DNA of 64,000 nt from Verrucomicrobiota bacterium (GCA_020831625.1 JAFIGD010000024.1:1-64000); one strand, 5' to 3'. Counted from the first letter of the stretch, positions 1 through 64,000 are shown. Program-made: numbers and translations. Notes: generated from the letters alone by a model not told the origin.

Positions 1-3000
1 TCCAGGGCTCCCGCACCGGTGGTGCCGAGGCCGCCGGCGCCGGTCAGGGTGACCGTTCCGGTTGCGGTGCGGATGTCATCATCGGTGTCCCCGCCGTCCA
101 GCCAGCGGCCGGTAAGGGTGATCAGCTCGATGTCGCCTGCGGCCGAAACCCCGTGCTGTTGGGCATCACTTTCGGGAACAAAGGTCACCGAATCGGGATC
201 AAATACCGGAATTGTGAAGCCGACAGTGGCCAGCGCGGTGCTTCCGGCGGCGGTCAGGTAAACCGAACCCTGGATACTCGCGGCCGACAGTTCATTGACA
301 TCGATGTTCACCGGGCTGAGCGCGCCGCCGATGTCCTGTTCGGACTGAATCCGGAGGGCTCCGCCCTGGAGGTCTCCACTCAGCAGCGCGGTGTCGGTCA
401 CCAGCGAAATGAGATTGCCGCTGACAAGAGCGAGGTCCAAATCCGCCGGACTGGCGATCCGGATTCGGTCGCCCAAAATTTGCGCGGTGGCATCCATGAC
501 CACACCGAGCTGGGCATAGAGGGAAACATCCTCCGCGGCGGCCACATCATTGTTCATCGTCAAGCTGCCGAACACACCCAGATAGACCGAACCGTTCGCG
601 GCGGTCAGACCCGCGAGAATGTACACAATGCCAATTGTGAGATCCTCCAGGGAAACAAGGAACAGGTCTCCGTTTTCGCTGCGGGCCGCGAGCGTATTGG
701 TCTGTACCTTCAGGGGGGACAGCGCGGTGCCTGCGGAACCGGAGAGATGAATCAACACATCCGGCGCGGTGAAGTCGGCGGTGCTGGTTTCGGTGAATAT
801 ACCGGCATCCGAGAAAAACACGATCTCGGTTGCGGCGGTGAGCGCGGTAAGGTCCGGAAGCGCATCCACCGAAACGGTGGCAAGGGTCACGTCGCTGCGG
901 CCGTGCAGGTAAACTCCGCCGGTGGCACTTTCCGCCGCCAGGCGGTTTACGTCAAGTTCCAGCAGATTGAAGAGCGAGCCCACAGAGCTTTCCGCTGTGA
1001 TCCGGGCGGTGGCCGCCTCCACGCGTCCTCCGGAAATCATTCCGGCGGAGCGGAGAGACACATCGCCTTCCGTGGCGATGACGCCGGAGAAAACAAGGTC
1101 ACCGGCAAGACTGCGCAGGGCGATCAACCCGGTACCGGAGAGAACGTCCCCTTCCAAATCAAACGCGTTGGCGACAATCCGCACCACGCCGCTTCCGCCG
1201 GCGTTCACGTCTCCCGTGGATTCCGCCGAGCTGACAGTGCCGCCGGCGGTAAGATTGACAGTTCCGTTGGTTCCGGTGCTGAGCCCGTTCTGCGGACCGT
1301 CGGTGCGGGTCGTGGTGGTGCCGGCCGCGGTCAGTTCGGTGACCGTGACGGCCACTTGACCGAAGGTGACATCGTTGAGTTCATTCAGGAACAATCCGGC
1401 CGTTTCAGAACGGGCGGAGAGGGTGCCGGCACTGATACTGATCCGGCGTGCGGACACGCCGATATTCCCCTGCGCCTGCAGACGCACCTGATTCGCGGTG
1501 ATGTTGCGGGTGGTGCCCAGCGTGTTTGTGATCAGACTGTTTTCGGACACCACCGAAACCGCCGCGGCGCTCAAATTGCCGAGGTTGACATCCGAGCCGG
1601 CGCGGACGCGGATATTGCCCGAAGTGTTGACCTGGGTTTGGCCGGCCATGCTCAATGTTCCCGCCGCCGCCAGAGAAAGGTCTCCTCCAGCGCTGCTTTG
1701 CACCGTCAGGACCGCCAAACTCAGGTTGCCCTGCGCATGCAGGGCGATATTGCCGGAGACGGAGGAAAGGCCGGCGTTCGCATTCGCGGTCAGATTGCCG
1801 GAGGCTTGCAGGAGAATGGAGCCGGTGCCGGCCGCGGAGACTGCGGTCTGATTGCTGTTGCCGTCGTTGAGGGTGATATTTCCGTTCAGGGTGATTAGAA
1901 CAATATTTCCGTCTGCGGTCGTCTGCAGGTCCGCCTGGGAGGCCGGATTCTGGGTTGTGCCGGCTCCGGAGGTTCCGACACGGATCACCGGGAACTGCAC
2001 CTGGGTCACAATGACTCCGGTGGCTTCGGTTACATACATTCCGTCCGCGGAACGGGCGCTCAGGGTTGCGGTCTGGGTCAGAATCGGATTTGCGGCGGAG
2101 CCGATGTGCTGTCCGGCCCGCAGGCTGAGTCCGGCGGCGCTGATCAGCGTCACGGGTTCGTTGCCCACCCGGATCAGCGATCCGTTCTCAGAACGGGCCA
2201 GGATGTTGCCGCCCGCGACGAATCCAAGGAGCACATCGCCGTCCGCGCGCAGATATACCGGGCCTCCGGGTGCGGAAATACCGCCCGCCGCCGGAAGAGT
2301 CAGGGCGCCGGTACCGGCGTCCACATACACACCACCACTGCCCGAAGTCGCAATCGACAAGGTTTCGGCGAGTGTGAGTCCGTTTCCGGCCAGAAGCGTG
2401 ATATGACCGCCGCTGGAGGTCACCGCGGAAAGAAGATTCATCCCGGCCGCGGCATCCAGCCGGATGTTTCCGGTCCCCTGCGCCAGCACGGGAGAATCCG
2501 CATCGACCGTCACACTGCCGGTTTCGCTGACCAGCACCAGATTCCCGTTCAGGCCGCCACTGAGACCGGCCTGAAGCGGATCGGCGACCGGAGCGGTGCC
2601 GGCGCTGAGATTGACTTCCTGAACCGCCAGCTCCACACCGCCGATGAGCACATCGCCGAAGTTGCTGACATAGACGCTGCCGGAGCGACTGTGCAGAGAA
2701 AGAACCGCCACATCCGCGGTGAGCAGTGCCGAAGGCGCGCCGATAGAGGTTTCGGATTCGATGCGCAGCCGGTCGGCGGTGATGTTCCGCAGTGAGCCGG
2801 CGCTGCGCAAGACACCGCCGGTATGGGAAATCAGACTGACCTCACTGGCGGAAACCACGCCCAGTGTAATGGTGGAGTGGGCTTCGATCCGCAGCGCGGA
2901 ATCCACGGCGGTCAGCACCGAGGCGGCGGCCAGGGTGACCGCGCCGTTATCGGAACGCAACAGGAGCGTTCCGGGGAGCGAAACTGTCGCGGAACCAGCG

Positions 3001-6000
3001 GCGCCGAAAAGAAGATCATTCGCCGCGCGCAGCGTGAGGTGTCCCTCGGCGGACGAAACCGCCGCATTCACAATCAGGCGGTCCGCCGCGTCCAAACGCA
3101 GGTTGCCGGCACCGTGACTGATCACGGTTTGGTTCACGGTCAAATCCCCGGCCAAGGTTTGGAGCACCAGCGGACCGTTGCCGGACTGGGTGACAAATCC
3201 GGCCAGCGAATCCGTTACCGGAGCAGCCAGGCTGCCAGTCGGAATCACCAGCGAAACCGTCATCTCGACTTCACCCACTTCAAGCGCGATGGCATTGACG
3301 ACATTCAGCCCGGCCGCGCCGCCGACGGCGGCAATGCGGTTCACACGGGTGCGGAAGATCTGAACCGCCGCGGGCAGCAGGCCGCCCACTCCGCCTAGCG
3401 GAGCCACAAGAATCAGCTCATCGGCTTCAACCTCCACGTCGAAGTCCGTGGACCCGGCCCCTAGAATCACCCCGGTCATGCTGCCGATACTGGCGGAGCC
3501 CTGCGTGAGGATCCCGCCCAAAACAACGTTTTGCGCGGCGGCAAGCAGGACATGGCCCTCTTCAGCGACAAAGCGGGAATTGATGCCCGTTGTCAGCGCG
3601 CCTTCCGAAAGCACATGGATCTGGCCTTCAAGGCCGGTGCTGACCAAAAGGCCGGCGGCCAGCGTGAAGTTGCCGCCGGACCGCAGGGTGACGGTGCCCC
3701 GCTCGGCGGTCACTTCGGAAGTGAGAACCAGATTCGCACTGGATTCGAGAAGCAGATTGCCAAAGCCTTCCACCTCGACGGGATTGGCGGCGTTGACGGT
3801 CAAATTCCCGTTCACCGCCCGGAGCACCAGATCACCGGAAAGGCCGCCGGCGAAGAGACCGGACTGGGCGGCGACCGGGGTGACGATTGTGAGGCCGTCC
3901 GCGCCGACGACCGACGACTGCGCCGAAACCGACGTCACCGTGACCCCGGTTTCCTCGCGGAGATACACACCGCCGTCGGAAGCCCGGGCGGAAAGCTGAT
4001 TCACTTGAATGTTGAGGGGATTCACGCCCGTGGCGATCGAAACCGCCTCCAGCCGCAGACGGGCGGCGGTGACGTTGATCCGGGCGGGATCATTGTCCAA
4101 AACCGCACCGGACTGAGACCGCACCGAAACCCCGGCGGAGGTTGTGATTCCGGAAAGGGCAACGGACAGTTCGGCCTCCAGCACAATATCCCCGTTCTGG
4201 GAGGCGAAGGTGGCTCCGGCGGCTTGAAGAATACCGGAGACTTCGGAAATCACACTCAATGTCCCGGTGCCGTTGGTTTGAACCAGAACGCCCTCGGCAA
4301 GCGAAATCATGCCCGAAGCGCGCAGGGTCACGTGGCCGGTTCCGGTGATCACATTATCCAGCAGCGCAATCTGACTGCCGGCTCCGGTGGCGGCGAGGTG
4401 GATATTTCCGGAGCCCGTTGAGCGGACACCCGGGTCCACGGTGCCGTCGGAGAGAACCGTGATGGAGCCGACTGCGGTCAGCGAGACACCACCGGACCCG
4501 AAGTTTTGTATGCCGTCCCGAATGGCAACGTTCTGGTTTACGACGACACCGGAGAGATTCACGGCGCTGACAGAGCCGGACACCGCGCCGAGTTCAATCG
4601 CGGAAGCTTCAGAAACCGCAAACACGCCGCTGCTCACCAACGCGGCCAGGCGGTTCACCTGGACATCAATCGGATTGTAGGCGCCGCCAAGCACACCCAC
4701 ACCCGTACCGGAAACCATATGCAGCCGATCCGCGATCACATCGGTGTCGGTGTCTCCGCCGTCCAGAATCATACCGGAGCTGTTCAATGACACCAGGCCG
4801 TTGGTCGCCTCAACCCGGGCCAGGGTGATATGCCGGTTGGTTCCGGTGGTCACCAGGCGCACATTTCCGGCGGTGGAGCGGATCACACTACCGTCCTGCA
4901 TGAGGATGCCGGTACCGCCGGTCACATGAATATGTCCGGCGTTCGTCAACGCGCGGCCGACGAAGCCGTCTCCGAAACCGGGTTCGCTTTCCGCCTGTGC
5001 GAACCAGGTCGCGAGTTGACTGACCGACAGCGTGATATGACCGTCCGCGCTCTGAAGATCCGCGTACACGTCCAAGTGGGCCGCCTGCAGGAAGATGTGC
5101 CCTCCGGCCACGGTCTGCACGGCGCGGCCGTTGTTATTGCCGTCGAACAACTCGAGGCGGCCGGCCACACTGACGAGCACATTGCCGCCGTTTGTGGAAC
5201 GAATCTCGGCCTGAGCGGTTTCCGTTTGCAGATCAGCGGGATCTGTGGCGCCCAGCACGGACACCTCATCCGCCGAAACCTCAACCGAAGTGACCGCCAC
5301 ATCGCCGGCGCTGTGGAGATGCACGGATCCAGGCGCGGCGGCGGTAAGGGTGGCCGCCGACAGGGCGATCGGTGCGCCGACTGCGCCAATGCCCACGCCC
5401 GAGTTGAGGCGGAGCGCGGTGGTTGAAAGCTGTACCGACGGCGCGGACGCGGCGCGGGTGAGCGCCCCGCCGGCGGTCAGGGCCAGATCACCGCTCCCGG
5501 TGTCAATCCGGCTGACGGTCATCGCGCCGCCGGAGGTGATCACCGCGTTGGCGTCCTCGACGGTGATCACGGATGCCGCGGTTTGGCTGAACGCTCCTCC
5601 GGTGTTCAGCAACAGAGTGCCGCCGCTGACCGACAGTTCTGCGGAAAACACCGCGTTTTGCCCGACCTCAATTTGAGCGGAGCCGCTGAGAATTTCACCC
5701 GCGCCGGAAACGGTCAACGATCCGTCCACATTCAAATGAAGATTCCCGTCAATGGAAAGCGTGGGATCCGTTCCGGGAAAAGCGAGAACCGAGAGATTGC
5801 CCTGAATCCGGAGCGCGGCATTTCCGGAACGGGTCATGAGTTGGGACTCGGTGGAGGCCTGGTCGTCAAAGGACTTGTCATCCAGGGCAAAGGTCACATC
5901 CACCGTGGACGATTCAACGGACACATCGCTGAGGTTCCGCAGAGCCAGAGGCCCGTCAAGGGCGACAGCGTTAAGCACATCCACATCGGTGATGAGCGCG

Positions 6001-7410
6001 TCATCCACAGAGGCCAGAGACCCGACGGCGGACGCGGCGCGGAGTTGCAGGATTTGGGAAATCACATTGGTGCGTCCGTCCACCGCGGCCCGCAGGACGG
6101 ACCCGGCTTGCGACAGAATCCGCACGCCCGCACCCGGACTGAGGATTTGGGAAAGGAACACGCTGTTTTGAGCGGAGAGCAACACGTCGCCGCCGCCCGC
6201 ATTCAGGGTGGTCGCCGCGCCCATCGTCAACTGGCCGCCGGAAACCAGACTCGCATCCCCGCCTCCGCTGGTCAGATTGGCCTGCAGGGCCAGATTCAGA
6301 CCGGACTGCATCGTCACCGTGCCGCCCTGGAGGGTCACCGCGCCCTGAACACCCAAATCGCCCGAGGCCACCGCGCGGAGAGAGCCGTCGCCGGCCAGGT
6401 CCACCGGACCGTCCAAAATCAGCCCGCCGTTCTGCACATTGAGAATGACCCATCCTTCACCGCCGGCATCGGCGGCCTGGGTGATTTCCGTCACCGTCAG
6501 CGTGCCGTCGGTCTGAGTGATGACGATATCCCCTTCTTCACCGAGGTTGCGAAGCCGCAGGGTTCCGACTTCGGTTTTCAAATCGCCTGCGCCCACCGCG
6601 CCAATGCCGGTTTGCGCGGTCAGCAGGACCAGGCCGGCGGTGGAGAGGTTCAGTCCGTCGGAGGCATGGGTGTCCAGAATCGCCCCCCCGGCGGTGAGTT
6701 CAATGGTTCCGGAATCGGTGGAGGAGATCGACGTGACGCCGATGTCGCCCGGCGCGGTGAAGAGGACCTGACCGGAAACCGTGGTCACGGCGGAGTCGCC
6801 GCCCATGAGAATGTCGCCTTCGGCACTGGTCACAATCACATCGCTGTCGCCGGCGGCGGCGATCAGGCCGTCGAGTTGGATGATGTTGACCGCGTCCACG
6901 GTGATGTCTCCGCCGGAGAGTTCCCCGTCTCCGGTCAGGATCACACCGTCACCGGCGTCCATGACAATCGACCCCGTGCCGCTGTCGATCACTCCGTCCA
7001 CGGTGATGTTGCCGTCCGCAAGCAGTTCAACCGGCTGATCGTCGGTGGCAAAGCCCGCGCCGGTGATTTCGATGTCGCCGCGGCTCAGGAGATGCACGGC
7101 TTCAGAGGACAGGGTGGTCCGGGTGCCGGTTTCAATGCGGAGCAGACCCGCGCGGATGTTGCGGATGAGAGGATTTTCCAGGGAGCCTTCATTCACGAAG
7201 GAGCCCGCAAGCAGGATATCCACATTGGTCATGGCGACAATGCGGGTGGTTTCATTTTCAAAAATCAAGTCGCCGTTTACTTCGGTTTCAATCTCCACGG
7301 AGCCGGCTTCGGTCAGAATACGGCCGGACAAACGGAGGTCACCGCCGGAAACCAGGTGGATGTGGCCTTCGGGCGCAACCGCGAGCGGCCCGAGCGCCTC
7401 GGTGGCGATG
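1..7410 (-). repeat. FHA-like beta-helix repeats with about 213-residue period, gene 2
   Basis: After the module insertion the haemagglutinin-like repeats resume and run off the left edge. The landmark L-x-L-x-A-x-x-x-I-G-x-x-x-x-P-L followed by V-x-x-L-x-A-x-S-x-x-G-x-V-Y-V recurs near 6592, 6012, 5378, 4692, 4025, 3388, 2740, 2097, 1460, 980, 730 and 330. Between about 1.4 and 6 kb the spacing is a steady 635-685 bases (about 212-229 residues); it is shorter toward the edge. Examples are NIQVNQLSARASDGGVYL and TADVAVLSLHSRSGSVYV. This is the architecture of a long solenoid fibre. Confidence 0.75.
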
Positions 7411-10400
7411 TCATTTAGATTCAACACAAGAAAAGGCAGCTCTGCCGAGTCCAGCGCATCCTGAACCGCCTGAACCTGTGTGGTGTCATCCGCGACGCGC
7501 ACGGTCAGCAGCCGAACGCCGTCAGCCTCGAAAAATTCAGCGAAGGCGGTGCCGGACGGCAGGGCGCTGTCCTGAACATACACCACCTGAATGCCGTTCA
7601 TGATCACCCCGTCGATTTCCGTTTCCAGAATGATTTCCAGGCCGTTGGGAAGGATCGTGGTCTTGACAGCGCGCACCGGATCGGCTCCGCCAAGAAAACC
7701 GGCGGGATTGAGATGATACACACCAGTGCCGTCGTTGCCCTCCGCGGCGGTCGCGGTAACCGGGATGTTGTTCTCCGCGGCATTGATCGCGGCCAGCACC
7801 GCGCTCATCGGGGTGACCCCGCTCTGCAGATTCACCACCAGATGCTTGGGACCGCTGAGGTACACGGCAGTGGCGGTGCCGTCGGTGATTTCACCGTTGT
7901 CGATCAGGAAAACCCGAATGCCCTGCAGCGAGGGCGCGTCGGAATCCGCCTCCAGATCAAAATCATTATTTTCGCCTTCGGCGACAAAGGTGCCGACCGG
8001 AACCGCGCCGGAGCCGCCGGCGGTGACCGGATAGGCCTCGATGCGAATGGCGCCCGAGCCGGTCTGTTCACCCAGGAACGCGGCGGTCAGAGGAGCGGAT
8101 GACGCATTCACAGCCTCCAGAACGGCCAGCGGGTTGGTGAAGCCGGGGTCCACCCGGATTTCCAGAACCCGGGTCGTGGCGTTGTAGTTTGCCGCAGCCT
8201 GACCCGGCAGCAGGGCGTTGTCCCGGACAAAGCGCACTTCGATCCCGTTCGGATCATCGCCCTGCTCATTGGCAGTGATCACCAGGTCATTGTTGGAACC
8301 TTCCATTCGGAGAACCGCGCTGGCGTTCACTTCAAACGCCCCGCCGGTCAGGAGGAAGCGGTGAGCCTGAATCACGCCGCTGCCATTGTTCGGCGCGGAG
8401 GCCTCCGGAACCAGAACCGCAGTGAACAAACCGTCCGCGTTGACTGCGGTGATGACCTGGTTGGCGGTGGTGATGCCGCTCTGAATGAAAATCGTCAGCA
8501 CATTCGCCACGCCGTTGAAGGCGATCCGCACGCCCAGCTCCGGTGTCAGTCCATCGTCCACAAAACGGGTGGAGATCCCGTTGAAGATGGGACCGGGCCC
8601 GCTGGCGGTGATTTGAATATCGTTGTTGGGTCCGTTCGGACGGAGAATCGCGGAGGAAAAGAGATTGGAGGTCAGCGTCAAGGGCGCGTCACCCAGCGTG
8701 TCCGAAAGGTTGCCGGGGGTGGAGAAGCCCGCGAGCGCGGCGGCAAAAGGAACACTGTCGGTCTGGTTGGCGTTTTCCACGGCCGTCAGGAGAGTGCCCA
8801 CGGTGGTGATGCCGAAATTCACCCAGACCCGCAGCAGCCCGGCGGTCTCGTCCCACTCCACTTCGGCCTGGTCCGCTCCGGTTGTGAGCCGTCCTCCGGG
8901 GCCGTCATCCAGAATCAGCACCTGAAATTCATTGGCGGCTTCGCCCGGGTTCAGCGCGGTGAAGCGGAGCGTGTAGACCTGTCCGGGAACGACAACATCG
9001 GCCACCGCGGAAATCGGCTCCAGGCCGCCGGCGAAGCGTTCGGAAATCTGACTGACCACACCGGCGTTGCGTCCGCCGGCGGCGAAGAACTGGGTTTCCG
9101 CCGCGGGGGTCAGGTTGAGCACGGTTGACCCGTCAAACGGTCCGTTGGCCAGCAGCGCGGTGCCCGGGAATCCGGCATCCGCATTGATCGCGTCCACGAT
9201 TTCCTGCAGGGTGCTCTGCCCGTTCCGGACAAAGACTTTGAGCACTCCGTCGATCCCGCTGTATTGGGTGGTGACCGGCATGCCGGTCCGCAGGTCGGAG
9301 CCGTCCTGCGCCTCGGAGGCGTCAATGGGGTCATCCCCATCGCGGAGAACCTCGAAATTCACACTCAGGAGATTCCCTTCCGGTCCGGTGATGTTCGCGA
9401 GAATGGAAAGTTCAAAGAGGCTGTCCGGGAAAGCCCGGATGACCGCCGCGCTTTCATCCACGTTCATTTCGCCGGTGGTCGTCACCCGAATCGAGCCGGA
9501 CTGTTCGGTGAGCACACCGCCCTGATGGCCGGAGAACGCGATCAGCGACCCGCCGTTCAGTTGCAGCGAGGGAACCGTGAAGCCCAGATTGGTGACATGA
9601 AGGTCACCGGTGTTGTTCACATAAACCCCGAACGCGCCGGAAAGGGCGCTGAATCCGTTCACGGCGGTCAGCAGCGGCAGCGCATCCGAACCGACCGTCT
9701 GCGCGGCGCGGAGAATCAGATTCGCGGCGGTCACGCGGGTTTCGCCCCCTGAAACCGTCGTGAATATTTCCGTTTCGGCGACGACCCCGGCGGACCCGGT
9801 GGTGATCAACTGACCATCCAGCCGCGCCCGCTCGCCGGCGCGGAACAGCGCGGAGCCGGAGCCCAGATTCACGACCGCGTCCTCCAGCAGCCACACTTCG
9901 TTTCCGGCCTCCGCCAACAGATTTCCGTTCTGTGTGGTCGAGATGCCGTCCGCCGCCAGCATCACATTCTCATCCGCGCGCAGGGTCAAATCCGCGCCGT
10001 CGAGATCAAACAGGCCGTTCCAAATTTGCGATCCGCTCACCTGCCAGAGCACCGCCGGCGCGTCGCTCACCTCCAGGGTGGACTCCGCCAGAGCGTTCAC
10101 GGTCAAGCCGCCGTCGATTCCCGCGAAAACGCCGTCTCCGGCGCCGGAGACGCGGGTGCGGTCGCCGGTCTGTTCGCGGCTGTGCAAAGCCAGAGAACCC
10201 GCCGCCCGCACCTGCAGGGTCAACACGCTGATGAATGCGCCCAGGGTCAGATCGCCGTCGTTTTCAAACGCCAGGGTTCCACCGGTGATCAATCCGGCCA
10301 GAGCGCTCAGCGCGGTGCGCAGCCGCTGCAGAGGGCTGCCGACGGTGCCAACTTCGTCCAACAGCAGTCCGTTGGCGGAAATTTCAGTGCCGGTCGTGCC

Positions 10401-13400
10401 TTCAATCCCCATAACCGAATCCGCGCTCAGCGACAGGTTTCCGGGAGTGGCGACGCTGGCGAGAATCATCTCCCCGACGGCGGTGAGGGAGACGGGACCG
10501 CCCGCGGCGATTGTGGTGCCGACGGCCTGTATTAAATCGCCGCCGGCCTCTATAACCAGCACACCGTGCGCGTCCACCGCGACATCATCCGCGTTGCCCT
10601 GCAACAGGATCGTCCCGGCCGAACTGACGACAATCGGAGCGTCCGCCGCGGCGGTTACCAGTCCGTTGGCGGTGAAGGATGCTTCGGAGGAAATGAAGAT
10701 CCCGCCGCGGTCCGATTCGGCCCGGAGGGTGCCCAGGTTCACGGTCAGGGTCTGCCAGTCGCCTTCGGAATCGATGCCGATTCCGGTTTCGGCCAGAAGG
10801 GTAAGCTGGCCTTCGGTGGCAAAATCGACGGCGGATTCACCGGGATCGGCATCGACAATCCGGCCGGTGAGGGAGGTCACGGAAATATCACCGTCTTCAG
10901 AGAGAATGCGCGCCACGGCGATGTCGCCGTTTGCGGTCAGTTCAATCGGGCCGTTCACGGTCTCGATCCGGGAGGCGGTTCCCATGGTGAAGGTCTCGCC
11001 CGCCTGAATCAAAACAGCGCCGTTTCCGCCCGTGCTCACGGCACGGCCGGCGGCGAGAATTCCGTCGCCCGCGTCCATCACAATCGACAGATCCCCGGCA
11101 CCGGCGAGAATGACATCATCGGCGCTGAACGCCAGGGGGGACACCGCCATTAAGCGGGAATACAGGCTTGCGGAAACCGAGGTGCTGTCCAGAGTGAGCG
11201 AGCCCTGATTATGAATGCGGAAGGTGTCCCCTTCCCCGCCGGCGAGGCTCAGGGTGTTGACCTGGGTTTTGAAAAAGACCTCCTCAAAATCGGAGGGACC
11301 GTCGAGCCCGTTTTCGGCGACAAGCGTCAGGGTGTCCGCGCTCACAACAATGCGGGCGGCATCGCCGTCCGCGGCGCGGAGGGTGCCCTGCTCCGCGCGG
11401 AGTCCGGCCGCGCCGGAGGTGGAGACGGTTCCCAACGTCATCTCCGCAAATGCGGACAGGGCGATCGCCCCGGATCCGGTGGCGATGGCTGAGGCGGAGG
11501 AGGCCAACAGCGATCCGTCCGAAGAACGGACGGCGATGGAACCCTCGACGAGGGTGAGCAGATTGCTGGAGGCATCCAGCGAAATATCATTCACGGCCTG
11601 AAGCGAAAGATTGCCGCCCGAGGAGCGGACGGTTCCCTGCAGGACCATGGCGTCGGCCTCCAGAACAATCACACCGGCGCCTTGGGTGACCACGGCGTCC
11701 GCGCTTGAGGACAGCGTCAGGGCGCCCGCAGAGGTCAGCAGAATATCGCCGCCGGCCGCGTTCCGAACATCGGAAAGAGTGTTAGTGGGGTTTTCCGAAC
11801 TTCGGAAACCGGTTTCGAGGACGGTCTCCGGCATAAACGAGGCCACGGTTCCAACCGTAAGCGACTGAAGCGCCCGGAGCGCGATCACTCCGCCGTCGGT
11901 GAGCGCGGCCAGCGTCACCGCGTCGAGTTCCAAGGTGCGTTCGGTCGGCGACGGAAGCTGACCGATGCCGGCGACTGCCTGCAGACGCAATTCACGGGCG
12001 AAAATGTTGACGGCCGGGCTGTCGTTTTGATCCCGAATCCATCCGGTCGCACTCAGGGCCGCGTTTCCCCAGGTGCTCCGGGGACCGAAGGTGTCCTCAC
12101 CGGTCACGGTGCGGGTGTCCACCCGGCCGAGTTGGATGTTGCCCTGCATATCCACGGCCAGATTGCCGCCAAGAGAGGCGATCGCAGCGGTGGCGTCCAT
12201 CACCAGATTGCCGTTGGCGCTGAAATAGAGATCGCCGCCGCCGGAGGAAAGGGTCACGTCTTCACCCAACGTGGCCGAGCCGCCCGCGATCAGGGTCAGG
12301 GGACCGCCGCTGCCGGTCACGTCCGCTTCGAAGGTCAGCGTGGCGGTGGTTTCGATTCGAATCCCGGAAGCGGATTCGCTCGAAACCCCGTCGCCGTCAA
12401 TGAACAGGTCCGTGCCGTCCGCAAACAGGCTGATGTGATGGGTGGGTCCGGTTCCGCCGTTGATGATGGACGCGCGGAGCTGCGAGCGGTCCTGAACCTG
12501 CCGAATCACCACAGGGCCGGTGAGCTGATTTTCAGCCCGCAGAACATTCGCCAGAATCAGGAGCGGATCCGCGCCCAGCCCGATGCCCTGATCGGCGCTC
12601 AAGGCCAGGACACCGCCGGTCACTAAATGCCCGGTCAATCCCAGAATCCGCTCTTCGGTGTTCAGGGTGACATTGCCCGCCACTCCGAAATCGATCTCAC
12701 CGACGAGCAGATCGCCGTTAAACACATCCACAGTCAGGGTGTTGTCGGCATGGTCGGTTTGCGAACGCGCCAGATCGATCCGGGTCTCGCCGCCGGCATC
12801 AAAAATCATGGAGCCGTTGGCGGTGACGGCGGACTGAATGTGCAACCCGGTGTTTTCCAGTATGTGAAGATTCCCGTCCCCGAAGGTTTCGGCATTGAGG
12901 GTTTTCACTTCGGTGACCAAAGCGATGTCCCCCGAAGCCTGAAGGGTGAGATCGCGGGCGTTCACCAGACCGGTGGGGGAAAGGGTTGTCACCGTGGGAT
13001 TGATGATTTCACCGTTCGGGGCCTGGAAATGAATCGCGGAGCCCTGATCCAGGCTGGAGGCGGAGTCGTTCTCAATTTCCACCACGGCGCTGTTGTTCAA
13101 ACGGATATCCCCCTCCTGGGCGACAAACCGGATTTCACTGGATCCCCACACGTTATCGACCTGCTGATTGATGACCCGCACCGGGCCGCCGCTGACGACA
13201 ATATCCTGCTCGGCGGCATTGAGCGTGAGCGCGGTTTCGGCCTGAAGCGGGCCGGACACGGTGATGCGGCCGCCGTAAACATTCAGCGGATCACGGAAGG
13301 TGGCCTGAGCCAAACGAATATGATTGTCGGCATCGACATCATATCCGAAATTGATGGACTGAAATCCGGGGGCGATGGCGGCGATATCGCTGGTGCTGAA

Positions 13401-14579
13401 CACCATGGGGCTGGCGGTGCCGGTCGGCGCGCCGATGTCCATGTTGACGGTTTCGGAAATCGGCCGGATCCAAAGAGTGGAGAGCAGATCTCCGGCCGTG
13501 TTGGTTGCGCCCAGAATACTGTTTTGAAGGCCTTGAAACTTGACGTTGTTGGACGTCAGGGTCATGTCTCCGGCCTGAAGGCGGACAAAATTATGGAAGC
13601 GGATGTTGCTGTTCGAGCGGATATTGATGGTCTCCGCCTCCACTTCACCCCAGAACCGTGTCTCCTGCAGCCCGTCAAGCTGCTGAAGGGCCCCGCCCAC
13701 GTTCACATCGGAATGGGCGGTGAAATTCCGGGTGCTCACCACCTGCAAATCGCCGTCCTCAATTTCAACCCCGGACTGAAGAATTATGGCCCCGGTTGAT
13801 GTGGACGTGGTTTCCAGAATCATGTCCCCGCCCTCATCAATCAGCACGCTGCTGTTGAATCTGATTTCGGTGCGGGTTTTGATCTCCACATTTCCGTCAT
13901 TCACCTCAAAGGTTCTGGCGGTGCTGTTTCCGATGGTGGTGTTCCCCTGCCCGTCCTGCTGCTCGAAACGCCCGACAATCACGTTGCCGTTGATGGTCAC
14001 GTTGTTCGCGTTGATGATCACCAGCCGACCCAGTTCGTGCAGCGTGCCTATATTTCCCAGAATGGTGACATTTCCGCCGGTCCCCGCATTCAGGTAGAGG
14101 GTTCCGCCACCTTCAAAGCCGGACCCTTTGATGTCGCCTTCAATCCGGATATTCGCTCCGGCCAAGCTTCTGGGAGCCTCAGTATTAAAATTCGCGATAT
14201 GATTGGTGGTGTCTAGATAGTAGGTGTTTTCCCCGAAGAAATTTTCCTGGTCCGGGACATGAATGAGTTTCAAATCGCCTTCAATCACATTGATCGGCAC
14301 CGCGTTTGTGGAAAAATCCCCGTCAAGCTCCTGATCCACCCATTCGGAGGCCGCCACTTCAAAGCCGGCGTCCATGCTCTCCATCGGCAGGGCCACCGCT
14401 TCCGGTTCCGGCGCGGCATGCAGAGCTTCGACAATCGCTCCGGCTCCGGGGGCAAGCACCTCGGCCCCTTCCGAACTCAGCATGATTCTGGGTTCCAGGG
14501 CCTCTAAATGATATTGATCGACGGATTGTTTCGTTTTCACAGAGGGTGCGGAAGATTGGTTGTGACTATAATGATTCAT
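1..14579 (-). CDS. Giant LEPR-XLL, FHA-like repeat protein, C-terminus outside window
   Basis: The ATG at 14577-14579 opens a frame that runs without a stop to the left edge: 4,859 full codons, with the last two bases starting another. The start is supported by the LEPR-XLL motif at residues 25-36, the usual N-terminal position in this family, and by the absence of any ATG, GTG or TTG in frame between the upstream stop and this ATG. Residues about 37-75 are an Ala/Glu/Pro-rich linker. After that the protein is almost entirely short beta-strand repeats of the filamentous-haemagglutinin kind (G-x-L-x-L-x-A-x-G-x-I), expected to form a right-handed beta-helix, interrupted at 7420-9430 by six about 100-residue modules. 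I see no classical signal peptide, cysteine or enzyme motif. The likely role is a secreted or surface filamentous adhesin or scaffold. It lies 36 bases downstream of gene 1 on the same strand, so co-transcription is plausible. No Shine-Dalgarno sequence is visible. Confidence 0.95.
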   Translation of the reverse strand, partial: MNHYSHNQSSAPSVKTKQSVDQYHLEALEPRIMLSSEGAEVLAPGAGAIVEALHAAPEPEAVALPMESMDAGFEVAASEWVDQELDGDFSTNAVPINVIEGDLKLIHVPDQENFFGENTYYLDTTNHIANFNTEAPRSLAGANIRIEGDIKGSGFEGGGTLYLNAGTGGNVTILGNIGTLHELGRLVIINANNVTINGNVIVGRFEQQDGQGNTTIGNSTARTFEVNDGNVEIKTRTEIRFNSSVLIDEGGDMILETTSTSTGAIILQSGVEIEDGDLQVVSTRNFTAHSDVNVGGALQQLDGLQETRFWGEVEAETINIRSNSNIRFHNFVRLQAGDMTLTSNNVKFQGLQNSILGATNTAGDLLSTLWIRPISETVNMDIGAPTGTASPMVFSTSDIAAIAPGFQSINFGYDVDADNHIRLAQATFRDPLNVYGGRITVSGPLQAETALTLNAAEQDIVVSGGPVRVINQQVDNVWGSSEIRFVAQEGDIRLNNSAVVEIENDSASSLDQGSAIHFQAPNGEIINPTVTTLSPTGLVNARDLTLQASGDIALVTEVKTLNAETFGDGNLHILENTGLHIQSAVTANGSMIFDAGGETRIDLARSQTDHADNTLTVDVFNGDLLVGEIDFGVAGNVTLNTEERILGLTGHLVTGGVLALSADQGIGLGADPLLILANVLRAENQLTGPVVIRQVQDRSQLRASIINGGTGPTHHISLFADGTDLFIDGDGVSSESASGIRIETTATLTFEADVTGSGGPLTLIAGGSATLGEDVTLSSGGGDLYFSANGNLVMDATAAIASLGGNLAVDMQGNIQLGRVDTRTVTGEDTFGPRSTWGNAALSATGWIRDQNDSPAVNIFARELRLQAVAGIGQLPSPTERTLELDAVTLAALTDGGVIALRALQSLTVGTVASFMPETVLETGFRSSENPTNTLSDVRNAAGGDILLTSAGALTLSSSADAVVTQGAGVIVLEADAMVLQGTVRSSGGNLSLQAVNDISLDASSNLLTLVEGSIAVRSSDGSLLASSASAIATGSGAIALSAFAEMTLGTVSTSGAAGLRAEQGTLRAADGDAARIVVSADTLTLVAENGLDGPSDFEEVFFKTQVNTLSLAGGEGDTFRIHNQGSLTLDSTSVSASLYSRLMAVSPLAFSADDVILAGAGDLSIVMDAGDGILAAGRAVSTGGNGAVLIQAGETFTMGTASRIETVNGPIELTANGDIAVARILSEDGDISVTSLTGRIVDADPGESAVDFATEGQLTLLAETGIGIDSEGDWQTLTVNLGTLRAESDRGGIFISSEASFTANGLVTAAADAPIVVSSAGTILLQGNADDVAVDAHGVLVIEAGGDLIQAVGTTIAAGGPVSLTAVGEMILASVATPGNLSLSADSVMGIEGTTGTEISANGLLLDEVGTVGSPLQRLRTALSALAGLITGGTLAFENDGDLTLGAFISVLTLQVRAAGSLALHSREQTGDRTRVSGAGDGVFAGIDGGLTVNALAESTLEVSDAPAVLWQVSGSQIWNGLFDLDGADLTLRADENVMLAADGISTTQNGNLLAEAGNEVWLLEDAVVNLGSGSALFRAGERARLDGQLITTGSAGVVAETEIFTTVSGGETRVTAANLILRAAQTVGSDALPLLTAVNGFSALSGAFGVYVNNTGDLHVTNLGFTVPSLQLNGGSLIAFSGHQGGVLTEQSGSIRVTTTGEMNVDESAAVIRAFPDSLFELSILANITGPEGNLLSVNFEVLRDGDDPIDASEAQDGSDLRTGMPVTTQYSGIDGVLKVFVRNGQSTLQEIVDAINADAGFPGTALLANGPFDGSTVLNLTPAAETQFFAAGGRNAGVVSQISERFAGGLEPISAVADVVVPGQVYTLRFTALNPGEAANEFQVLILDDGPGGRLTTGADQAEVEWDETAGLLRVWVNFGITTVGTLLTAVENANQTDSVPFAAALAGFSTPGNLSDTLGDAPLTLTSNLFSSAILRPNGPNNDIQITASGPGPIFNGISTRFVDDGLTPELGVRIAFNGVANVLTIFIQSGITTANQVITAVNADGLFTAVLVPEASAPNNGSGVIQAHRFLLTGGAFEVNASAVLRMEGSNNDLVITANEQGDDPNGIEVRFVRDNALLPGQAAANYNATTRVLEIRVDPGFTNPLAVLEAVNASSAPLTAAFLGEQTGSGAIRIEAYPVTAGGSGAVPVGTFVAEGENNDFDLEADSDAPSLQGIRVFLIDNGEITDGTATAVYLSGPKHLVVNLQSGVTPMSAVLAAINAAENNIPVTATAAEGNDGTGVYHLNPAGFLGGADPVRAVKTTILPNGLEIILETEIDGVIMNGIQVVYVQDSALPSGTAFAEFFEADGVRLLTVRVADDTTQVQAVQDALDSAELPFLVLNLNDIATEALGPLAVAPEGHIHLVSGGDLRLSGRILTEAGSVEIETEVNGDLIFENETTRIVAMTNVDILLAGSFVNEGSLENPLIRNIRAGLLRIETGTRTTLSSEAVHLLSRGDIEITGAGFATDDQPVELLADGNITVDGVIDSGTGSIVMDAGDGVILTGDGELSGGDITVDAVNIIQLDGLIAAAGDSDVIVTSAEGDILMGGDSAVTTVSGQVLFTAPGDIGVTSISSTDSGTIELTAGGAILDTHASDGLNLSTAGLVLLTAQTGIGAVGAGDLKTEVGTLRLRNLGEEGDIVITQTDGTLTVTEITQAADAGGEGWVILNVQNGGLILDGPVDLAGDGSLRAVASGDLGVQGAVTLQGGTVTMQSGLNLALQANLTSGGGDASLVSGGQLTMGAATTLNAGGGDVLLSAQNSVFLSQILSPGAGVRILSQAGSVLRAAVDGRTNVISQILQLRAASAVGSLASVDDALITDVDVLNAVALDGPLALRNLSDVSVESSTVDVTFALDDKSFDDQASTESQLMTRSGNAALRIQGNLSVLAFPGTDPTLSIDGNLHLNVDGSLTVSGAGEILSGSAQIEVGQNAVFSAELSVSGGTLLLNTGGAFSQTAASVITVEDANAVITSGGAMTVSRIDTGSGDLALTAGGALTRAASAPSVQLSTTALRLNSGVGIGAVGAPIALSAATLTAAAPGSVHLHSAGDVAVTSVEVSADEVSVLGATDPADLQTETAQAEIRSTNGGNVLVSVAGRLELFDGNNNGRAVQTVAGGHIFLQAAHLDVYADLQSADGHITLSVSQLATWFAQAESEPGFGDGFVGRALTNAGHIHVTGGTGILMQDGSVIRSTAGNVRLVTTGTNRHITLARVEATNGLVSLNSSGMILDGGDTDTDVIADRLHMVSGTGVGVLGGAYNPIDVQVNRLAALVSSGVFAVSEASAIELGAVSGSVSAVNLSGVVVNQNVAIRDGIQNFGSGGVSLTAVGSITVLSDGTVDPGVRSTGSGNIHLAATGAGSQIALLDNVITGTGHVTLRASGMISLAEGVLVQTNGTGTLSVISEVSGILQAAGATFASQNGDIVLEAELSVALSGITTSAGVSVRSQSGAVLDNDPARINVTAARLRLEAVSIATGVNPLNIQVNQLSARASDGGVYLREETGVTVTSVSAQSSVVGADGLTIVTPVAAQSGLFAGGLSGDLVLRAVNGNLTVNAANPVEVEGFGNLLLESSANLVLTSEVTAERGTVTLRSGGNFTLAAGLLVSTGLEGQIHVLSEGALTTGINSRFVAEEGHVLLAAAQNVVLGGILTQGSASIGSMTGVILGAGSTDFDVEVEADELILVAPLGGVGGLLPAAVQIFRTRVNRIAAVGGAAGLNVVNAIALEVGEVEMTVSLVIPTGSLAAPVTDSLAGFVTQSGNGPLVLQTLAGDLTVNQTVISHGAGNLRLDAADRLIVNAAVSSAEGHLTLRAANDLLFGAAGSATVSLPGTLLLRSDNGAVTLAAASVLTAVDSALRIEAHSTITLGVVSASEVSLISHTGGVLRSAGSLRNITADRLRIESETSIGAPSALLTADVAVLSLHSRSGSVYVSNFGDVLIGGVELAVQEVNLSAGTAPVADPLQAGLSGGLNGNLVLVSETGSVTVDADSPVLAQGTGNIRLDAAAGMNLLSAVTSSGGHITLLAGNGLTLAETLSIATSGSGGVYVDAGTGALTLPAAGGISAPGGPVYLRADGDVLLGFVAGGNILARSENGSLIRVGNEPVTLISAAGLSLRAGQHIGSAANPILTQTATLSARSADGMYVTEATGVIVTQVQFPVIRVGTSGAGTTQNPASQADLQTTADGNIVLITLNGNITLNDGNSNQTAVSAAGTGSILLQASGNLTANANAGLSSVSGNIALHAQGNLSLAVLTVQSSAGGDLSLAAAGTLSMAGQTQVNTSGNIRVRAGSDVNLGNLSAAAVSVVSENSLITNTLGTTRNITANQVRLQAQGNIGVSARRISISAGTLSARSETAGLFLNELNDVTFGQVAVTVTELTAAGTTTTRTDGPQNGLSTGTNGTVNLTAGGTVSSAESTGDVNAGGSGVVRIVANAFDLEGDVLSGTGLIALRSLAGDLVFSGVIATEGDVSLRSAGMISGGRVEAATARITAESSVGSLFNLLELDVNRLAAESATGGVYLHGRSDVTLATVSVDALPDLTALTAATEIVFFSDAGIFTETSTADFTAPDVLIHLSGSAGTALSPLKVQTNTLAARSENGDLFLVSLEDLTIGIVYILAGLTAANGSVYLGVFGSLTMNNDVAAAEDVSLYAQLGVVMDATAQILGDRIRIASPADLDLALVSGNLISLVTDTALLSGDLQGGALRIQSEQDIGGALSPVNIDVNELSAASIQGSVYLTAAGSTALATVGFTIPVFDPDSVTFVPESDAQQHGVSAAGDIELITLTGRWLDGGDTDDDIRTATGTVTLTGAGGLGTTGAGAL
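7420..9430 (-). repeat. Six about 100-residue beta modules inside gene 2
   Basis: Six consecutive modules break the beta-helix. Each follows a pattern like N-N-D-L-x-I-T-A ... G-I-x-V-x-F-V-x-D ... L-x-I-x-V-x-x-G-x-T-T-x-x-x-V-L-x-A-I-N-A ... L-T-A. Approximate units are 9430-9060, 9030-8690, 8690-8370, 8340-8060, 8060-7700 and 7690-7430. The same module type occurs eight times in gene 1 at 21.0-23.5 kb and once near 26.0-26.3 kb, which ties the two genes together evolutionarily. I do not know a family name for it. An Ig-like or small alpha/beta fold is a guess from the V-L-x-A-I-N-A helix. Confidence 0.7.
9440..14270 (-). repeat. FHA-like beta-helix repeats, N-terminal block of gene 2
   Basis: This stretch is built from short alternating hydrophobic strands and G/N/D turns typical of filamentous-haemagglutinin-type right-handed beta-helices (for example GGNLAVDMQGNIQLGRV, SGGNLSLQAVNDISLDAS). 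A landmark with the pattern L-x-L-x-A-x-x-x-I-G followed by x-V-x-x-L-x-A recurs near 11960, 11300, 10775, 10330 and 9680. The first part (about 13.2-14.27 kb) lacks this landmark and has an irregular N-terminal variant containing a DADNHIRLAQATF segment that resembles the C-terminal end of gene 1. Assignment to the FHA-like class is by pattern; exact helix boundaries cannot be set by eye. Confidence 0.75.
14472..14507 (-). other. LEPR-XLL N-terminal motif of gene 2
   Basis: Residues 25-36 of gene 2 read LEALEPRIMLSS, matching the LEPR-x-LL-S consensus with Met in place of one Leu. In known proteins this motif sits within the first few tens of residues of very large secreted proteins, mainly in Gram-negative environmental bacteria including the PVC group. 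Its role is not established; a targeting or processing function is a reasonable guess. Its presence is the main evidence that gene 2 is translated separately from gene 1. Confidence 0.88.
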
Positions 14580-14615
14580 TGGAGAAATAGAGGCAACATT
14601 GAAAAAGATATATTT
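14580..14615 (-). other. Intergenic gap between the two giant genes
   Basis: These 36 bases (12 codons) separate the TGA of gene 1 from the ATG of gene 2 and are the only non-coding DNA in the window. They are markedly AT-rich compared with the flanking coding sequence, which supports a genuine gene boundary. No purine-rich Shine-Dalgarno sequence precedes the ATG, and I see no hairpin that would make a terminator. Read in frame, the gap has no further stop. In another frame an ATG at 14597-14599 opens a seven-codon ORF whose TGA overlaps the gene 2 ATG. Confidence 0.9.
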
Positions 14616-15540
14616 TCATCCGTTGCCTCCAATATACGTAAATGTGGGGATGTCCCCGGTGACGGGAGACGCGTTGAAATAGAGGGTGCCGAAGATCCGC
14701 AGGCCGCCGAGCGGGGAGCGCAGGGTGATCGACTCGGTGTAGGTGAACGAGGCCTGGGTGATCTGATGGCGTCCGTTGGCGCGGCCGATGGTGATGCCGG
14801 GCAGCGCGGAGTTCATGACACGGTTCCCGGCGCTGTCGAGGAAGAAGCTGGGCGCGGCGTTGTTGAAGCCGCTCATGAAGCGGTTGATTTCATCGGCGGT
14901 GAAGTGCAGACTGCCGGGAGTGCTGGGCGAATCGGTGGCCAGATCAATCCGGGTGGAAACCGACAGGGTCTGCAGGAGGAGCGTTCCGCGGAAGAGCGTT
15001 CCGGAGGCGTTGGTGAAGCGGCTGGCGATTTCAGCGTTCACGGACATCTGTTCACTGGTCAGGGCGATCCGGCCACCGCTGGCCTGAATTTTGGAATCAA
15101 TGCTGAGTTCGCCGACGAGATTGACAATGTGGATATTGCCGCCGGCGGCGGTGGTGACCCCGGCGGTTTCCGCGCCGATATCGCCGAAGCGGACATCACC
15201 GACGGTGGTGGCGTCCAGTCCGACCAGATACACGCCGGCGGCTCCGCCGGAATGGGCCTCAACCGTCTTGGCCCGGAAATACACGGGCATGAAGATGTCG
15301 CCGATTCCGCCCTTGGATTCCATGCGGAGCTGATCGACGTCAATCAGATTGATCCGTCCGAGGCCGTTGGAGACTTGGAAATTCTGGGTCAGGCGCAAGA
15401 GGGTGTCGGCCTGCAGCGAGAGTCCGTCAGCGCGGATAGAGGCGTTGAGGGTGATGGACCGGGCCTCCAGTGAGAGAACACTGCCGGTGAAGTCCTGATC
15501 CTCCTGGACCCGGATCACGCCGGTGCGTTCGCCGTTGGCG
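14616..15540 (-). repeat. Short FHA-like C-terminal block of gene 1
   Basis: The last about 307 residues of gene 1 switch to haemagglutinin-like repeats of the same kind as gene 2. SLEARSITLNASIRADGLSL and AKTVEAHSGGAAGVYLVGL match the landmark seen throughout gene 2. The final segment (TADEINRFMSGF, then ITIGRANGRHQITQASFTYT) is followed within about 40 residues by the stop, in what looks like the middle of a solenoid module. Compared with gene 2, where such blocks extend for thousands of residues, this block is very short, so truncation or gene fission is possible. Confidence 0.7.
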
Positions 15541-18500
15541 CGGGCCAGCCGCACGTCGATCAGGTCGATGTCTTCGAGTTCCATGCGGACCCCGTCCCAG
15601 GAAACGGCGCCGTCGAAGAGCTCGACCGTGCCGCCGCTTTCGCGGTGGAGTTCCAGCGTGGTGTGCCCGTCGCCGCCGATAAAGCCCTCGATCGTGTTCA
15701 TGAGGTGGGTGACGGTGTTGGTTCCGCTGGTGGTGATGCCGCGCGGGCGGATGATGAGATCGTCGGTCACATTGGAGAAGTCGAAGATATCGCGGTCGCC
15801 GCCGAAGGTGGTTTCGGTCACGGTGACGGTGCCCCAGTTGTTGTGGAACTCGTAGGTGTCGTTGCCGTCCCCGCCGCGGGCGCGGGTGGTGCCGCCGCGG
15901 ATGACCAGGACATCGTCCCCTTCGCCGCCGAAGAGCCAGTTGTTGCCGCTGCCGCCCTCAAGGCGGTCATTGCCCGCGCCGCCGAAGGCGTACACATCAA
16001 CCGGGAAGGTTCCGAGAATGATCAGTTGGTCGTCGCCGTTTCCGCCGTCGAAGAGAATCTGATCCACCATGGCGTAGTCCATGGTCACGCCAAAGGCGGT
16101 AACGTGGATGCGGTTGTCAATAATCTGCAGGGTGAAGATTTCATCGGTATCCACTCCGCCGCCGATGGTCAGGCGGCGCCAGGCCCAGGTTCCCGCGCTG
16201 AGAACCAGCGTGGTGTCGCCGTCCACGCGGACTTCGGTGCCGTCCTTGGCGGTGAAGAGGCGGGAGACCGCGTCGGGGCCGGTATGGGTCACAATGACCG
16301 CGAGTTCAGGTTCGGCGCTGTTGATCACACCGGTGAGGTTGACGTGGCGCAGATCGGGCAGGCCGCTGATCGGGTCGAGCACGTCCACACGGGTGTAGGC
16401 CACGCTGAGGTGGGTCAGCGGTCCGGGACGGTTCAGGCGGCCCAGATCGCGGAGGCGGGTGGGGAAGAGGGTTTCCAGCGCACTGCCGGCCATACCCAGA
16501 TTGAGAGCGCCGTAGGGAGCAGGCCGCGAAGCCGGCTCCGGAATCATGCGGTTGAACGCCGGGGCGCGGTCGGGATCGATTCCGCCCAGAACACCGTTCC
16601 GGCGGAACAGGCTGTGATCAATGGCAACAGTGTTGCCGATGCCGTCAAAGCTCCAGTATCCGATGAGGTCCTGCCGTTCAGCGGGGTACGGCTGGATCAT
16701 ATCGGCGTTGATATCCGCCTGATTGAAGTCGGTCGCCCAGATGCGGAGTTCATCCATATCGCCGGTGAACCACAGCTCATTGCCTTCATCATCCAGAGCG
16801 AAGCCGAGGTTGATGCCGTCCTGCTGCGAGAAGCCGGAGGATGTCGCATCGCCCTGCGCCACGAGTTCGCCGTTAATGTAGAGGGACTGGGCGACACCGA
16901 TCCCCTCGGCACTGTACACGTACGCGACGTGGTGCCAGTTGCCGTCGTTGAGGGAGAGCCCGCTGCTCATGATCACGTCCAGAACGCCGGGGTTCAGGCT
17001 GTCGATCATGTACGCGGCAATGTTGCCGTCGGCGGTGAGCCAGATGCTGCGGTCCACGCCGCCCTCGCCCAGAACGCCGTTGTCCATGGAGAAGAGCCCC
17101 TGCGCGCCCTGCGCGTCGGTGCGGAACCAGAAGGTGACAGTGGCCTGATTATCGGGCACGTTGACATCAAAGTCCACATACTCCCCTTCCTGGAAGGTGA
17201 GAATGCCCATGCCGTTATAGTCCATGCTGAAGACCCGGAGGTTGGACAGGCCGGTGACCGCGCCGGTGATCCGGTCGGTGGCGGGGACCAGAATCGACAG
17301 ATCCTCGATCCGGTTGCCGTTCAGGTTGAGAATCTGCAGGTTGCGGGCGAACTGCAGGCCGACCACGCTCTGGATGCCCAGATCGTTGAGTTGCAGATTC
17401 ACCAGGGTTGCCATCTGACTGGCCATAATCCGGCCCTGAATCACCGGAGCGCCGTTATACCCGACAGTCACCGGGATGCCCAGCGCCCGGGCGATGCCGG
17501 CGCGGAGCGCCACATCGGGAATGTACACTTCGGCGTCCGGCTGACGCGGCTGCTGGGTGCTGAACTGGCTGGTCGGCGGCAGGGTGAAGTTTTCGCCGGG
17601 CTGGAGGTCGCGGATCTCTTTGCGTTCGGCCACAAAGAAGTTGGTGCCGCCGCCGCCGAAGATGATGTCGTGGTCGCCGTTCCCGATGAGAATATCATTG
17701 CCTTCTCCGCCGATGATAATGTCGCGGTCGCTCGGGGCGTGCATGCGGCCGGCCATGGGGGCCTTGACTTCAATCTTGAAGGGAATGCCGACGAGGTTGC
17801 CCTCGGTGAACCGGACCGCGCCGCTGTCGTCGACCATAAACAGACGTCCGTCACTCACGGTCGTGGAAACGGGTGTAAAGTCTGTGGTCAGAATCCGGGT
17901 GCCCTTGGGGGTGCCGTCGGTGGCGATGATCCGTTCGTCGAAGTGATAGAAGGCCACGGAGCCGACCACGTCCAGCAGTTGCGGTTTGTTGCCGGAGGCG
18001 GCGGTCACGAACGGGAGGCGGCCGCCGTTCGCGCTCAGCAGCGGATAGGTGCCGTCGCGGAAGCCGTTGGAGGTCCAGATGCTGTAGTCGAGGAAGCCTT
18101 CGACCAGCGCCTGGGTGTTGCGGACCACAAAAACGAATCCGGCGGAGGTGCCGGCGATGCCGGAAATTTCAACACCGGGAACCGGAGAGAGATCAATCAC
18201 CATGCGGAGGCCGTCGGCGGTGCCGTCGGTGACCCACAGTGCGGTGGCCTGACCGAAATCATCGGGATCGGCATTGAAGACGAGCATGCCGTTGGCGGCG
18301 GTGAGATTCCGGGCCAGACGCGGCAGGAAGGCGACAAGCCGGACGCCGGTTTCCTCCATCACCCACAGCATCGGGGCCTCCGGCGTGCCGCTGATGAAAT
18401 AGGTGTCGCCCTGGAAGCGGACCTGTTCCCGGACTTCGCCGGGGAGGCGGTCCACAATTTTTTCCGCGACCACCAGGTTGCCGCTGCGGGCGGCTTTCCA

Positions 18501-21500
18501 GAGGCTGACGTTTCCACCGGCTTCGGCGACCGAGAAGAGGAAGTCGGCGCCCTGCATCGCCACAAACCGCGCGGCGCCGCCGATATCGCTTGCAACCACC
18601 CGGGTGCCCAGCGGCGCGCCGAAGGAATTGTCGCCCAGCCCGGTGCTGCTCCAGAGCTGTGTGCCCTCGGCGGTGGTCACCGTGAAGAGCAAACGGTTGT
18701 CCAGCACGCCCAGCAGCGCGTAATCCAGAGCGGTGAGGCCGGAGAGAGCGTTGACGCGGAGCGGCTCGGCGCCGTAGTCCTGGCCTTCGCCGGGCACCGC
18801 GCGCCACAGGGTCAGCGTGTTGCCGTCCTGCACCATGTAGAAGAGCGCGCCGTTCACGGCAACCACACTGCCGGCCTCCTGAGCGCCGGTGTTGATGTCT
18901 TCCAGTGCCACAACGTCTTCGGCGACACCGCGGGTGCTGTGCCAGACGCCGTCGAGAAGGAAGACCACCCGGTCGCCGGCGGCGAAGAGATCCGTGACCT
19001 CGTTCCCGGAGGTGTCCTCAATCAAAATCACCTCTTCCGCGGTGGCGGCGTGGAGTTTGCCGCCGGCGACGAAGATGATGCGGTCGTTCAGCGCCGCCCA
19101 GTCCGTGACAACGCCCTGAATATCACCGTCCGTCAGCGGGCGGGCGAACTGACCGTCAACAACCCACACCACATTTTCGGTCTCGCCGCCGCGGGTGAAG
19201 AAGAAGAGGTTACCGGCCCCGCCGATCAGGCGGATCATGGATTCGATCTCGTCCGTCAGCTCATTCCGGAGATTCACCACCTGGAGAATGTTGTTGCCGT
19301 CGCGGTAGCGGACCGGCTCGTAGGTCACCCCGTCGGAACGGGTGGTGTCCAGACCGTTGGAGCGGGTGAGCACATCGTCGCGGATAAAGTAGATGTAATC
19401 TCCGGCGGACCCGAGTTCAACGGGCACATCCTCTGTATCGACCGTTCTGCCGGTCACCAGACGGATACCGTCGGTGGGGCCGTCCACGCGCAGGAAGTAG
19501 GTTCCGGCTTTCACCTGGCTGAGATCAATCACCGGCTGATTGGACTGCAACAGGCGGCCGTCCTGTGTGAAGAGCGATCCGGTGACCGCATCCGCGGATC
19601 CGGTGACCACTTCGAGGCGGGTGCCGTTCTGAACGTGGGCATGGGCGATGGTGGCGGACTCCACATCCGGGTCCAGCAACTGGAGCAGGAAGGTGACGCG
19701 GGTGATGCCCTCCGCGAGATAGCGGCGGATCAGCTCGGTGACATCGACCAGAACCTCGTTGGCGTTTTCGGCGGTGTTCAGAACCAGGGTGGCGTACTCG
19801 TGCCAATCGGCGCCTGCGGGAATATCGTCAGCGGTGACCACCCCGTCTCCGGCGCCGTTCACGAGCCAGACTTTCAGAGCGGGCACCACCGAGTCCACGG
19901 AGTCGATCAGCGGACGGGCGCGCAGCGCGTTGCCGTTCTGCGTGCGCCAGAGGACGGCGTTGTCTTCGCCGTCGGCGGTGACAAAGAAGAGCCCGCCATT
20001 GAAGGCCGTCATCAGAGTCGCGTCCTGAATCAAAACGCTCTGGGTGGCGCTGACGTCACGGAGCACTTCGGTCTCGTTCTGCAGATCCGAGGTCCAGAGG
20101 GTGTCGCCGCGGCGGATGGTGCCGAAGATGAAATAGAGGCGGTCGCCGACAACGGTCAGCTGGCGGATATCCCCATTGCCCAAAAGGGTTCGGCTGTCGG
20201 GGACGGGGGGCGCGCCCGTCAAGTCCACCATCTTGAGGCGGGCGCCCTCAACATTCCGGTAGGCATAGACCAGGTTTCCGTCCAGAAGCGTCAGGGAATG
20301 CATCACCGCGCCGCCGCTGGTGCCCGGATCGACCACTTCCAGAGTGGAGCCGGACAGGCGCAGCAGACGGTTACTCGCACCGCCCTGCTCAATAAGGTAC
20401 AGTCCCGCGGACGTGCTGAGCATTTCCTTGACCCGGCGGTTCGTGTCAAAGGTTTGCACCAGCTCCGCTGTATTTCCGCCGACACGCCAGAGCGTCTGAA
20501 CATTGTCGATTACATCTGCTTCGACCACATACAGACCGCCGGCGCGGGCCTGAACATTCACCAGGTTGATCCAGGGCTGCACGCGGGCGGCGCTGGCTTC
20601 GGTGACGGTCCCGTCGGCGGCGATGGTCAGCGCGCGGATCTGTCCGCTGCCGGACACCATTGCGACCCGGCTGGCATCAAGAGCGTCAAAGGAAAGGAAC
20701 GCGCCCAGATCGAGACTGCCGCCGTCGCCGGTGGTGATGTAGCGGTTCAGCCGTCCGGTGTCGGCGCGTACGAAGAAGATCGCGTCGCCGACCACCTGAT
20801 ACGCGGTGTTGATGCGGATATCGACATCCCGTTTCACGGAACTTGTGATATTCGTCACGCGGTAGAGTTCGCGGTAGCTGGAGGATCCGGTCACGTCCGT
20901 GAGGTAGTACAGGGAGCCGCCGATTGTGAAGAGCGCGGTGGGATTGAGCGTCACCCCTTCCGGATTGGGCAGGGAGGGCACCGCTTCGGCCTGAACAGCG
21001 GCGGGATTGATGATGCCGGCACCGACGTTGCCGACGGGGACGTCGGGCAGTTCCGCACTTTCAATAATGCCTGCATAGGCTCCCGAATTGAGATGGCTGA
21101 TCACATTTGCGGCGGTGGTGACACCAAAAATAATATTGAGGGTGATCGTGCGGCTGGTGGTGTTCACAACCAGGCTCATCGTGCCGCCGGATTCCACGTC
21201 GCTGTAAATGATTCGGTATCCTTCGTATATGCCGGAAGTTTCGATGATCACCGTGCTGTCGGCCGCCGGCGAAGTCAGAGTCACCGAACTGTTCTCCGCT
21301 TCAACCCTGTCGATGAATTCGCCCGTCACGGTCAGGATCGGCTCGTCACTGCCGCCGCTGAACGTGGCGGAAAGACCGGCGCTGTCCCCGGTGAACAGCG
21401 CATTCAAGGCGTCCACATCCGTCGATCCGTCGGCAAGGGTGATGGTGTACACGTTTCCGTCGAGGGAGACCGAAGCGGTCTCACCGACCTGAACGATGAC

Positions 21501-24500
21501 CCGGCGGTCGTTAAAGGTGTCCCCGCCGGCGGTATTCGAGGCCGTCAGGGTCAAGGTCTCACCGTCATCCAGCCTGATACTGGCGCTGGCGGGATTCGGG
21601 TTGGTGCCGTCGGTGAACTTTACCGCTTCACCGATTCTCAAAATGGAGCCCCCGAAGGTGGCGGTGAAGGGTTCCGCGTTGATCGCGTTAAGCAGTTGGG
21701 TGATTTCCTCTGTGCCGAACGCATAGCGAACGATCAGGATTTTATCACCTTCCAGCCAGGTGACACTCCGTCCGGAAGTCAGGTCCGCCGTGAAGAAAAC
21801 CTGGACACCATTGAATGCGGTTCCGGCGGTGTCTGCGGTGATGGTGAACTCCTCATCGTCCAGCATGATGGAGCCGGTGGCGGCAACGGCAGGGGCGAAA
21901 GGTGTGGAAACTGTATATTCGGCCTCGTCGGTGGTGGCAAAGCTTGTGCTCTCGGTGCCGCTGGTGATGGCAACATCGTCTATGGACAGCTCGGCGACAA
22001 GCGCGGTGAGCAGGTCGCCGGCTTCCGAACTGCCGTCATCGAGCAATGTGATTTTTAATGTACCGCTGTTCAGCTCAACCTCAACCGTCTCGTCGTCGTC
22101 CAAAGAACTGACAAACTCAAGAACAGCTTCGGTCACAGGGATGGTTCCGGAGTGCGTGAGCGTAAAGGTCACAGAGCCCACCGTAAGGGTCGCGACCGAA
22201 TCCACCTGATTCTCTCCGCCGCCCAGGGTAATCGTCGGGAATTCGATCACATCACCGGCCCCGGCGTCACCGATCAATTCGGCATTTAACGCTTCGAGAG
22301 CATTCAGTGCGTTGAGCACGTGTCCCAGCGTCGCCCTGTCGTCTCCTGTCACGCCGCTGAGCACATACACGGTGATCCGTTTTTCAACGCTGTCAAAATG
22401 GACCGCGGCGCGATTGCTCGACAGATCCACATCGGGCTGAGAACCGGAGACGCCGACGACCAGAACCGTGAAATCATTCAGGCTTTCGGCGCTCTTGCCC
22501 GTCCCCGGTGTCAGGCGGATCACGCCCTCCCCGTTAATTTCAACAACAACTTCGGCATCCACCCGGTCGATGCCGCCCTCGAAGGTGTCTGAAACCGCGA
22601 GAATCGACTCCGGCAGGCGGATGATCGTATTCTCATCCGCGCCGGTTCTCCGCGTGACCGTCAAATTCGTTCCGCTCCAGTCAATCTCTGTGATTTGTTT
22701 GATCGTGGTGACTCCGCTGTGAACGAAGACTTCAATCCGGTTTCCGGTGAGCGTGAACGAGGGGAGGGCTCCATTCAGATCGGTGTGGACCAGCACCACT
22801 TGACGGGGATTCGATCCGGTCTTGCTGATATCAAGCCCCTCGTTGCCTCCGAACGTGATCGTCCGGATTCCGTCAGACCCGCCGGGGCCGGTGAGCGAAA
22901 CCGCCGTATACAGAGCCAAATTCGTGGAAGAGACCGGGACAAATTCCGCCGTGAAGGGCAAACTTTCAGATGCGTTGATAGCGCGCACCACATCATAGAG
23001 GTGACTGAAGCCGGGGGCGTAGGTGATCGTCAGCTCGGATTTGTCGCTGTCCCAGCCCACCGATGCGGCGATACCGTCGCCAATAAAGCGGTTGTTGGCC
23101 TGATTCGCGTCTTCGACAAGGACAATCACAAGCGAGGAGAAATTGAATGTGTCGAGTTGCGTCAGCAGAATTGAATCATTACTGCCCGGCAGAGAGATTT
23201 CCTGCGTCGCGGGAGCCCCCGGATTCCCGCCGCTGAGAATGCCCTCATCCGCCAACAGCTTGCCATCGCCGGTTTCTCCCAGCAGGGAAACCTGCCATTC
23301 CGCAACGGAGGCGAAATAAAGCACAACATCGTCGGCGGTGTTCCCCTCTGCCGCGTTTTTCGGCGCGACAAACACCCGCAGACGATTGCCGGATTCGTCA
23401 TGCCGGATCTCGGTCTCTCCCGCATCCAGATACAGAATTTCAACTATCTGGTCGTAGGTCATGCCTTCACGGCGGAACACCAGTCCGTTGTTTTCACCCG
23501 GCGGATCCAGAGTGACACTGTCAATGATCCCGCTGAAGAAGTAGATGCGCGGAAGCCCGGCATTCGGCGTGGCGATCAGCGCGAGAACCTCATTCCCGTC
23601 TATTTCGACCACATTCAGGCTGTGAGGATTGCTGCCTTCGGAGGGGTTGAAGTTCTGAGCGAACTCGACGGTGCTCCCGTCGGTCCGCCACAGTTCGCGG
23701 CCGAAGTCCGGGTGCAGGGCGGTGAAGTAAACATAGCCGTTGTATTCGGTGAATTCGCGGGGGGCGGCATTGTCGGAATTCAGCGCGGGATGGGTAAGTT
23801 GGGCCGCGCTCAGGGTGGTTCCCGAACGTGTCAGGATCCAGGGCTGCCGCCGGCTGTCTGAATTGCGGGCGCTGAAGTAGGCCCGGAACGTTTCGCCACT
23901 TTCAGCGGACACCACGGTGATATGATCAATCAACGTCACTGTGCCCACATTGACGGCACTCACGCTGTTGTCTGTGGTGTCAACCACGGAGAGCGCGTTC
24001 CGGTTCGCGCCGTGCACCACCGCGAAGTGGGTGTCGGAAAGCGCGGTCAGCTCCACAGGTGTCGAGAGCGAGGTGCTGACGGCGGTAACGGTCTGCGAGT
24101 CGATGTTGACCTCCAACACCCGGCGGACATTCAGAGAATCGGTGGCGATCAGATAGATCCTGCCGTTCATCAGCAGGATATCCTGGAGCGAGACCATTTC
24201 ACGGCTGCTGTCGCTCTGAAGCGTGAGGATGCGGCCGTCAACGTTGGGCGGGGTGCCGTACAAACCGGCGATGTGCAGACGGTTGAGGCTGTTGACCCGG
24301 GCCTGATAGAAGACGTAATCACCGACAACCCGGACGTTCACGCCGCTGTCCATGGGTGTCGAACGGGTAACCGCCAAGAGGCCGGCTTCATCCAGCAGCC
24401 AGAGAGCCGTTGCGCTCATCGCGTAGAAGCTTGCTCCATTGAAGATGAGCTGGTTCACCCCCCGGGCGGCGGTGATTTCCTGGACATCCCCCGCCCCGGA

Positions 24501-27500
24501 ACGATAGAAAAGCCGCTCATCCGTGATGAAGTACAGGGTAGTGGCGTTGGCCGCCAACGCGTTCGGAGCCACCATCATATTTTCGCGCACCAGTCGAAGC
24601 GCGGTGCGGGCAGCATTTACTTCAAGCAGCGCCCACCGGGTGCCGGTGGCGTTGGCGGTGACCAGGAAGACCCGGTTCCCCTGGGTGATGAGGTCCACGG
24701 GGCGCTGGGCCAGGACCGCGATTTCCCGGGTTCCGAAGGGCGAACCGTCACTGATCCACAGGGAATAACTTCCGTCGGCATTCTGGTTGGTGAAGAAAAG
24801 ACTGCCGTCGGTGGCGGCCATCAGGTTGATGCTGGAGGGCAGCTCCAACTCCCCGGCGCTCAATCCCGCCAGACGGAGGGTGACCTGGCGAAGGGTTTCG
24901 GGATCATCGATTTCACTCAGATACGCGGCCAGATCAAATTCGAGCACTGCGATTTGGTTGGTGTCGGTCAGGGTGAGGCCGTTGCCGGACATGCGGACAG
25001 CGGTCGGGGTGCCGGCATCACCGGGAGTCACCACACCGGACAGTCCGAGGACCACGGTTTCGGTTTCCACCCCGGCAATCGGATTGAGGCGGATCATGTC
25101 GCCGAGCTGGCCGTCACCGAGGGTGGTGAAGCGGTACCACTTCGAACTTTCCCCGGGGAGAAGCGTGTAGCGGGAACTGTCGAGAATTCCGTCGCCGGTC
25201 AGATCCACATCATAGAACACATCCGGGCGGCCAATACCGGTATCCACGAGGAAACTTCCGGCTCCGGCGAAGGAGCGGTTGGTGAGAATATCGAAGCCGC
25301 GGTCGGGCATCCGTTCGATAGAGCGGTTGCCGTAAATCAGGTAGATCCGTCCCGCCCGGACCCGCACGCCGCCCAGGGAGCTGTTGGAGCGCGGAGCGCC
25401 GATCAACAGATCGCTGATGCCGTTGGCGTTGATGTCCATGCCGGGAGTGTTGGGGAGCACGCCCAGTCGGTCGGTTTCGTTCTGCCCTTCCAGAATAATG
25501 TGCGCGTCCCGCAGCCGGAGCGTCGGGGTGGTGGCGTTCATGATCGAGAAGAACATGTACACGGCCCCGCGGTTGCCGAACGAGAGCAACTGGGATTCCA
25601 GGTATGTGTCGGTCAGAGCGCTGACACGCCGGAACTGCGTGCGGCCAATCACCAGATCCATCATGCCGTCGCCGTTGAAGTCGCCGGCCGTGACATAAAA
25701 TTCTCCGAAGGTGGAGGTGGAGCCGAATTCACCCAGGGTGGCCTGGCTGAACCGCAGGTGGGCCGCGAGGTTCGCCTGAACCGGACCGGAAACCGGCGTG
25801 CGCCAGTCGGTGTTGCCCAGGAACACCAGCACCGCGCCGTTGGCCGATCCGCCGTCTTCACGGTAGCGTGTGAGCGCGAAATCGGCGGCGCCGTCCCCGT
25901 TGAGATCACCCAGGGGCTGCAGAGCGCCGCCAATGGATGTGCCGGTGGCGCGCCAAATCGATTCGGAGAAGAGGCGGGCTTCGGATTCGGCGTAGAGGCT
26001 GAATTCAAACTGGTCACGGAATCCGGCGAGCAGGACGTCCCGGCGAATTTCGTCGAGCACGTCGTTGGCGGTCACCTGGGCGTTGCGAATCGAAATCGTC
26101 AGCACATTTCCGCTCCAGGAGGTCTGGACGTTCTCATCCTGACTGTTCCCCGCATACACCATCAGAATGCGCACGCCGTTGGCGGAGCCTCCGGCATTCC
26201 GGGCGCGGAAGGCGATGTTGTTGTTCGATCCGTCCAGAGCCAGGAACGCCGCGGCGCGGCTGTCCGCCGATCCGCCGCCGGTGCTGACTTCCGCGATCAC
26301 ATCGCCGGATGTCAGGCCGTTCTCAGAGGAAAGAATGGCTCCGAGTCCGCTGTTTCCGGGGAGGAAGCGTCCGGGAAGAATGAAGGCCTGGCCCACGGCG
26401 GGGTTCGCGGTCTCACCCTCAAAGGCCCGGACCACAAATCCGAGATCGTCCAGTCCGTCGCCGTTGACATCGCCCACAACCGAGGCCCGCATGGCCGCGC
26501 CGTCTTTCGGAGCAAACGAGAATTCCAGGCTCCAGGATTCGAGGATGCCGGCCAGTGTGCCGTTATGATCGGTAATGCGGAGCGTCCAGGCGCCGTTGGG
26601 GTCCGACCCGTCAAAGACCGAGAGGGTGCCTCGGGGCTGAACCGAGGTTGAATACGGCGTGTTGGCGGCACCAATCGTCAGGAAGGCCTCGTCATCAAAC
26701 GTCATGGCCCGGAGCAGACCGCCGGCGGCGGAGCCGGACAGATCGCCCTGCGCAAAGAGAACCACTTCGGTTTCCTGATCCGGTCCGATCAGCACCATGG
26801 AGACGCCGGACAGATCCAGACCGCGGGCGTTTCCTTCCTCCGCCCGGATGCGGATGCTGACGTTGACATCGGTCAATCCGGTCGGAAGATCCTCGACCAC
26901 CAGTTGTGTACGTGTGGGCGTCGTGGCGATATCCAGCGACCAGCCGCTGAGTTCGCCCGGGAACGTGCCGCTGAGATCGGTGATCCGCAGCGTCCAGACG
27001 CCGTTCGGATTCAACCCGTCAAAGTTGCCCATGTCGGCGAGCACGTGCAGGGCCGCGCCGGAAATTTTGGAGAAACTCTGGCCGCTCCAGTCATCGCGGT
27101 TGGGCAGCTCCACAATCGTGCCGTCGGGCGCTTCGAGTTCCACACGGAGTTGATCTGCGGGGACGGCTGCGGGAATATTCACATTGAAGACAACATCGGT
27201 GATTTCGCCCTCAAGACCCTCAACCTCAATGGTGGACTCCAGGGGGGCGTCGGTGCGCAGAATCAACTGCCAGTTCACCACCGTGGGAATGCCCCCGTTG
27301 TTGCCGCGGTCGGTGACTTCGAGTTTCCATTCGCCCATCGCCTCGGTTAGCAAAAGACTGTTGAGATTGCCTTCGGCTCTGAACGCGCCGGTGAAGGCGC
27401 CGCCGCCGTCCCGGATCGATGGAGCGAATTGATCCAGAACAAAACGGGTGCCGAACATCACCTGACCGCTGGACTCCAGTCCGGAGAACAACAGCACCCG

Positions 27501-30500
27501 GTCATCATTGGGAGACACCAGTTCCAGTGTCAAATCCTGCAATTGACCGGTGGTCAGAGAATCAATCACCACCTCGACAGCGGTAATGTCTCCGGGAAGG
27601 TCGCTGACCTCCAGCGGGACAACGCCATCGGAGAACGGTTCACTCTGGGGAAGGAAGGCCAAAGACCAGTCATTCAGATATCCCTGGTCTCCCCAGGCCC
27701 GGTCTTCGATCTGAAGGATCCAGGTGCCGTCCAGCTTCGCCCCAATCAATGCACCGGCATCGATTTCATATGTCTTCACAATATTCTTCGTGTTTCCGCC
27801 CTCACGATTGTGAAGGATATGCGAACGGCCGTCCGGAGAGATCAGGGTGACCACCAAATCGCCGATCCAGGTGTGTTGAATATTCACATTCACGGCAATT
27901 TCAGAGACCAGGGGGAACGCGTCGTCCGGCGCGGTCACGTCAATCTTGGATTGAATGGTGGTGAAATCGCCAATGAAGTTATTCTCAACGTCTTCCGGGT
28001 CGGCGGTAAACACGGTGTTGGAGGGAATCTGTTCATACCAGAAGGTTCCCGGCCGCATCCAGTACAGTTCCGCAGTGGCGGATCCAAAGTCTTCAAAGTA
28101 TTCCATTTTCACCGGAACAATGTCGCCGGCATTCAGAGACACCGTGTGGATGTATGAAGTCGCCCCTTGAACGAACCAGGCGTCGATCACGGGTGTGCTC
28201 ATATCCCCGATAAACAAACGGACGCCGTCGTCACTGATCACCATGAAACTGTATGTGCCGCTTTGCGGAACCTGCAGGTATCCTTCCCAGCGGACCGAGA
28301 ATTCATCAACATTCCAGCCGGGGAACGGGCCGTCAAATCCCCAGTTGAAGTTGATATTGGGATCGATGCGGACATGATCCGCCTGGCTATTGCTGCCGAG
28401 GTCTGTTCCACTGAAATAATAGCCGATGAATCCGGAATCCAGAACGGGGCGGCGGAACTCGGAGGTCCAATCCTCACTCACGTTGCTGGTGGCGTCGGGA
28501 ATCGTGTTCTGGCTGGTGCTCGAGAAGAACTGACGGTCAAGGAAGCCGAGAAGCACATCATTCACCAGGGTGTTGCGGGTCGGGAAGGGAAGATCCAGCA
28601 CGCCGCTTTCCACGGTCTCGGAGAACAGCTTCAGGTCCACCAGCGCCGAGGCGCTGCTGATGGGGGCGGCCCCGCCGTGGTTGGCGATCACATCCCCGGC
28701 GAAAATATAGCCGTAACTGTTCTGCGCGTTCGGCAGAGGAGACACCACCACCAGATCGTCGTGGTAGGTTTCGGTCATCATCCGGTAGGTGCCGCTCCAC
28801 CGCGCGGCCATCACCTGAACATCCAGAGCGCCGTTTCCGGTGTTCAGCTCGTCGGCGTCCAGAACGATGACCCGGTAAGCGCCCTCATTGAGGGAGTCAA
28901 AGGTCACCAGACGGGGCAGGACCTGACCGCCGAAGATGATGGTGATCACCAGACTGTTGCTGTCGGCGTCGTGACGATAGAAGACGAGGTCCGTGAGTCC
29001 GTCGGCATTGAAGTCGCCCATGCGCTCGGCCGGACGGCCCAGGCTGGCGAGGTGGAAGAGATGGTCGGCAAAAACAGAGGCCTGCTGCAGACCGATGGTA
29101 TCAACCGGTCCATTGAAGAAGAAGGCGTATTCCGGCCCGGAAAGGAGGAGGTCCGCGTGACCGTCTCCGTCAAAATCACCCAGCTGCTGGGCACGGGAGA
29201 GATTCATGTCCGCGAGATCCCCCTCGAAGGCGATGGCGTCATTGAGGTCGATACCGGTTACCGAATCACCGATGTCAATGCCGGTTCCGGCGGTGGAGTC
29301 GTTCTGGGAGAAATCGGGGAAGGCCAGCGGGAAGCGGAAAGGCCGCGCCAGCGGCGGATCCAGGAAGGAGAGATCCTCCGGCTCGGGCGCGGTGGCGTAT
29401 TCGGTGCCGTCAAAGAAGTGCAGGCGGGTCCCGAGCAGTTCGGCCAGCACGAGGGTGGATCCCGCATCGGAAGCGAACGCGGCGAACTTGTACTGCGTGG
29501 GCTGCACACCGGAGGTGGTGCGGTATCCGGGGTTATCCACTTCAAACTGGACGGTCGGACGGGCGAACTGATCCTCTTCGGATCCGTTGAACAGCCAGCC
29601 CAGGTTCACCGAGTTCTGAATGCGGAGGTCACTGCTGAGATACAGCTGCACCACGTTCCGGTAGGTGGCTTCAGAATTCAGTCCGGTAATGTTCAAACCG
29701 TTACGGAGGAATTCCGACGCGCCGGTCAGGGTGTCGCCGCGGACTTCAGTCACCCGGGCAAGATCGGGGGCTCCGTCGCCGTCAACATCGCCAACGATCA
29801 CCCAGAGGCCGCCGGTGTTTTCGGTCAGAACATTCCAGTCGCCGCTGTACGTCACCAGAGAGCTGGATTGAACGCCGCTGACCGCGAAGTCCGCGAAGCC
29901 GTTTCCGGAAATGTCGCCGGGAGCCACGACCTGGTGGCCGCGGATGGTGCCGTCAATCAGAGTGAACCGCTCGGCGGTGTCCTCGTACCAGGCGAACGCG
30001 CCGTGATCGGCGGTTACCACCACCACGGTTCCGTTGACATGGGTGTTGACGGCCCGGCCGATGCCGGCGGCGGCGGTGACCTTGCTGTCGGCGGTCCGGC
30101 TGGCGGACGCGGTGTCCAGACTGTTGAAACTCTCCAGCTCAACATTGCGGATGTACCAGCCTTCAAAGTTATTGGCCTCGTTGTCGACACTGTCAAAGAA
30201 GAAGCGCAGTTCCACGTCACCGGCAAAATCACCGGAAAGCTCAATGGCCACCTGCTGCCAGTCGTCCGATGTCGTCTCACTGAGAATCAGGACCCCGGGA
30301 ACCGGCGTGCTGCTGGCCAAAAGCTGCCACTCGGAGGCGCCGTCTTTCAGGATTTCAACGCGGGCGATATCCACGCCGGGGAAATTCTCGGTGCGGAGGA
30401 AGCTTTCAAAGGTCAACAGGGATCCGCCGACGGGGATTGTGATTCCGGAGAATGTCGCGAAACCGGCGACACGCCCGTTGTCGCTGCCAACATACGTGCC

Positions 30501-33500
30501 GGTAACGGGGTTCCCGAAATACAGCGCGGGGCCGCCCCCGCGGGCTTCATCCCCGGTGACCGTGGTCCAAAGATTTTCGATGTCCGCGTCAAGGTCCTCA
30601 ATGACCGCGTCTGAAGGATCAAGGGAAATGCTGTTGGCCGAGGTGAAGACACCGCCGACCGCGAGATCGGATCCGGTGAACCTGTGAACCGTGTTCCCGC
30701 TCCAGACCACGATTCCGTCCTGATGGTCCGCATCCGGATCGGTATCCCGGCCCGGATTCCGCCACAGACCGGCTCCGTCAATGTTTCCGCGCAGAATCCA
30801 GTCCGCCTGGGATTCCAGGGTGGTCTGATCTGTGCTGACGGAATAATCCGCTCCACTGATAATGTATACGCCGCCGTTCTCTCCGGTGATGACGATGGCG
30901 ATATCCATCACGCCGTCTCCGTTGAAGTCACCGGGCTGCAGGATCGAGGCGATCCGGTTCCCCGCCGGAGCAAGGAACGGAGCCGGAAGGGTCAGAAGCC
31001 GCCGTCCGCTGGTTTCGGGATTGATGGCGAAATTGGAGAAGTCGGTCACACCGGGCAGAATCAGCAGCATGGAGGTGCCGGCAGTCAGATTATCATTCAC
31101 GGCGGCGACATAGTCCCCCACCCCGTTGCCGGTGATATCGCCAAGGGAGATCGCGACCGGGCGGAAGGACGCCAGGATTTCATCTCCGTCAACCCCTTCA
31201 ATCAGCAAGGCGGTTTCGGAGTCGTCGCCGCCGACCAGCGTTGTCAGCCCCAACTCATCCGAGAAACGGATTTGGTACCGCCCCATTTCCGGCGCGCGAA
31301 CCAGATTGTTCTGGCCGCGGCTGAAGCCCAGTTCAGCGGCCGCGCTGCCTTCGACGTAGTTGATGGAATAGTTGAAATCGTAGCTCGCGGTGAGCGCGAG
31401 GTGGGCGCCAACCGCGCTGAAGAGAACCTCTACCGTGAACCGGTCGCCGAAGCCCTGGGCAATCAGCGCCGCTTCGAGATCCGCGGCCAGATCATTAATG
31501 CCGATATTGTTATCGGTCGCCGCTTTGGTCAGCGTGACATTCTTCGGAGTGCCCCCCTCCACGGAAATGGAGAAGGTGGCATCGGCGGAGAGGCGCCCGT
31601 TGCCGTTCACCGGATTCTCGGCCATCACCGTGTAAGACATCACGTTGGCGATCTTGAGGATGTAGTATTCCGGCACGCCGGCGAACTGTTCGACCGGCAC
31701 CGCCTGAATCACACTGCTGGCATCCAGATCCCGTGCCGCGTAGAGGGCCACATTGCTCCCGCCCTGCTTATGGAAGAGGTCAAAACGGTCCTGGGCGGCC
31801 TGATCATCAAAGATGATGTTGATCATGTCCAGCAGCAGCAGCGCGGACACCGAACCGGAGAACTGACGCAAGGCGGCGGGTGTGCGGATCAGATAGTAAT
31901 CGGCGCGGTCGCCCTCGTGGAAGGTCAGGCCGTCAATCACGCGGTTTTCCGGCAGGGAAATATCCGGCAGCAGGGCCGCGAATTCAGCGGTGTTGTTGGG
32001 GCCCACCACATTACCAACCCGGACAAGCTCATACCGGTCGAAGGGCGTGGTGGTGTTTCCGGCGATGAGGTCGTTGCCGGGACCGCCGTCGAGATAATCA
32101 TTTCCTTCTCCGCCGGCGATGAAATCGTCACCCGGTCCGCCGTAGATGAAGTCGTCGTACGCGCCGCCGAAAAGCATGTCGTTGCCGGGGCCGCCATAAA
32201 TATGCAGGCTGGTCAGAGATCCGCCGCCCTGTTCACGGGCGCCGCGTTTCACACCCCATTCATCGGTCTGGTTCAGGAAGGTGAACCCGGGGTCGCCGCG
32301 GAAAACGTCATCGCCGCGCTGCAGATCGATCACCATCTTCTGCACATCAAACGCCTGGAAGAAGTAATAATGCTGGACGTAAACCGGACGCGCCGGATCA
32401 GAGGCCTGCTCGCCCGCCGCAAATCCGAGCGTGTTTCCACCAATCACGGCGAGATCGTCGTCAATGGACAGGTTGGTGGTGAGGATCCGGAACCGGCCGT
32501 CCTGCACCCCGATGCCGATCAGATCGCTGAGATCAAAGACCGGACCGTCGGCGGCGCCCTGGCGGGCGTGGGCCAGCGCGCGCCGCACATCATCGGCCAG
32601 ATCCGAGGAGCTGTTATTCACGTTCGCCAGGTACAGGTTCTCTTCAAAGCCCAGCACGCTGAGGCCGCCGGCGGTAACCGCCTCCAGGGTGATGGTCGAG
32701 GTGGTGAGAATGTTCACCGGAACCAGCGCCAGGTGACCGTCCTCCGTTAAGGTGAAGGCGACCAGATTGTGGAAAAGGCTGTTGCGAATCCCTTCATTCA
32801 AGGCGGCGACAACATCCGCGTCGCTGGTGATCGTCGCAGTGTCAAAGTTGACGGTGATTGCGCCGACCTGACCCGGGCCGAAACTAATGTCAAACTCGAC
32901 AACACCGGAAACCTCTGTCCAGTCGAGTTCGTTCTCGGCCTCAATCCGTCCGTCGGTTTCGGCGGCGTCCACGAAAATATAGTATTCAACCCCGTCGAGC
33001 GAAATGACGAACTCGAGATCCCGTTCCAGGCGGCCGGCGAGCGGTGAGCCGGACTGGGCGGTCACCACGGAACCGGGCAATGTGGTCATCATGAATTCCT
33101 GGTTCGCGGTATCCCAGACCAGCGAAGTGAATTCCCAGCGCTTCAGGAGCGGGTTAAAGCGGATCGAAGCGAAGTCGGGCACTTCCCGACCGAGGTGATC
33201 GAGATCGCCGCCCAGGAAGAGAATCCGGTTTTCACCGCCGCCGCCCATGATGATGTCGTTGAAAGTGGGAATAAAGGTTTCATCGCTGCCGCTGAGCGTG
33301 GGCAGCGCGTCCGGCATGATCTGGAAGGTGTCGTTGCCGGTGCCGCCGAAGAGCAGGTCGGGCGCGCCGCGGTCGTATCCGCCGGAGATCACGTTGTTGC
33401 CCGCAGTTCCGAAGATCCAGTCTTCGCCGGCTCCGCCCTGCAGACGGTCGTTGCCGGGACCGCCGATGATCACGTCACGGCGGACCTGATTGGGACGGGT

Positions 33501-36500
33501 GGCCATATCCATCACCAACGCGTCACCGCCGGTGCCCAGATCAAATTCGATTTGATAAATCGTCGGGACCAGATTCGGTGAATCGATCCGCAACAGATAG
33601 GCCACGCCGACTTCCAGATCCTCAAGGCTGATTGAGCTGGTGGTCCGGCCGGAAAGATCCCGCTGAACGAAACCGGTTTCACCGATCGAGGTGTAAATCT
33701 CATACCGGCCGGTGGCTCCGTCCACCCCGGAAATGCGAAGGGTGTAATCCCCGGAGCGAAGCCCTTCCAGATTGAACGTCACAAAACGCTGCGTTTCCGT
33801 GAAGCCGAGGAAACGGTACTCATTCGCTTCATTGCGCAGCTCATTCCCGTCGGCATCCACAACTTTCTGACCGTCGGCGTCAAACAGCTCGAAGCGGAAA
33901 TTCGCAAAGCCGCCTTCGCCAAGGTCCTCGCTGAGGATACTGATCCGGTCGGTGCCCGTTCCGTCCTCTTCCATTGTGAAGCGGAACCAGTCCTCATCGG
34001 TGGCACTGTGAATGGTAAGGCCGAAGACCTTGGAATACTGTTCAATCAGAGCCAGGAAGAACGCCGAGTCCACTGAATTGTTTCCACCCTCCAGATCCGG
34101 AAGGTCCAGATTGATGGCCTCAGGTCCTTCAGCCTCATCGAAGGGATCGACCCCGCCGGCGCGGAAGATGGCCATTCCCAGACCGTCCAGAGGAGAGGCG
34201 CTTGTCAGGGTGATTTTGGCTCCGTCCGCAGGCGGATTGGCGAGCGTGAAGCTGTACCAGTCGACATCATCCGCATTGTCGATAGTCAGGCCGGTGATAA
34301 TCAGGTTGTTGGAGATCAGCAGACTGGAAAGCGCGGTTTGGTTATCAAAGAGGTGCAGTTCGCTGCGGGCGGTGCCGCCGCTCACCCGGGCCACCAGCGA
34401 GGCGCGGGCTCCGCCCAGCAGCGTCACAATGCGCAGACGGCCGTTGAGCACCTCGGCGCGAACCTGTCCGGAGAGTTCGGCCGCCTCGATCGCCGCCTGA
34501 ACATTCGCGGCCAGATCGGCCGCAGTCTGATTGTTCAGGGTGTCGGCCGCCACAACCCGGATCGTGCGGAACGGGGTGCCGTTGATGCTGAGATCAAAGA
34601 CCGCGTCCGCAGTCAGCCGGCCGTCCTCGGGCAACAATCCGGCGGAGAACGCCGCAGTCTGATCCTGAGTGAAGCCGATCAGAGACGCGATCCCGCCGGA
34701 GAGGATGCCCAGATCAAGCACCTCATCGGACTTCACGGGTATAATGTGCACAAAGTTTCCGACCAGCGCGAAAGTAATCCACTCGGAAAGATCAAACCCG
34801 GTGTCATCTTCGAGCGTGGCCAGCTTCAATGCGTCGTTCAGATCCTTGATCAGTTCCGAACGGGTCAGGTTGCCGGACACGGAGGCAACCGGAACCAGAT
34901 AACGCACACCGTTCAGATCCAGCGTGAGGGCCCCTTCACCGGGGTTCATATTCGCAAGGGCGGCGTTGGCCTTGAGGGTGGCCGGAGAGTCCTGACTCGA
35001 AAGCGCCGCCTGGCCGATGAAGGCTCCGTTGCTGAATCCAAGCTCGGGCAGCGTGGCCTGCGAATTCCCGACACTGTAGATTTCCAGAGAAACCACATCA
35101 CTGCCGGGTGTCGGTCCGATGGCCAGACGGCCGCCCAGCTGGATCGCCACCAGGCGCTGAGACAATCCGGCATTCGCGAGCGCGTTGTTCAGAATATTGA
35201 GCAAATCGCCAATCTCGGCGTTGCTTCCGGAGCCGGGAAGCGACAGCCGGACCGGGGCCATGCCGTTGACCCGGAGTTCAAAGGAAGGCGCGGCACCGGC
35301 TTCGGCCGGAGTGAGACGGAAGTTGACCGCGGCGGGCTCCTCTTCCGCCACCAGCCAGGCCCGGCCGAAGGAGTAGGCCGACTCCGGCGTGTCGTTGCGG
35401 CCGCCCTGCTCAGTGCGGTCGGGAAGAATGGCGTTGCCGGACATGGTGTTGACAATGTTGTCACCGCTGCCCACATCCGTCCAGACCGAGACCTGAACCG
35501 TCGGTCCGATGTTGATGATGTCATTGCCGCCAAGGGCATCAATGATGATCACCAGGAAATCATCCTCGGCGGGCAGAACGCCGGCGGGCAGGTCTCCGTA
35601 AATGGCGTTACCATTGCCGTCAGTGGCGTTGAAGCTGAGCTTGACCTGGGCGTCAAAGGTGAAATTGCCGTTGTTGTTGGTCAGCCGGGTGATGATGTGG
35701 CGGCCGCCGAGCACGCCGGGCTCGGTCACGTAATCCACCGAAATCACATCATCGGCGTTGGTGCCGCGATAGTACCAGACTTTATCACTTTCCTTGGCAT
35801 ACTGCTTCCAGTCATCCCCGGCCAGACCGCCGTCCATGGACTCCATGTTGCTGCCGTCCGCGCGCCAGATCGTGTTGTTGCCGCCGGCGCCGTACAGGAA
35901 GTCCAGCCCGGTGCCGCCGTAGAGGTTGTCATCAAAATCATTGCCGAGCACGCGGTTCAATCCCGTGTCCTCCAGAACATACCGGCTGCTGTCACCACCG
36001 TCACTGTCAAACAGTTCTCCGGTTTCCTTATCCACAAAGACCCCGAACTGGGAGAGGAACGTCAGCGAGTTTGTCAGCGCCTGAACCATCAGGCGGTTGC
36101 CGGAGTTGCTGAACCGGATGTATTGTTCAAGACGAAGGGCTTGATTTTCCAGCTCCACATTGGCCAGGGCCGCGTTCAGAAGCGCGACGAGATCATCCAC
36201 GGTGGTCTGGCTGTTTGTGTCGGCGGCGCGAATCACGATCTCATGCGCGGTGCCGCCGTTCAGACGGATCGTGAACATCGCGTCGGCGCTCAGCGCACCC
36301 ACCACACCGTTGGCGTTGGAGGTGAGAACCTGATCCGTGCTCAGGGAGCCCCGGCCGGTCATCTGCGTTGCCAGTTTCAACTCCGTGTTGGCGGAGTTGC
36401 CGATACCGGTGTTGATCTGCAGCAGTGTTCCTTTGGTCTGGAGCACAACCCGGTTTCCGTCACGAACCGCCTCTACCACCATGCCGAGGTTTGCCCAGGT

Positions 36501-39500
36501 GCCGTCACGGAATTTTGCCGTGGAAATCGCATCGTTGATGTCCTGAATCAACATATCCAGGGTGAGATTGGCGCGGGTGCGGGTAAACGGCACATGAATA
36601 TCCACCGGACGGCCCTCCTCGCCAACGATCAGCGTGAAGTACATGTCATTGCTCAGATTCCCGGTCACCGGCGCGTCATCACGTCCCACGATCCGCAGCA
36701 CATCCGTGCGGTCCACCACCTGCAGACGGTCCAGCCGGCTGCGCAGCATAAGCTCGGTGTTCCCGTTCACCGCGGCAAACTCCATGAAATGATCCAGACG
36801 GGCAAACTGTCCGTCGGATGTGCTGATCTGGGCCAGCGCATCATTGAGCAGCCGGGCCAGATCGCGAACCGTCATGGATTCCGATAAAAGGGATGTGTCC
36901 AAACGAAGCGCCGGAAGTGTGAAGGTTGCGGAATTGAAAATGACGTTCAACCGGAGTTCCGCCGGAAGGGTCTGAGTGGCATCCTCTCCGAAATAGCGGT
37001 TGAATTGAGGCGCGCCGAAGTTGATCTCGCCCCATCCGTTTTCCCCGGCGGAATCGCCGAGGATGAGATCACTGGCGCCTTCACTCACCGCGCCCACCCG
37101 GAGTTCCGTGCCGGTTGTGGCAAAGGTGATCCGGTTGCCTTCACGGCCGACCGTTACGGCGGAACTCAGATCCACCCGGCGGCCGTCCGCAAGACGTCCC
37201 TGCTTCAGCGCGTCACGGATCACCTGCAGGAGCTGCGCGATGGTTTCATTCTCCATGGTGTCTTCCGCGCGGACGATCACTTCCACCGGAGCCGCGTTCA
37301 CGCCGATCAGGAGAGCGAACCGGGCGTCATTCTGCAGACGGCCGTTCAGCGGAAGATCCGATGTGCCCACCAGACGGACCGTGTCCGCACCGGAAACAAA
37401 GTTCGTCACCGTCAGCGCGCCGACCGGCAAATGCAGTTCCGAGGGAGTGGGCAGAATCAGAAGGGACTCGCCGTCCACAAAATGCAACTGGGACCGGGAC
37501 GGATCGTTGGGACCGCCGCGGTTCGGGTTGTCGGACCAGGTGAAGAGGAAGTTTTCGCCCTTTCCGCCGATGATATCGTCATTGCCCTGGCCGCCGTAAA
37601 TGATGTTCACATCCCCGGGAGAACCCTCGGCGGGTCCGTCGCCCCAGAGCTGGTCATCGCCGCCGAATCCGAAAATCGTGTCTGATCCGAAACCTCCGAA
37701 AATCTGATCGCGGCCGTTGGAGCCGAAGAGAATGTCGTTGCCGGGCCCGCCGTCAATCACACTGACCCAGTCGCGGCTGCGTTCCGTAAGTCCGGAAACA
37801 TCCAGCGCGTTGCGGCCGGGCGCGAACCCGAGAATGTCATCGCCCCCCAGACCGCTGATGCGGAACTGCTCCACCAGAGGACGGCCGTCCTCATCGCGCC
37901 AGGTCGAGAGAATGGTTCTGCGGGGGGGGCTTCCAGGCGGGGCCAGATCATGTCGCACAAATTCAATCGGCAATGAATCCGGATCGTCCCAGTTCTTCAA
38001 CAGATCCATCGGATCAACCAAACTCATGTCCACACCCGTCTTGGGACGCCACAACGCGATATCCACCACCATCTGCCCCACACCGATCTGGTTGTTCTGG
38101 AAACCAAGATCCTCAAGACCGATGTCATCCCCGCTCACAGCGGAAAGATCCGTCAGGGAGAGTTCCGCATATTCGCCGAAGCCGCGGGTCAGGAACGCGA
38201 TGGTCTGACCGCGTACAATCGCCTCAACTCTGCCGGCCAGGGCTTCACTTTCCGCGAGCACTTCATTGTTGATGAAATCGACCAGCTCAAAGAGCGTGCC
38301 TTCGTGCTCAATCTCCAGAAGATCGGTGTACAGCGGTTCGTCCTCGCTGTAGCGGAGGGAGATCCGGAAGGACTGGTTGAAGTTGAAGATCGGATTCAGT
38401 CCGGGGCGGGCGTTGGAACTCAACAGCGCGGTTTCACCGGAAATGATGATGAAGTCGTTAAAGTCCGTGCCTTCGATCAACAGAATGTCGGTGGCGTTGT
38501 CGTTCACCACATCGTTACGGAAGGCGTTTCCGAAGAAACCGTCAATGACGTTTCCAAAGACCTGATAGTAGGGCTTCACATCAAGAACCAGGATATCGAT
38601 GCCGGCGCCGCCGTAAAGCGTGTCGAGTCCGTCGCCGCCCTCAAGCCAGTCGCTGCCGCCGCCACCCCAGAGAACATCATCGCCGCCGCCGCCGTGCAGC
38701 ACATCGTCTCCGGGTCCGCCCACGAGCAAATTCGGTCCGCCCACCGAGAAGGGACCCTCTCCGGGACCGCCTTCATTCGGGGCATAATTTGGACCGATCA
38801 GGAAGGCGCCGCCCAGGAAGTTGTTTCCGCCGGTTCCGAAGAGACGGTCCATGCGGATATTTCCGTAAATAAAGTCGTTGCCGGTGCCGCCGCGGAGTTC
38901 ACTGCCGTAAAACTGCCACTGGTCCTCGTGGGTGGTCGGAGCCCAGGCGTACAGAATATTGCTTCCTCCGACGCCGTAGACACGCTGGCCGAGCTGACTG
39001 GATTCGCCGTCGCCGTGGTCGGAGAATTCCACCTCATCCGGACCCCGATAGTAGGCATAGCTGTGGAACGGCGCGTTCGGCGTGTTGACCAAAGCCTCTT
39101 GCACGTCCACCGCATTGGTCACACCAACTTCAACACCGACCCACATCCGTTTAAGATCCCGGTCGAAGTCGACGCTGACACCCTGGCCGTCCGCACCCCG
39201 GTCGTAGATATAAATTGTCCAGTCATACAGCGTCGGATCAGCGGACAGCGAGCGGAACTCGATGTCGTTGTTGCCGCCATCGAACCTGAACCAGCTGTAA
39301 GCGTAATTGATTCCGGGGTTCTGGCCTTTCGCGGAGGTGACCTGACGGATCGCGTTGAAGGTTTCGCCGAAAAGCTCCAACGACACGATGGCATCCGTAT
39401 CAAAGGTCAACACATCGCTGGCGCCGCCGTCCGGGAAGATCCGGTCATCGCCCATGCCGCCGTAAATCTGATCGCGGCCGGTATAGAATCCGCGGAAGAT

Positions 39501-42500
39501 AAAGTATTCAAACGGATCGGCCGGCGTGCCGGGTTCCCCGACACGCATCCAGGGATTGACAGAATCATAGCTGCCGACAAAGGGGAAGTCGCCCTGAATC
39601 ACACTGCCGTTGTCGCCGGAGCGGATCACATCGTCCCCGCCGCCGCCGGTGACAATGTTGGTGCCGGCCCCGGTGTCGATGTAGTCATTGCCGGGTCCAC
39701 CGTCGAGGTCGGAGTTTCCGCCGCCGCCGAAGAGGATATCATTTCCGTATCCGCCGCGCAGCACGTTATTGCCATCCAGCACGGTGCCTTCTATCCGCTG
39801 GCCGTTCAGAATTTTGGCGGTGATCAGCGGAGGATTGTACCCGGTGGGATACTGGTCCTCATTCACGGCCCAATTGGGCGGCAGCTCAAATTTATCTTCA
39901 ATCGTCTCACCTTCCAGCACCCGGAAGTGTGTCCAGTGGATCTGCTCGAGGCCGCCCCAGAGAATGTCATCACCGCCGTCGCCCCACAGATGATCGTTTC
40001 CGGGCCCGCCCACCAGCAGGTCGTCGCCGGGTCCGCCCATGAGAATATCATCGCCGGGTCCGCCGTAAATCAAATCGTGTCCGCCGGAACCGGGATGGGT
40101 CGACCGCACGTTCTCCACAATGATCTGACCGTTGATCGGACGCACCTGACCGTTGTCGCCGAGGATCACATCGTTTCCGGGTCCGCCGTCGAGCACGTCA
40201 TTGCCCGCGCCGCCAAAGATGATGTTGTTTCCGGAATTGCCGACACCCCAGTTGACCACGTCATCACCGCCCCAGTCCTGCCAGTAAACCACACCGTCGG
40301 CTTCGGGCATGCCCGCCACCAGCGCGTCCTTGAACAGTCCGGTCAGTTCTCCGTATCCCACGTAGGCCCGTGTCTCCAGTTCCAGAGTATATTCACGGGT
40401 GGTCAGGAAGGTCACCTCGCCGTTCAGCGTCCGCTGCACATATCCGCTGTCACCGAAGATGATGTCGTCATACCAGGGCAGATTCGGATCCGCGGGAGAA
40501 CTGTAAATGATGTTTCCGCCCACCCCGAAGCCGCCTTCGCGGGTCACATATCCGTTTGCATCAACCGTGACCGTACGGCCCTCCAGAAGCGCCGGCGCGC
40601 TCTGGATGCCGTTCGCGCCGCCGATGATAATGTCGCGGCCTTCTCCACCGAAGATAGTGTTCTCGCCTCCGAACTGAGGATAGAGCGAGAAGATGTCATT
40701 GTCGCGGGCGCTTTCGCGGTAGAACACCACCGCGCCGTGATCACCGAAGATGATGTCGTCGCCCGCACCGCCGTCAATCCAGGAGTTTCCGGTGCCGCCG
40801 ATGATCACATCATTGCCGCTGCCGCCGTGAATCACATTGTCGCCGCTCTCAATATCAGGGAACACGGAATGGACCATGGAGAGCTTGTTAAAGCGGTTGC
40901 GCTCGAAGAACAGCATGTCGCCGCCAATCACATTATTTCCGGAACCGACTGTGATGGTGTCGCTGCCCGGTCCGCCGGAGATCAGATTGTTTCCGGTGCC
41001 GCCTTCAATAAAGTCATTCCCGCCGTGTTCCGGATCCGTCGCGATCGCGTTCACAAACAGCAAACGCTGATTGGGGACTGACGTGTCCTGAATCACATTC
41101 CGGTAGGTGGTGAAATCGATAAAGGCCCAGTCACCGAAAATAAGATCCCGGCCGTTGTCCTGCTCCCCGCCGCGGATGTGATCATCGCCGTGTCCGCCGA
41201 TAATGATCTCATTGCCCATGTTGCCGAAGAGATCAATCTTGTCATGTCCACCGTATTCCGGATCTTTGGAACGGATGTTCAGAATATTCTCATTGCTGTC
41301 GCGTTCAATGTAGGCCCCGTCGCCCAGCAGAATATCATCGCCGCGTCCGCCGCTGATGATGTCGCCGCCGCGGTGCAGAAGCGCGTCACCCTGGGTGTTT
41401 CCGGCCGGAGCCGCCGGAAGATCCATGCCCACCCAGTTCGGAACCGTTAGGGTTAAGACATTCCCGTTGACCGCAGAGATCTCAAACAGGCCCTCAACCG
41501 CGGCACCGCTCTTGAAGTCGATCCACACCACACGGCCCACCGTCATACCGTGGCCGGGGGCTGTAAAGGTGAGCACACCCTCTTCCACCTTGTAGGTGCC
41601 GTTCAGGGAGGTGGTGGTATAGTGATCGGAACCGCCGCTGCCGCCGATGATGATGTCATTGGCCGGACCGCCGATGAGCACATCGCTGCCGCCCCACTGC
41701 GGATGGGTGGTCCAGATATCGTTCGCCTGACTGGAGCCGTCGGCGAACACCACCACCGCGTTGTCACCGATGATCAGATTCGGAACGCTTTCCCAGCCGC
41801 CGTGAATGATGTCGTCACCGGTGCCGCCGATCAAAATATCGCTGCCCCGGCTGGCGGTGGGCCGCAGGCCTTCCGCCACGTTAATCCGGTCATTGCTTCC
41901 CCACTCCGGATCAATTGTCTCAATACGGAGCACCTCGCGGGCCGCATTGCGGGTGATCCGGGCGTTGGCGCCGATCACGATATCATTGCCGCGGTCCCCG
42001 TTGAGAATATTCCCCAAATTCTGCGTGTTCGGGGTGTTGAAATTGTGCATCGCGCCGCCGATGATGATGTCATCACCGTCTCCGCCGTGGATTTCGTCCT
42101 GGCCGCCGAATTCCGGATTCGTGGACCAGATGTCCCAGGCGTGCGGGGAACCGTCGGCAAAGACCGCCACCCCGTTGTCCCCCAGCAGAACATCCCGGCC
42201 GGAGCCGCCATAAATCTTGTCATCCCCGGCGCCGCCGAACACATAATTCTCACCGGAGGGCCCGGCATGAAGGATGTCATTCCCGGCATAGACATCATTT
42301 TCCTCGCTGATCATTCTCAGAATCTGCAGGGAGGCGTTCCGCGTGAACCGTCCGTTGTCGCCCAGAATCCGGTCGTTGCCGCTGCCGCCGTGGACCGTAT
42401 CCCCGCCGCCGCCGGCCAGCACCAGGTTGTTACCATTTCCAGTGCGGATCGTGTCCCCGCCAAACGCGCTGTGGTAATGGGTGAAGATATCGAAAACGTT

Positions 42501-45500
42501 CGACACGCCGTTCCAGGTGAAACCGAATCCGACCACGCCGTGGTCCCCGAAGAGGATATCATTTCCGTTTCCGGTTGTGATCGTGTCGGCGGCGTCACCG
42601 CCGAAGACAATGTTATTGCCGGAGGTTGCGGTGATCGTGTTTCCGGCCCCGTGATCGGTGGCCCGGACAAATTCCCCGTCCACAAAACTCTGACCGGACA
42701 CCAAGCCCGTCACTTGGCCCTGATCAAACACCGCCAGACCCTGATCCCCGAACACCACGTCGTCGCCCCTGCCGGCATGGAGTGTGTCCGCGCCAAAGCC
42801 GCCGAAGAGGATATCATTCCCACCGCCTCCGGTAATCACGTCATCGCCGCCGTATTGCGGATCCATTGTCCCGGCCCGCATCCGGAGACCGGGAGCAAGG
42901 AAGTCCACTGCGGTGGTCTCAATCCGGGCATGATCTCCGAAGAACAGGTTGTCACCACCGGCACTTGAGAGGATGTCATCCCCGAAACCGCCCACCAGAA
43001 TATCGTTGCCGGCACCCGAAGTGAGGGTGTTGCTTCCGCCGCGGGAGGTGTCGCTGGACTGATAAACGCCGGGAACCAGATCCGCGCTGTCCCCGAACAG
43101 GATGTTGTCGCCGGCACCGCCGTCAATCGTATCGTCGCCCAAACCTCCGATGATGATTGAATTGCCGCTTCCGCCATGGGCGGTGTCGTTTCCGGCATGG
43201 ACATCATTCGTCAAACTCAGCACCCGAACCGGCTCACCGGCCGCATTGCGGAAGATCGTGCCGTTATCCAGCAGCGCAATGTTGGAGCCGGAGCCGAGCG
43301 TGACGTGGTCATCATCCGAACCGGCGATTACCAGATTGTTTCCGCCGCCGCTGACAATCACATCCTTTCCGCCGTGCTGCGGATCGGTTGAAGCGAGATC
43401 GTATCCGAACGTTCCGCCGAAGTTGATAAAGCCGTTATCCCCGATGAGGATATCATTTCCGCCGCCGCCGGTGATGCGGTCGTCACCGCGCCCGCCAATG
43501 ACGGCATTGCGTCCGGCTCCGGTGGTAATCACATTGTTTCCACCCATCGACGGATCCGTGGAGGTCATGCGGAGGACCGCCCCGGCCGCGGTCAAATACA
43601 CCCGGCCGAAGTTCCCCACGATATAGTCATCGCCCGCTCCGCCGGAAATTCGGTCGTCTCCGAAGCCGCCGAGAACCACGTTGACCCCGCCGCCGGTCTG
43701 AATCTCATCCTGTCCGCCGGCGGACGTGTCGGTCGTCCAGGCTGTCCAGGCCTCGGCAGATCCGTCCGCAAACACCGCGACCCCGTTATCGCCGAAGATC
43801 AGGTTGAAATCGGAATCCACGGTAATCTTGTCACTTCCCTGACCGCCGAAGATCACATTGCTGCCGCCCCCGCCATGGATAATATCATTCCCGCCAGAGG
43901 AGGCGGCGGTTGACGAGGCGCGGACCACGGTTCCGTCGACCACCACGCCCGTTCCGTGATCGCCGAAGATGATATCATTGCCCGAACCGCCGGTGATCGA
44001 ATCCGCCCCCGCGCCGCCAATCAGCACGTTGTTGCCCGCGGTGCCTTTAATTTCGTTCGAACCGCCAAACCCGAAGTCCGTCGAACTGAAGCTCACCAGG
44101 CGCCCTGCGGAATGATTCAGAGTGACAGCGCCGTTGTCTCCAAAGATCACGTCGTTTCCGGAACCGCCGGTCAGGAGATCGTTTCCGCCGCCGCCGAACA
44201 GGAAGTTGTTCCCCTGCGTGACGGTCAATTCATCATTACCGGAAACGTTGGTCAGTGTGGTCACCTGCGTGGCAAGCTGTCCGGAAAGCTGAATCACCGC
44301 GTTGTCACCCACCAGCACGTTGTTACCGGAACCGCCATTGAGGATGTCATGTCCCGCGCCGCCGACGAGAATATTGTGTCCGCCGCCGGCGGACAGGGTG
44401 TCGTTCCCGCCGACAGTGCTGTCCACGATCAGCTGGCCGCCTTCAATCCGCCCGTAATCTCCGACGAGGATATCGTTTCCGGGTCCGCCGATGAGGGTGT
44501 CGTTTCCGGAACCGCCGAAGGCGATGTTGTTCCCGCCGCCGTGGGTCATCAGATCAATGGTGTTGTTGCCGCCGGGCGCCGCGATGGTGGCGACAGTGCC
44601 GACCTGGCCGCGGTCGCCGTAAATCACGTCATTCCCGGTGCCGCCAAAGATTGTGTCGCTGCCGCCGCCGCCCATAATCCAGTTGTTGCCGGCGGTGCCG
44701 TAAATAGTTTCATTGTCGACACCCCCGTAAATCACATCGTCCCCGCTGCCGCCGCGAATCACGTTTTCGCCGAAGTTTCCATAAAGGGTGTTGTTGCCGG
44801 CGGTTCCCCAGATCAGATCCATGCCGGTGCCGCCATGAATCACATCATTGCCGGTGCCGCCGCGGAGTTCGTTGTTCCCCTCGTTTCCGAAAATCTGGTT
44901 ATTGCCGGCGGTGCCCCAGATCTTGTCGTTGCCGGTGCCGCCATGCAGAATATCATTCCCCAACCCGCCGCGGATCTCGTTGTTTCCGGCCTCGCCGTAG
45001 ATTACGTTGGTTCCGCTGCTGGTTGACGCGTCCACAATATCATTGCCTTCACCCACATACACCACATTGCTGCCGCCATAGATATAAATCCGGTCGTTGC
45101 CGACCCCGGTGTATACCGTATTGGTTCCACCGTGCAGATTCACAGTGGCATTTCCGGTTCCGGCGTAAATCACCACATTTTCACCGCCGGAGAACGTCGC
45201 GTTTATTGATGCGGTGACTTCCTCACTCACCATCAGGAAATCGTCTCCGTCGCCCATGTTCGCCACAATGTGGGTGATGCCCGAGAACGACTGCTCGTAA
45301 CCGAGCGCCCGCACCACAATCTTGCCGTTTTCCTGATAAATTCCGTATTCCTCATCCACGATATTCGCGAAATTGGATCCGCGCAGATGCGCGCGGCTTC
45401 CGGTATTCAAAATCAGGGTGCTGCCCTGCTTGGTCGCCAGGACCGGGGGCGGTCCCCAGGTCCAGGTGACAGAACCCCGCATGGTGACCGGGCCCACCTT

Positions 45501-48500
45501 GATCGTCAAACGTCCCTGAGCCATGGCGGTTGTAATCGTCAGTCCGGCACGGATTTCCGCCAGCGTGAAACGGATTTTGAACAGACCAAAGTTCAGTGAA
45601 ATGCGCACCCCGCCCCACATTTCGCCGGAGAAGCCGTTATGGCTGAAGTTCAACTGCACGCCGCCGTACAGCACAAACGGTCCGAGCGGCACATTGAACG
45701 TCGCGGTTCCGGTCACACTGAACGTTCCGTCGGACACAAACCACCCCTGCACACCCACATGGATGATGTTAAAGAAATTAATGGAAAGCTGATTGATTTC
45801 GAACCTGAAGACCCCGCCCTCCACACTCAGCGTCATGTCCCCGACCCCCTTGAAGAGCAGCACCGACACCTCCGCGCGGACCCGCACAAAGAAGCTGCTT
45901 GCGGCGATCGACTGACCGACCAGGGTTTGGACCTGATTACTGGTGTTCACGGTCAATGTGAAAACGCCCTGCGCGTTAAAGGGTCCAAGTCCCATGCTGG
46001 CATTGATATCAATCAAAATCACCAAATGGCCCGTGGACGTGATGATCGCGCCCCCAGCGACCCGCAGACGTCCAAAGGGACCAAACCCGGCGGACGCCTC
46101 CAGTTCGAGCTGCAGGCCGTTTCCGTCCACCCGGATTTCAACCCGGCCTTCAATATCCACAAACTGCAGAATCGACAGCTTGCCGGCAACGAGCAGATAG
46201 AAGGAATTTGCCGCCAGCATTTCGGTTCCCTCACCGATGACCACGCCGGTTTCCGGATCCACCAGCAGGACGGGCACCGACCGGGAGCTTCCCGTGGTGT
46301 TAAGCTGCAGTTTGATCCGACCACCGATGCCGAAGAGGGAGTTCCCGATCAGCAAGGCATTGCCGGAACCCACTTCCAGACTGCCGTAGATGCCGTCATC
46401 CACAATCACCAGCACCCCGACCGCCATCAGCGGATTCACCAGCGGCATGATCAGCTCCGCATTCACGGACATCTCAAATTTATCCGGCGAAATCAGAATG
46501 CCCAGCGCGCCTTCCAAACGGAACGCCCCGTTAAACAGATCCAAGTAACCCTGAATCGCCAACTGGAACAGTGTTCCCGCCTCAACCGTGATCCCGCCGC
46601 GAACATAATCCTCATCGCCGGTGTTGATTTGAATCAGCGCGCTGCCCCCGATATGAATCGGGCCCAGCGCAATCGCAACCGACACTTCAATCCCCATGGC
46701 CAGGACAACCCCGTCCGGCGTGTCAAAGATCGAGAACGCGCCCTCCACGTCCAGCGTCGCAAGACCGATATCCAGCATCATCATCATGTAGGCATCAAAG
46801 CCCGTCTCATCCACCGTGAGATCCAGACGCCCCTGGAACGTCACCAGATTCTGGACCACCAGTTCACCCGCCACCGCGAACCGGAGCATGGTGGGTGCAA
46901 GGTCTGCGGTGCCGAACCCGAGGAAGAACCCGTCGTCATCCACAAGAATCGTCTGAACTTCCTGTTCCTGACTCGTGGTGTTCACCTGGAAAAGAAGGTT
47001 ACCGGAAATATAGATCGGGCCCAGACTCATCAACACCGACCCCGTTTCGGCGCCAATCTGCAGTGAACCATACAAACCGCCGTTGGGCCCGAGGATGATG
47101 CCCAGCGTTCCGGCCACCGGCAGCGGCTCCAGCAGCGGCATTCTCAACGTCATATTGAAATTCAGCACCGTCACCAGCGCGCTGTCCTGGAAACTCATCA
47201 GGAAGTTGAAGGAGCCCTCCATTTCCACAAGCTCCAGCAGCGTGATTTTTCCTTCACCCACCACTGAGAAATAGAAACTGACCGGATCCTGCATGCCCGG
47301 CGGAACATTGGTGATTTCCAGAATCGGCGGCAGACCGCGGCTCAACTGGAACTCTTCCGGAACCTCATATTCCATCACCTGGCCGGTGGTGTTGACAATC
47401 AATTCCAGGATGTCGACTTCAATGGACAGCCCGGGCAGAGTGTAGCTGTAATTGCTCAGGGTCGCCCGCGCCGCCAGACCGCGTGAATCGATGATCACCA
47501 GCGCCTGGGCGTCGGCGCTCAGGAACCCGGCGATGAAGGCCGACGCATCCACGAACAGGGTGAACGCTTCATCCGTGACTTTGATCTCAAACGCGCCGTC
47601 CAGCGTCGCGATGTCCAGCAGATTGAATTCCGCCTGACCCTGAACCCGGAGAAGGCGGGCGTTATACGTCAGAATAATCGGGTTGTTCACGTCGCCCGTA
47701 TCCAGGAAATAGCCGATCTCGAATCCTTCCTCCAGCTCTTCGCCGAATTCCCAAACCCCGCGGTCCACAGTCCCGTCTTCATTGATCCGATACGTGGAAC
47801 GGCTGAAATCCGCCACCGACAGATCAAAAGTCAGCGCCTGATTAATCTCCAGCGCCAAATCAAAAATCTGAGCCGTCAGGAAGTCCCCGGTTCCGACCAG
47901 CCCCGCGCTGTCCAGACTCGCGTCGGCGGCGAAGAAAATGCCGGGATTGGTAATGTCGAGGTCCATCATGAACACCACGCCGATTTTCAAGTTGTCAATC
48001 GCAACCCCGATCGCGCTCTCATTCCTCACAGTACCGTCAATCCGGTTGGTTTCCGGGTTCACGCCCCAATATCCGCCCACACCTGCGAAGGCATAGACAT
48101 TATTGATGCCCACCGCCAGCGAAGTCACCGTCCGCACATTGCCGCTGGTATCGATAATTTCCTCTGAGCCGCGCTTGGTGAAGGCCATCGATCCTCCGAT
48201 CTGAAGAAGCCCGAGAATGTCACCATGAATATAATCCACTTTGGCCTGAATAATTTCATCGTCGAAATCGATGTAGATCGAGCGACCCTCAAAGCCGGTA
48301 TCAATCACCAATCCGTTCGGACCAAAGACCGGCCCCACAAGCGCCTGCAACAGACTCAAATCCGAATCCGGGAACAACATTTCAACCAGTTCCAGAATTT
48401 CATCGAACCCGTCCAGACCCAGTCGGGTCTGTGTGAAATCAATATACGGCATCGGGAGCACCATTAAAGGCGGCGGCAGACCGGGGATAAATCCGGTATT

Positions 48501-51500
48501 GATATTCACCTCAACGTTTTCCACCCGGACATCAAGATAGTCATCCATCCCGACCAGTCCGCCGAACTCAATCTCCGCCTTCACCGCCAGATACGTCGGC
48601 AGGAAACTGTCCAGACCGGGAATGGCCAGCCCGCCTAACCCTGTCGGCCGAAGCAAAGCCATTCCAAACGTCGCACTGTCAATGGCAATCCCGACACGGT
48701 CATCCGATTTCCAATCGCCAATCCCCGCGAAACCACTGACGTCAATGGCCCCGATCGTCAGAATCTCCACATCGTGATAAATCCGGTCCAGCGGAATCGG
48801 CAGATCCAGCCCCTCACTGAGCGCTTTAATCACCCCGGTTTCGGCAGCCACAAACTGCTTCTGCTCACCAACGGAAATCATGAACGAACCTTCCAGGAAC
48901 AGGAAATCCGCCAAAGCAAATTCCGCCCAGGCCACACTGGCGCGTAAAAGGATCCGACCGTCAAAATCAATGAAAACAGATTCACCCGGGGTTGTCAGCT
49001 CCATGCCCTGAGGACCGAAACTGGACTGATAATCCATGTAGGCGAATAATTGCATCCCGAGATTGGCCTGTATCGGATCCAAAACCGGTAGTTCTCCCGT
49101 TAAAGGGTTGATTCCCGGCGGCGGCCCAATGTAAGGCGGCATAATATAGGTGTTCATTTCCACCACCACCCCTTGCAGATTCGCGTGCAGCAGATCGCCC
49201 ATGCCCACAAGCCCGGCTTCCTCAACCTCCAGTTTCAAACTCAGGTAACCGGTGGTCCACTTCACCAGACCAAAATTAACATTGCGGGCGAACATGCCGA
49301 AGGTGTCACCGGGGTCTCCCTCTCCAAAATACGGCGTCCCAAAACCAAGGAATGCGTCCACACCGCTGGCGGCAATGGAGAAATAACGCATAATCGGCAA
49401 TTTACCCGGAATGAGCCCGCCGCCAACAACAATGTCCAGCCCTGATACCGCCCCCATCGTGAAGGCGAAATCCCCGCTCAAATGCAACACATTCTGCACA
49501 CTCAGCAACGCGCCCCCGACATATATCGCAAACACGGGGCCGGCAGTCCCGGGGGTGTCAATCGTTACCGTTCCGTCACCGAAACTCAGACCGAAATCAA
49601 TATCCCCCAATTCAAATTGAATCCCGTAAGGAACCTCCAGCGGCTTGGCGGCGAAATCAATCGTCCGTCCAAGCAAATCCGCGGAGTTAATCACGACTTC
49701 GACAGAATCCACCTGCATCTCAAGGCCGGGAATCCCCACCAACCCGGCAAAATCACTGCGGGCCAGTCCGGTGACCCACACCCCTCCGGTTGTCGGACTG
49801 ATCAGAATCGCCGCCGCAATCTGGATGTTATCCACCTGCAGTCCCACATCCCCGATCCCGGCGAAAATATCGATGCCGCCAATCGCGAAACTGGCATACA
49901 CCACCTCTGTCAAGGATCCGTCACTGAGCACCAGCGTCTCGAATTCCATCCGAAGATCCAAATCCTGTTCAAACTGCACCAGATCAAATAAGTTGACTCC
50001 GAAACGGCCCAGGAATCCGAAAACACTGCCGAAATCCGGAAGTTCGGGATACACAATGCCGATATCCAGACCGGGCAGGTTCAATTTCGGAAGATTCAGG
50101 ATGAAATCCGTCAGCGACAGATTTGCCCAGTCAATGTCCAGGTCCGGGTAGGCCAGTCCCAGATCGGCAATGGTCACATCCGGCCAGAGATCCAAGCCGG
50201 TTGTCGGCAGGGTGAGCGTCACCCCGGGGAGATCGAGCGCGGCCAGCTCGGCAATGAAATCAGCGAGGGTCAGTGAGCTCCAATCCACCGTCACGTCCGG
50301 GAAAGCGTCACCCAGCGAACCGATCCCGAAGTCGGGAAGCCCCAGATCCAGTTCAAGATCCGCCATCGAAGGCGAAAGACCGAATTCCGGCTTGCCGAAG
50401 GTGATCGGGGAAAGCGCATAATTGATTCCCAGTCCGCTTGCGGCCAGCTGCAGGTAGGATAGCGCCAGGTCCGTGGCTTCCAGCTTCACGCCCGGCAGCC
50501 CCACAAATCCGAACATCCCCACATAGGCGTTCATAATCGTCCAGGTGTTGAGGGGATCCTCCAGATCCACATAAATACCCAGTCCCACGTTCAGATCCTC
50601 AACCACAAAGCCGATCCGATCAAGGGAACTGTTTCCGGGAAAGCCGAGGAAACCGTTTGCGCCCAGGGCCGCGAGTTCTATCGCGCCGACCTCAACCGTG
50701 GAGCCGTCTGTTAAGGTCAGCGTCCGGGTTTCGGTCACAAAGGAGAAGAAACCGCTGATCTCGAGAACCCCGAGGAGATTGACGTTGAGATTTCCTTCAA
50801 TTCCGAGCAGGTTGCCTTTCACATCAATGACCACTTCCGTGAAATCCCCTCCCAGATCAATGCTGCCGATCGCGGCGCCGAACCCGCGGCGCAGCCGGAC
50901 GGGACGCATGCTGTAGTCCGCAGTCACCCCGTCAAAACTCGGGGTGTTGATCACCAGGCGGACATCCTCGGCACTGATCTCAAACATATCGCCGCCCTGG
51001 AAGCCGACAAAGCTGGTTTCCGCAACCACGGTCAGCCAGGTCCGTCCGAAGCTGAGCGGATTGATATCGACCGCCAGAATCACACCCAGACTCGCGTCCT
51101 CCAGACCAAGTCCGACACCCTCGAAACCGGCAAAGAAGGAAATATCATCCAGCGCGAAGGTGAACATCCCCACTTCTGTGGAACTGCCGTCGCTCAAATC
51201 CACGGTGATAAAGGTCTGGATAATGTCGATGGAGATTTCCAGTTCAATCAGGCTGAAGGCCCGGAAGACAAAGGTGCCCGCCAGTTTGGCGATGGTTTGA
51301 TCGCTGCGCTGGAACTCAAACTCAAAGCCGTAATCCCCGATGGGCATCGGACGGCCGGTGTCTGCACTGAAGTCCACCACGGTTCCACCGGCGGCGGCGC
51401 GGTTCAGCGCGAGGACAATATTACTGCCGTAGATTTCAAGCTGCTCCAGCCCCATGAACCCGACCGCGCCGATCTCACCCTTGATTGCGGACCAAACCCG

Positions 51501-54500
51501 GGCCTGCTGTCCGGCGGCAGGTTCCAATTCCGTCATGTTGAGAATCAGGAAGCTCGCGTCCGTCATGCCGAACCCGATCGCGTTCTCTTCTCCGGGATTG
51601 AATCCGACAAAGAAGTTGGTGTTGGTGGCGCCCATCGCCATCACGTCGACCTCCACCTCTTCACCGGTATTCAGAATGACCGTCTCTGTCTTCTGCTCCA
51701 CCAGAATGTTGGTTTCCGCATGCAGGAAGTCAAACGCGTTGATCTTCACATACCCGAGGGCTCTCACATATCCAAACGAGACGCCGGGTATGGACATTTC
51801 CAGGGTGTTCGGGCTGCCGAATTTGGATCCTTTTTCCGCAGAAGCCACAAAATCCACCGTGGTGCCGTCAATCGGGAGCGGGATTGGGATCTGGTACACA
51901 GGCTCCTGCACAATGATAAACGCCGGAAGATTGATTTGAATATCCAGATTTTCCGCGCGCATTTCCAGCCCCGGAACCCCTTCCAGCTCAATCCGGCCCG
52001 CCCTGGCTTCCAGAGCCAGCCAATAACGGCGCAGTTCTTCAACAATCGCCTCGTCCTCCCGCATGAAGGCAAACGCGAAGCTCACATCCTCCATGACAAT
52101 GCGCGGACCGCCCTCAACACCCAGGAAGGCATTGAGATTTCCGGCGCTCAGGGTAAAGCCGTGAATGGTGACTTCCTTCAGAAAGGAGAACGGATCGTCT
52201 TCACTAATGCCACTCAGCAGGTCGGGGTTGTCCGGGTCCGGCAGGAAGGACCCGAAATCCGGAATCTGAATTTCACCGTTGATGATATTCAAAGGACTTG
52301 CATCGGACAACACCACATCCCGCTGAAGGATCGCCTCGAATCCGAAAGTTCCGGAAACCTGGAAGAAATTCGCCACCCGAATGCCGATGTTCAGTTCCGC
52401 ACCGATGAAGGTGCCCTTACCGCCTTCAATTGTCAGGAAGTAGGTGTCTTCTGTTCCGACTACATTGCCGAGGTCACTGATGGTTCGGGCATAATCCACA
52501 ACACTGCCGTCGCTGGCGTCCAAGTTAAATCCGATAAACACATCCTGAATATTCTGAACCTCAAACACCGTGGTCGGGATCCCGACAAAACCGATTTCAT
52601 CCGCTTCCGCCTGCGCCGAAATCCAGCTGCGGCCGTTACCGTCCAGTTCACGCACATACGCGAACGCGAACGCGATACCCTCGGCAATAAATCCGATGCG
52701 TTTGTCCGGATTCGGATCATTAATCCCCACAAACACATTGATATCCGAACCGGTGATGCTGATTGCCGAGACCTGGGTTGTCGTGGGCGTGCTCACACCC
52801 TGCCGCACCTGGACTTGCGTGTCGGTCATGGTGAACGCCACATTTCCTTCAATCGTGAGCACATCCAGGAAATTCCCCTTGAATCCAATGGCACGGAAGG
52901 ACACGGTGTTGGTGCCGATATTTTCGCTGAATGTATATTTCAGCCCCAGCACGTCCAGCTCATCGCCCAGGCTCACCGAACCGGTGGCACTGGAATACTG
53001 GATTTTCACCTCCTGGATTTCAAAACTGGCCAGCCCCTCAATCGCGGCTTCAAACGTCCCGTTGGTCATTTCGAAAACAATCTCATCCCCGCGGGCAAAG
53101 AAACCGAATTGGGCGTTGTTGTAGCGAACATAGGCCGGACCGAGTTCAAGATAGGCATTGATGTCTTTGCCCACCGCCGTGAGGGTTTCCTGGCCATCAA
53201 TTACGGTGCGGCTGAAGCCGAAGGTACCGTTCAGTCCGACGAATCCGGCAATATCAATCGCAATGTTCGCCCGCACCGCCAGCAGTTCGCCCTGCATGTC
53301 AAAGGTCATGAAATCCTCATCACCCGGACCCGTGCGGACGTCCATGGGCGCATGACCGAAGTCCACCGTGGTGTTGTCGTTCGCCGCCACATTGATCTCC
53401 ACCCGCATGCTGTTCACTTCCAGCGTGAAATCATCAATCCCCACAAACCCGGCGAACCCGACCTCCGCCTGGAGACCGACCCAGGTACGGCTTCCGCCTT
53501 TTTCGGAAAGCACCGCCAACCCAAATTCAGTATCGGACAAGCCGAACCCAATCCCGTTCACCCCGGCGAACGCGGTGATATTCGTGGCCCCAACCGTCAA
53601 CACATCCACATCGACGTCCACTTCACCGTCACCGGACAGCCGCACCGTGTCACTGCGGCTGACAAAAGCGAACGAGCCCTCCACCTCAAAGAAATCCAGC
53701 AGCGTCAGTTTCAACGAACCAACCACCTGAATCAACGCCCCGTTGTCCCCGTCCATATCCAGATCCACAAAGGTGGTCACCCCGGTCGAAATCCGGTAGT
53801 GGTTGTCCTCACCGGAGAAATCAATGACCGTGTCGTCACTGGCGGAGAGATTGACCTCCAGGCCGAAATCAAACACATCCAACGTCAACCCGGGAATGCC
53901 CACCACGGAAACCGCCTCAACCGATCCCTGCAGGGCCACCCAGGACCGCGATCCGGAAGCCTCGCTGAACAGTCCAACCCCGATATTGCCGTTGGTCATC
54001 CGCAGACCGATTTCATTCGACTGATCCTTGTTGAACCCTGCAAACGCGTTCACACTGCCGGCGCCAATGGTGAGCACATCCACATCCACTGTCTCACCGG
54101 TGTCCAGTGTGACCGTGTCCGAGCGGGTGCCAATGGCGAAGTTTCCTTCGATCTCAATAAAGTCGCCGATGCGCAGGAAGGCGCCGTCCACCGCCAACTC
54201 CAGTAAATCGTCCACAGCGGGCATGGTTCCGAAGGTGTGGGAAACCCCGCCGGCGGTGATGGTTCGACCCGTGTATTCGTTGCCGGTGAAGTTCACCCGG
54301 AAGACCACCAGATCCGCGCCCAATTCGAAAAGATTGCCTGGAATCGTGGTCACAAACGTTCCCTGAGCCTCCAGGGCGATATTGTTGTCCTCATCAATCA
54401 CCAACCCCAGCCCGCCGTTCACGAAGCCCGCTTCAAAATCACCCACAACAATACCGGCGGAAACCCCGGCGGCGGTCAGGATCATTTCATCGGTTTCACC

Positions 54501-57500
54501 GTTCACGCTGAATCCGAAATCACCCCGCAAATAAATGACATCCGCAATATTGACATCCAGACCTTTCACACTGACCGCGAAGTAATCCTCGACATCGGGA
54601 AGATCTTCAAAGCGGTACGAACGCGTGCCGATCACAAAATTCTCGCCCAACACATCGAGTCCGGACTGGTTGTATCCGAAGTACACCCGGTCCGCGGTCG
54701 CGCTGCCGAAGCCGCCGCCGTTCAGGAAGAAACCGCCAAAGCCTTCAATCGCCAGTGAATCATTGCGGTATACCAGACCCAGATTGCCATTGGTGATTCC
54801 GGCACCCACAGTGGAAGTTCCGATCGATGCGTTCACGTTGTTGGCGATGGCCACAAACTCTCCATCCTTCAGGCTGAAAGCGAAATCCCCTTCAATCGTG
54901 GCGATGTCCAGCAAGGTGACCGAGACCCCGTCCACAATAAATTCGAGGGTGTTCGGGTCAATTGCACTGGCAAACGTGTACGTCTCGACGCCGAAACCGA
55001 CAATACGTCCCTGGGTAATCGTGGTGGCGCTGTTGGTGTAGCGGACCGTCACGGATTCAGCCGTGGCGGTGCCCAGAGGCGCGAGCGACAGTTCAAAACT
55101 CCCGCCGGTGGTTTCCAGCGCCAGTTCGCCCCCGCCGAAGACCACCCCGAAGTTCACTCCGTTCACCCGTGCGTATATATCGTCATTTACATCCAGCGAA
55201 ACGGAAATGTCTGTTCCCGCCACTTCAATCCGGTCATTTTTCGAAACGAAGGTCAGATTTCCGGAGGCGGCCACAAAGTCCTCGATCTTCAGCAGCAGGT
55301 TGGTTCCGGCAAACGCGATGAATTCGTCGGTGGTTCCGTAATCGATCAGACCGATCGAACCGCCGAAGTTAACCGACGCCTGTCCGGTGGTGTTCACCCA
55401 GGCGCTGATGGTTCCCGAAAGCGTAAGGCCGGAAACACCCAGAACCGCAGCATTCCCGGTGGCGTACAGCGCAAACCGGCTGTCCTCCGAAGACGTGTCA
55501 ATCCACATGCCCAGCTGAATCCCGGTCGCAACCACGCCCACCGCGTTGGGATTCACATTCCCGTTGGCAAGCTTGTAGGGCCCGTTGCCCAGGAACGCAT
55601 AGGCATCGGTCACCGCCACTTCAAAGCGGTCCGGGGCCCGGGTCAGGGTGAAATCACCGCCCAGCCCGACAACATCGAGGAGATTCAACTCCACGCCGAC
55701 AGCCGTAAACTGAATAAAGGGCGTGTCCCCGTCGCCGACTTCCGTGTTACTGAAACTCACCGTCAGCGTTTCACCGGCGATGGTGAACGTGTCAGAGAAA
55801 GAGGTCGTTCCCTCGTGATAACGCAGGGTCATTGTGGCGGTCACATCCAGGCCATCCACACCCACAAAGGTGACAGTACCGGTAATAAAGCCGGATTTCA
55901 CGCCGTCGTTGTCGATGAAGAAGCCCTGACCGTTGGTCAACTGAACCCCGATACGGTTGTCGCTGATGTTGTCGCCCACAAACGCCTCGACCTGAGTGGC
56001 GATAATGACCGTCGAGCCGCCGGAGGAGTTGGACGTGGAGAAACTGAACGTTCCGGAAATTTCCAGGCCGGGGAACGAAAGACTGATCGCGGCTTCAATC
56101 CAGACGGTCGAGTCATTCGGACCCAGCGCCGGAAGATTCACCACACCGAAACTGCCTTCAACCTCAATAGCCAATCCGGTGTTGTTGAAGAAAATTTCCG
56201 CCTGCGTGCCCGCATCAATTCCCGGCATATTGACCGAGGCCGTGAATTCAAGGGTGCCGGCCAGGCCCGCATCCGCAATCACCACAAAAATCCCCTGCGC
56301 GTCCTCGATGGAAATCGCGGAACCTCCAGTGCCCTCTCCACTGAACGCGGCGATATTCACATCCTCAAAGTACACAATCATCACTTCGTCGTCCGCCGTG
56401 GCCTGACGCTGGAAGCCGATTTTGCCGTTCATGGAAACGCCCAGGAAGTCGACGGTGACATTTTCAGCCTCCAGCAGGAGGAACTCGCCCCTTGGCACCT
56501 GCAGATTCACGATATCGCCGCCCACCGTGAAGTTTTCATTCACAGACCGGTCCATGGTGTTGAAGATCGCGGTGAACCCGGTGGCGCTGAGCGTGATTCC
56601 GGGAATACCGTCCAACACCGTCAGATCCCCGGTCAATCCGCCGGCAATCCCGTCTTCCGTGATATACAACCCGCCAAACCCGTCAGAGAAGCTCAGCAGA
56701 TCCGTTCCGTCCACCGCCACGGTAAAGGCGATATCCGTTCCGGCAATCTTAACGTCTCCCGATTCGGCCTCAAACACCAGCGTGTAGTTCCCGGACATCA
56801 CGAAGAACTCGGCAATATCCAGACTGCCGCTAAACGCCGCTTCGACATTTCCATCCCCGTCCAGCCGGAAAGACGCGGTACCCTGCAAAACAATCACATC
56901 CACAATCGAGGCTTCAAAGTTCTCAACCTCAAACACAATTTCCCCGTCCGCAATCGCCTCAACAAATTCAAATTCGAGATCGCCGACCGTCAGCTTGCGC
57001 TCGGCCGCCACGGACATGCCGACCGCGAAACGCAACTGCACGTTGTTCGCCTCCACACTCGCCAGCGGCGCGAGCGCCGCCGCAAAGACACCGTTCTTCA
57101 TTTCAAACGCCAGTCCGCCCGCGTTGGTGACGATCAGACCGAAGGATTGACCGGACGCCGAAACCGAAACCGGTCCGACCGACACCGAGGCGGTCACATC
57201 CTCGGCCACCGCAATCAACTCATCCTCCAGCAGTTGAATCCCCAGGCTGCCGCTCAACGTGCCGAAGCCGTTAATCTCGCCCTGGAAGCCGCGCACCAGC
57301 AGCATTTGCGTTCCTGCCGCAATCTCCCCGCTGAATTCAAATTCCGCATCCAGCACCTTCAACTCCGTCTCTTCCGCAACCGTCGTCACCTCGTTGGTGT
57401 ACTGCACGAACACCTCCGTGGCCGACACCGACGCCATCCCCTCGATGCTTCCGCTCAGGGCCGCGTCGCGGATCTCAAACGCCAGTTCCGTTCCGTTGGT

Positions 57501-60500
57501 GAAGAACCCGAAGGTTCCGTCGCTCAAACTGAAGCTCGCCACATCCTCCACGCCCAGGCTGGCGCTCACGTTCTCTCCGATGCCCGTGAACATCCGGTTG
57601 TCAGATGGTCCGCTGATTCCGAACGCGAAGGTCCCGCTCACCGCTGCGAATCCGAAGAAGTCGATGTTCAACTCCCCGCGGATCGAGAACACTTCGCCGA
57701 GTTCCCCGTCCATGTCCATGTCCAGCGTCAGGCTCGCACCCGGCGCGGTGGTGATTTCAAATCCGTCTCCGCTGAAGTCCACCACCGTGTCATCGGTCGC
57801 GGCGATGTTCACCTCCACCTTCAGCGTGGAAATCTCCATGGTCACATCGTCGATCCCCACAAAACCCGCGATGGAGATCTCGCCCTTCAGCGCCGCCCAC
57901 ACCCGGTCACCGTCTTTTTCGCTGAAGATCGCCAGACCGAACTCGATGTCCCGCATCTCAAAGCCAATCGCGTCGTCCGTGCCTCCGTCAATTCCCACAA
58001 ACACTTCCAGTCCGGCCCCGCCCACGGTCAGCGCCCGGGTTTCCACCTCGGCCTCGTCACTCAGCGTCACCGTGGCGTTCCGCAGTTCAAAGGCCATTCC
58101 GCCTTCCACCCGGAAGAAGCCGAACAGATCCAGCGTCATGTTGCCGGTCACCCGCACATACGCCCCGGAGGCTCCGTTGAGATCCAGGGTCATACTGCTT
58201 TCCGCTCCGGTCAACACCTCCAGCGGCTCCACCCCGAAGTCCACCACCAGATTGCTGTCCGGCTCTCCGACGATGTCCGGACGGTCTTTGCTTTCGCCCA
58301 CATGCACGGTTTCCAGTGACACCGAGACCGGGGTGGTCATCGTGGTGATTTCCAGCAGATCCAAATCGCGTTCGCCGAGGCTGCCGAGGAAGCGGATGTC
58401 CCACAGGCCCGTGAGAATCCGGGTCACACTGAATTCCGCGCCCGCCAGATCCGCGAACGCGGCTTCAAGCGCGGCTTTCACGTCGGCCGCCGTGGCCCGG
58501 AAGTTGATCAGCTCCGTGTCATAATCCTCTCCGTCCACATTCAGACTCAGCATGAAGCCGCCGGAGGCTTTGGTGCTCACCGACACCCGCTGGATTTCAT
58601 TGCGGCCCGCGCGGGTCACCGTCACCGGCTCGTCACGGGTTTCGCCGCGCTGTTCCACAATCAGCGTCGCGCGGACCGGCGTCACCGTGGCTGCGATCTG
58701 CAGGCGGGCCAGATCGATGCCGGCCAGATCTCCGCCGAACACCACCCGCCAGACACCGCTTTCGGTCGAACTCACCGTGACACTGCCGCCGGTGGCGGCC
58801 AGCGCGGTGTTCAGGGCGCTTTCCAGCGCCGCCGCATCGGTGTCGAAACTAAGGGCGTCGGTCGTGTAGGTTTCGCCGGCGTGGGTCAGACTCAACGTAA
58901 AGGTTCCTGTCGCTTCACTGGTTACCCGGACTTCCTGTTCAGCGGCGATGCTCTCCACGGTCTCAACCGTGGTCTCGCTCTGGCCGTTCACCTGCGTGGT
59001 CACCGTCAGGGTCAAGCCGCTCTGAGAAGCGACTGTGATCTGCGGCAGATCCTGATAGGACAGTTCTCCGATAAAGGTCACCAAGTAGCGCAGGGTCCCG
59101 GCGGGCGCGGTTGAATCAACGGCAACCTCCACGTTCCCCTTCTTAATGGTGGTCAGCCCTTCCAGCGCCAGCTGCATGTAGGAGGCGTTGAGCACGGGCT
59201 GAATGGAATTGAAGTCCAGCACGCCGGTGGTCAGTCCGTTGAATTCCAGCGAATACTGTCTGCCGGTCTGCCCGGTGTAGTTCGTAAAGGTCAGCACCTG
59301 CACTTCGCGCACAAAGCTGCCGGTCGTGGTGGTGCCGGTCACTTCCTCACCGCCGCGAACCAGCGTCCGCACCGAGGCCTGCACCCCGCCCTGCTCCACC
59401 CGCACTGTCAAATCACTGAAATCGTTTCCGGCAAGGTCTTCGATAAATTCAATCGTGAATCCGTTTTCACGGTTGCCGCTCACACTCACGTTTCCCGTTC
59501 CCACCAGCGCGAAGCCCGCCAGTGCCAACCCGATCAGATCCCGCAAATCATCGTCACTGGTTCCCGCAGTCACATCCACTGACCGCTCTTCGCCCCGCAG
59601 TCCGAACACCAGCCGCCCCTGTTCGATGTCCGTTTCCAGTTTCACCACCGTGTTTTCCACCACCGCTTCCTGCTCTTCATCCTCCACAGCCGGACGCCCC
59701 GCCTGACGCTCCAGCACCGCTGTGCTCACCTCCGGTGACGTGGTGCTGACGGTCAAGCCGCTGAGGTCGGTCCCCAGCAGATCATTCACAAAATTCAGCA
59801 GGAAGCCTTCCTCCCGGGTTCCGGTGACCTCCACATTGCCGCTTCCCACGCCCGGCAGGCTTTCCAGCGCCGCCACCAGCTTGGCGCGCAGGCCCGTACT
59901 CGTGTCCGCGGCGGTCACTTCCACGTCGGCGGTTTCGCCGTCGAGGTCAAACACCAGGGTGCCTTCCGCCAAATCGGTTTCCAGACGCAGCACCGTCGCG
60001 GTCAGTTCCGGATCCTGTTCGACCGCGTCCCCTTCGTCGCTGATGTTGAGGTTGAGTTCCACCGTCAGCGTGTCCGCCTCCACGGTCAATCCGTCGAGTC
60101 CAACGAATCCGACCGAGCCGACCTCGCTCTTGAGGGCCAGCCACTTGCGGGCCGGGTTGGCGCTGTCGGTCAGAACCGCCAACGCGAAGCTCGCTTCGCT
60201 CAAATTAAATCCGAGGGCCTCGGGACTGCCGCCGTTGAGTCCGGCGAAGGCGCTGATGTTGTTGGCACCCACGGTGATCAAATCCACGTCCACCGAACTG
60301 CCGTCGGAGAGCCGCACCGTGTCGCTGCGGCTGACGAAGGCGAAGTCGCCGCTGATGCGGAAGAAGTCCGCCACTTCCAGGGTCAGGGTGCCGACGGCCT
60401 GGAGCAGTTCGCCGTCTTCGGCGGACATGTCGAAGGTCAAGGTGTCCGAAACGCTGACGGGAACCTCGTAGGCGGTTTCAGAGAAATCGATCAGACTGCC

Positions 60501-63500
60501 GTCGGCGGCGGCGAGGTTGGCCTCCAGGCCGAACTGCGTCACCGAGAGGGTGAGCTGGTCAATCCCCACAAAGGCGGCTTCGCCGACATTCGCCTTCAGC
60601 GCGGTCCAGCTCCGGCCCGCGCCGCCCTGTTCGCTGAAGAGGGCCAGGGCCGCATTGACGTCGGTCAGGGCGATGCCCACCGCGTTGTCGGTGCCGCCGT
60701 TGTAGCCCGCGAAGCCGTTCGCGTTGGCGGCCCCGAAGGTCAGCACGTCCACCTCCACATCGCCTTCGTCTTTCACCGACACCGTGTCGGACACCGAGCG
60801 CACCGCGAAGTTTCCGCTCACCTGCAGGAACCCGGCCAGGTCAAGAACCCCGCCATCGACGAAGAGTTCGAAAAGATCATCCGCTTCCGCCAGGGCAAGG
60901 AATTCATACGACAGTTCACCCGCCGTGAGCGTCTCACCGGTCATCAGATTTCCGGTCTCATTGATGCGCAGCGTGACCGAATCCGCTCCGAGCGTGATTT
61001 CAGCAGGCAACACCGCCGACAGGGTTCCGGAGGCCTCCAGCGCGATCTTGCCGTCTTCGTCAATCCGCAGGCCCAAACTTGCGTTCCGAACCCCGGCGGT
61101 AAACGCTCCAACCACAAAGCCGGCCGCAACATCCTGCGCAATCACATCAATCACGTCTTGATCCCCGTCCACCGAAATCGCGAAGTCACCGCTCAGGAAG
61201 AGAACGTCCGCGAAGGAGGCCTCGAGGCCGATCACATTCACCACCATCAAATTATTTGCTTCCGGCATATCGCGGAAGGTGTATTCCAGCGAACCGATCT
61301 GAATCGTGGTATCCGTCCATTCCACACCCGTTTCATTGACCCGCAAAATCGCCAGAGACGCGGAGGCCTCAGCAAACCCGCCGCCATTCAGGAACAATCC
61401 GCCCTGTGCCTCCAGCGCCACGCCGTCTTCGGTCAGAATCAGTCCAAAGGTGCCGTCGGTCACGCCCGCGCCGAAATCGCCGAGGGTCAGGGAAGCCGAA
61501 ACGTCGCGGGCGGCCGCCACGAGATGGGTGCCGTCAAAGACAAACCCGACATCGCCGGAGAAGGAGGCCACCCCGCCGAGTTCAAACAGAAGCGAACTGC
61601 CGCGGAAGGCGAAAATGTCATCGGAGGTTCCGTAATCCACCAGGCCGTAATCACCGAATTCGATCAAATCACTGCCGGTGGTGTTCACCCAGATTTCAAC
61701 ATCCCCGCTCATGACCAGACCGGGCACGCCGTTCAGCGAAACACTGCCTTCGGCGTGAAGCGCATAGCTGCTTTCTTCGTCCGTTCCGAACAGGGCCAGC
61801 GCAAACGCGCCGTTTTCCAACACCAGTTCAACCGGCGCCACGCCCAAAGAGGCTTCAATATTCTCGCCGGTCACCAGAATCGAACGGATATCCTCTTCAA
61901 CCAGCACAAAAGCGAAGTCGCCAACAATCTGCGTGAAATCCGCAATCCCCAGAGTCAGGCCGATGGCCTCCATGGCGAAATACGGATCAGTAACCCCGAA
62001 ATCGATCGAACCGTATTCACCGAAATCCACAACCTGTTCGCCGGTGGTGTTCGCCCAGACCTCCAGCGCGCCCGAGAGGGTCAGTCCGGGAATGCCCGAC
62101 AGGGCCGCGTCACCGGAGGCGTGAAGCGCCATACCGCCGTCTCCGGCCTCAAAGGCGAGGAAAGCGAACTCGGCATCGATGACCGAAACCGAAACTGAAC
62201 CGACCGTCAATGAGGCCGCGACATCATTTCCGAAAAAGAGAATCGTCGCATTGTCATCTTCATCAAAGGTCTGACTCAGTTCGAACGCGCCCGACACCGT
62301 GACAAATCCGGTTAAGTTCAGTTCCCCGTCAAACGAAGCCTCAATATTTCCGTCCGCGTCCAACTGGAAGGAGGCGTTTCCGGAAAGCGAGGCCACACCC
62401 AGGAAGTCGGCGGTCAGGTCCTCCACTTCGAACGACAGATCCCCGTCATTAATTTCAGACTCAAATTCGTACTCCAGCGAACCGATTTTCAGTTCACGTC
62501 CCGCCGCGACCGACGCGCCGACCGCGAAACGAAGATTCACATTCTGCGCCTCAAGATTCGCAAACGGAGCCAGCGAAGCGGCAAAACCGACATTCCGCAT
62601 TTCAAACACAACCCCGCCGGAATTGTTGACGATCAGACCGAACTGATCCCCGCTCGCAGAAATGGACGCGGAACCCGCCACCAGCGACGCGGTCATGTCC
62701 TCCCCGATCGCCACCAGTTCATCCTCCAGCAACTGAATCCCCAGGCTGCCGCTCAATGTGCCGAAGCCGTTAATCTCGCCCTGGAAGCCGCGCACCAGCA
62801 GCATTTGCGTTCCTGCCGCAATCTCCCCGCTGAATTCAAATTCCGCATCCAGCACCTTCAACTCCGTCTCTTCCGCAACCGTCGTCACCTCGTTGGTGTA
62901 CTGCACGAACACCTCCGTGGCCGACACCGACGCCATCCCCTCGATGCTTCCGCTCAGGGCCGCGTCGCGGATCTCAAACGCCAGTTCCGTTCCGTTGGTG
63001 AAGAACCCGAAGGTTCCGTCGCTCAAACTGAAGCTCGCCACATCCTCCACGCCCAGGCTGGCGCTCACGTTCTCTCCGATGCCCGTGAACATCCGGTTGT
63101 CAGATGGTCCGCTGATTCCGAACGCGAAGGTCCCGCTCACCGCTGCGAATCCGAAGAAGTCGATGTTCAACTCCCCGCGGATCGAGAACACTTCGCCGAG
63201 TTCCCCGTCCATGTCCATGTCCAGCGTCAGGCTCGCACCCGGCGCGGTGGTGATTTCAAATCCGTCTCCGCTGAAGTCCACCACCGTGTCATCGGTCGCG
63301 GCGATGTTCACCTCCACCTTCAGCGTGGAAATCTCCATGGTCACATCGTCGATCCCCACAAAACCCGCGATGGAGATCTCGCCCTTCAGCGCCGCCCACA
63401 CCCGGTCACCGTCTTTTTCGCTGAAGATCGCCAGACCGAACTCGATGTCCCGCATCTCAAAGCCAATCGCGTCGTCCGTGCCTCCGTCAATTCCCACAAA

Positions 63501-64000: not shown

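What the first reader, a model, noticed from the sequence alone, without database searches (positions are those of the whole stretch)
1..64000. One reading frame spans the entire 64 kb with a single stop; gene 1 exceeds 16,460 residues
The minus-strand frame is open from both edges and broken only by TGA at 14616-14618. Gene 1 alone has 16,460 visible codons and no start in view. This places it among the very largest bacterial genes, comparable with giant proteins reported from Chlorobi, PVC bacteria and Omnitrophota. The domain grammar holds to the end, so the frame is maintained by selection.
Basis: partly seen in the sequence, partly recalled or inferred. Interest (0 to 1): 0.8.

Follow-up and report, generated by a model that had tools for sequence, protein, structure and literature searches.

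The report
Giant 18,000-residue protein and its exporter
This stretch of a Kiritimatiellota bacterium's DNA carries one intact gene for an 18,174-residue protein plus part of a second giant, and comparison across bacteria suggests that proteins of this kind leave the cell through a dedicated, apparently undescribed export machine.

Summary
In detail: the minus-strand frame is open across the window with one TGA at 14616-14618. The contig continues 5.4 kb and contains the start: ATG at 69140, followed by an LEPR-XLL motif. Gene 1 is therefore 18,174 aa as assembled, with no cysteine. Gene 2 begins 36 bp downstream with its own LEPR-XLL and runs off the contig.

The pair is real. Orthologous pairs occur in other genomes, including a complete single-contig chromosome (17,102 + 5,573 aa), and dN/dS is about 0.1. 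Caveat: the short-read assembly holds a 3,596-bp exact internal repeat, so the length could be wrong by multiples of 1,833 aa.

Beyond the finding: LEPR-XLL genes co-occur with, and often adjoin, a conserved cassette of TolC, HlyD, GAF-HlyD, a PqqD/M50-protease/HlyD fusion and a truncated SecA. In 388 Verrucomicrobiota genomes, 21 of 23 with the strong cassette marker carry LEPR-XLL (p about 1e-26). The same linkage appears on alphaproteobacterial plasmids. In one relative the gene 1 ortholog lies directly downstream of the cassette. I infer that LEPR-XLL is an export leader, the cassette the exporter, and gene 1 an extracellular RTX surface protein. Transport itself is untested. 'Among the very largest' is overstated: proteins up to 85,800 aa are reported.

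The parts
14616..64000 (-). Gene 1: 18,174-aa LEPR-XLL giant protein. The true start is ATG at contig position 69140, outside the window (L005:9140); the stop is TGA 14616-14618.
3..14579 (-). Gene 2: second LEPR-XLL giant protein, at least 4,859 aa, cut by the contig end. It starts 36 bp after gene 1's stop, in the same frame.
   Evidence: complete orthologs of 5,445 and 5,573 aa
14463..14513 (-). LEPR-XLL motif of gene 2 (proposed export leader)
   Evidence: NF012209 over cut-off. Gene 1's own motif lies at contig 69057-69101, outside the window.
47610..64000 (-). About 33 copies of a roughly 150-aa all-beta repeat (gene 1 aa 461-7177; the region continues to contig position 67760). No Pfam family.
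   Evidence: AlphaFold pLDDT 90.4, pTM 0.82; no PDB match with E<=0.001
57259..60854 (-). Copy 2 of a 3,596-bp exact direct repeat (gene 1 aa 2763-3961)
62758..64000 (-). Copy 1 of the exact repeat (gene 1 aa 930-2128), continuing to contig position 66353
38000..45140 (-). Main RTX calcium-binding nonapeptide region (gene 1 about aa 8000-10400)
   Evidence: PF00353 1.6e-175, 28 stretches; GGxGxD density
28047..28436 (-). PA14 domain (aa 13569-13698)
   Evidence: PF07691 2.3e-22
27654..27905 (-). Best of 4 proprotein-convertase P domains (aa 13746-13829)
   Evidence: PF01483 3.6e-43
25632..25694 (-). Best of 4 FG-GAP repeats (aa 14483-14503)
   Evidence: PF01839 9.2e-22
17214..17342 (-). Leucine-rich repeat (aa 17267-17309)
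   Evidence: PF12799 5.3e-8
16710..17177 (-). LamG / concanavalin-like lectin domain (aa 17322-17477)
   Evidence: PF13385 1.5e-18
14619..16202 (-). Conserved C-terminal region, 50-52% identical in the two complete orthologs
1..55 (.). 55-bp exact overlap with the right end of contig C88 (sign of a k=55 de Bruijn assembly)

Best explanation
Gene 1 (18,174 aa as assembled) and gene 2 are an intact, probably co-transcribed pair of giant extracellular proteins of a Kiritimatiellota bacterium. Both begin with a short LEPR-XLL leader in place of a classical Sec signal peptide. Gene 1 is built from about 33 beta-sheet repeats, then RTX calcium-binding repeats, then binding and adhesion modules (PA14, P domains, FG-GAP, LRR, LamG); it most likely acts as a calcium-stabilised surface adhesin or coat. 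Proposed export route: the LEPR-XLL leader is recognised by the PqqD-like domain of a membrane protein that also carries an M50 intramembrane protease and an HlyD adaptor. A truncated SecA-type ATPase (nucleotide-binding and preprotein-binding parts, without the C-terminal wing and scaffold) supplies the drive. Two further HlyD-type adaptors and a TolC channel carry the unfolded, cysteine-free chain across both membranes. Shown: the reading frames, their conservation under purifying selection, the cassette's gene order, its co-occurrence and adjacency with LEPR-XLL genes, and the domains. Inferred: leader recognition, cleavage by the M50 domain, SecA-like drive, the TolC route, and the adhesin or coat role.
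For: Gene reality: frame; orthologous pairs in G001 and in CP120722.1, a complete chromosome; the gene 1-gene 2 junction also in JAGYLC010000070.1 and JAGYJE010000012.1; dN/dS 0.09 for gene 1, 0.16 for gene 2. Domains. Cassette: TolC, HlyD, GAF-HlyD, SecA DEAD/PPXD/P-loop; HExxH and DG motif invariant; PqqD-like N-terminus, 17 of 20 members; alignment to SecA 15-608 only; separate full-length housekeeping SecA. Linkage: 146 genomes of the class, p = 8e-14; 388 genomes of the phylum, 21 of 23, p = 1e-26; gene order and adjacency; gene 1 ortholog about 90 bp downstream of the SecA-like gene in G009; same linkage on alphaproteobacterial plasmids. No cysteine.
Against: No protein, transcript or secretion data. 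In the window's own genome the cassette sits next to a third LEPR-XLL gene (contig C88), not visibly next to gene 1, whose contig ends 281 bp upstream of the start. In G008 and G158 the cassette is tens of kb or more from the giant genes. Thalassospira has the giant gene and the adaptors but no SecA-like gene in the 20 kb read. G297 has a 7,111-aa LEPR-XLL frame without the strong cassette marker; G019 and G204 have the marker without an LEPR-XLL hit. A canonical ABC-type type I system elsewhere in the genome was not looked for. The PqqD match is below Pfam's cut-off in the window genome's own protein (19.7 against 23.4 bits).
Confidence: 0.72

Rival explanations
1. The giant proteins are real RTX proteins exported by an ordinary type I (ABC transporter, HlyB-like) system through a C-terminal signal. 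The SecA-like/M50 cassette serves something else and merely travels with them.
For: RTX repeats are typical type I cargo; TolC and HlyD are type I parts; lack of cysteine fits type I cargo.
Against: The cassette has no ABC ATPase in the synteny read and keeps a SecA-like gene in most loci. Association with LEPR-XLL genes holds across two phyla and is often adjacent. Gene 2 starts with the same leader but has no RTX match in Pfam.
Confidence: 0.13
2. The exact gene length is an assembly product: the 3,596-bp exact repeat is one collapsed copy that the assembler walked twice, or more than two copies were reduced to two. The real protein could be about 16,341 aa, or 20,007 aa or more.
For: The 55-bp exact end overlap marks a k=55 de Bruijn assembly, which cannot span 3.6 kb of identity by reads. 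The repeat is the only long one in the contig. Congener G001 has the unit once.
Against: The flanks and the linker between the copies differ (50-60% identity), and a congener (G003) contig contains the repeat-tail-to-linker-to-repeat-head junction. This changes only the length; the frame stays open and orthologs of 17,102 and 20,459 aa bracket it.
Confidence: 0.25
3. The locus is degenerate or an artefact (frame open by GC bias, no product).
For: GC 60%, third-position GC 74%; antisense frames are also long.
Against: Only one frame is open for 54.5 kb; dN/dS 0.09-0.16; intact orthologs in independent assemblies, one of them a closed chromosome.
Confidence: 0.02
4. Genes 1 and 2 are one gene and the TGA at 14616 is a sequencing error or is read through.
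For: Both are in the same frame with only 36 bp between them.
Against: Two other genomes have the same stop-then-LEPR-XLL arrangement with 71-73 bp between, and two more contigs confirm the junction. Gene 2 carries its own N-terminal leader.
Confidence: 0.02

Closest known systems
LEPR-XLL giant proteins (NCBIfam NF012209, 'LEPR-8K')
   Same: N-terminal LEPR-XLL motif at the start of a very long repetitive protein; RTX and serralysin-like repeats. An about 8,000-aa Vibrio example with N-terminal LEPR-XLL and C-terminal RTX is described in PMC10868602.
   Different: About twice as long; about 33 copies of a roughly 150-aa beta repeat with no Pfam family; a two-gene tandem. The link to an export cassette was not found described in the papers searched.
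Giant open reading frames of Omnitrophota (PMC10066038; up to 85,800 aa cited in PMC12057145)
   Same: PVC superphylum; adhesion-type modules such as LamG in some of them.
   Different: Those of Velamenicoccia have transmembrane helices and few annotated domains; here there is an LEPR-XLL start and RTX repeats. The present protein is shorter than the largest of them.
Type I secretion (HlyB-HlyD-TolC)
   Same: HlyD adaptors and a TolC outer membrane channel; RTX cargo.
   Different: No ABC ATPase in the cassette; a truncated SecA and a PqqD/M50/HlyD fusion instead; the proposed cargo mark is N-terminal.
Accessory Sec (SecA2) systems
   Same: A second SecA-type ATPase beside the housekeeping SecA, with large surface-protein cargo (general knowledge).
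   Different: This SecA stops after the second nucleotide-binding domain (about residue 608 of B. subtilis SecA), is about 680 aa long, and sits with HlyD/TolC genes.
RiPP peptide systems with a PqqD/RRE domain and M50-type protease (daptide, epipeptide)
   Same: The M50-HlyD protein matches the daptide metalloprotease model (2e-46, under its cut-off) and has a PqqD-like N-terminus, which in RiPP systems binds leader peptides.
   Different: The proposed substrate is a giant protein, and an HlyD domain is fused on.

Membership tests
LEPR-XLL domain proteins (NF012209) | N-terminal motif scoring over the curated 17-bit cut-off | tested here: met
   21.9 and 17.8 bits for genes 1 and 2; 27.4 and 23.7 bits in the genome search
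LEPR-XLL domain proteins (NF012209) | Motif lies at the start of a very long protein | tested here: met
   Motif near residues 14-28 of 18,174 aa
RTX proteins | GGxGxDxxx calcium-binding nonapeptide repeats | tested here: met
   PF00353 1.6e-175, 28 stretches
RTX proteins / type I secretion cargo | C-terminal uncleaved secretion signal and a dedicated ABC exporter | not tested
   No ABC exporter in the cassettes read; the whole genome was not searched for one
Type I secretion system (for the cassette) | ABC ATPase with HlyD and TolC in one locus | tested here: not met
   TolC and HlyD present; SecA-like ATPase and PqqD/M50/HlyD instead of an ABC ATPase
SecA family | DEAD motor, preprotein cross-linking domain, second nucleotide-binding domain, Walker A | tested here: met
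   PF07517, PF01043, PF21090; GEGKT invariant in 10 genomes
SecA family (full translocase) | Scaffold and wing domain and C-terminal part | tested here: not met
   Model match stops at 617 of 787; alignment stops at B. subtilis residue 608; housekeeping SecA present separately
M50 metalloprotease | HExxH and downstream NPxxxxDG in a multi-helix membrane protein | tested here: met
   H209 E210 H213 and D311 G312 invariant in 10 sequences; 7 hydrophobic segments
PqqD / RiPP recognition element | PqqD fold at the N-terminus | tested here: inconclusive
   17 of 20 members match PF05402 (best 1.5e-7), the window genome's own at 0.0011 and below the cut-off; PDB 3g2b at E 0.0041
Record-size giant bacterial proteins | Among the largest known | tested here: not met
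   39,678 and 85,800 aa reported (PMC10066038, PMC12057145); ortholog G001 20,459 aa

The most novel reading that the evidence does not exclude
A previously undescribed protein secretion system of Gram-negative bacteria, found here in Verrucomicrobiota and Alphaproteobacteria: a truncated SecA motor joined to a PqqD/M50/HlyD fusion, two adaptors and TolC, which recognises the N-terminal LEPR-XLL leader and exports proteins of roughly 4,000 to 20,000 residues. It would join three machineries known separately: Sec motor, RiPP leader recognition and type I conduit.
Probability: 0.55. Interest if true: 0.88.

Novelty: new variant of a known kind. Interest (0 to 1): 0.72.

Why it matters
How bacteria move proteins of 10,000 to 20,000 or more residues through two membranes is an open question, and for the giant genes of PVC bacteria the delivery route is mostly unknown. 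The conserved LEPR-XLL/cassette linkage gives a specific machine and a specific leader to test in culturable strains, including alphaproteobacteria. It also offers a way to annotate giant secreted proteins from a 15-residue start motif plus a neighbouring gene.

Tried and rejected
Naming relatives from the conserved C-terminal region gave four true orthologs, the rest mostly RTX-repeat hits in unrelated bacteria. AlphaFold of the C-terminal region was poor (mean pLDDT 54.6, three sequences) and was not used. Foldseek of the N-terminal repeat model gave only outer-membrane barrels with E no better than 1.1e-3 and TM about 0.2, read as shared long antiparallel strands and not as a barrel assignment. 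A 48-aa LEPR-XLL query on plasmids found nothing (probably too short for tblastn); the plasmid linkage was found from the M50-HlyD protein instead. Paper searches for SecA with HlyD, TolC, M50 or giant proteins found no description of such a system; the library is open-access only, so this is weak evidence. One gene split by a sequencing error at TGA 14616 was rejected because the stop and second leader are conserved in other genomes. A frame kept open only by GC bias was rejected on dN/dS and orthologs. Long plus-strand ORFs were treated as antisense shadows of the biased codon use. The third LEPR-XLL gene on C88 was considered as the other part of gene 2 because the contig ends overlap; both frames have their own N-terminal leaders and share only 55 bp at their inner ends, so they are two genes that meet at one short repeat in the assembly graph.

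Full report
OBSERVATION. The minus-strand frame described is there. One search lists an ORF open from the right edge (63998) to TGA 14616-14618, 16,460 codons, and a second one from ATG 14579 to the left edge, 4,859 codons. Both are in the same frame, so the 64 kb carry one stop in that frame. Over gene 1 the other two minus frames hold 750 and 727 stops, and the expected chance of no stop in 18,174 codons is about 10^-264.

EXTENSION. The window is bases 1-64000 of contig C29 (69,421 bp) of a 4.89-Mb, 111-contig genome, 96% complete. The remaining 5.4 kb contain the gene start: ATG at 69140, preceded by in-frame stops from 69188 on. The complete gene 1 is 18,174 aa as assembled and begins MNFSKRQSQPQFDLEALEPRIMLSGDG, an LEPR-XLL motif over the curated cut-off. 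Gene 2 starts 36 bp after the gene 1 stop with its own LEPR-XLL motif and runs off the contig.

ASSEMBLY CAVEAT. The left contig end shares exactly 55 bp with the right end of contig C88, the mark of a k=55 short-read de Bruijn assembly (inference from how such assemblers work). Inside gene 1 lies a 3,596-bp direct repeat without a single difference, 57259-60854 against 62758-66353, offset 5,499 bp, flanked by sequence only 50-60% alike. Short reads cannot span this; the assembler must have unrolled a loop (inference). The copies may be less than identical in reality, and the number of units is uncertain, each unit being 1,833 aa. Congener G001 has the unit once. A contig of congener G003 carries repeat-tail, linker and repeat-head in order, which speaks for a real duplication.

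IS IT A GENE. Yes. Full-length orthologous pairs were read from two other genomes: G001 (contig JAFIGC010000004.1), 20,459 and 5,445 aa; and G008 (CP120722.1, Kiritimatiellota bacterium B12222, complete chromosome in one contig), 17,102 and 5,573 aa. Two further named contigs show the same gene 1-gene 2 junction. Gene 1 aligns with G001 over aa 7166-13009 at 63% and 13843-18171 at 42%. Against G003 dS is 1.0 and dN 0.09 over 1,076 codons; gene 2 against G002 gives 1.03 and 0.165 over 2,997 codons.

WHAT IT ENCODES. Gene 1 contains about 33 copies of a roughly 150-aa repeat between aa 461 and 7177 without any Pfam match. AlphaFold gives a confident all-beta model for two repeats (pLDDT 90.4, pTM 0.82) with no solved-structure match at E<=0.001. 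Then follow RTX nonapeptide repeats, a PA14 domain, four P domains, FG-GAP repeats, LRR and LamG, and a conserved C-terminal region. Gene 2 has no Pfam match; its sequence looks like a long beta-helical repeat protein (reading of the sequence only). Neither protein, nor the complete orthologs, contains a cysteine, and lysine is about 1%. These traits fit an extracellular calcium-binding structural or adhesive protein; that role is inferred.

THE EXPORT CASSETTE. Contig C88 of the same genome carries a third LEPR-XLL giant gene (>6,472 aa) preceded by TolC, HlyD, GAF-HlyD, an M50-HlyD protein, a SecA-like ATPase, a histidine kinase and a response regulator (the last two named from their sequences). 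In relative G009 the same five export genes lie directly upstream of the gene 1 ortholog itself, the SecA-like gene ending about 90 bp before its start. The five genes keep the same order in nearly all relatives of the class read and in a rearranged but compact form in distant Verrucomicrobiota. The SecA-like protein keeps the Walker motif, DEAD motor and preprotein-binding domain but ends near residue 608 of B. subtilis SecA; a full-length housekeeping SecA is present elsewhere in all five genomes checked. The M50-HlyD protein has invariant HExxH and DG motifs, about seven hydrophobic segments, an HlyD-like periplasmic part and an N-terminal domain that matches PqqD in 17 of 20 sequences, with PqqD 3g2b as best solved relative at E 0.0041. 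PqqD-like domains bind leader peptides in RiPP systems (established knowledge).

LINKAGE STATISTICS. In 146 genomes of the class, LEPR-XLL and M50-HlyD (E<=1e-40) occur together in 11, LEPR-XLL alone in 1, M50-HlyD alone in 2, neither in 132; Fisher p = 8e-14. In 388 genomes of the phylum, 23 have the strong form of the M50-HlyD protein (at least about 460 bits) and 21 of these have LEPR-XLL over the cut-off; p = 1e-26, and about 1e-20 without the class itself, using an approximate count of 300 genomes for the rest. Of the seven LEPR-XLL genomes without the strong marker, six have only short frames (138-636 aa) and are probably chance motif hits; G297 is a true exception. The bit-score threshold was chosen after seeing a gap in the scores (465 against 338 bits between genomes), so the p value is descriptive, and shared ancestry makes genomes non-independent. 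Cassette and LEPR-XLL gene lie within about 15 kb of each other in G340, G176, G240, G172, G207, G348, G355, G353, G190, G311, G231, G338 (measured from the gene's end), G009 and the window's own genome.

OTHER PHYLUM. M50-HlyD homologs of 27-35% identity on alphaproteobacterial plasmids sit beside giant genes: Pseudosulfitobacter (38.8 kb gene, annotated LEPR-XLL), Pontibrevibacter (31.8 kb, LEPR-XLL), Thalassospira (12.1 kb, LEPR-XLL), Methylosinus (26.5 kb) and Mesorhizobium (31.6 kb); the last two are annotated otherwise but begin with LEPRVLL and LEPRLLL motifs. A sixth, Alisedimentitalea (24.4 kb gene), shows no motif at its annotated start. The SecA-like gene is there in all but Thalassospira.

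MECHANISM. Best model: N-terminal leader read by the PqqD-like domain of the M50-HlyD protein, SecA-like motor, HlyD adaptors and TolC conduit, extracellular folding with calcium. The N-termini of the LEPR-XLL proteins have lower hydrophobic peaks (12-residue mean 1.0-2.0) than Sec signal peptides of three controls (2.2-2.5), a weak indication that they are not ordinary Sec cargo. Whether the M50 domain cuts the leader is a guess.

COMPARISON WITH THE KNOWN. LEPR-XLL appears in two papers of the library searched, one mentioning an about 8,000-aa Vibrio protein with RTX C-terminus. Giant genes of planctomycetes (PMC5177795, biggest 36,239 bp) and Omnitrophota (PMC10066038) are known; the present gene at 54.5 kb is larger than the former and smaller than the largest of the latter. 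I found no account of the SecA-like/M50/HlyD/TolC cassette or of its tie to LEPR-XLL. The library lacks preprints and most subscription journals, so absence there is not proof.

VERDICT. Observation confirmed and completed. The gene is a large, real member of the known LEPR-XLL giant-protein kind, not a record. The new and testable part is its likely export machine.

Noticed in passing
window 57259-60854 and 62758 onward (to contig 66353): 3,596-bp exact direct repeat inside gene 1 with 50-60% identical flanks: recent gene conversion or duplication, or near-identical copies merged by the assembler.
   Followed up: partly
window 1-55 and L033 right end (G000:C88:34639-34693): Exact 55-bp overlap of two contig ends inside two different LEPR-XLL genes; marks the assembly type and shows that gene 2 and the C88 gene share a short identical stretch.
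   Followed up: yes
L032:15276-20000 continuing in L033: Third LEPR-XLL giant gene of the genome (>6,472 aa, 3 Cys), directly behind the cassette and a histidine kinase/LytTR-type regulator pair; a matching pair with a giant gene exists in G002 (L038).
   Followed up: partly
genes 1 and 2 of the window and of L022-L031: No cysteine in 18,174, 20,459 and 17,102 aa, nor in the three gene 2 proteins; other LEPR-XLL frames have 0-6.
   Followed up: yes
gene 1 aa 461-7177 (window 47610 onward): About 33 copies of a roughly 150-aa all-beta repeat with a confident predicted model and no Pfam or PDB relative: possibly a new fold.
   Followed up: partly
L154 (Azospirillum argentinense plasmid) and the weaker M50-HlyD hits: A more distant M50-HlyD group sits with TolC, two HlyD genes and DUF4347 / Ig-like large proteins but no SecA-like gene in the stretch read: perhaps a sister system with another leader.
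   Followed up: no
L147, L149, L150, L152, L153: A small DUF3467 gene stands between the giant gene and the export genes in alphaproteobacteria; possible extra component.
   Followed up: no
L111 (G019:C17) and L146 (G204:C80): Cassettes (partial in G204: no TolC or SecA-like hit in the stretch read) in genomes without an LEPR-XLL hit over the cut-off; the cargo may have a diverged leader or be missing from the assembly.
   Followed up: no
L005:9289-9340: A stretch of about 50 bp upstream of gene 1 matches a dozen other places in the genome at 74-88% identity: a dispersed repeat.
   Followed up: no
window plus strand, e.g. 15645-22058: Antisense frames up to 2,137 aa, with one plus frame having only 58 stops over 54.5 kb; a by-product of codon bias that would mislead ORF-based annotation.
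   Followed up: partly
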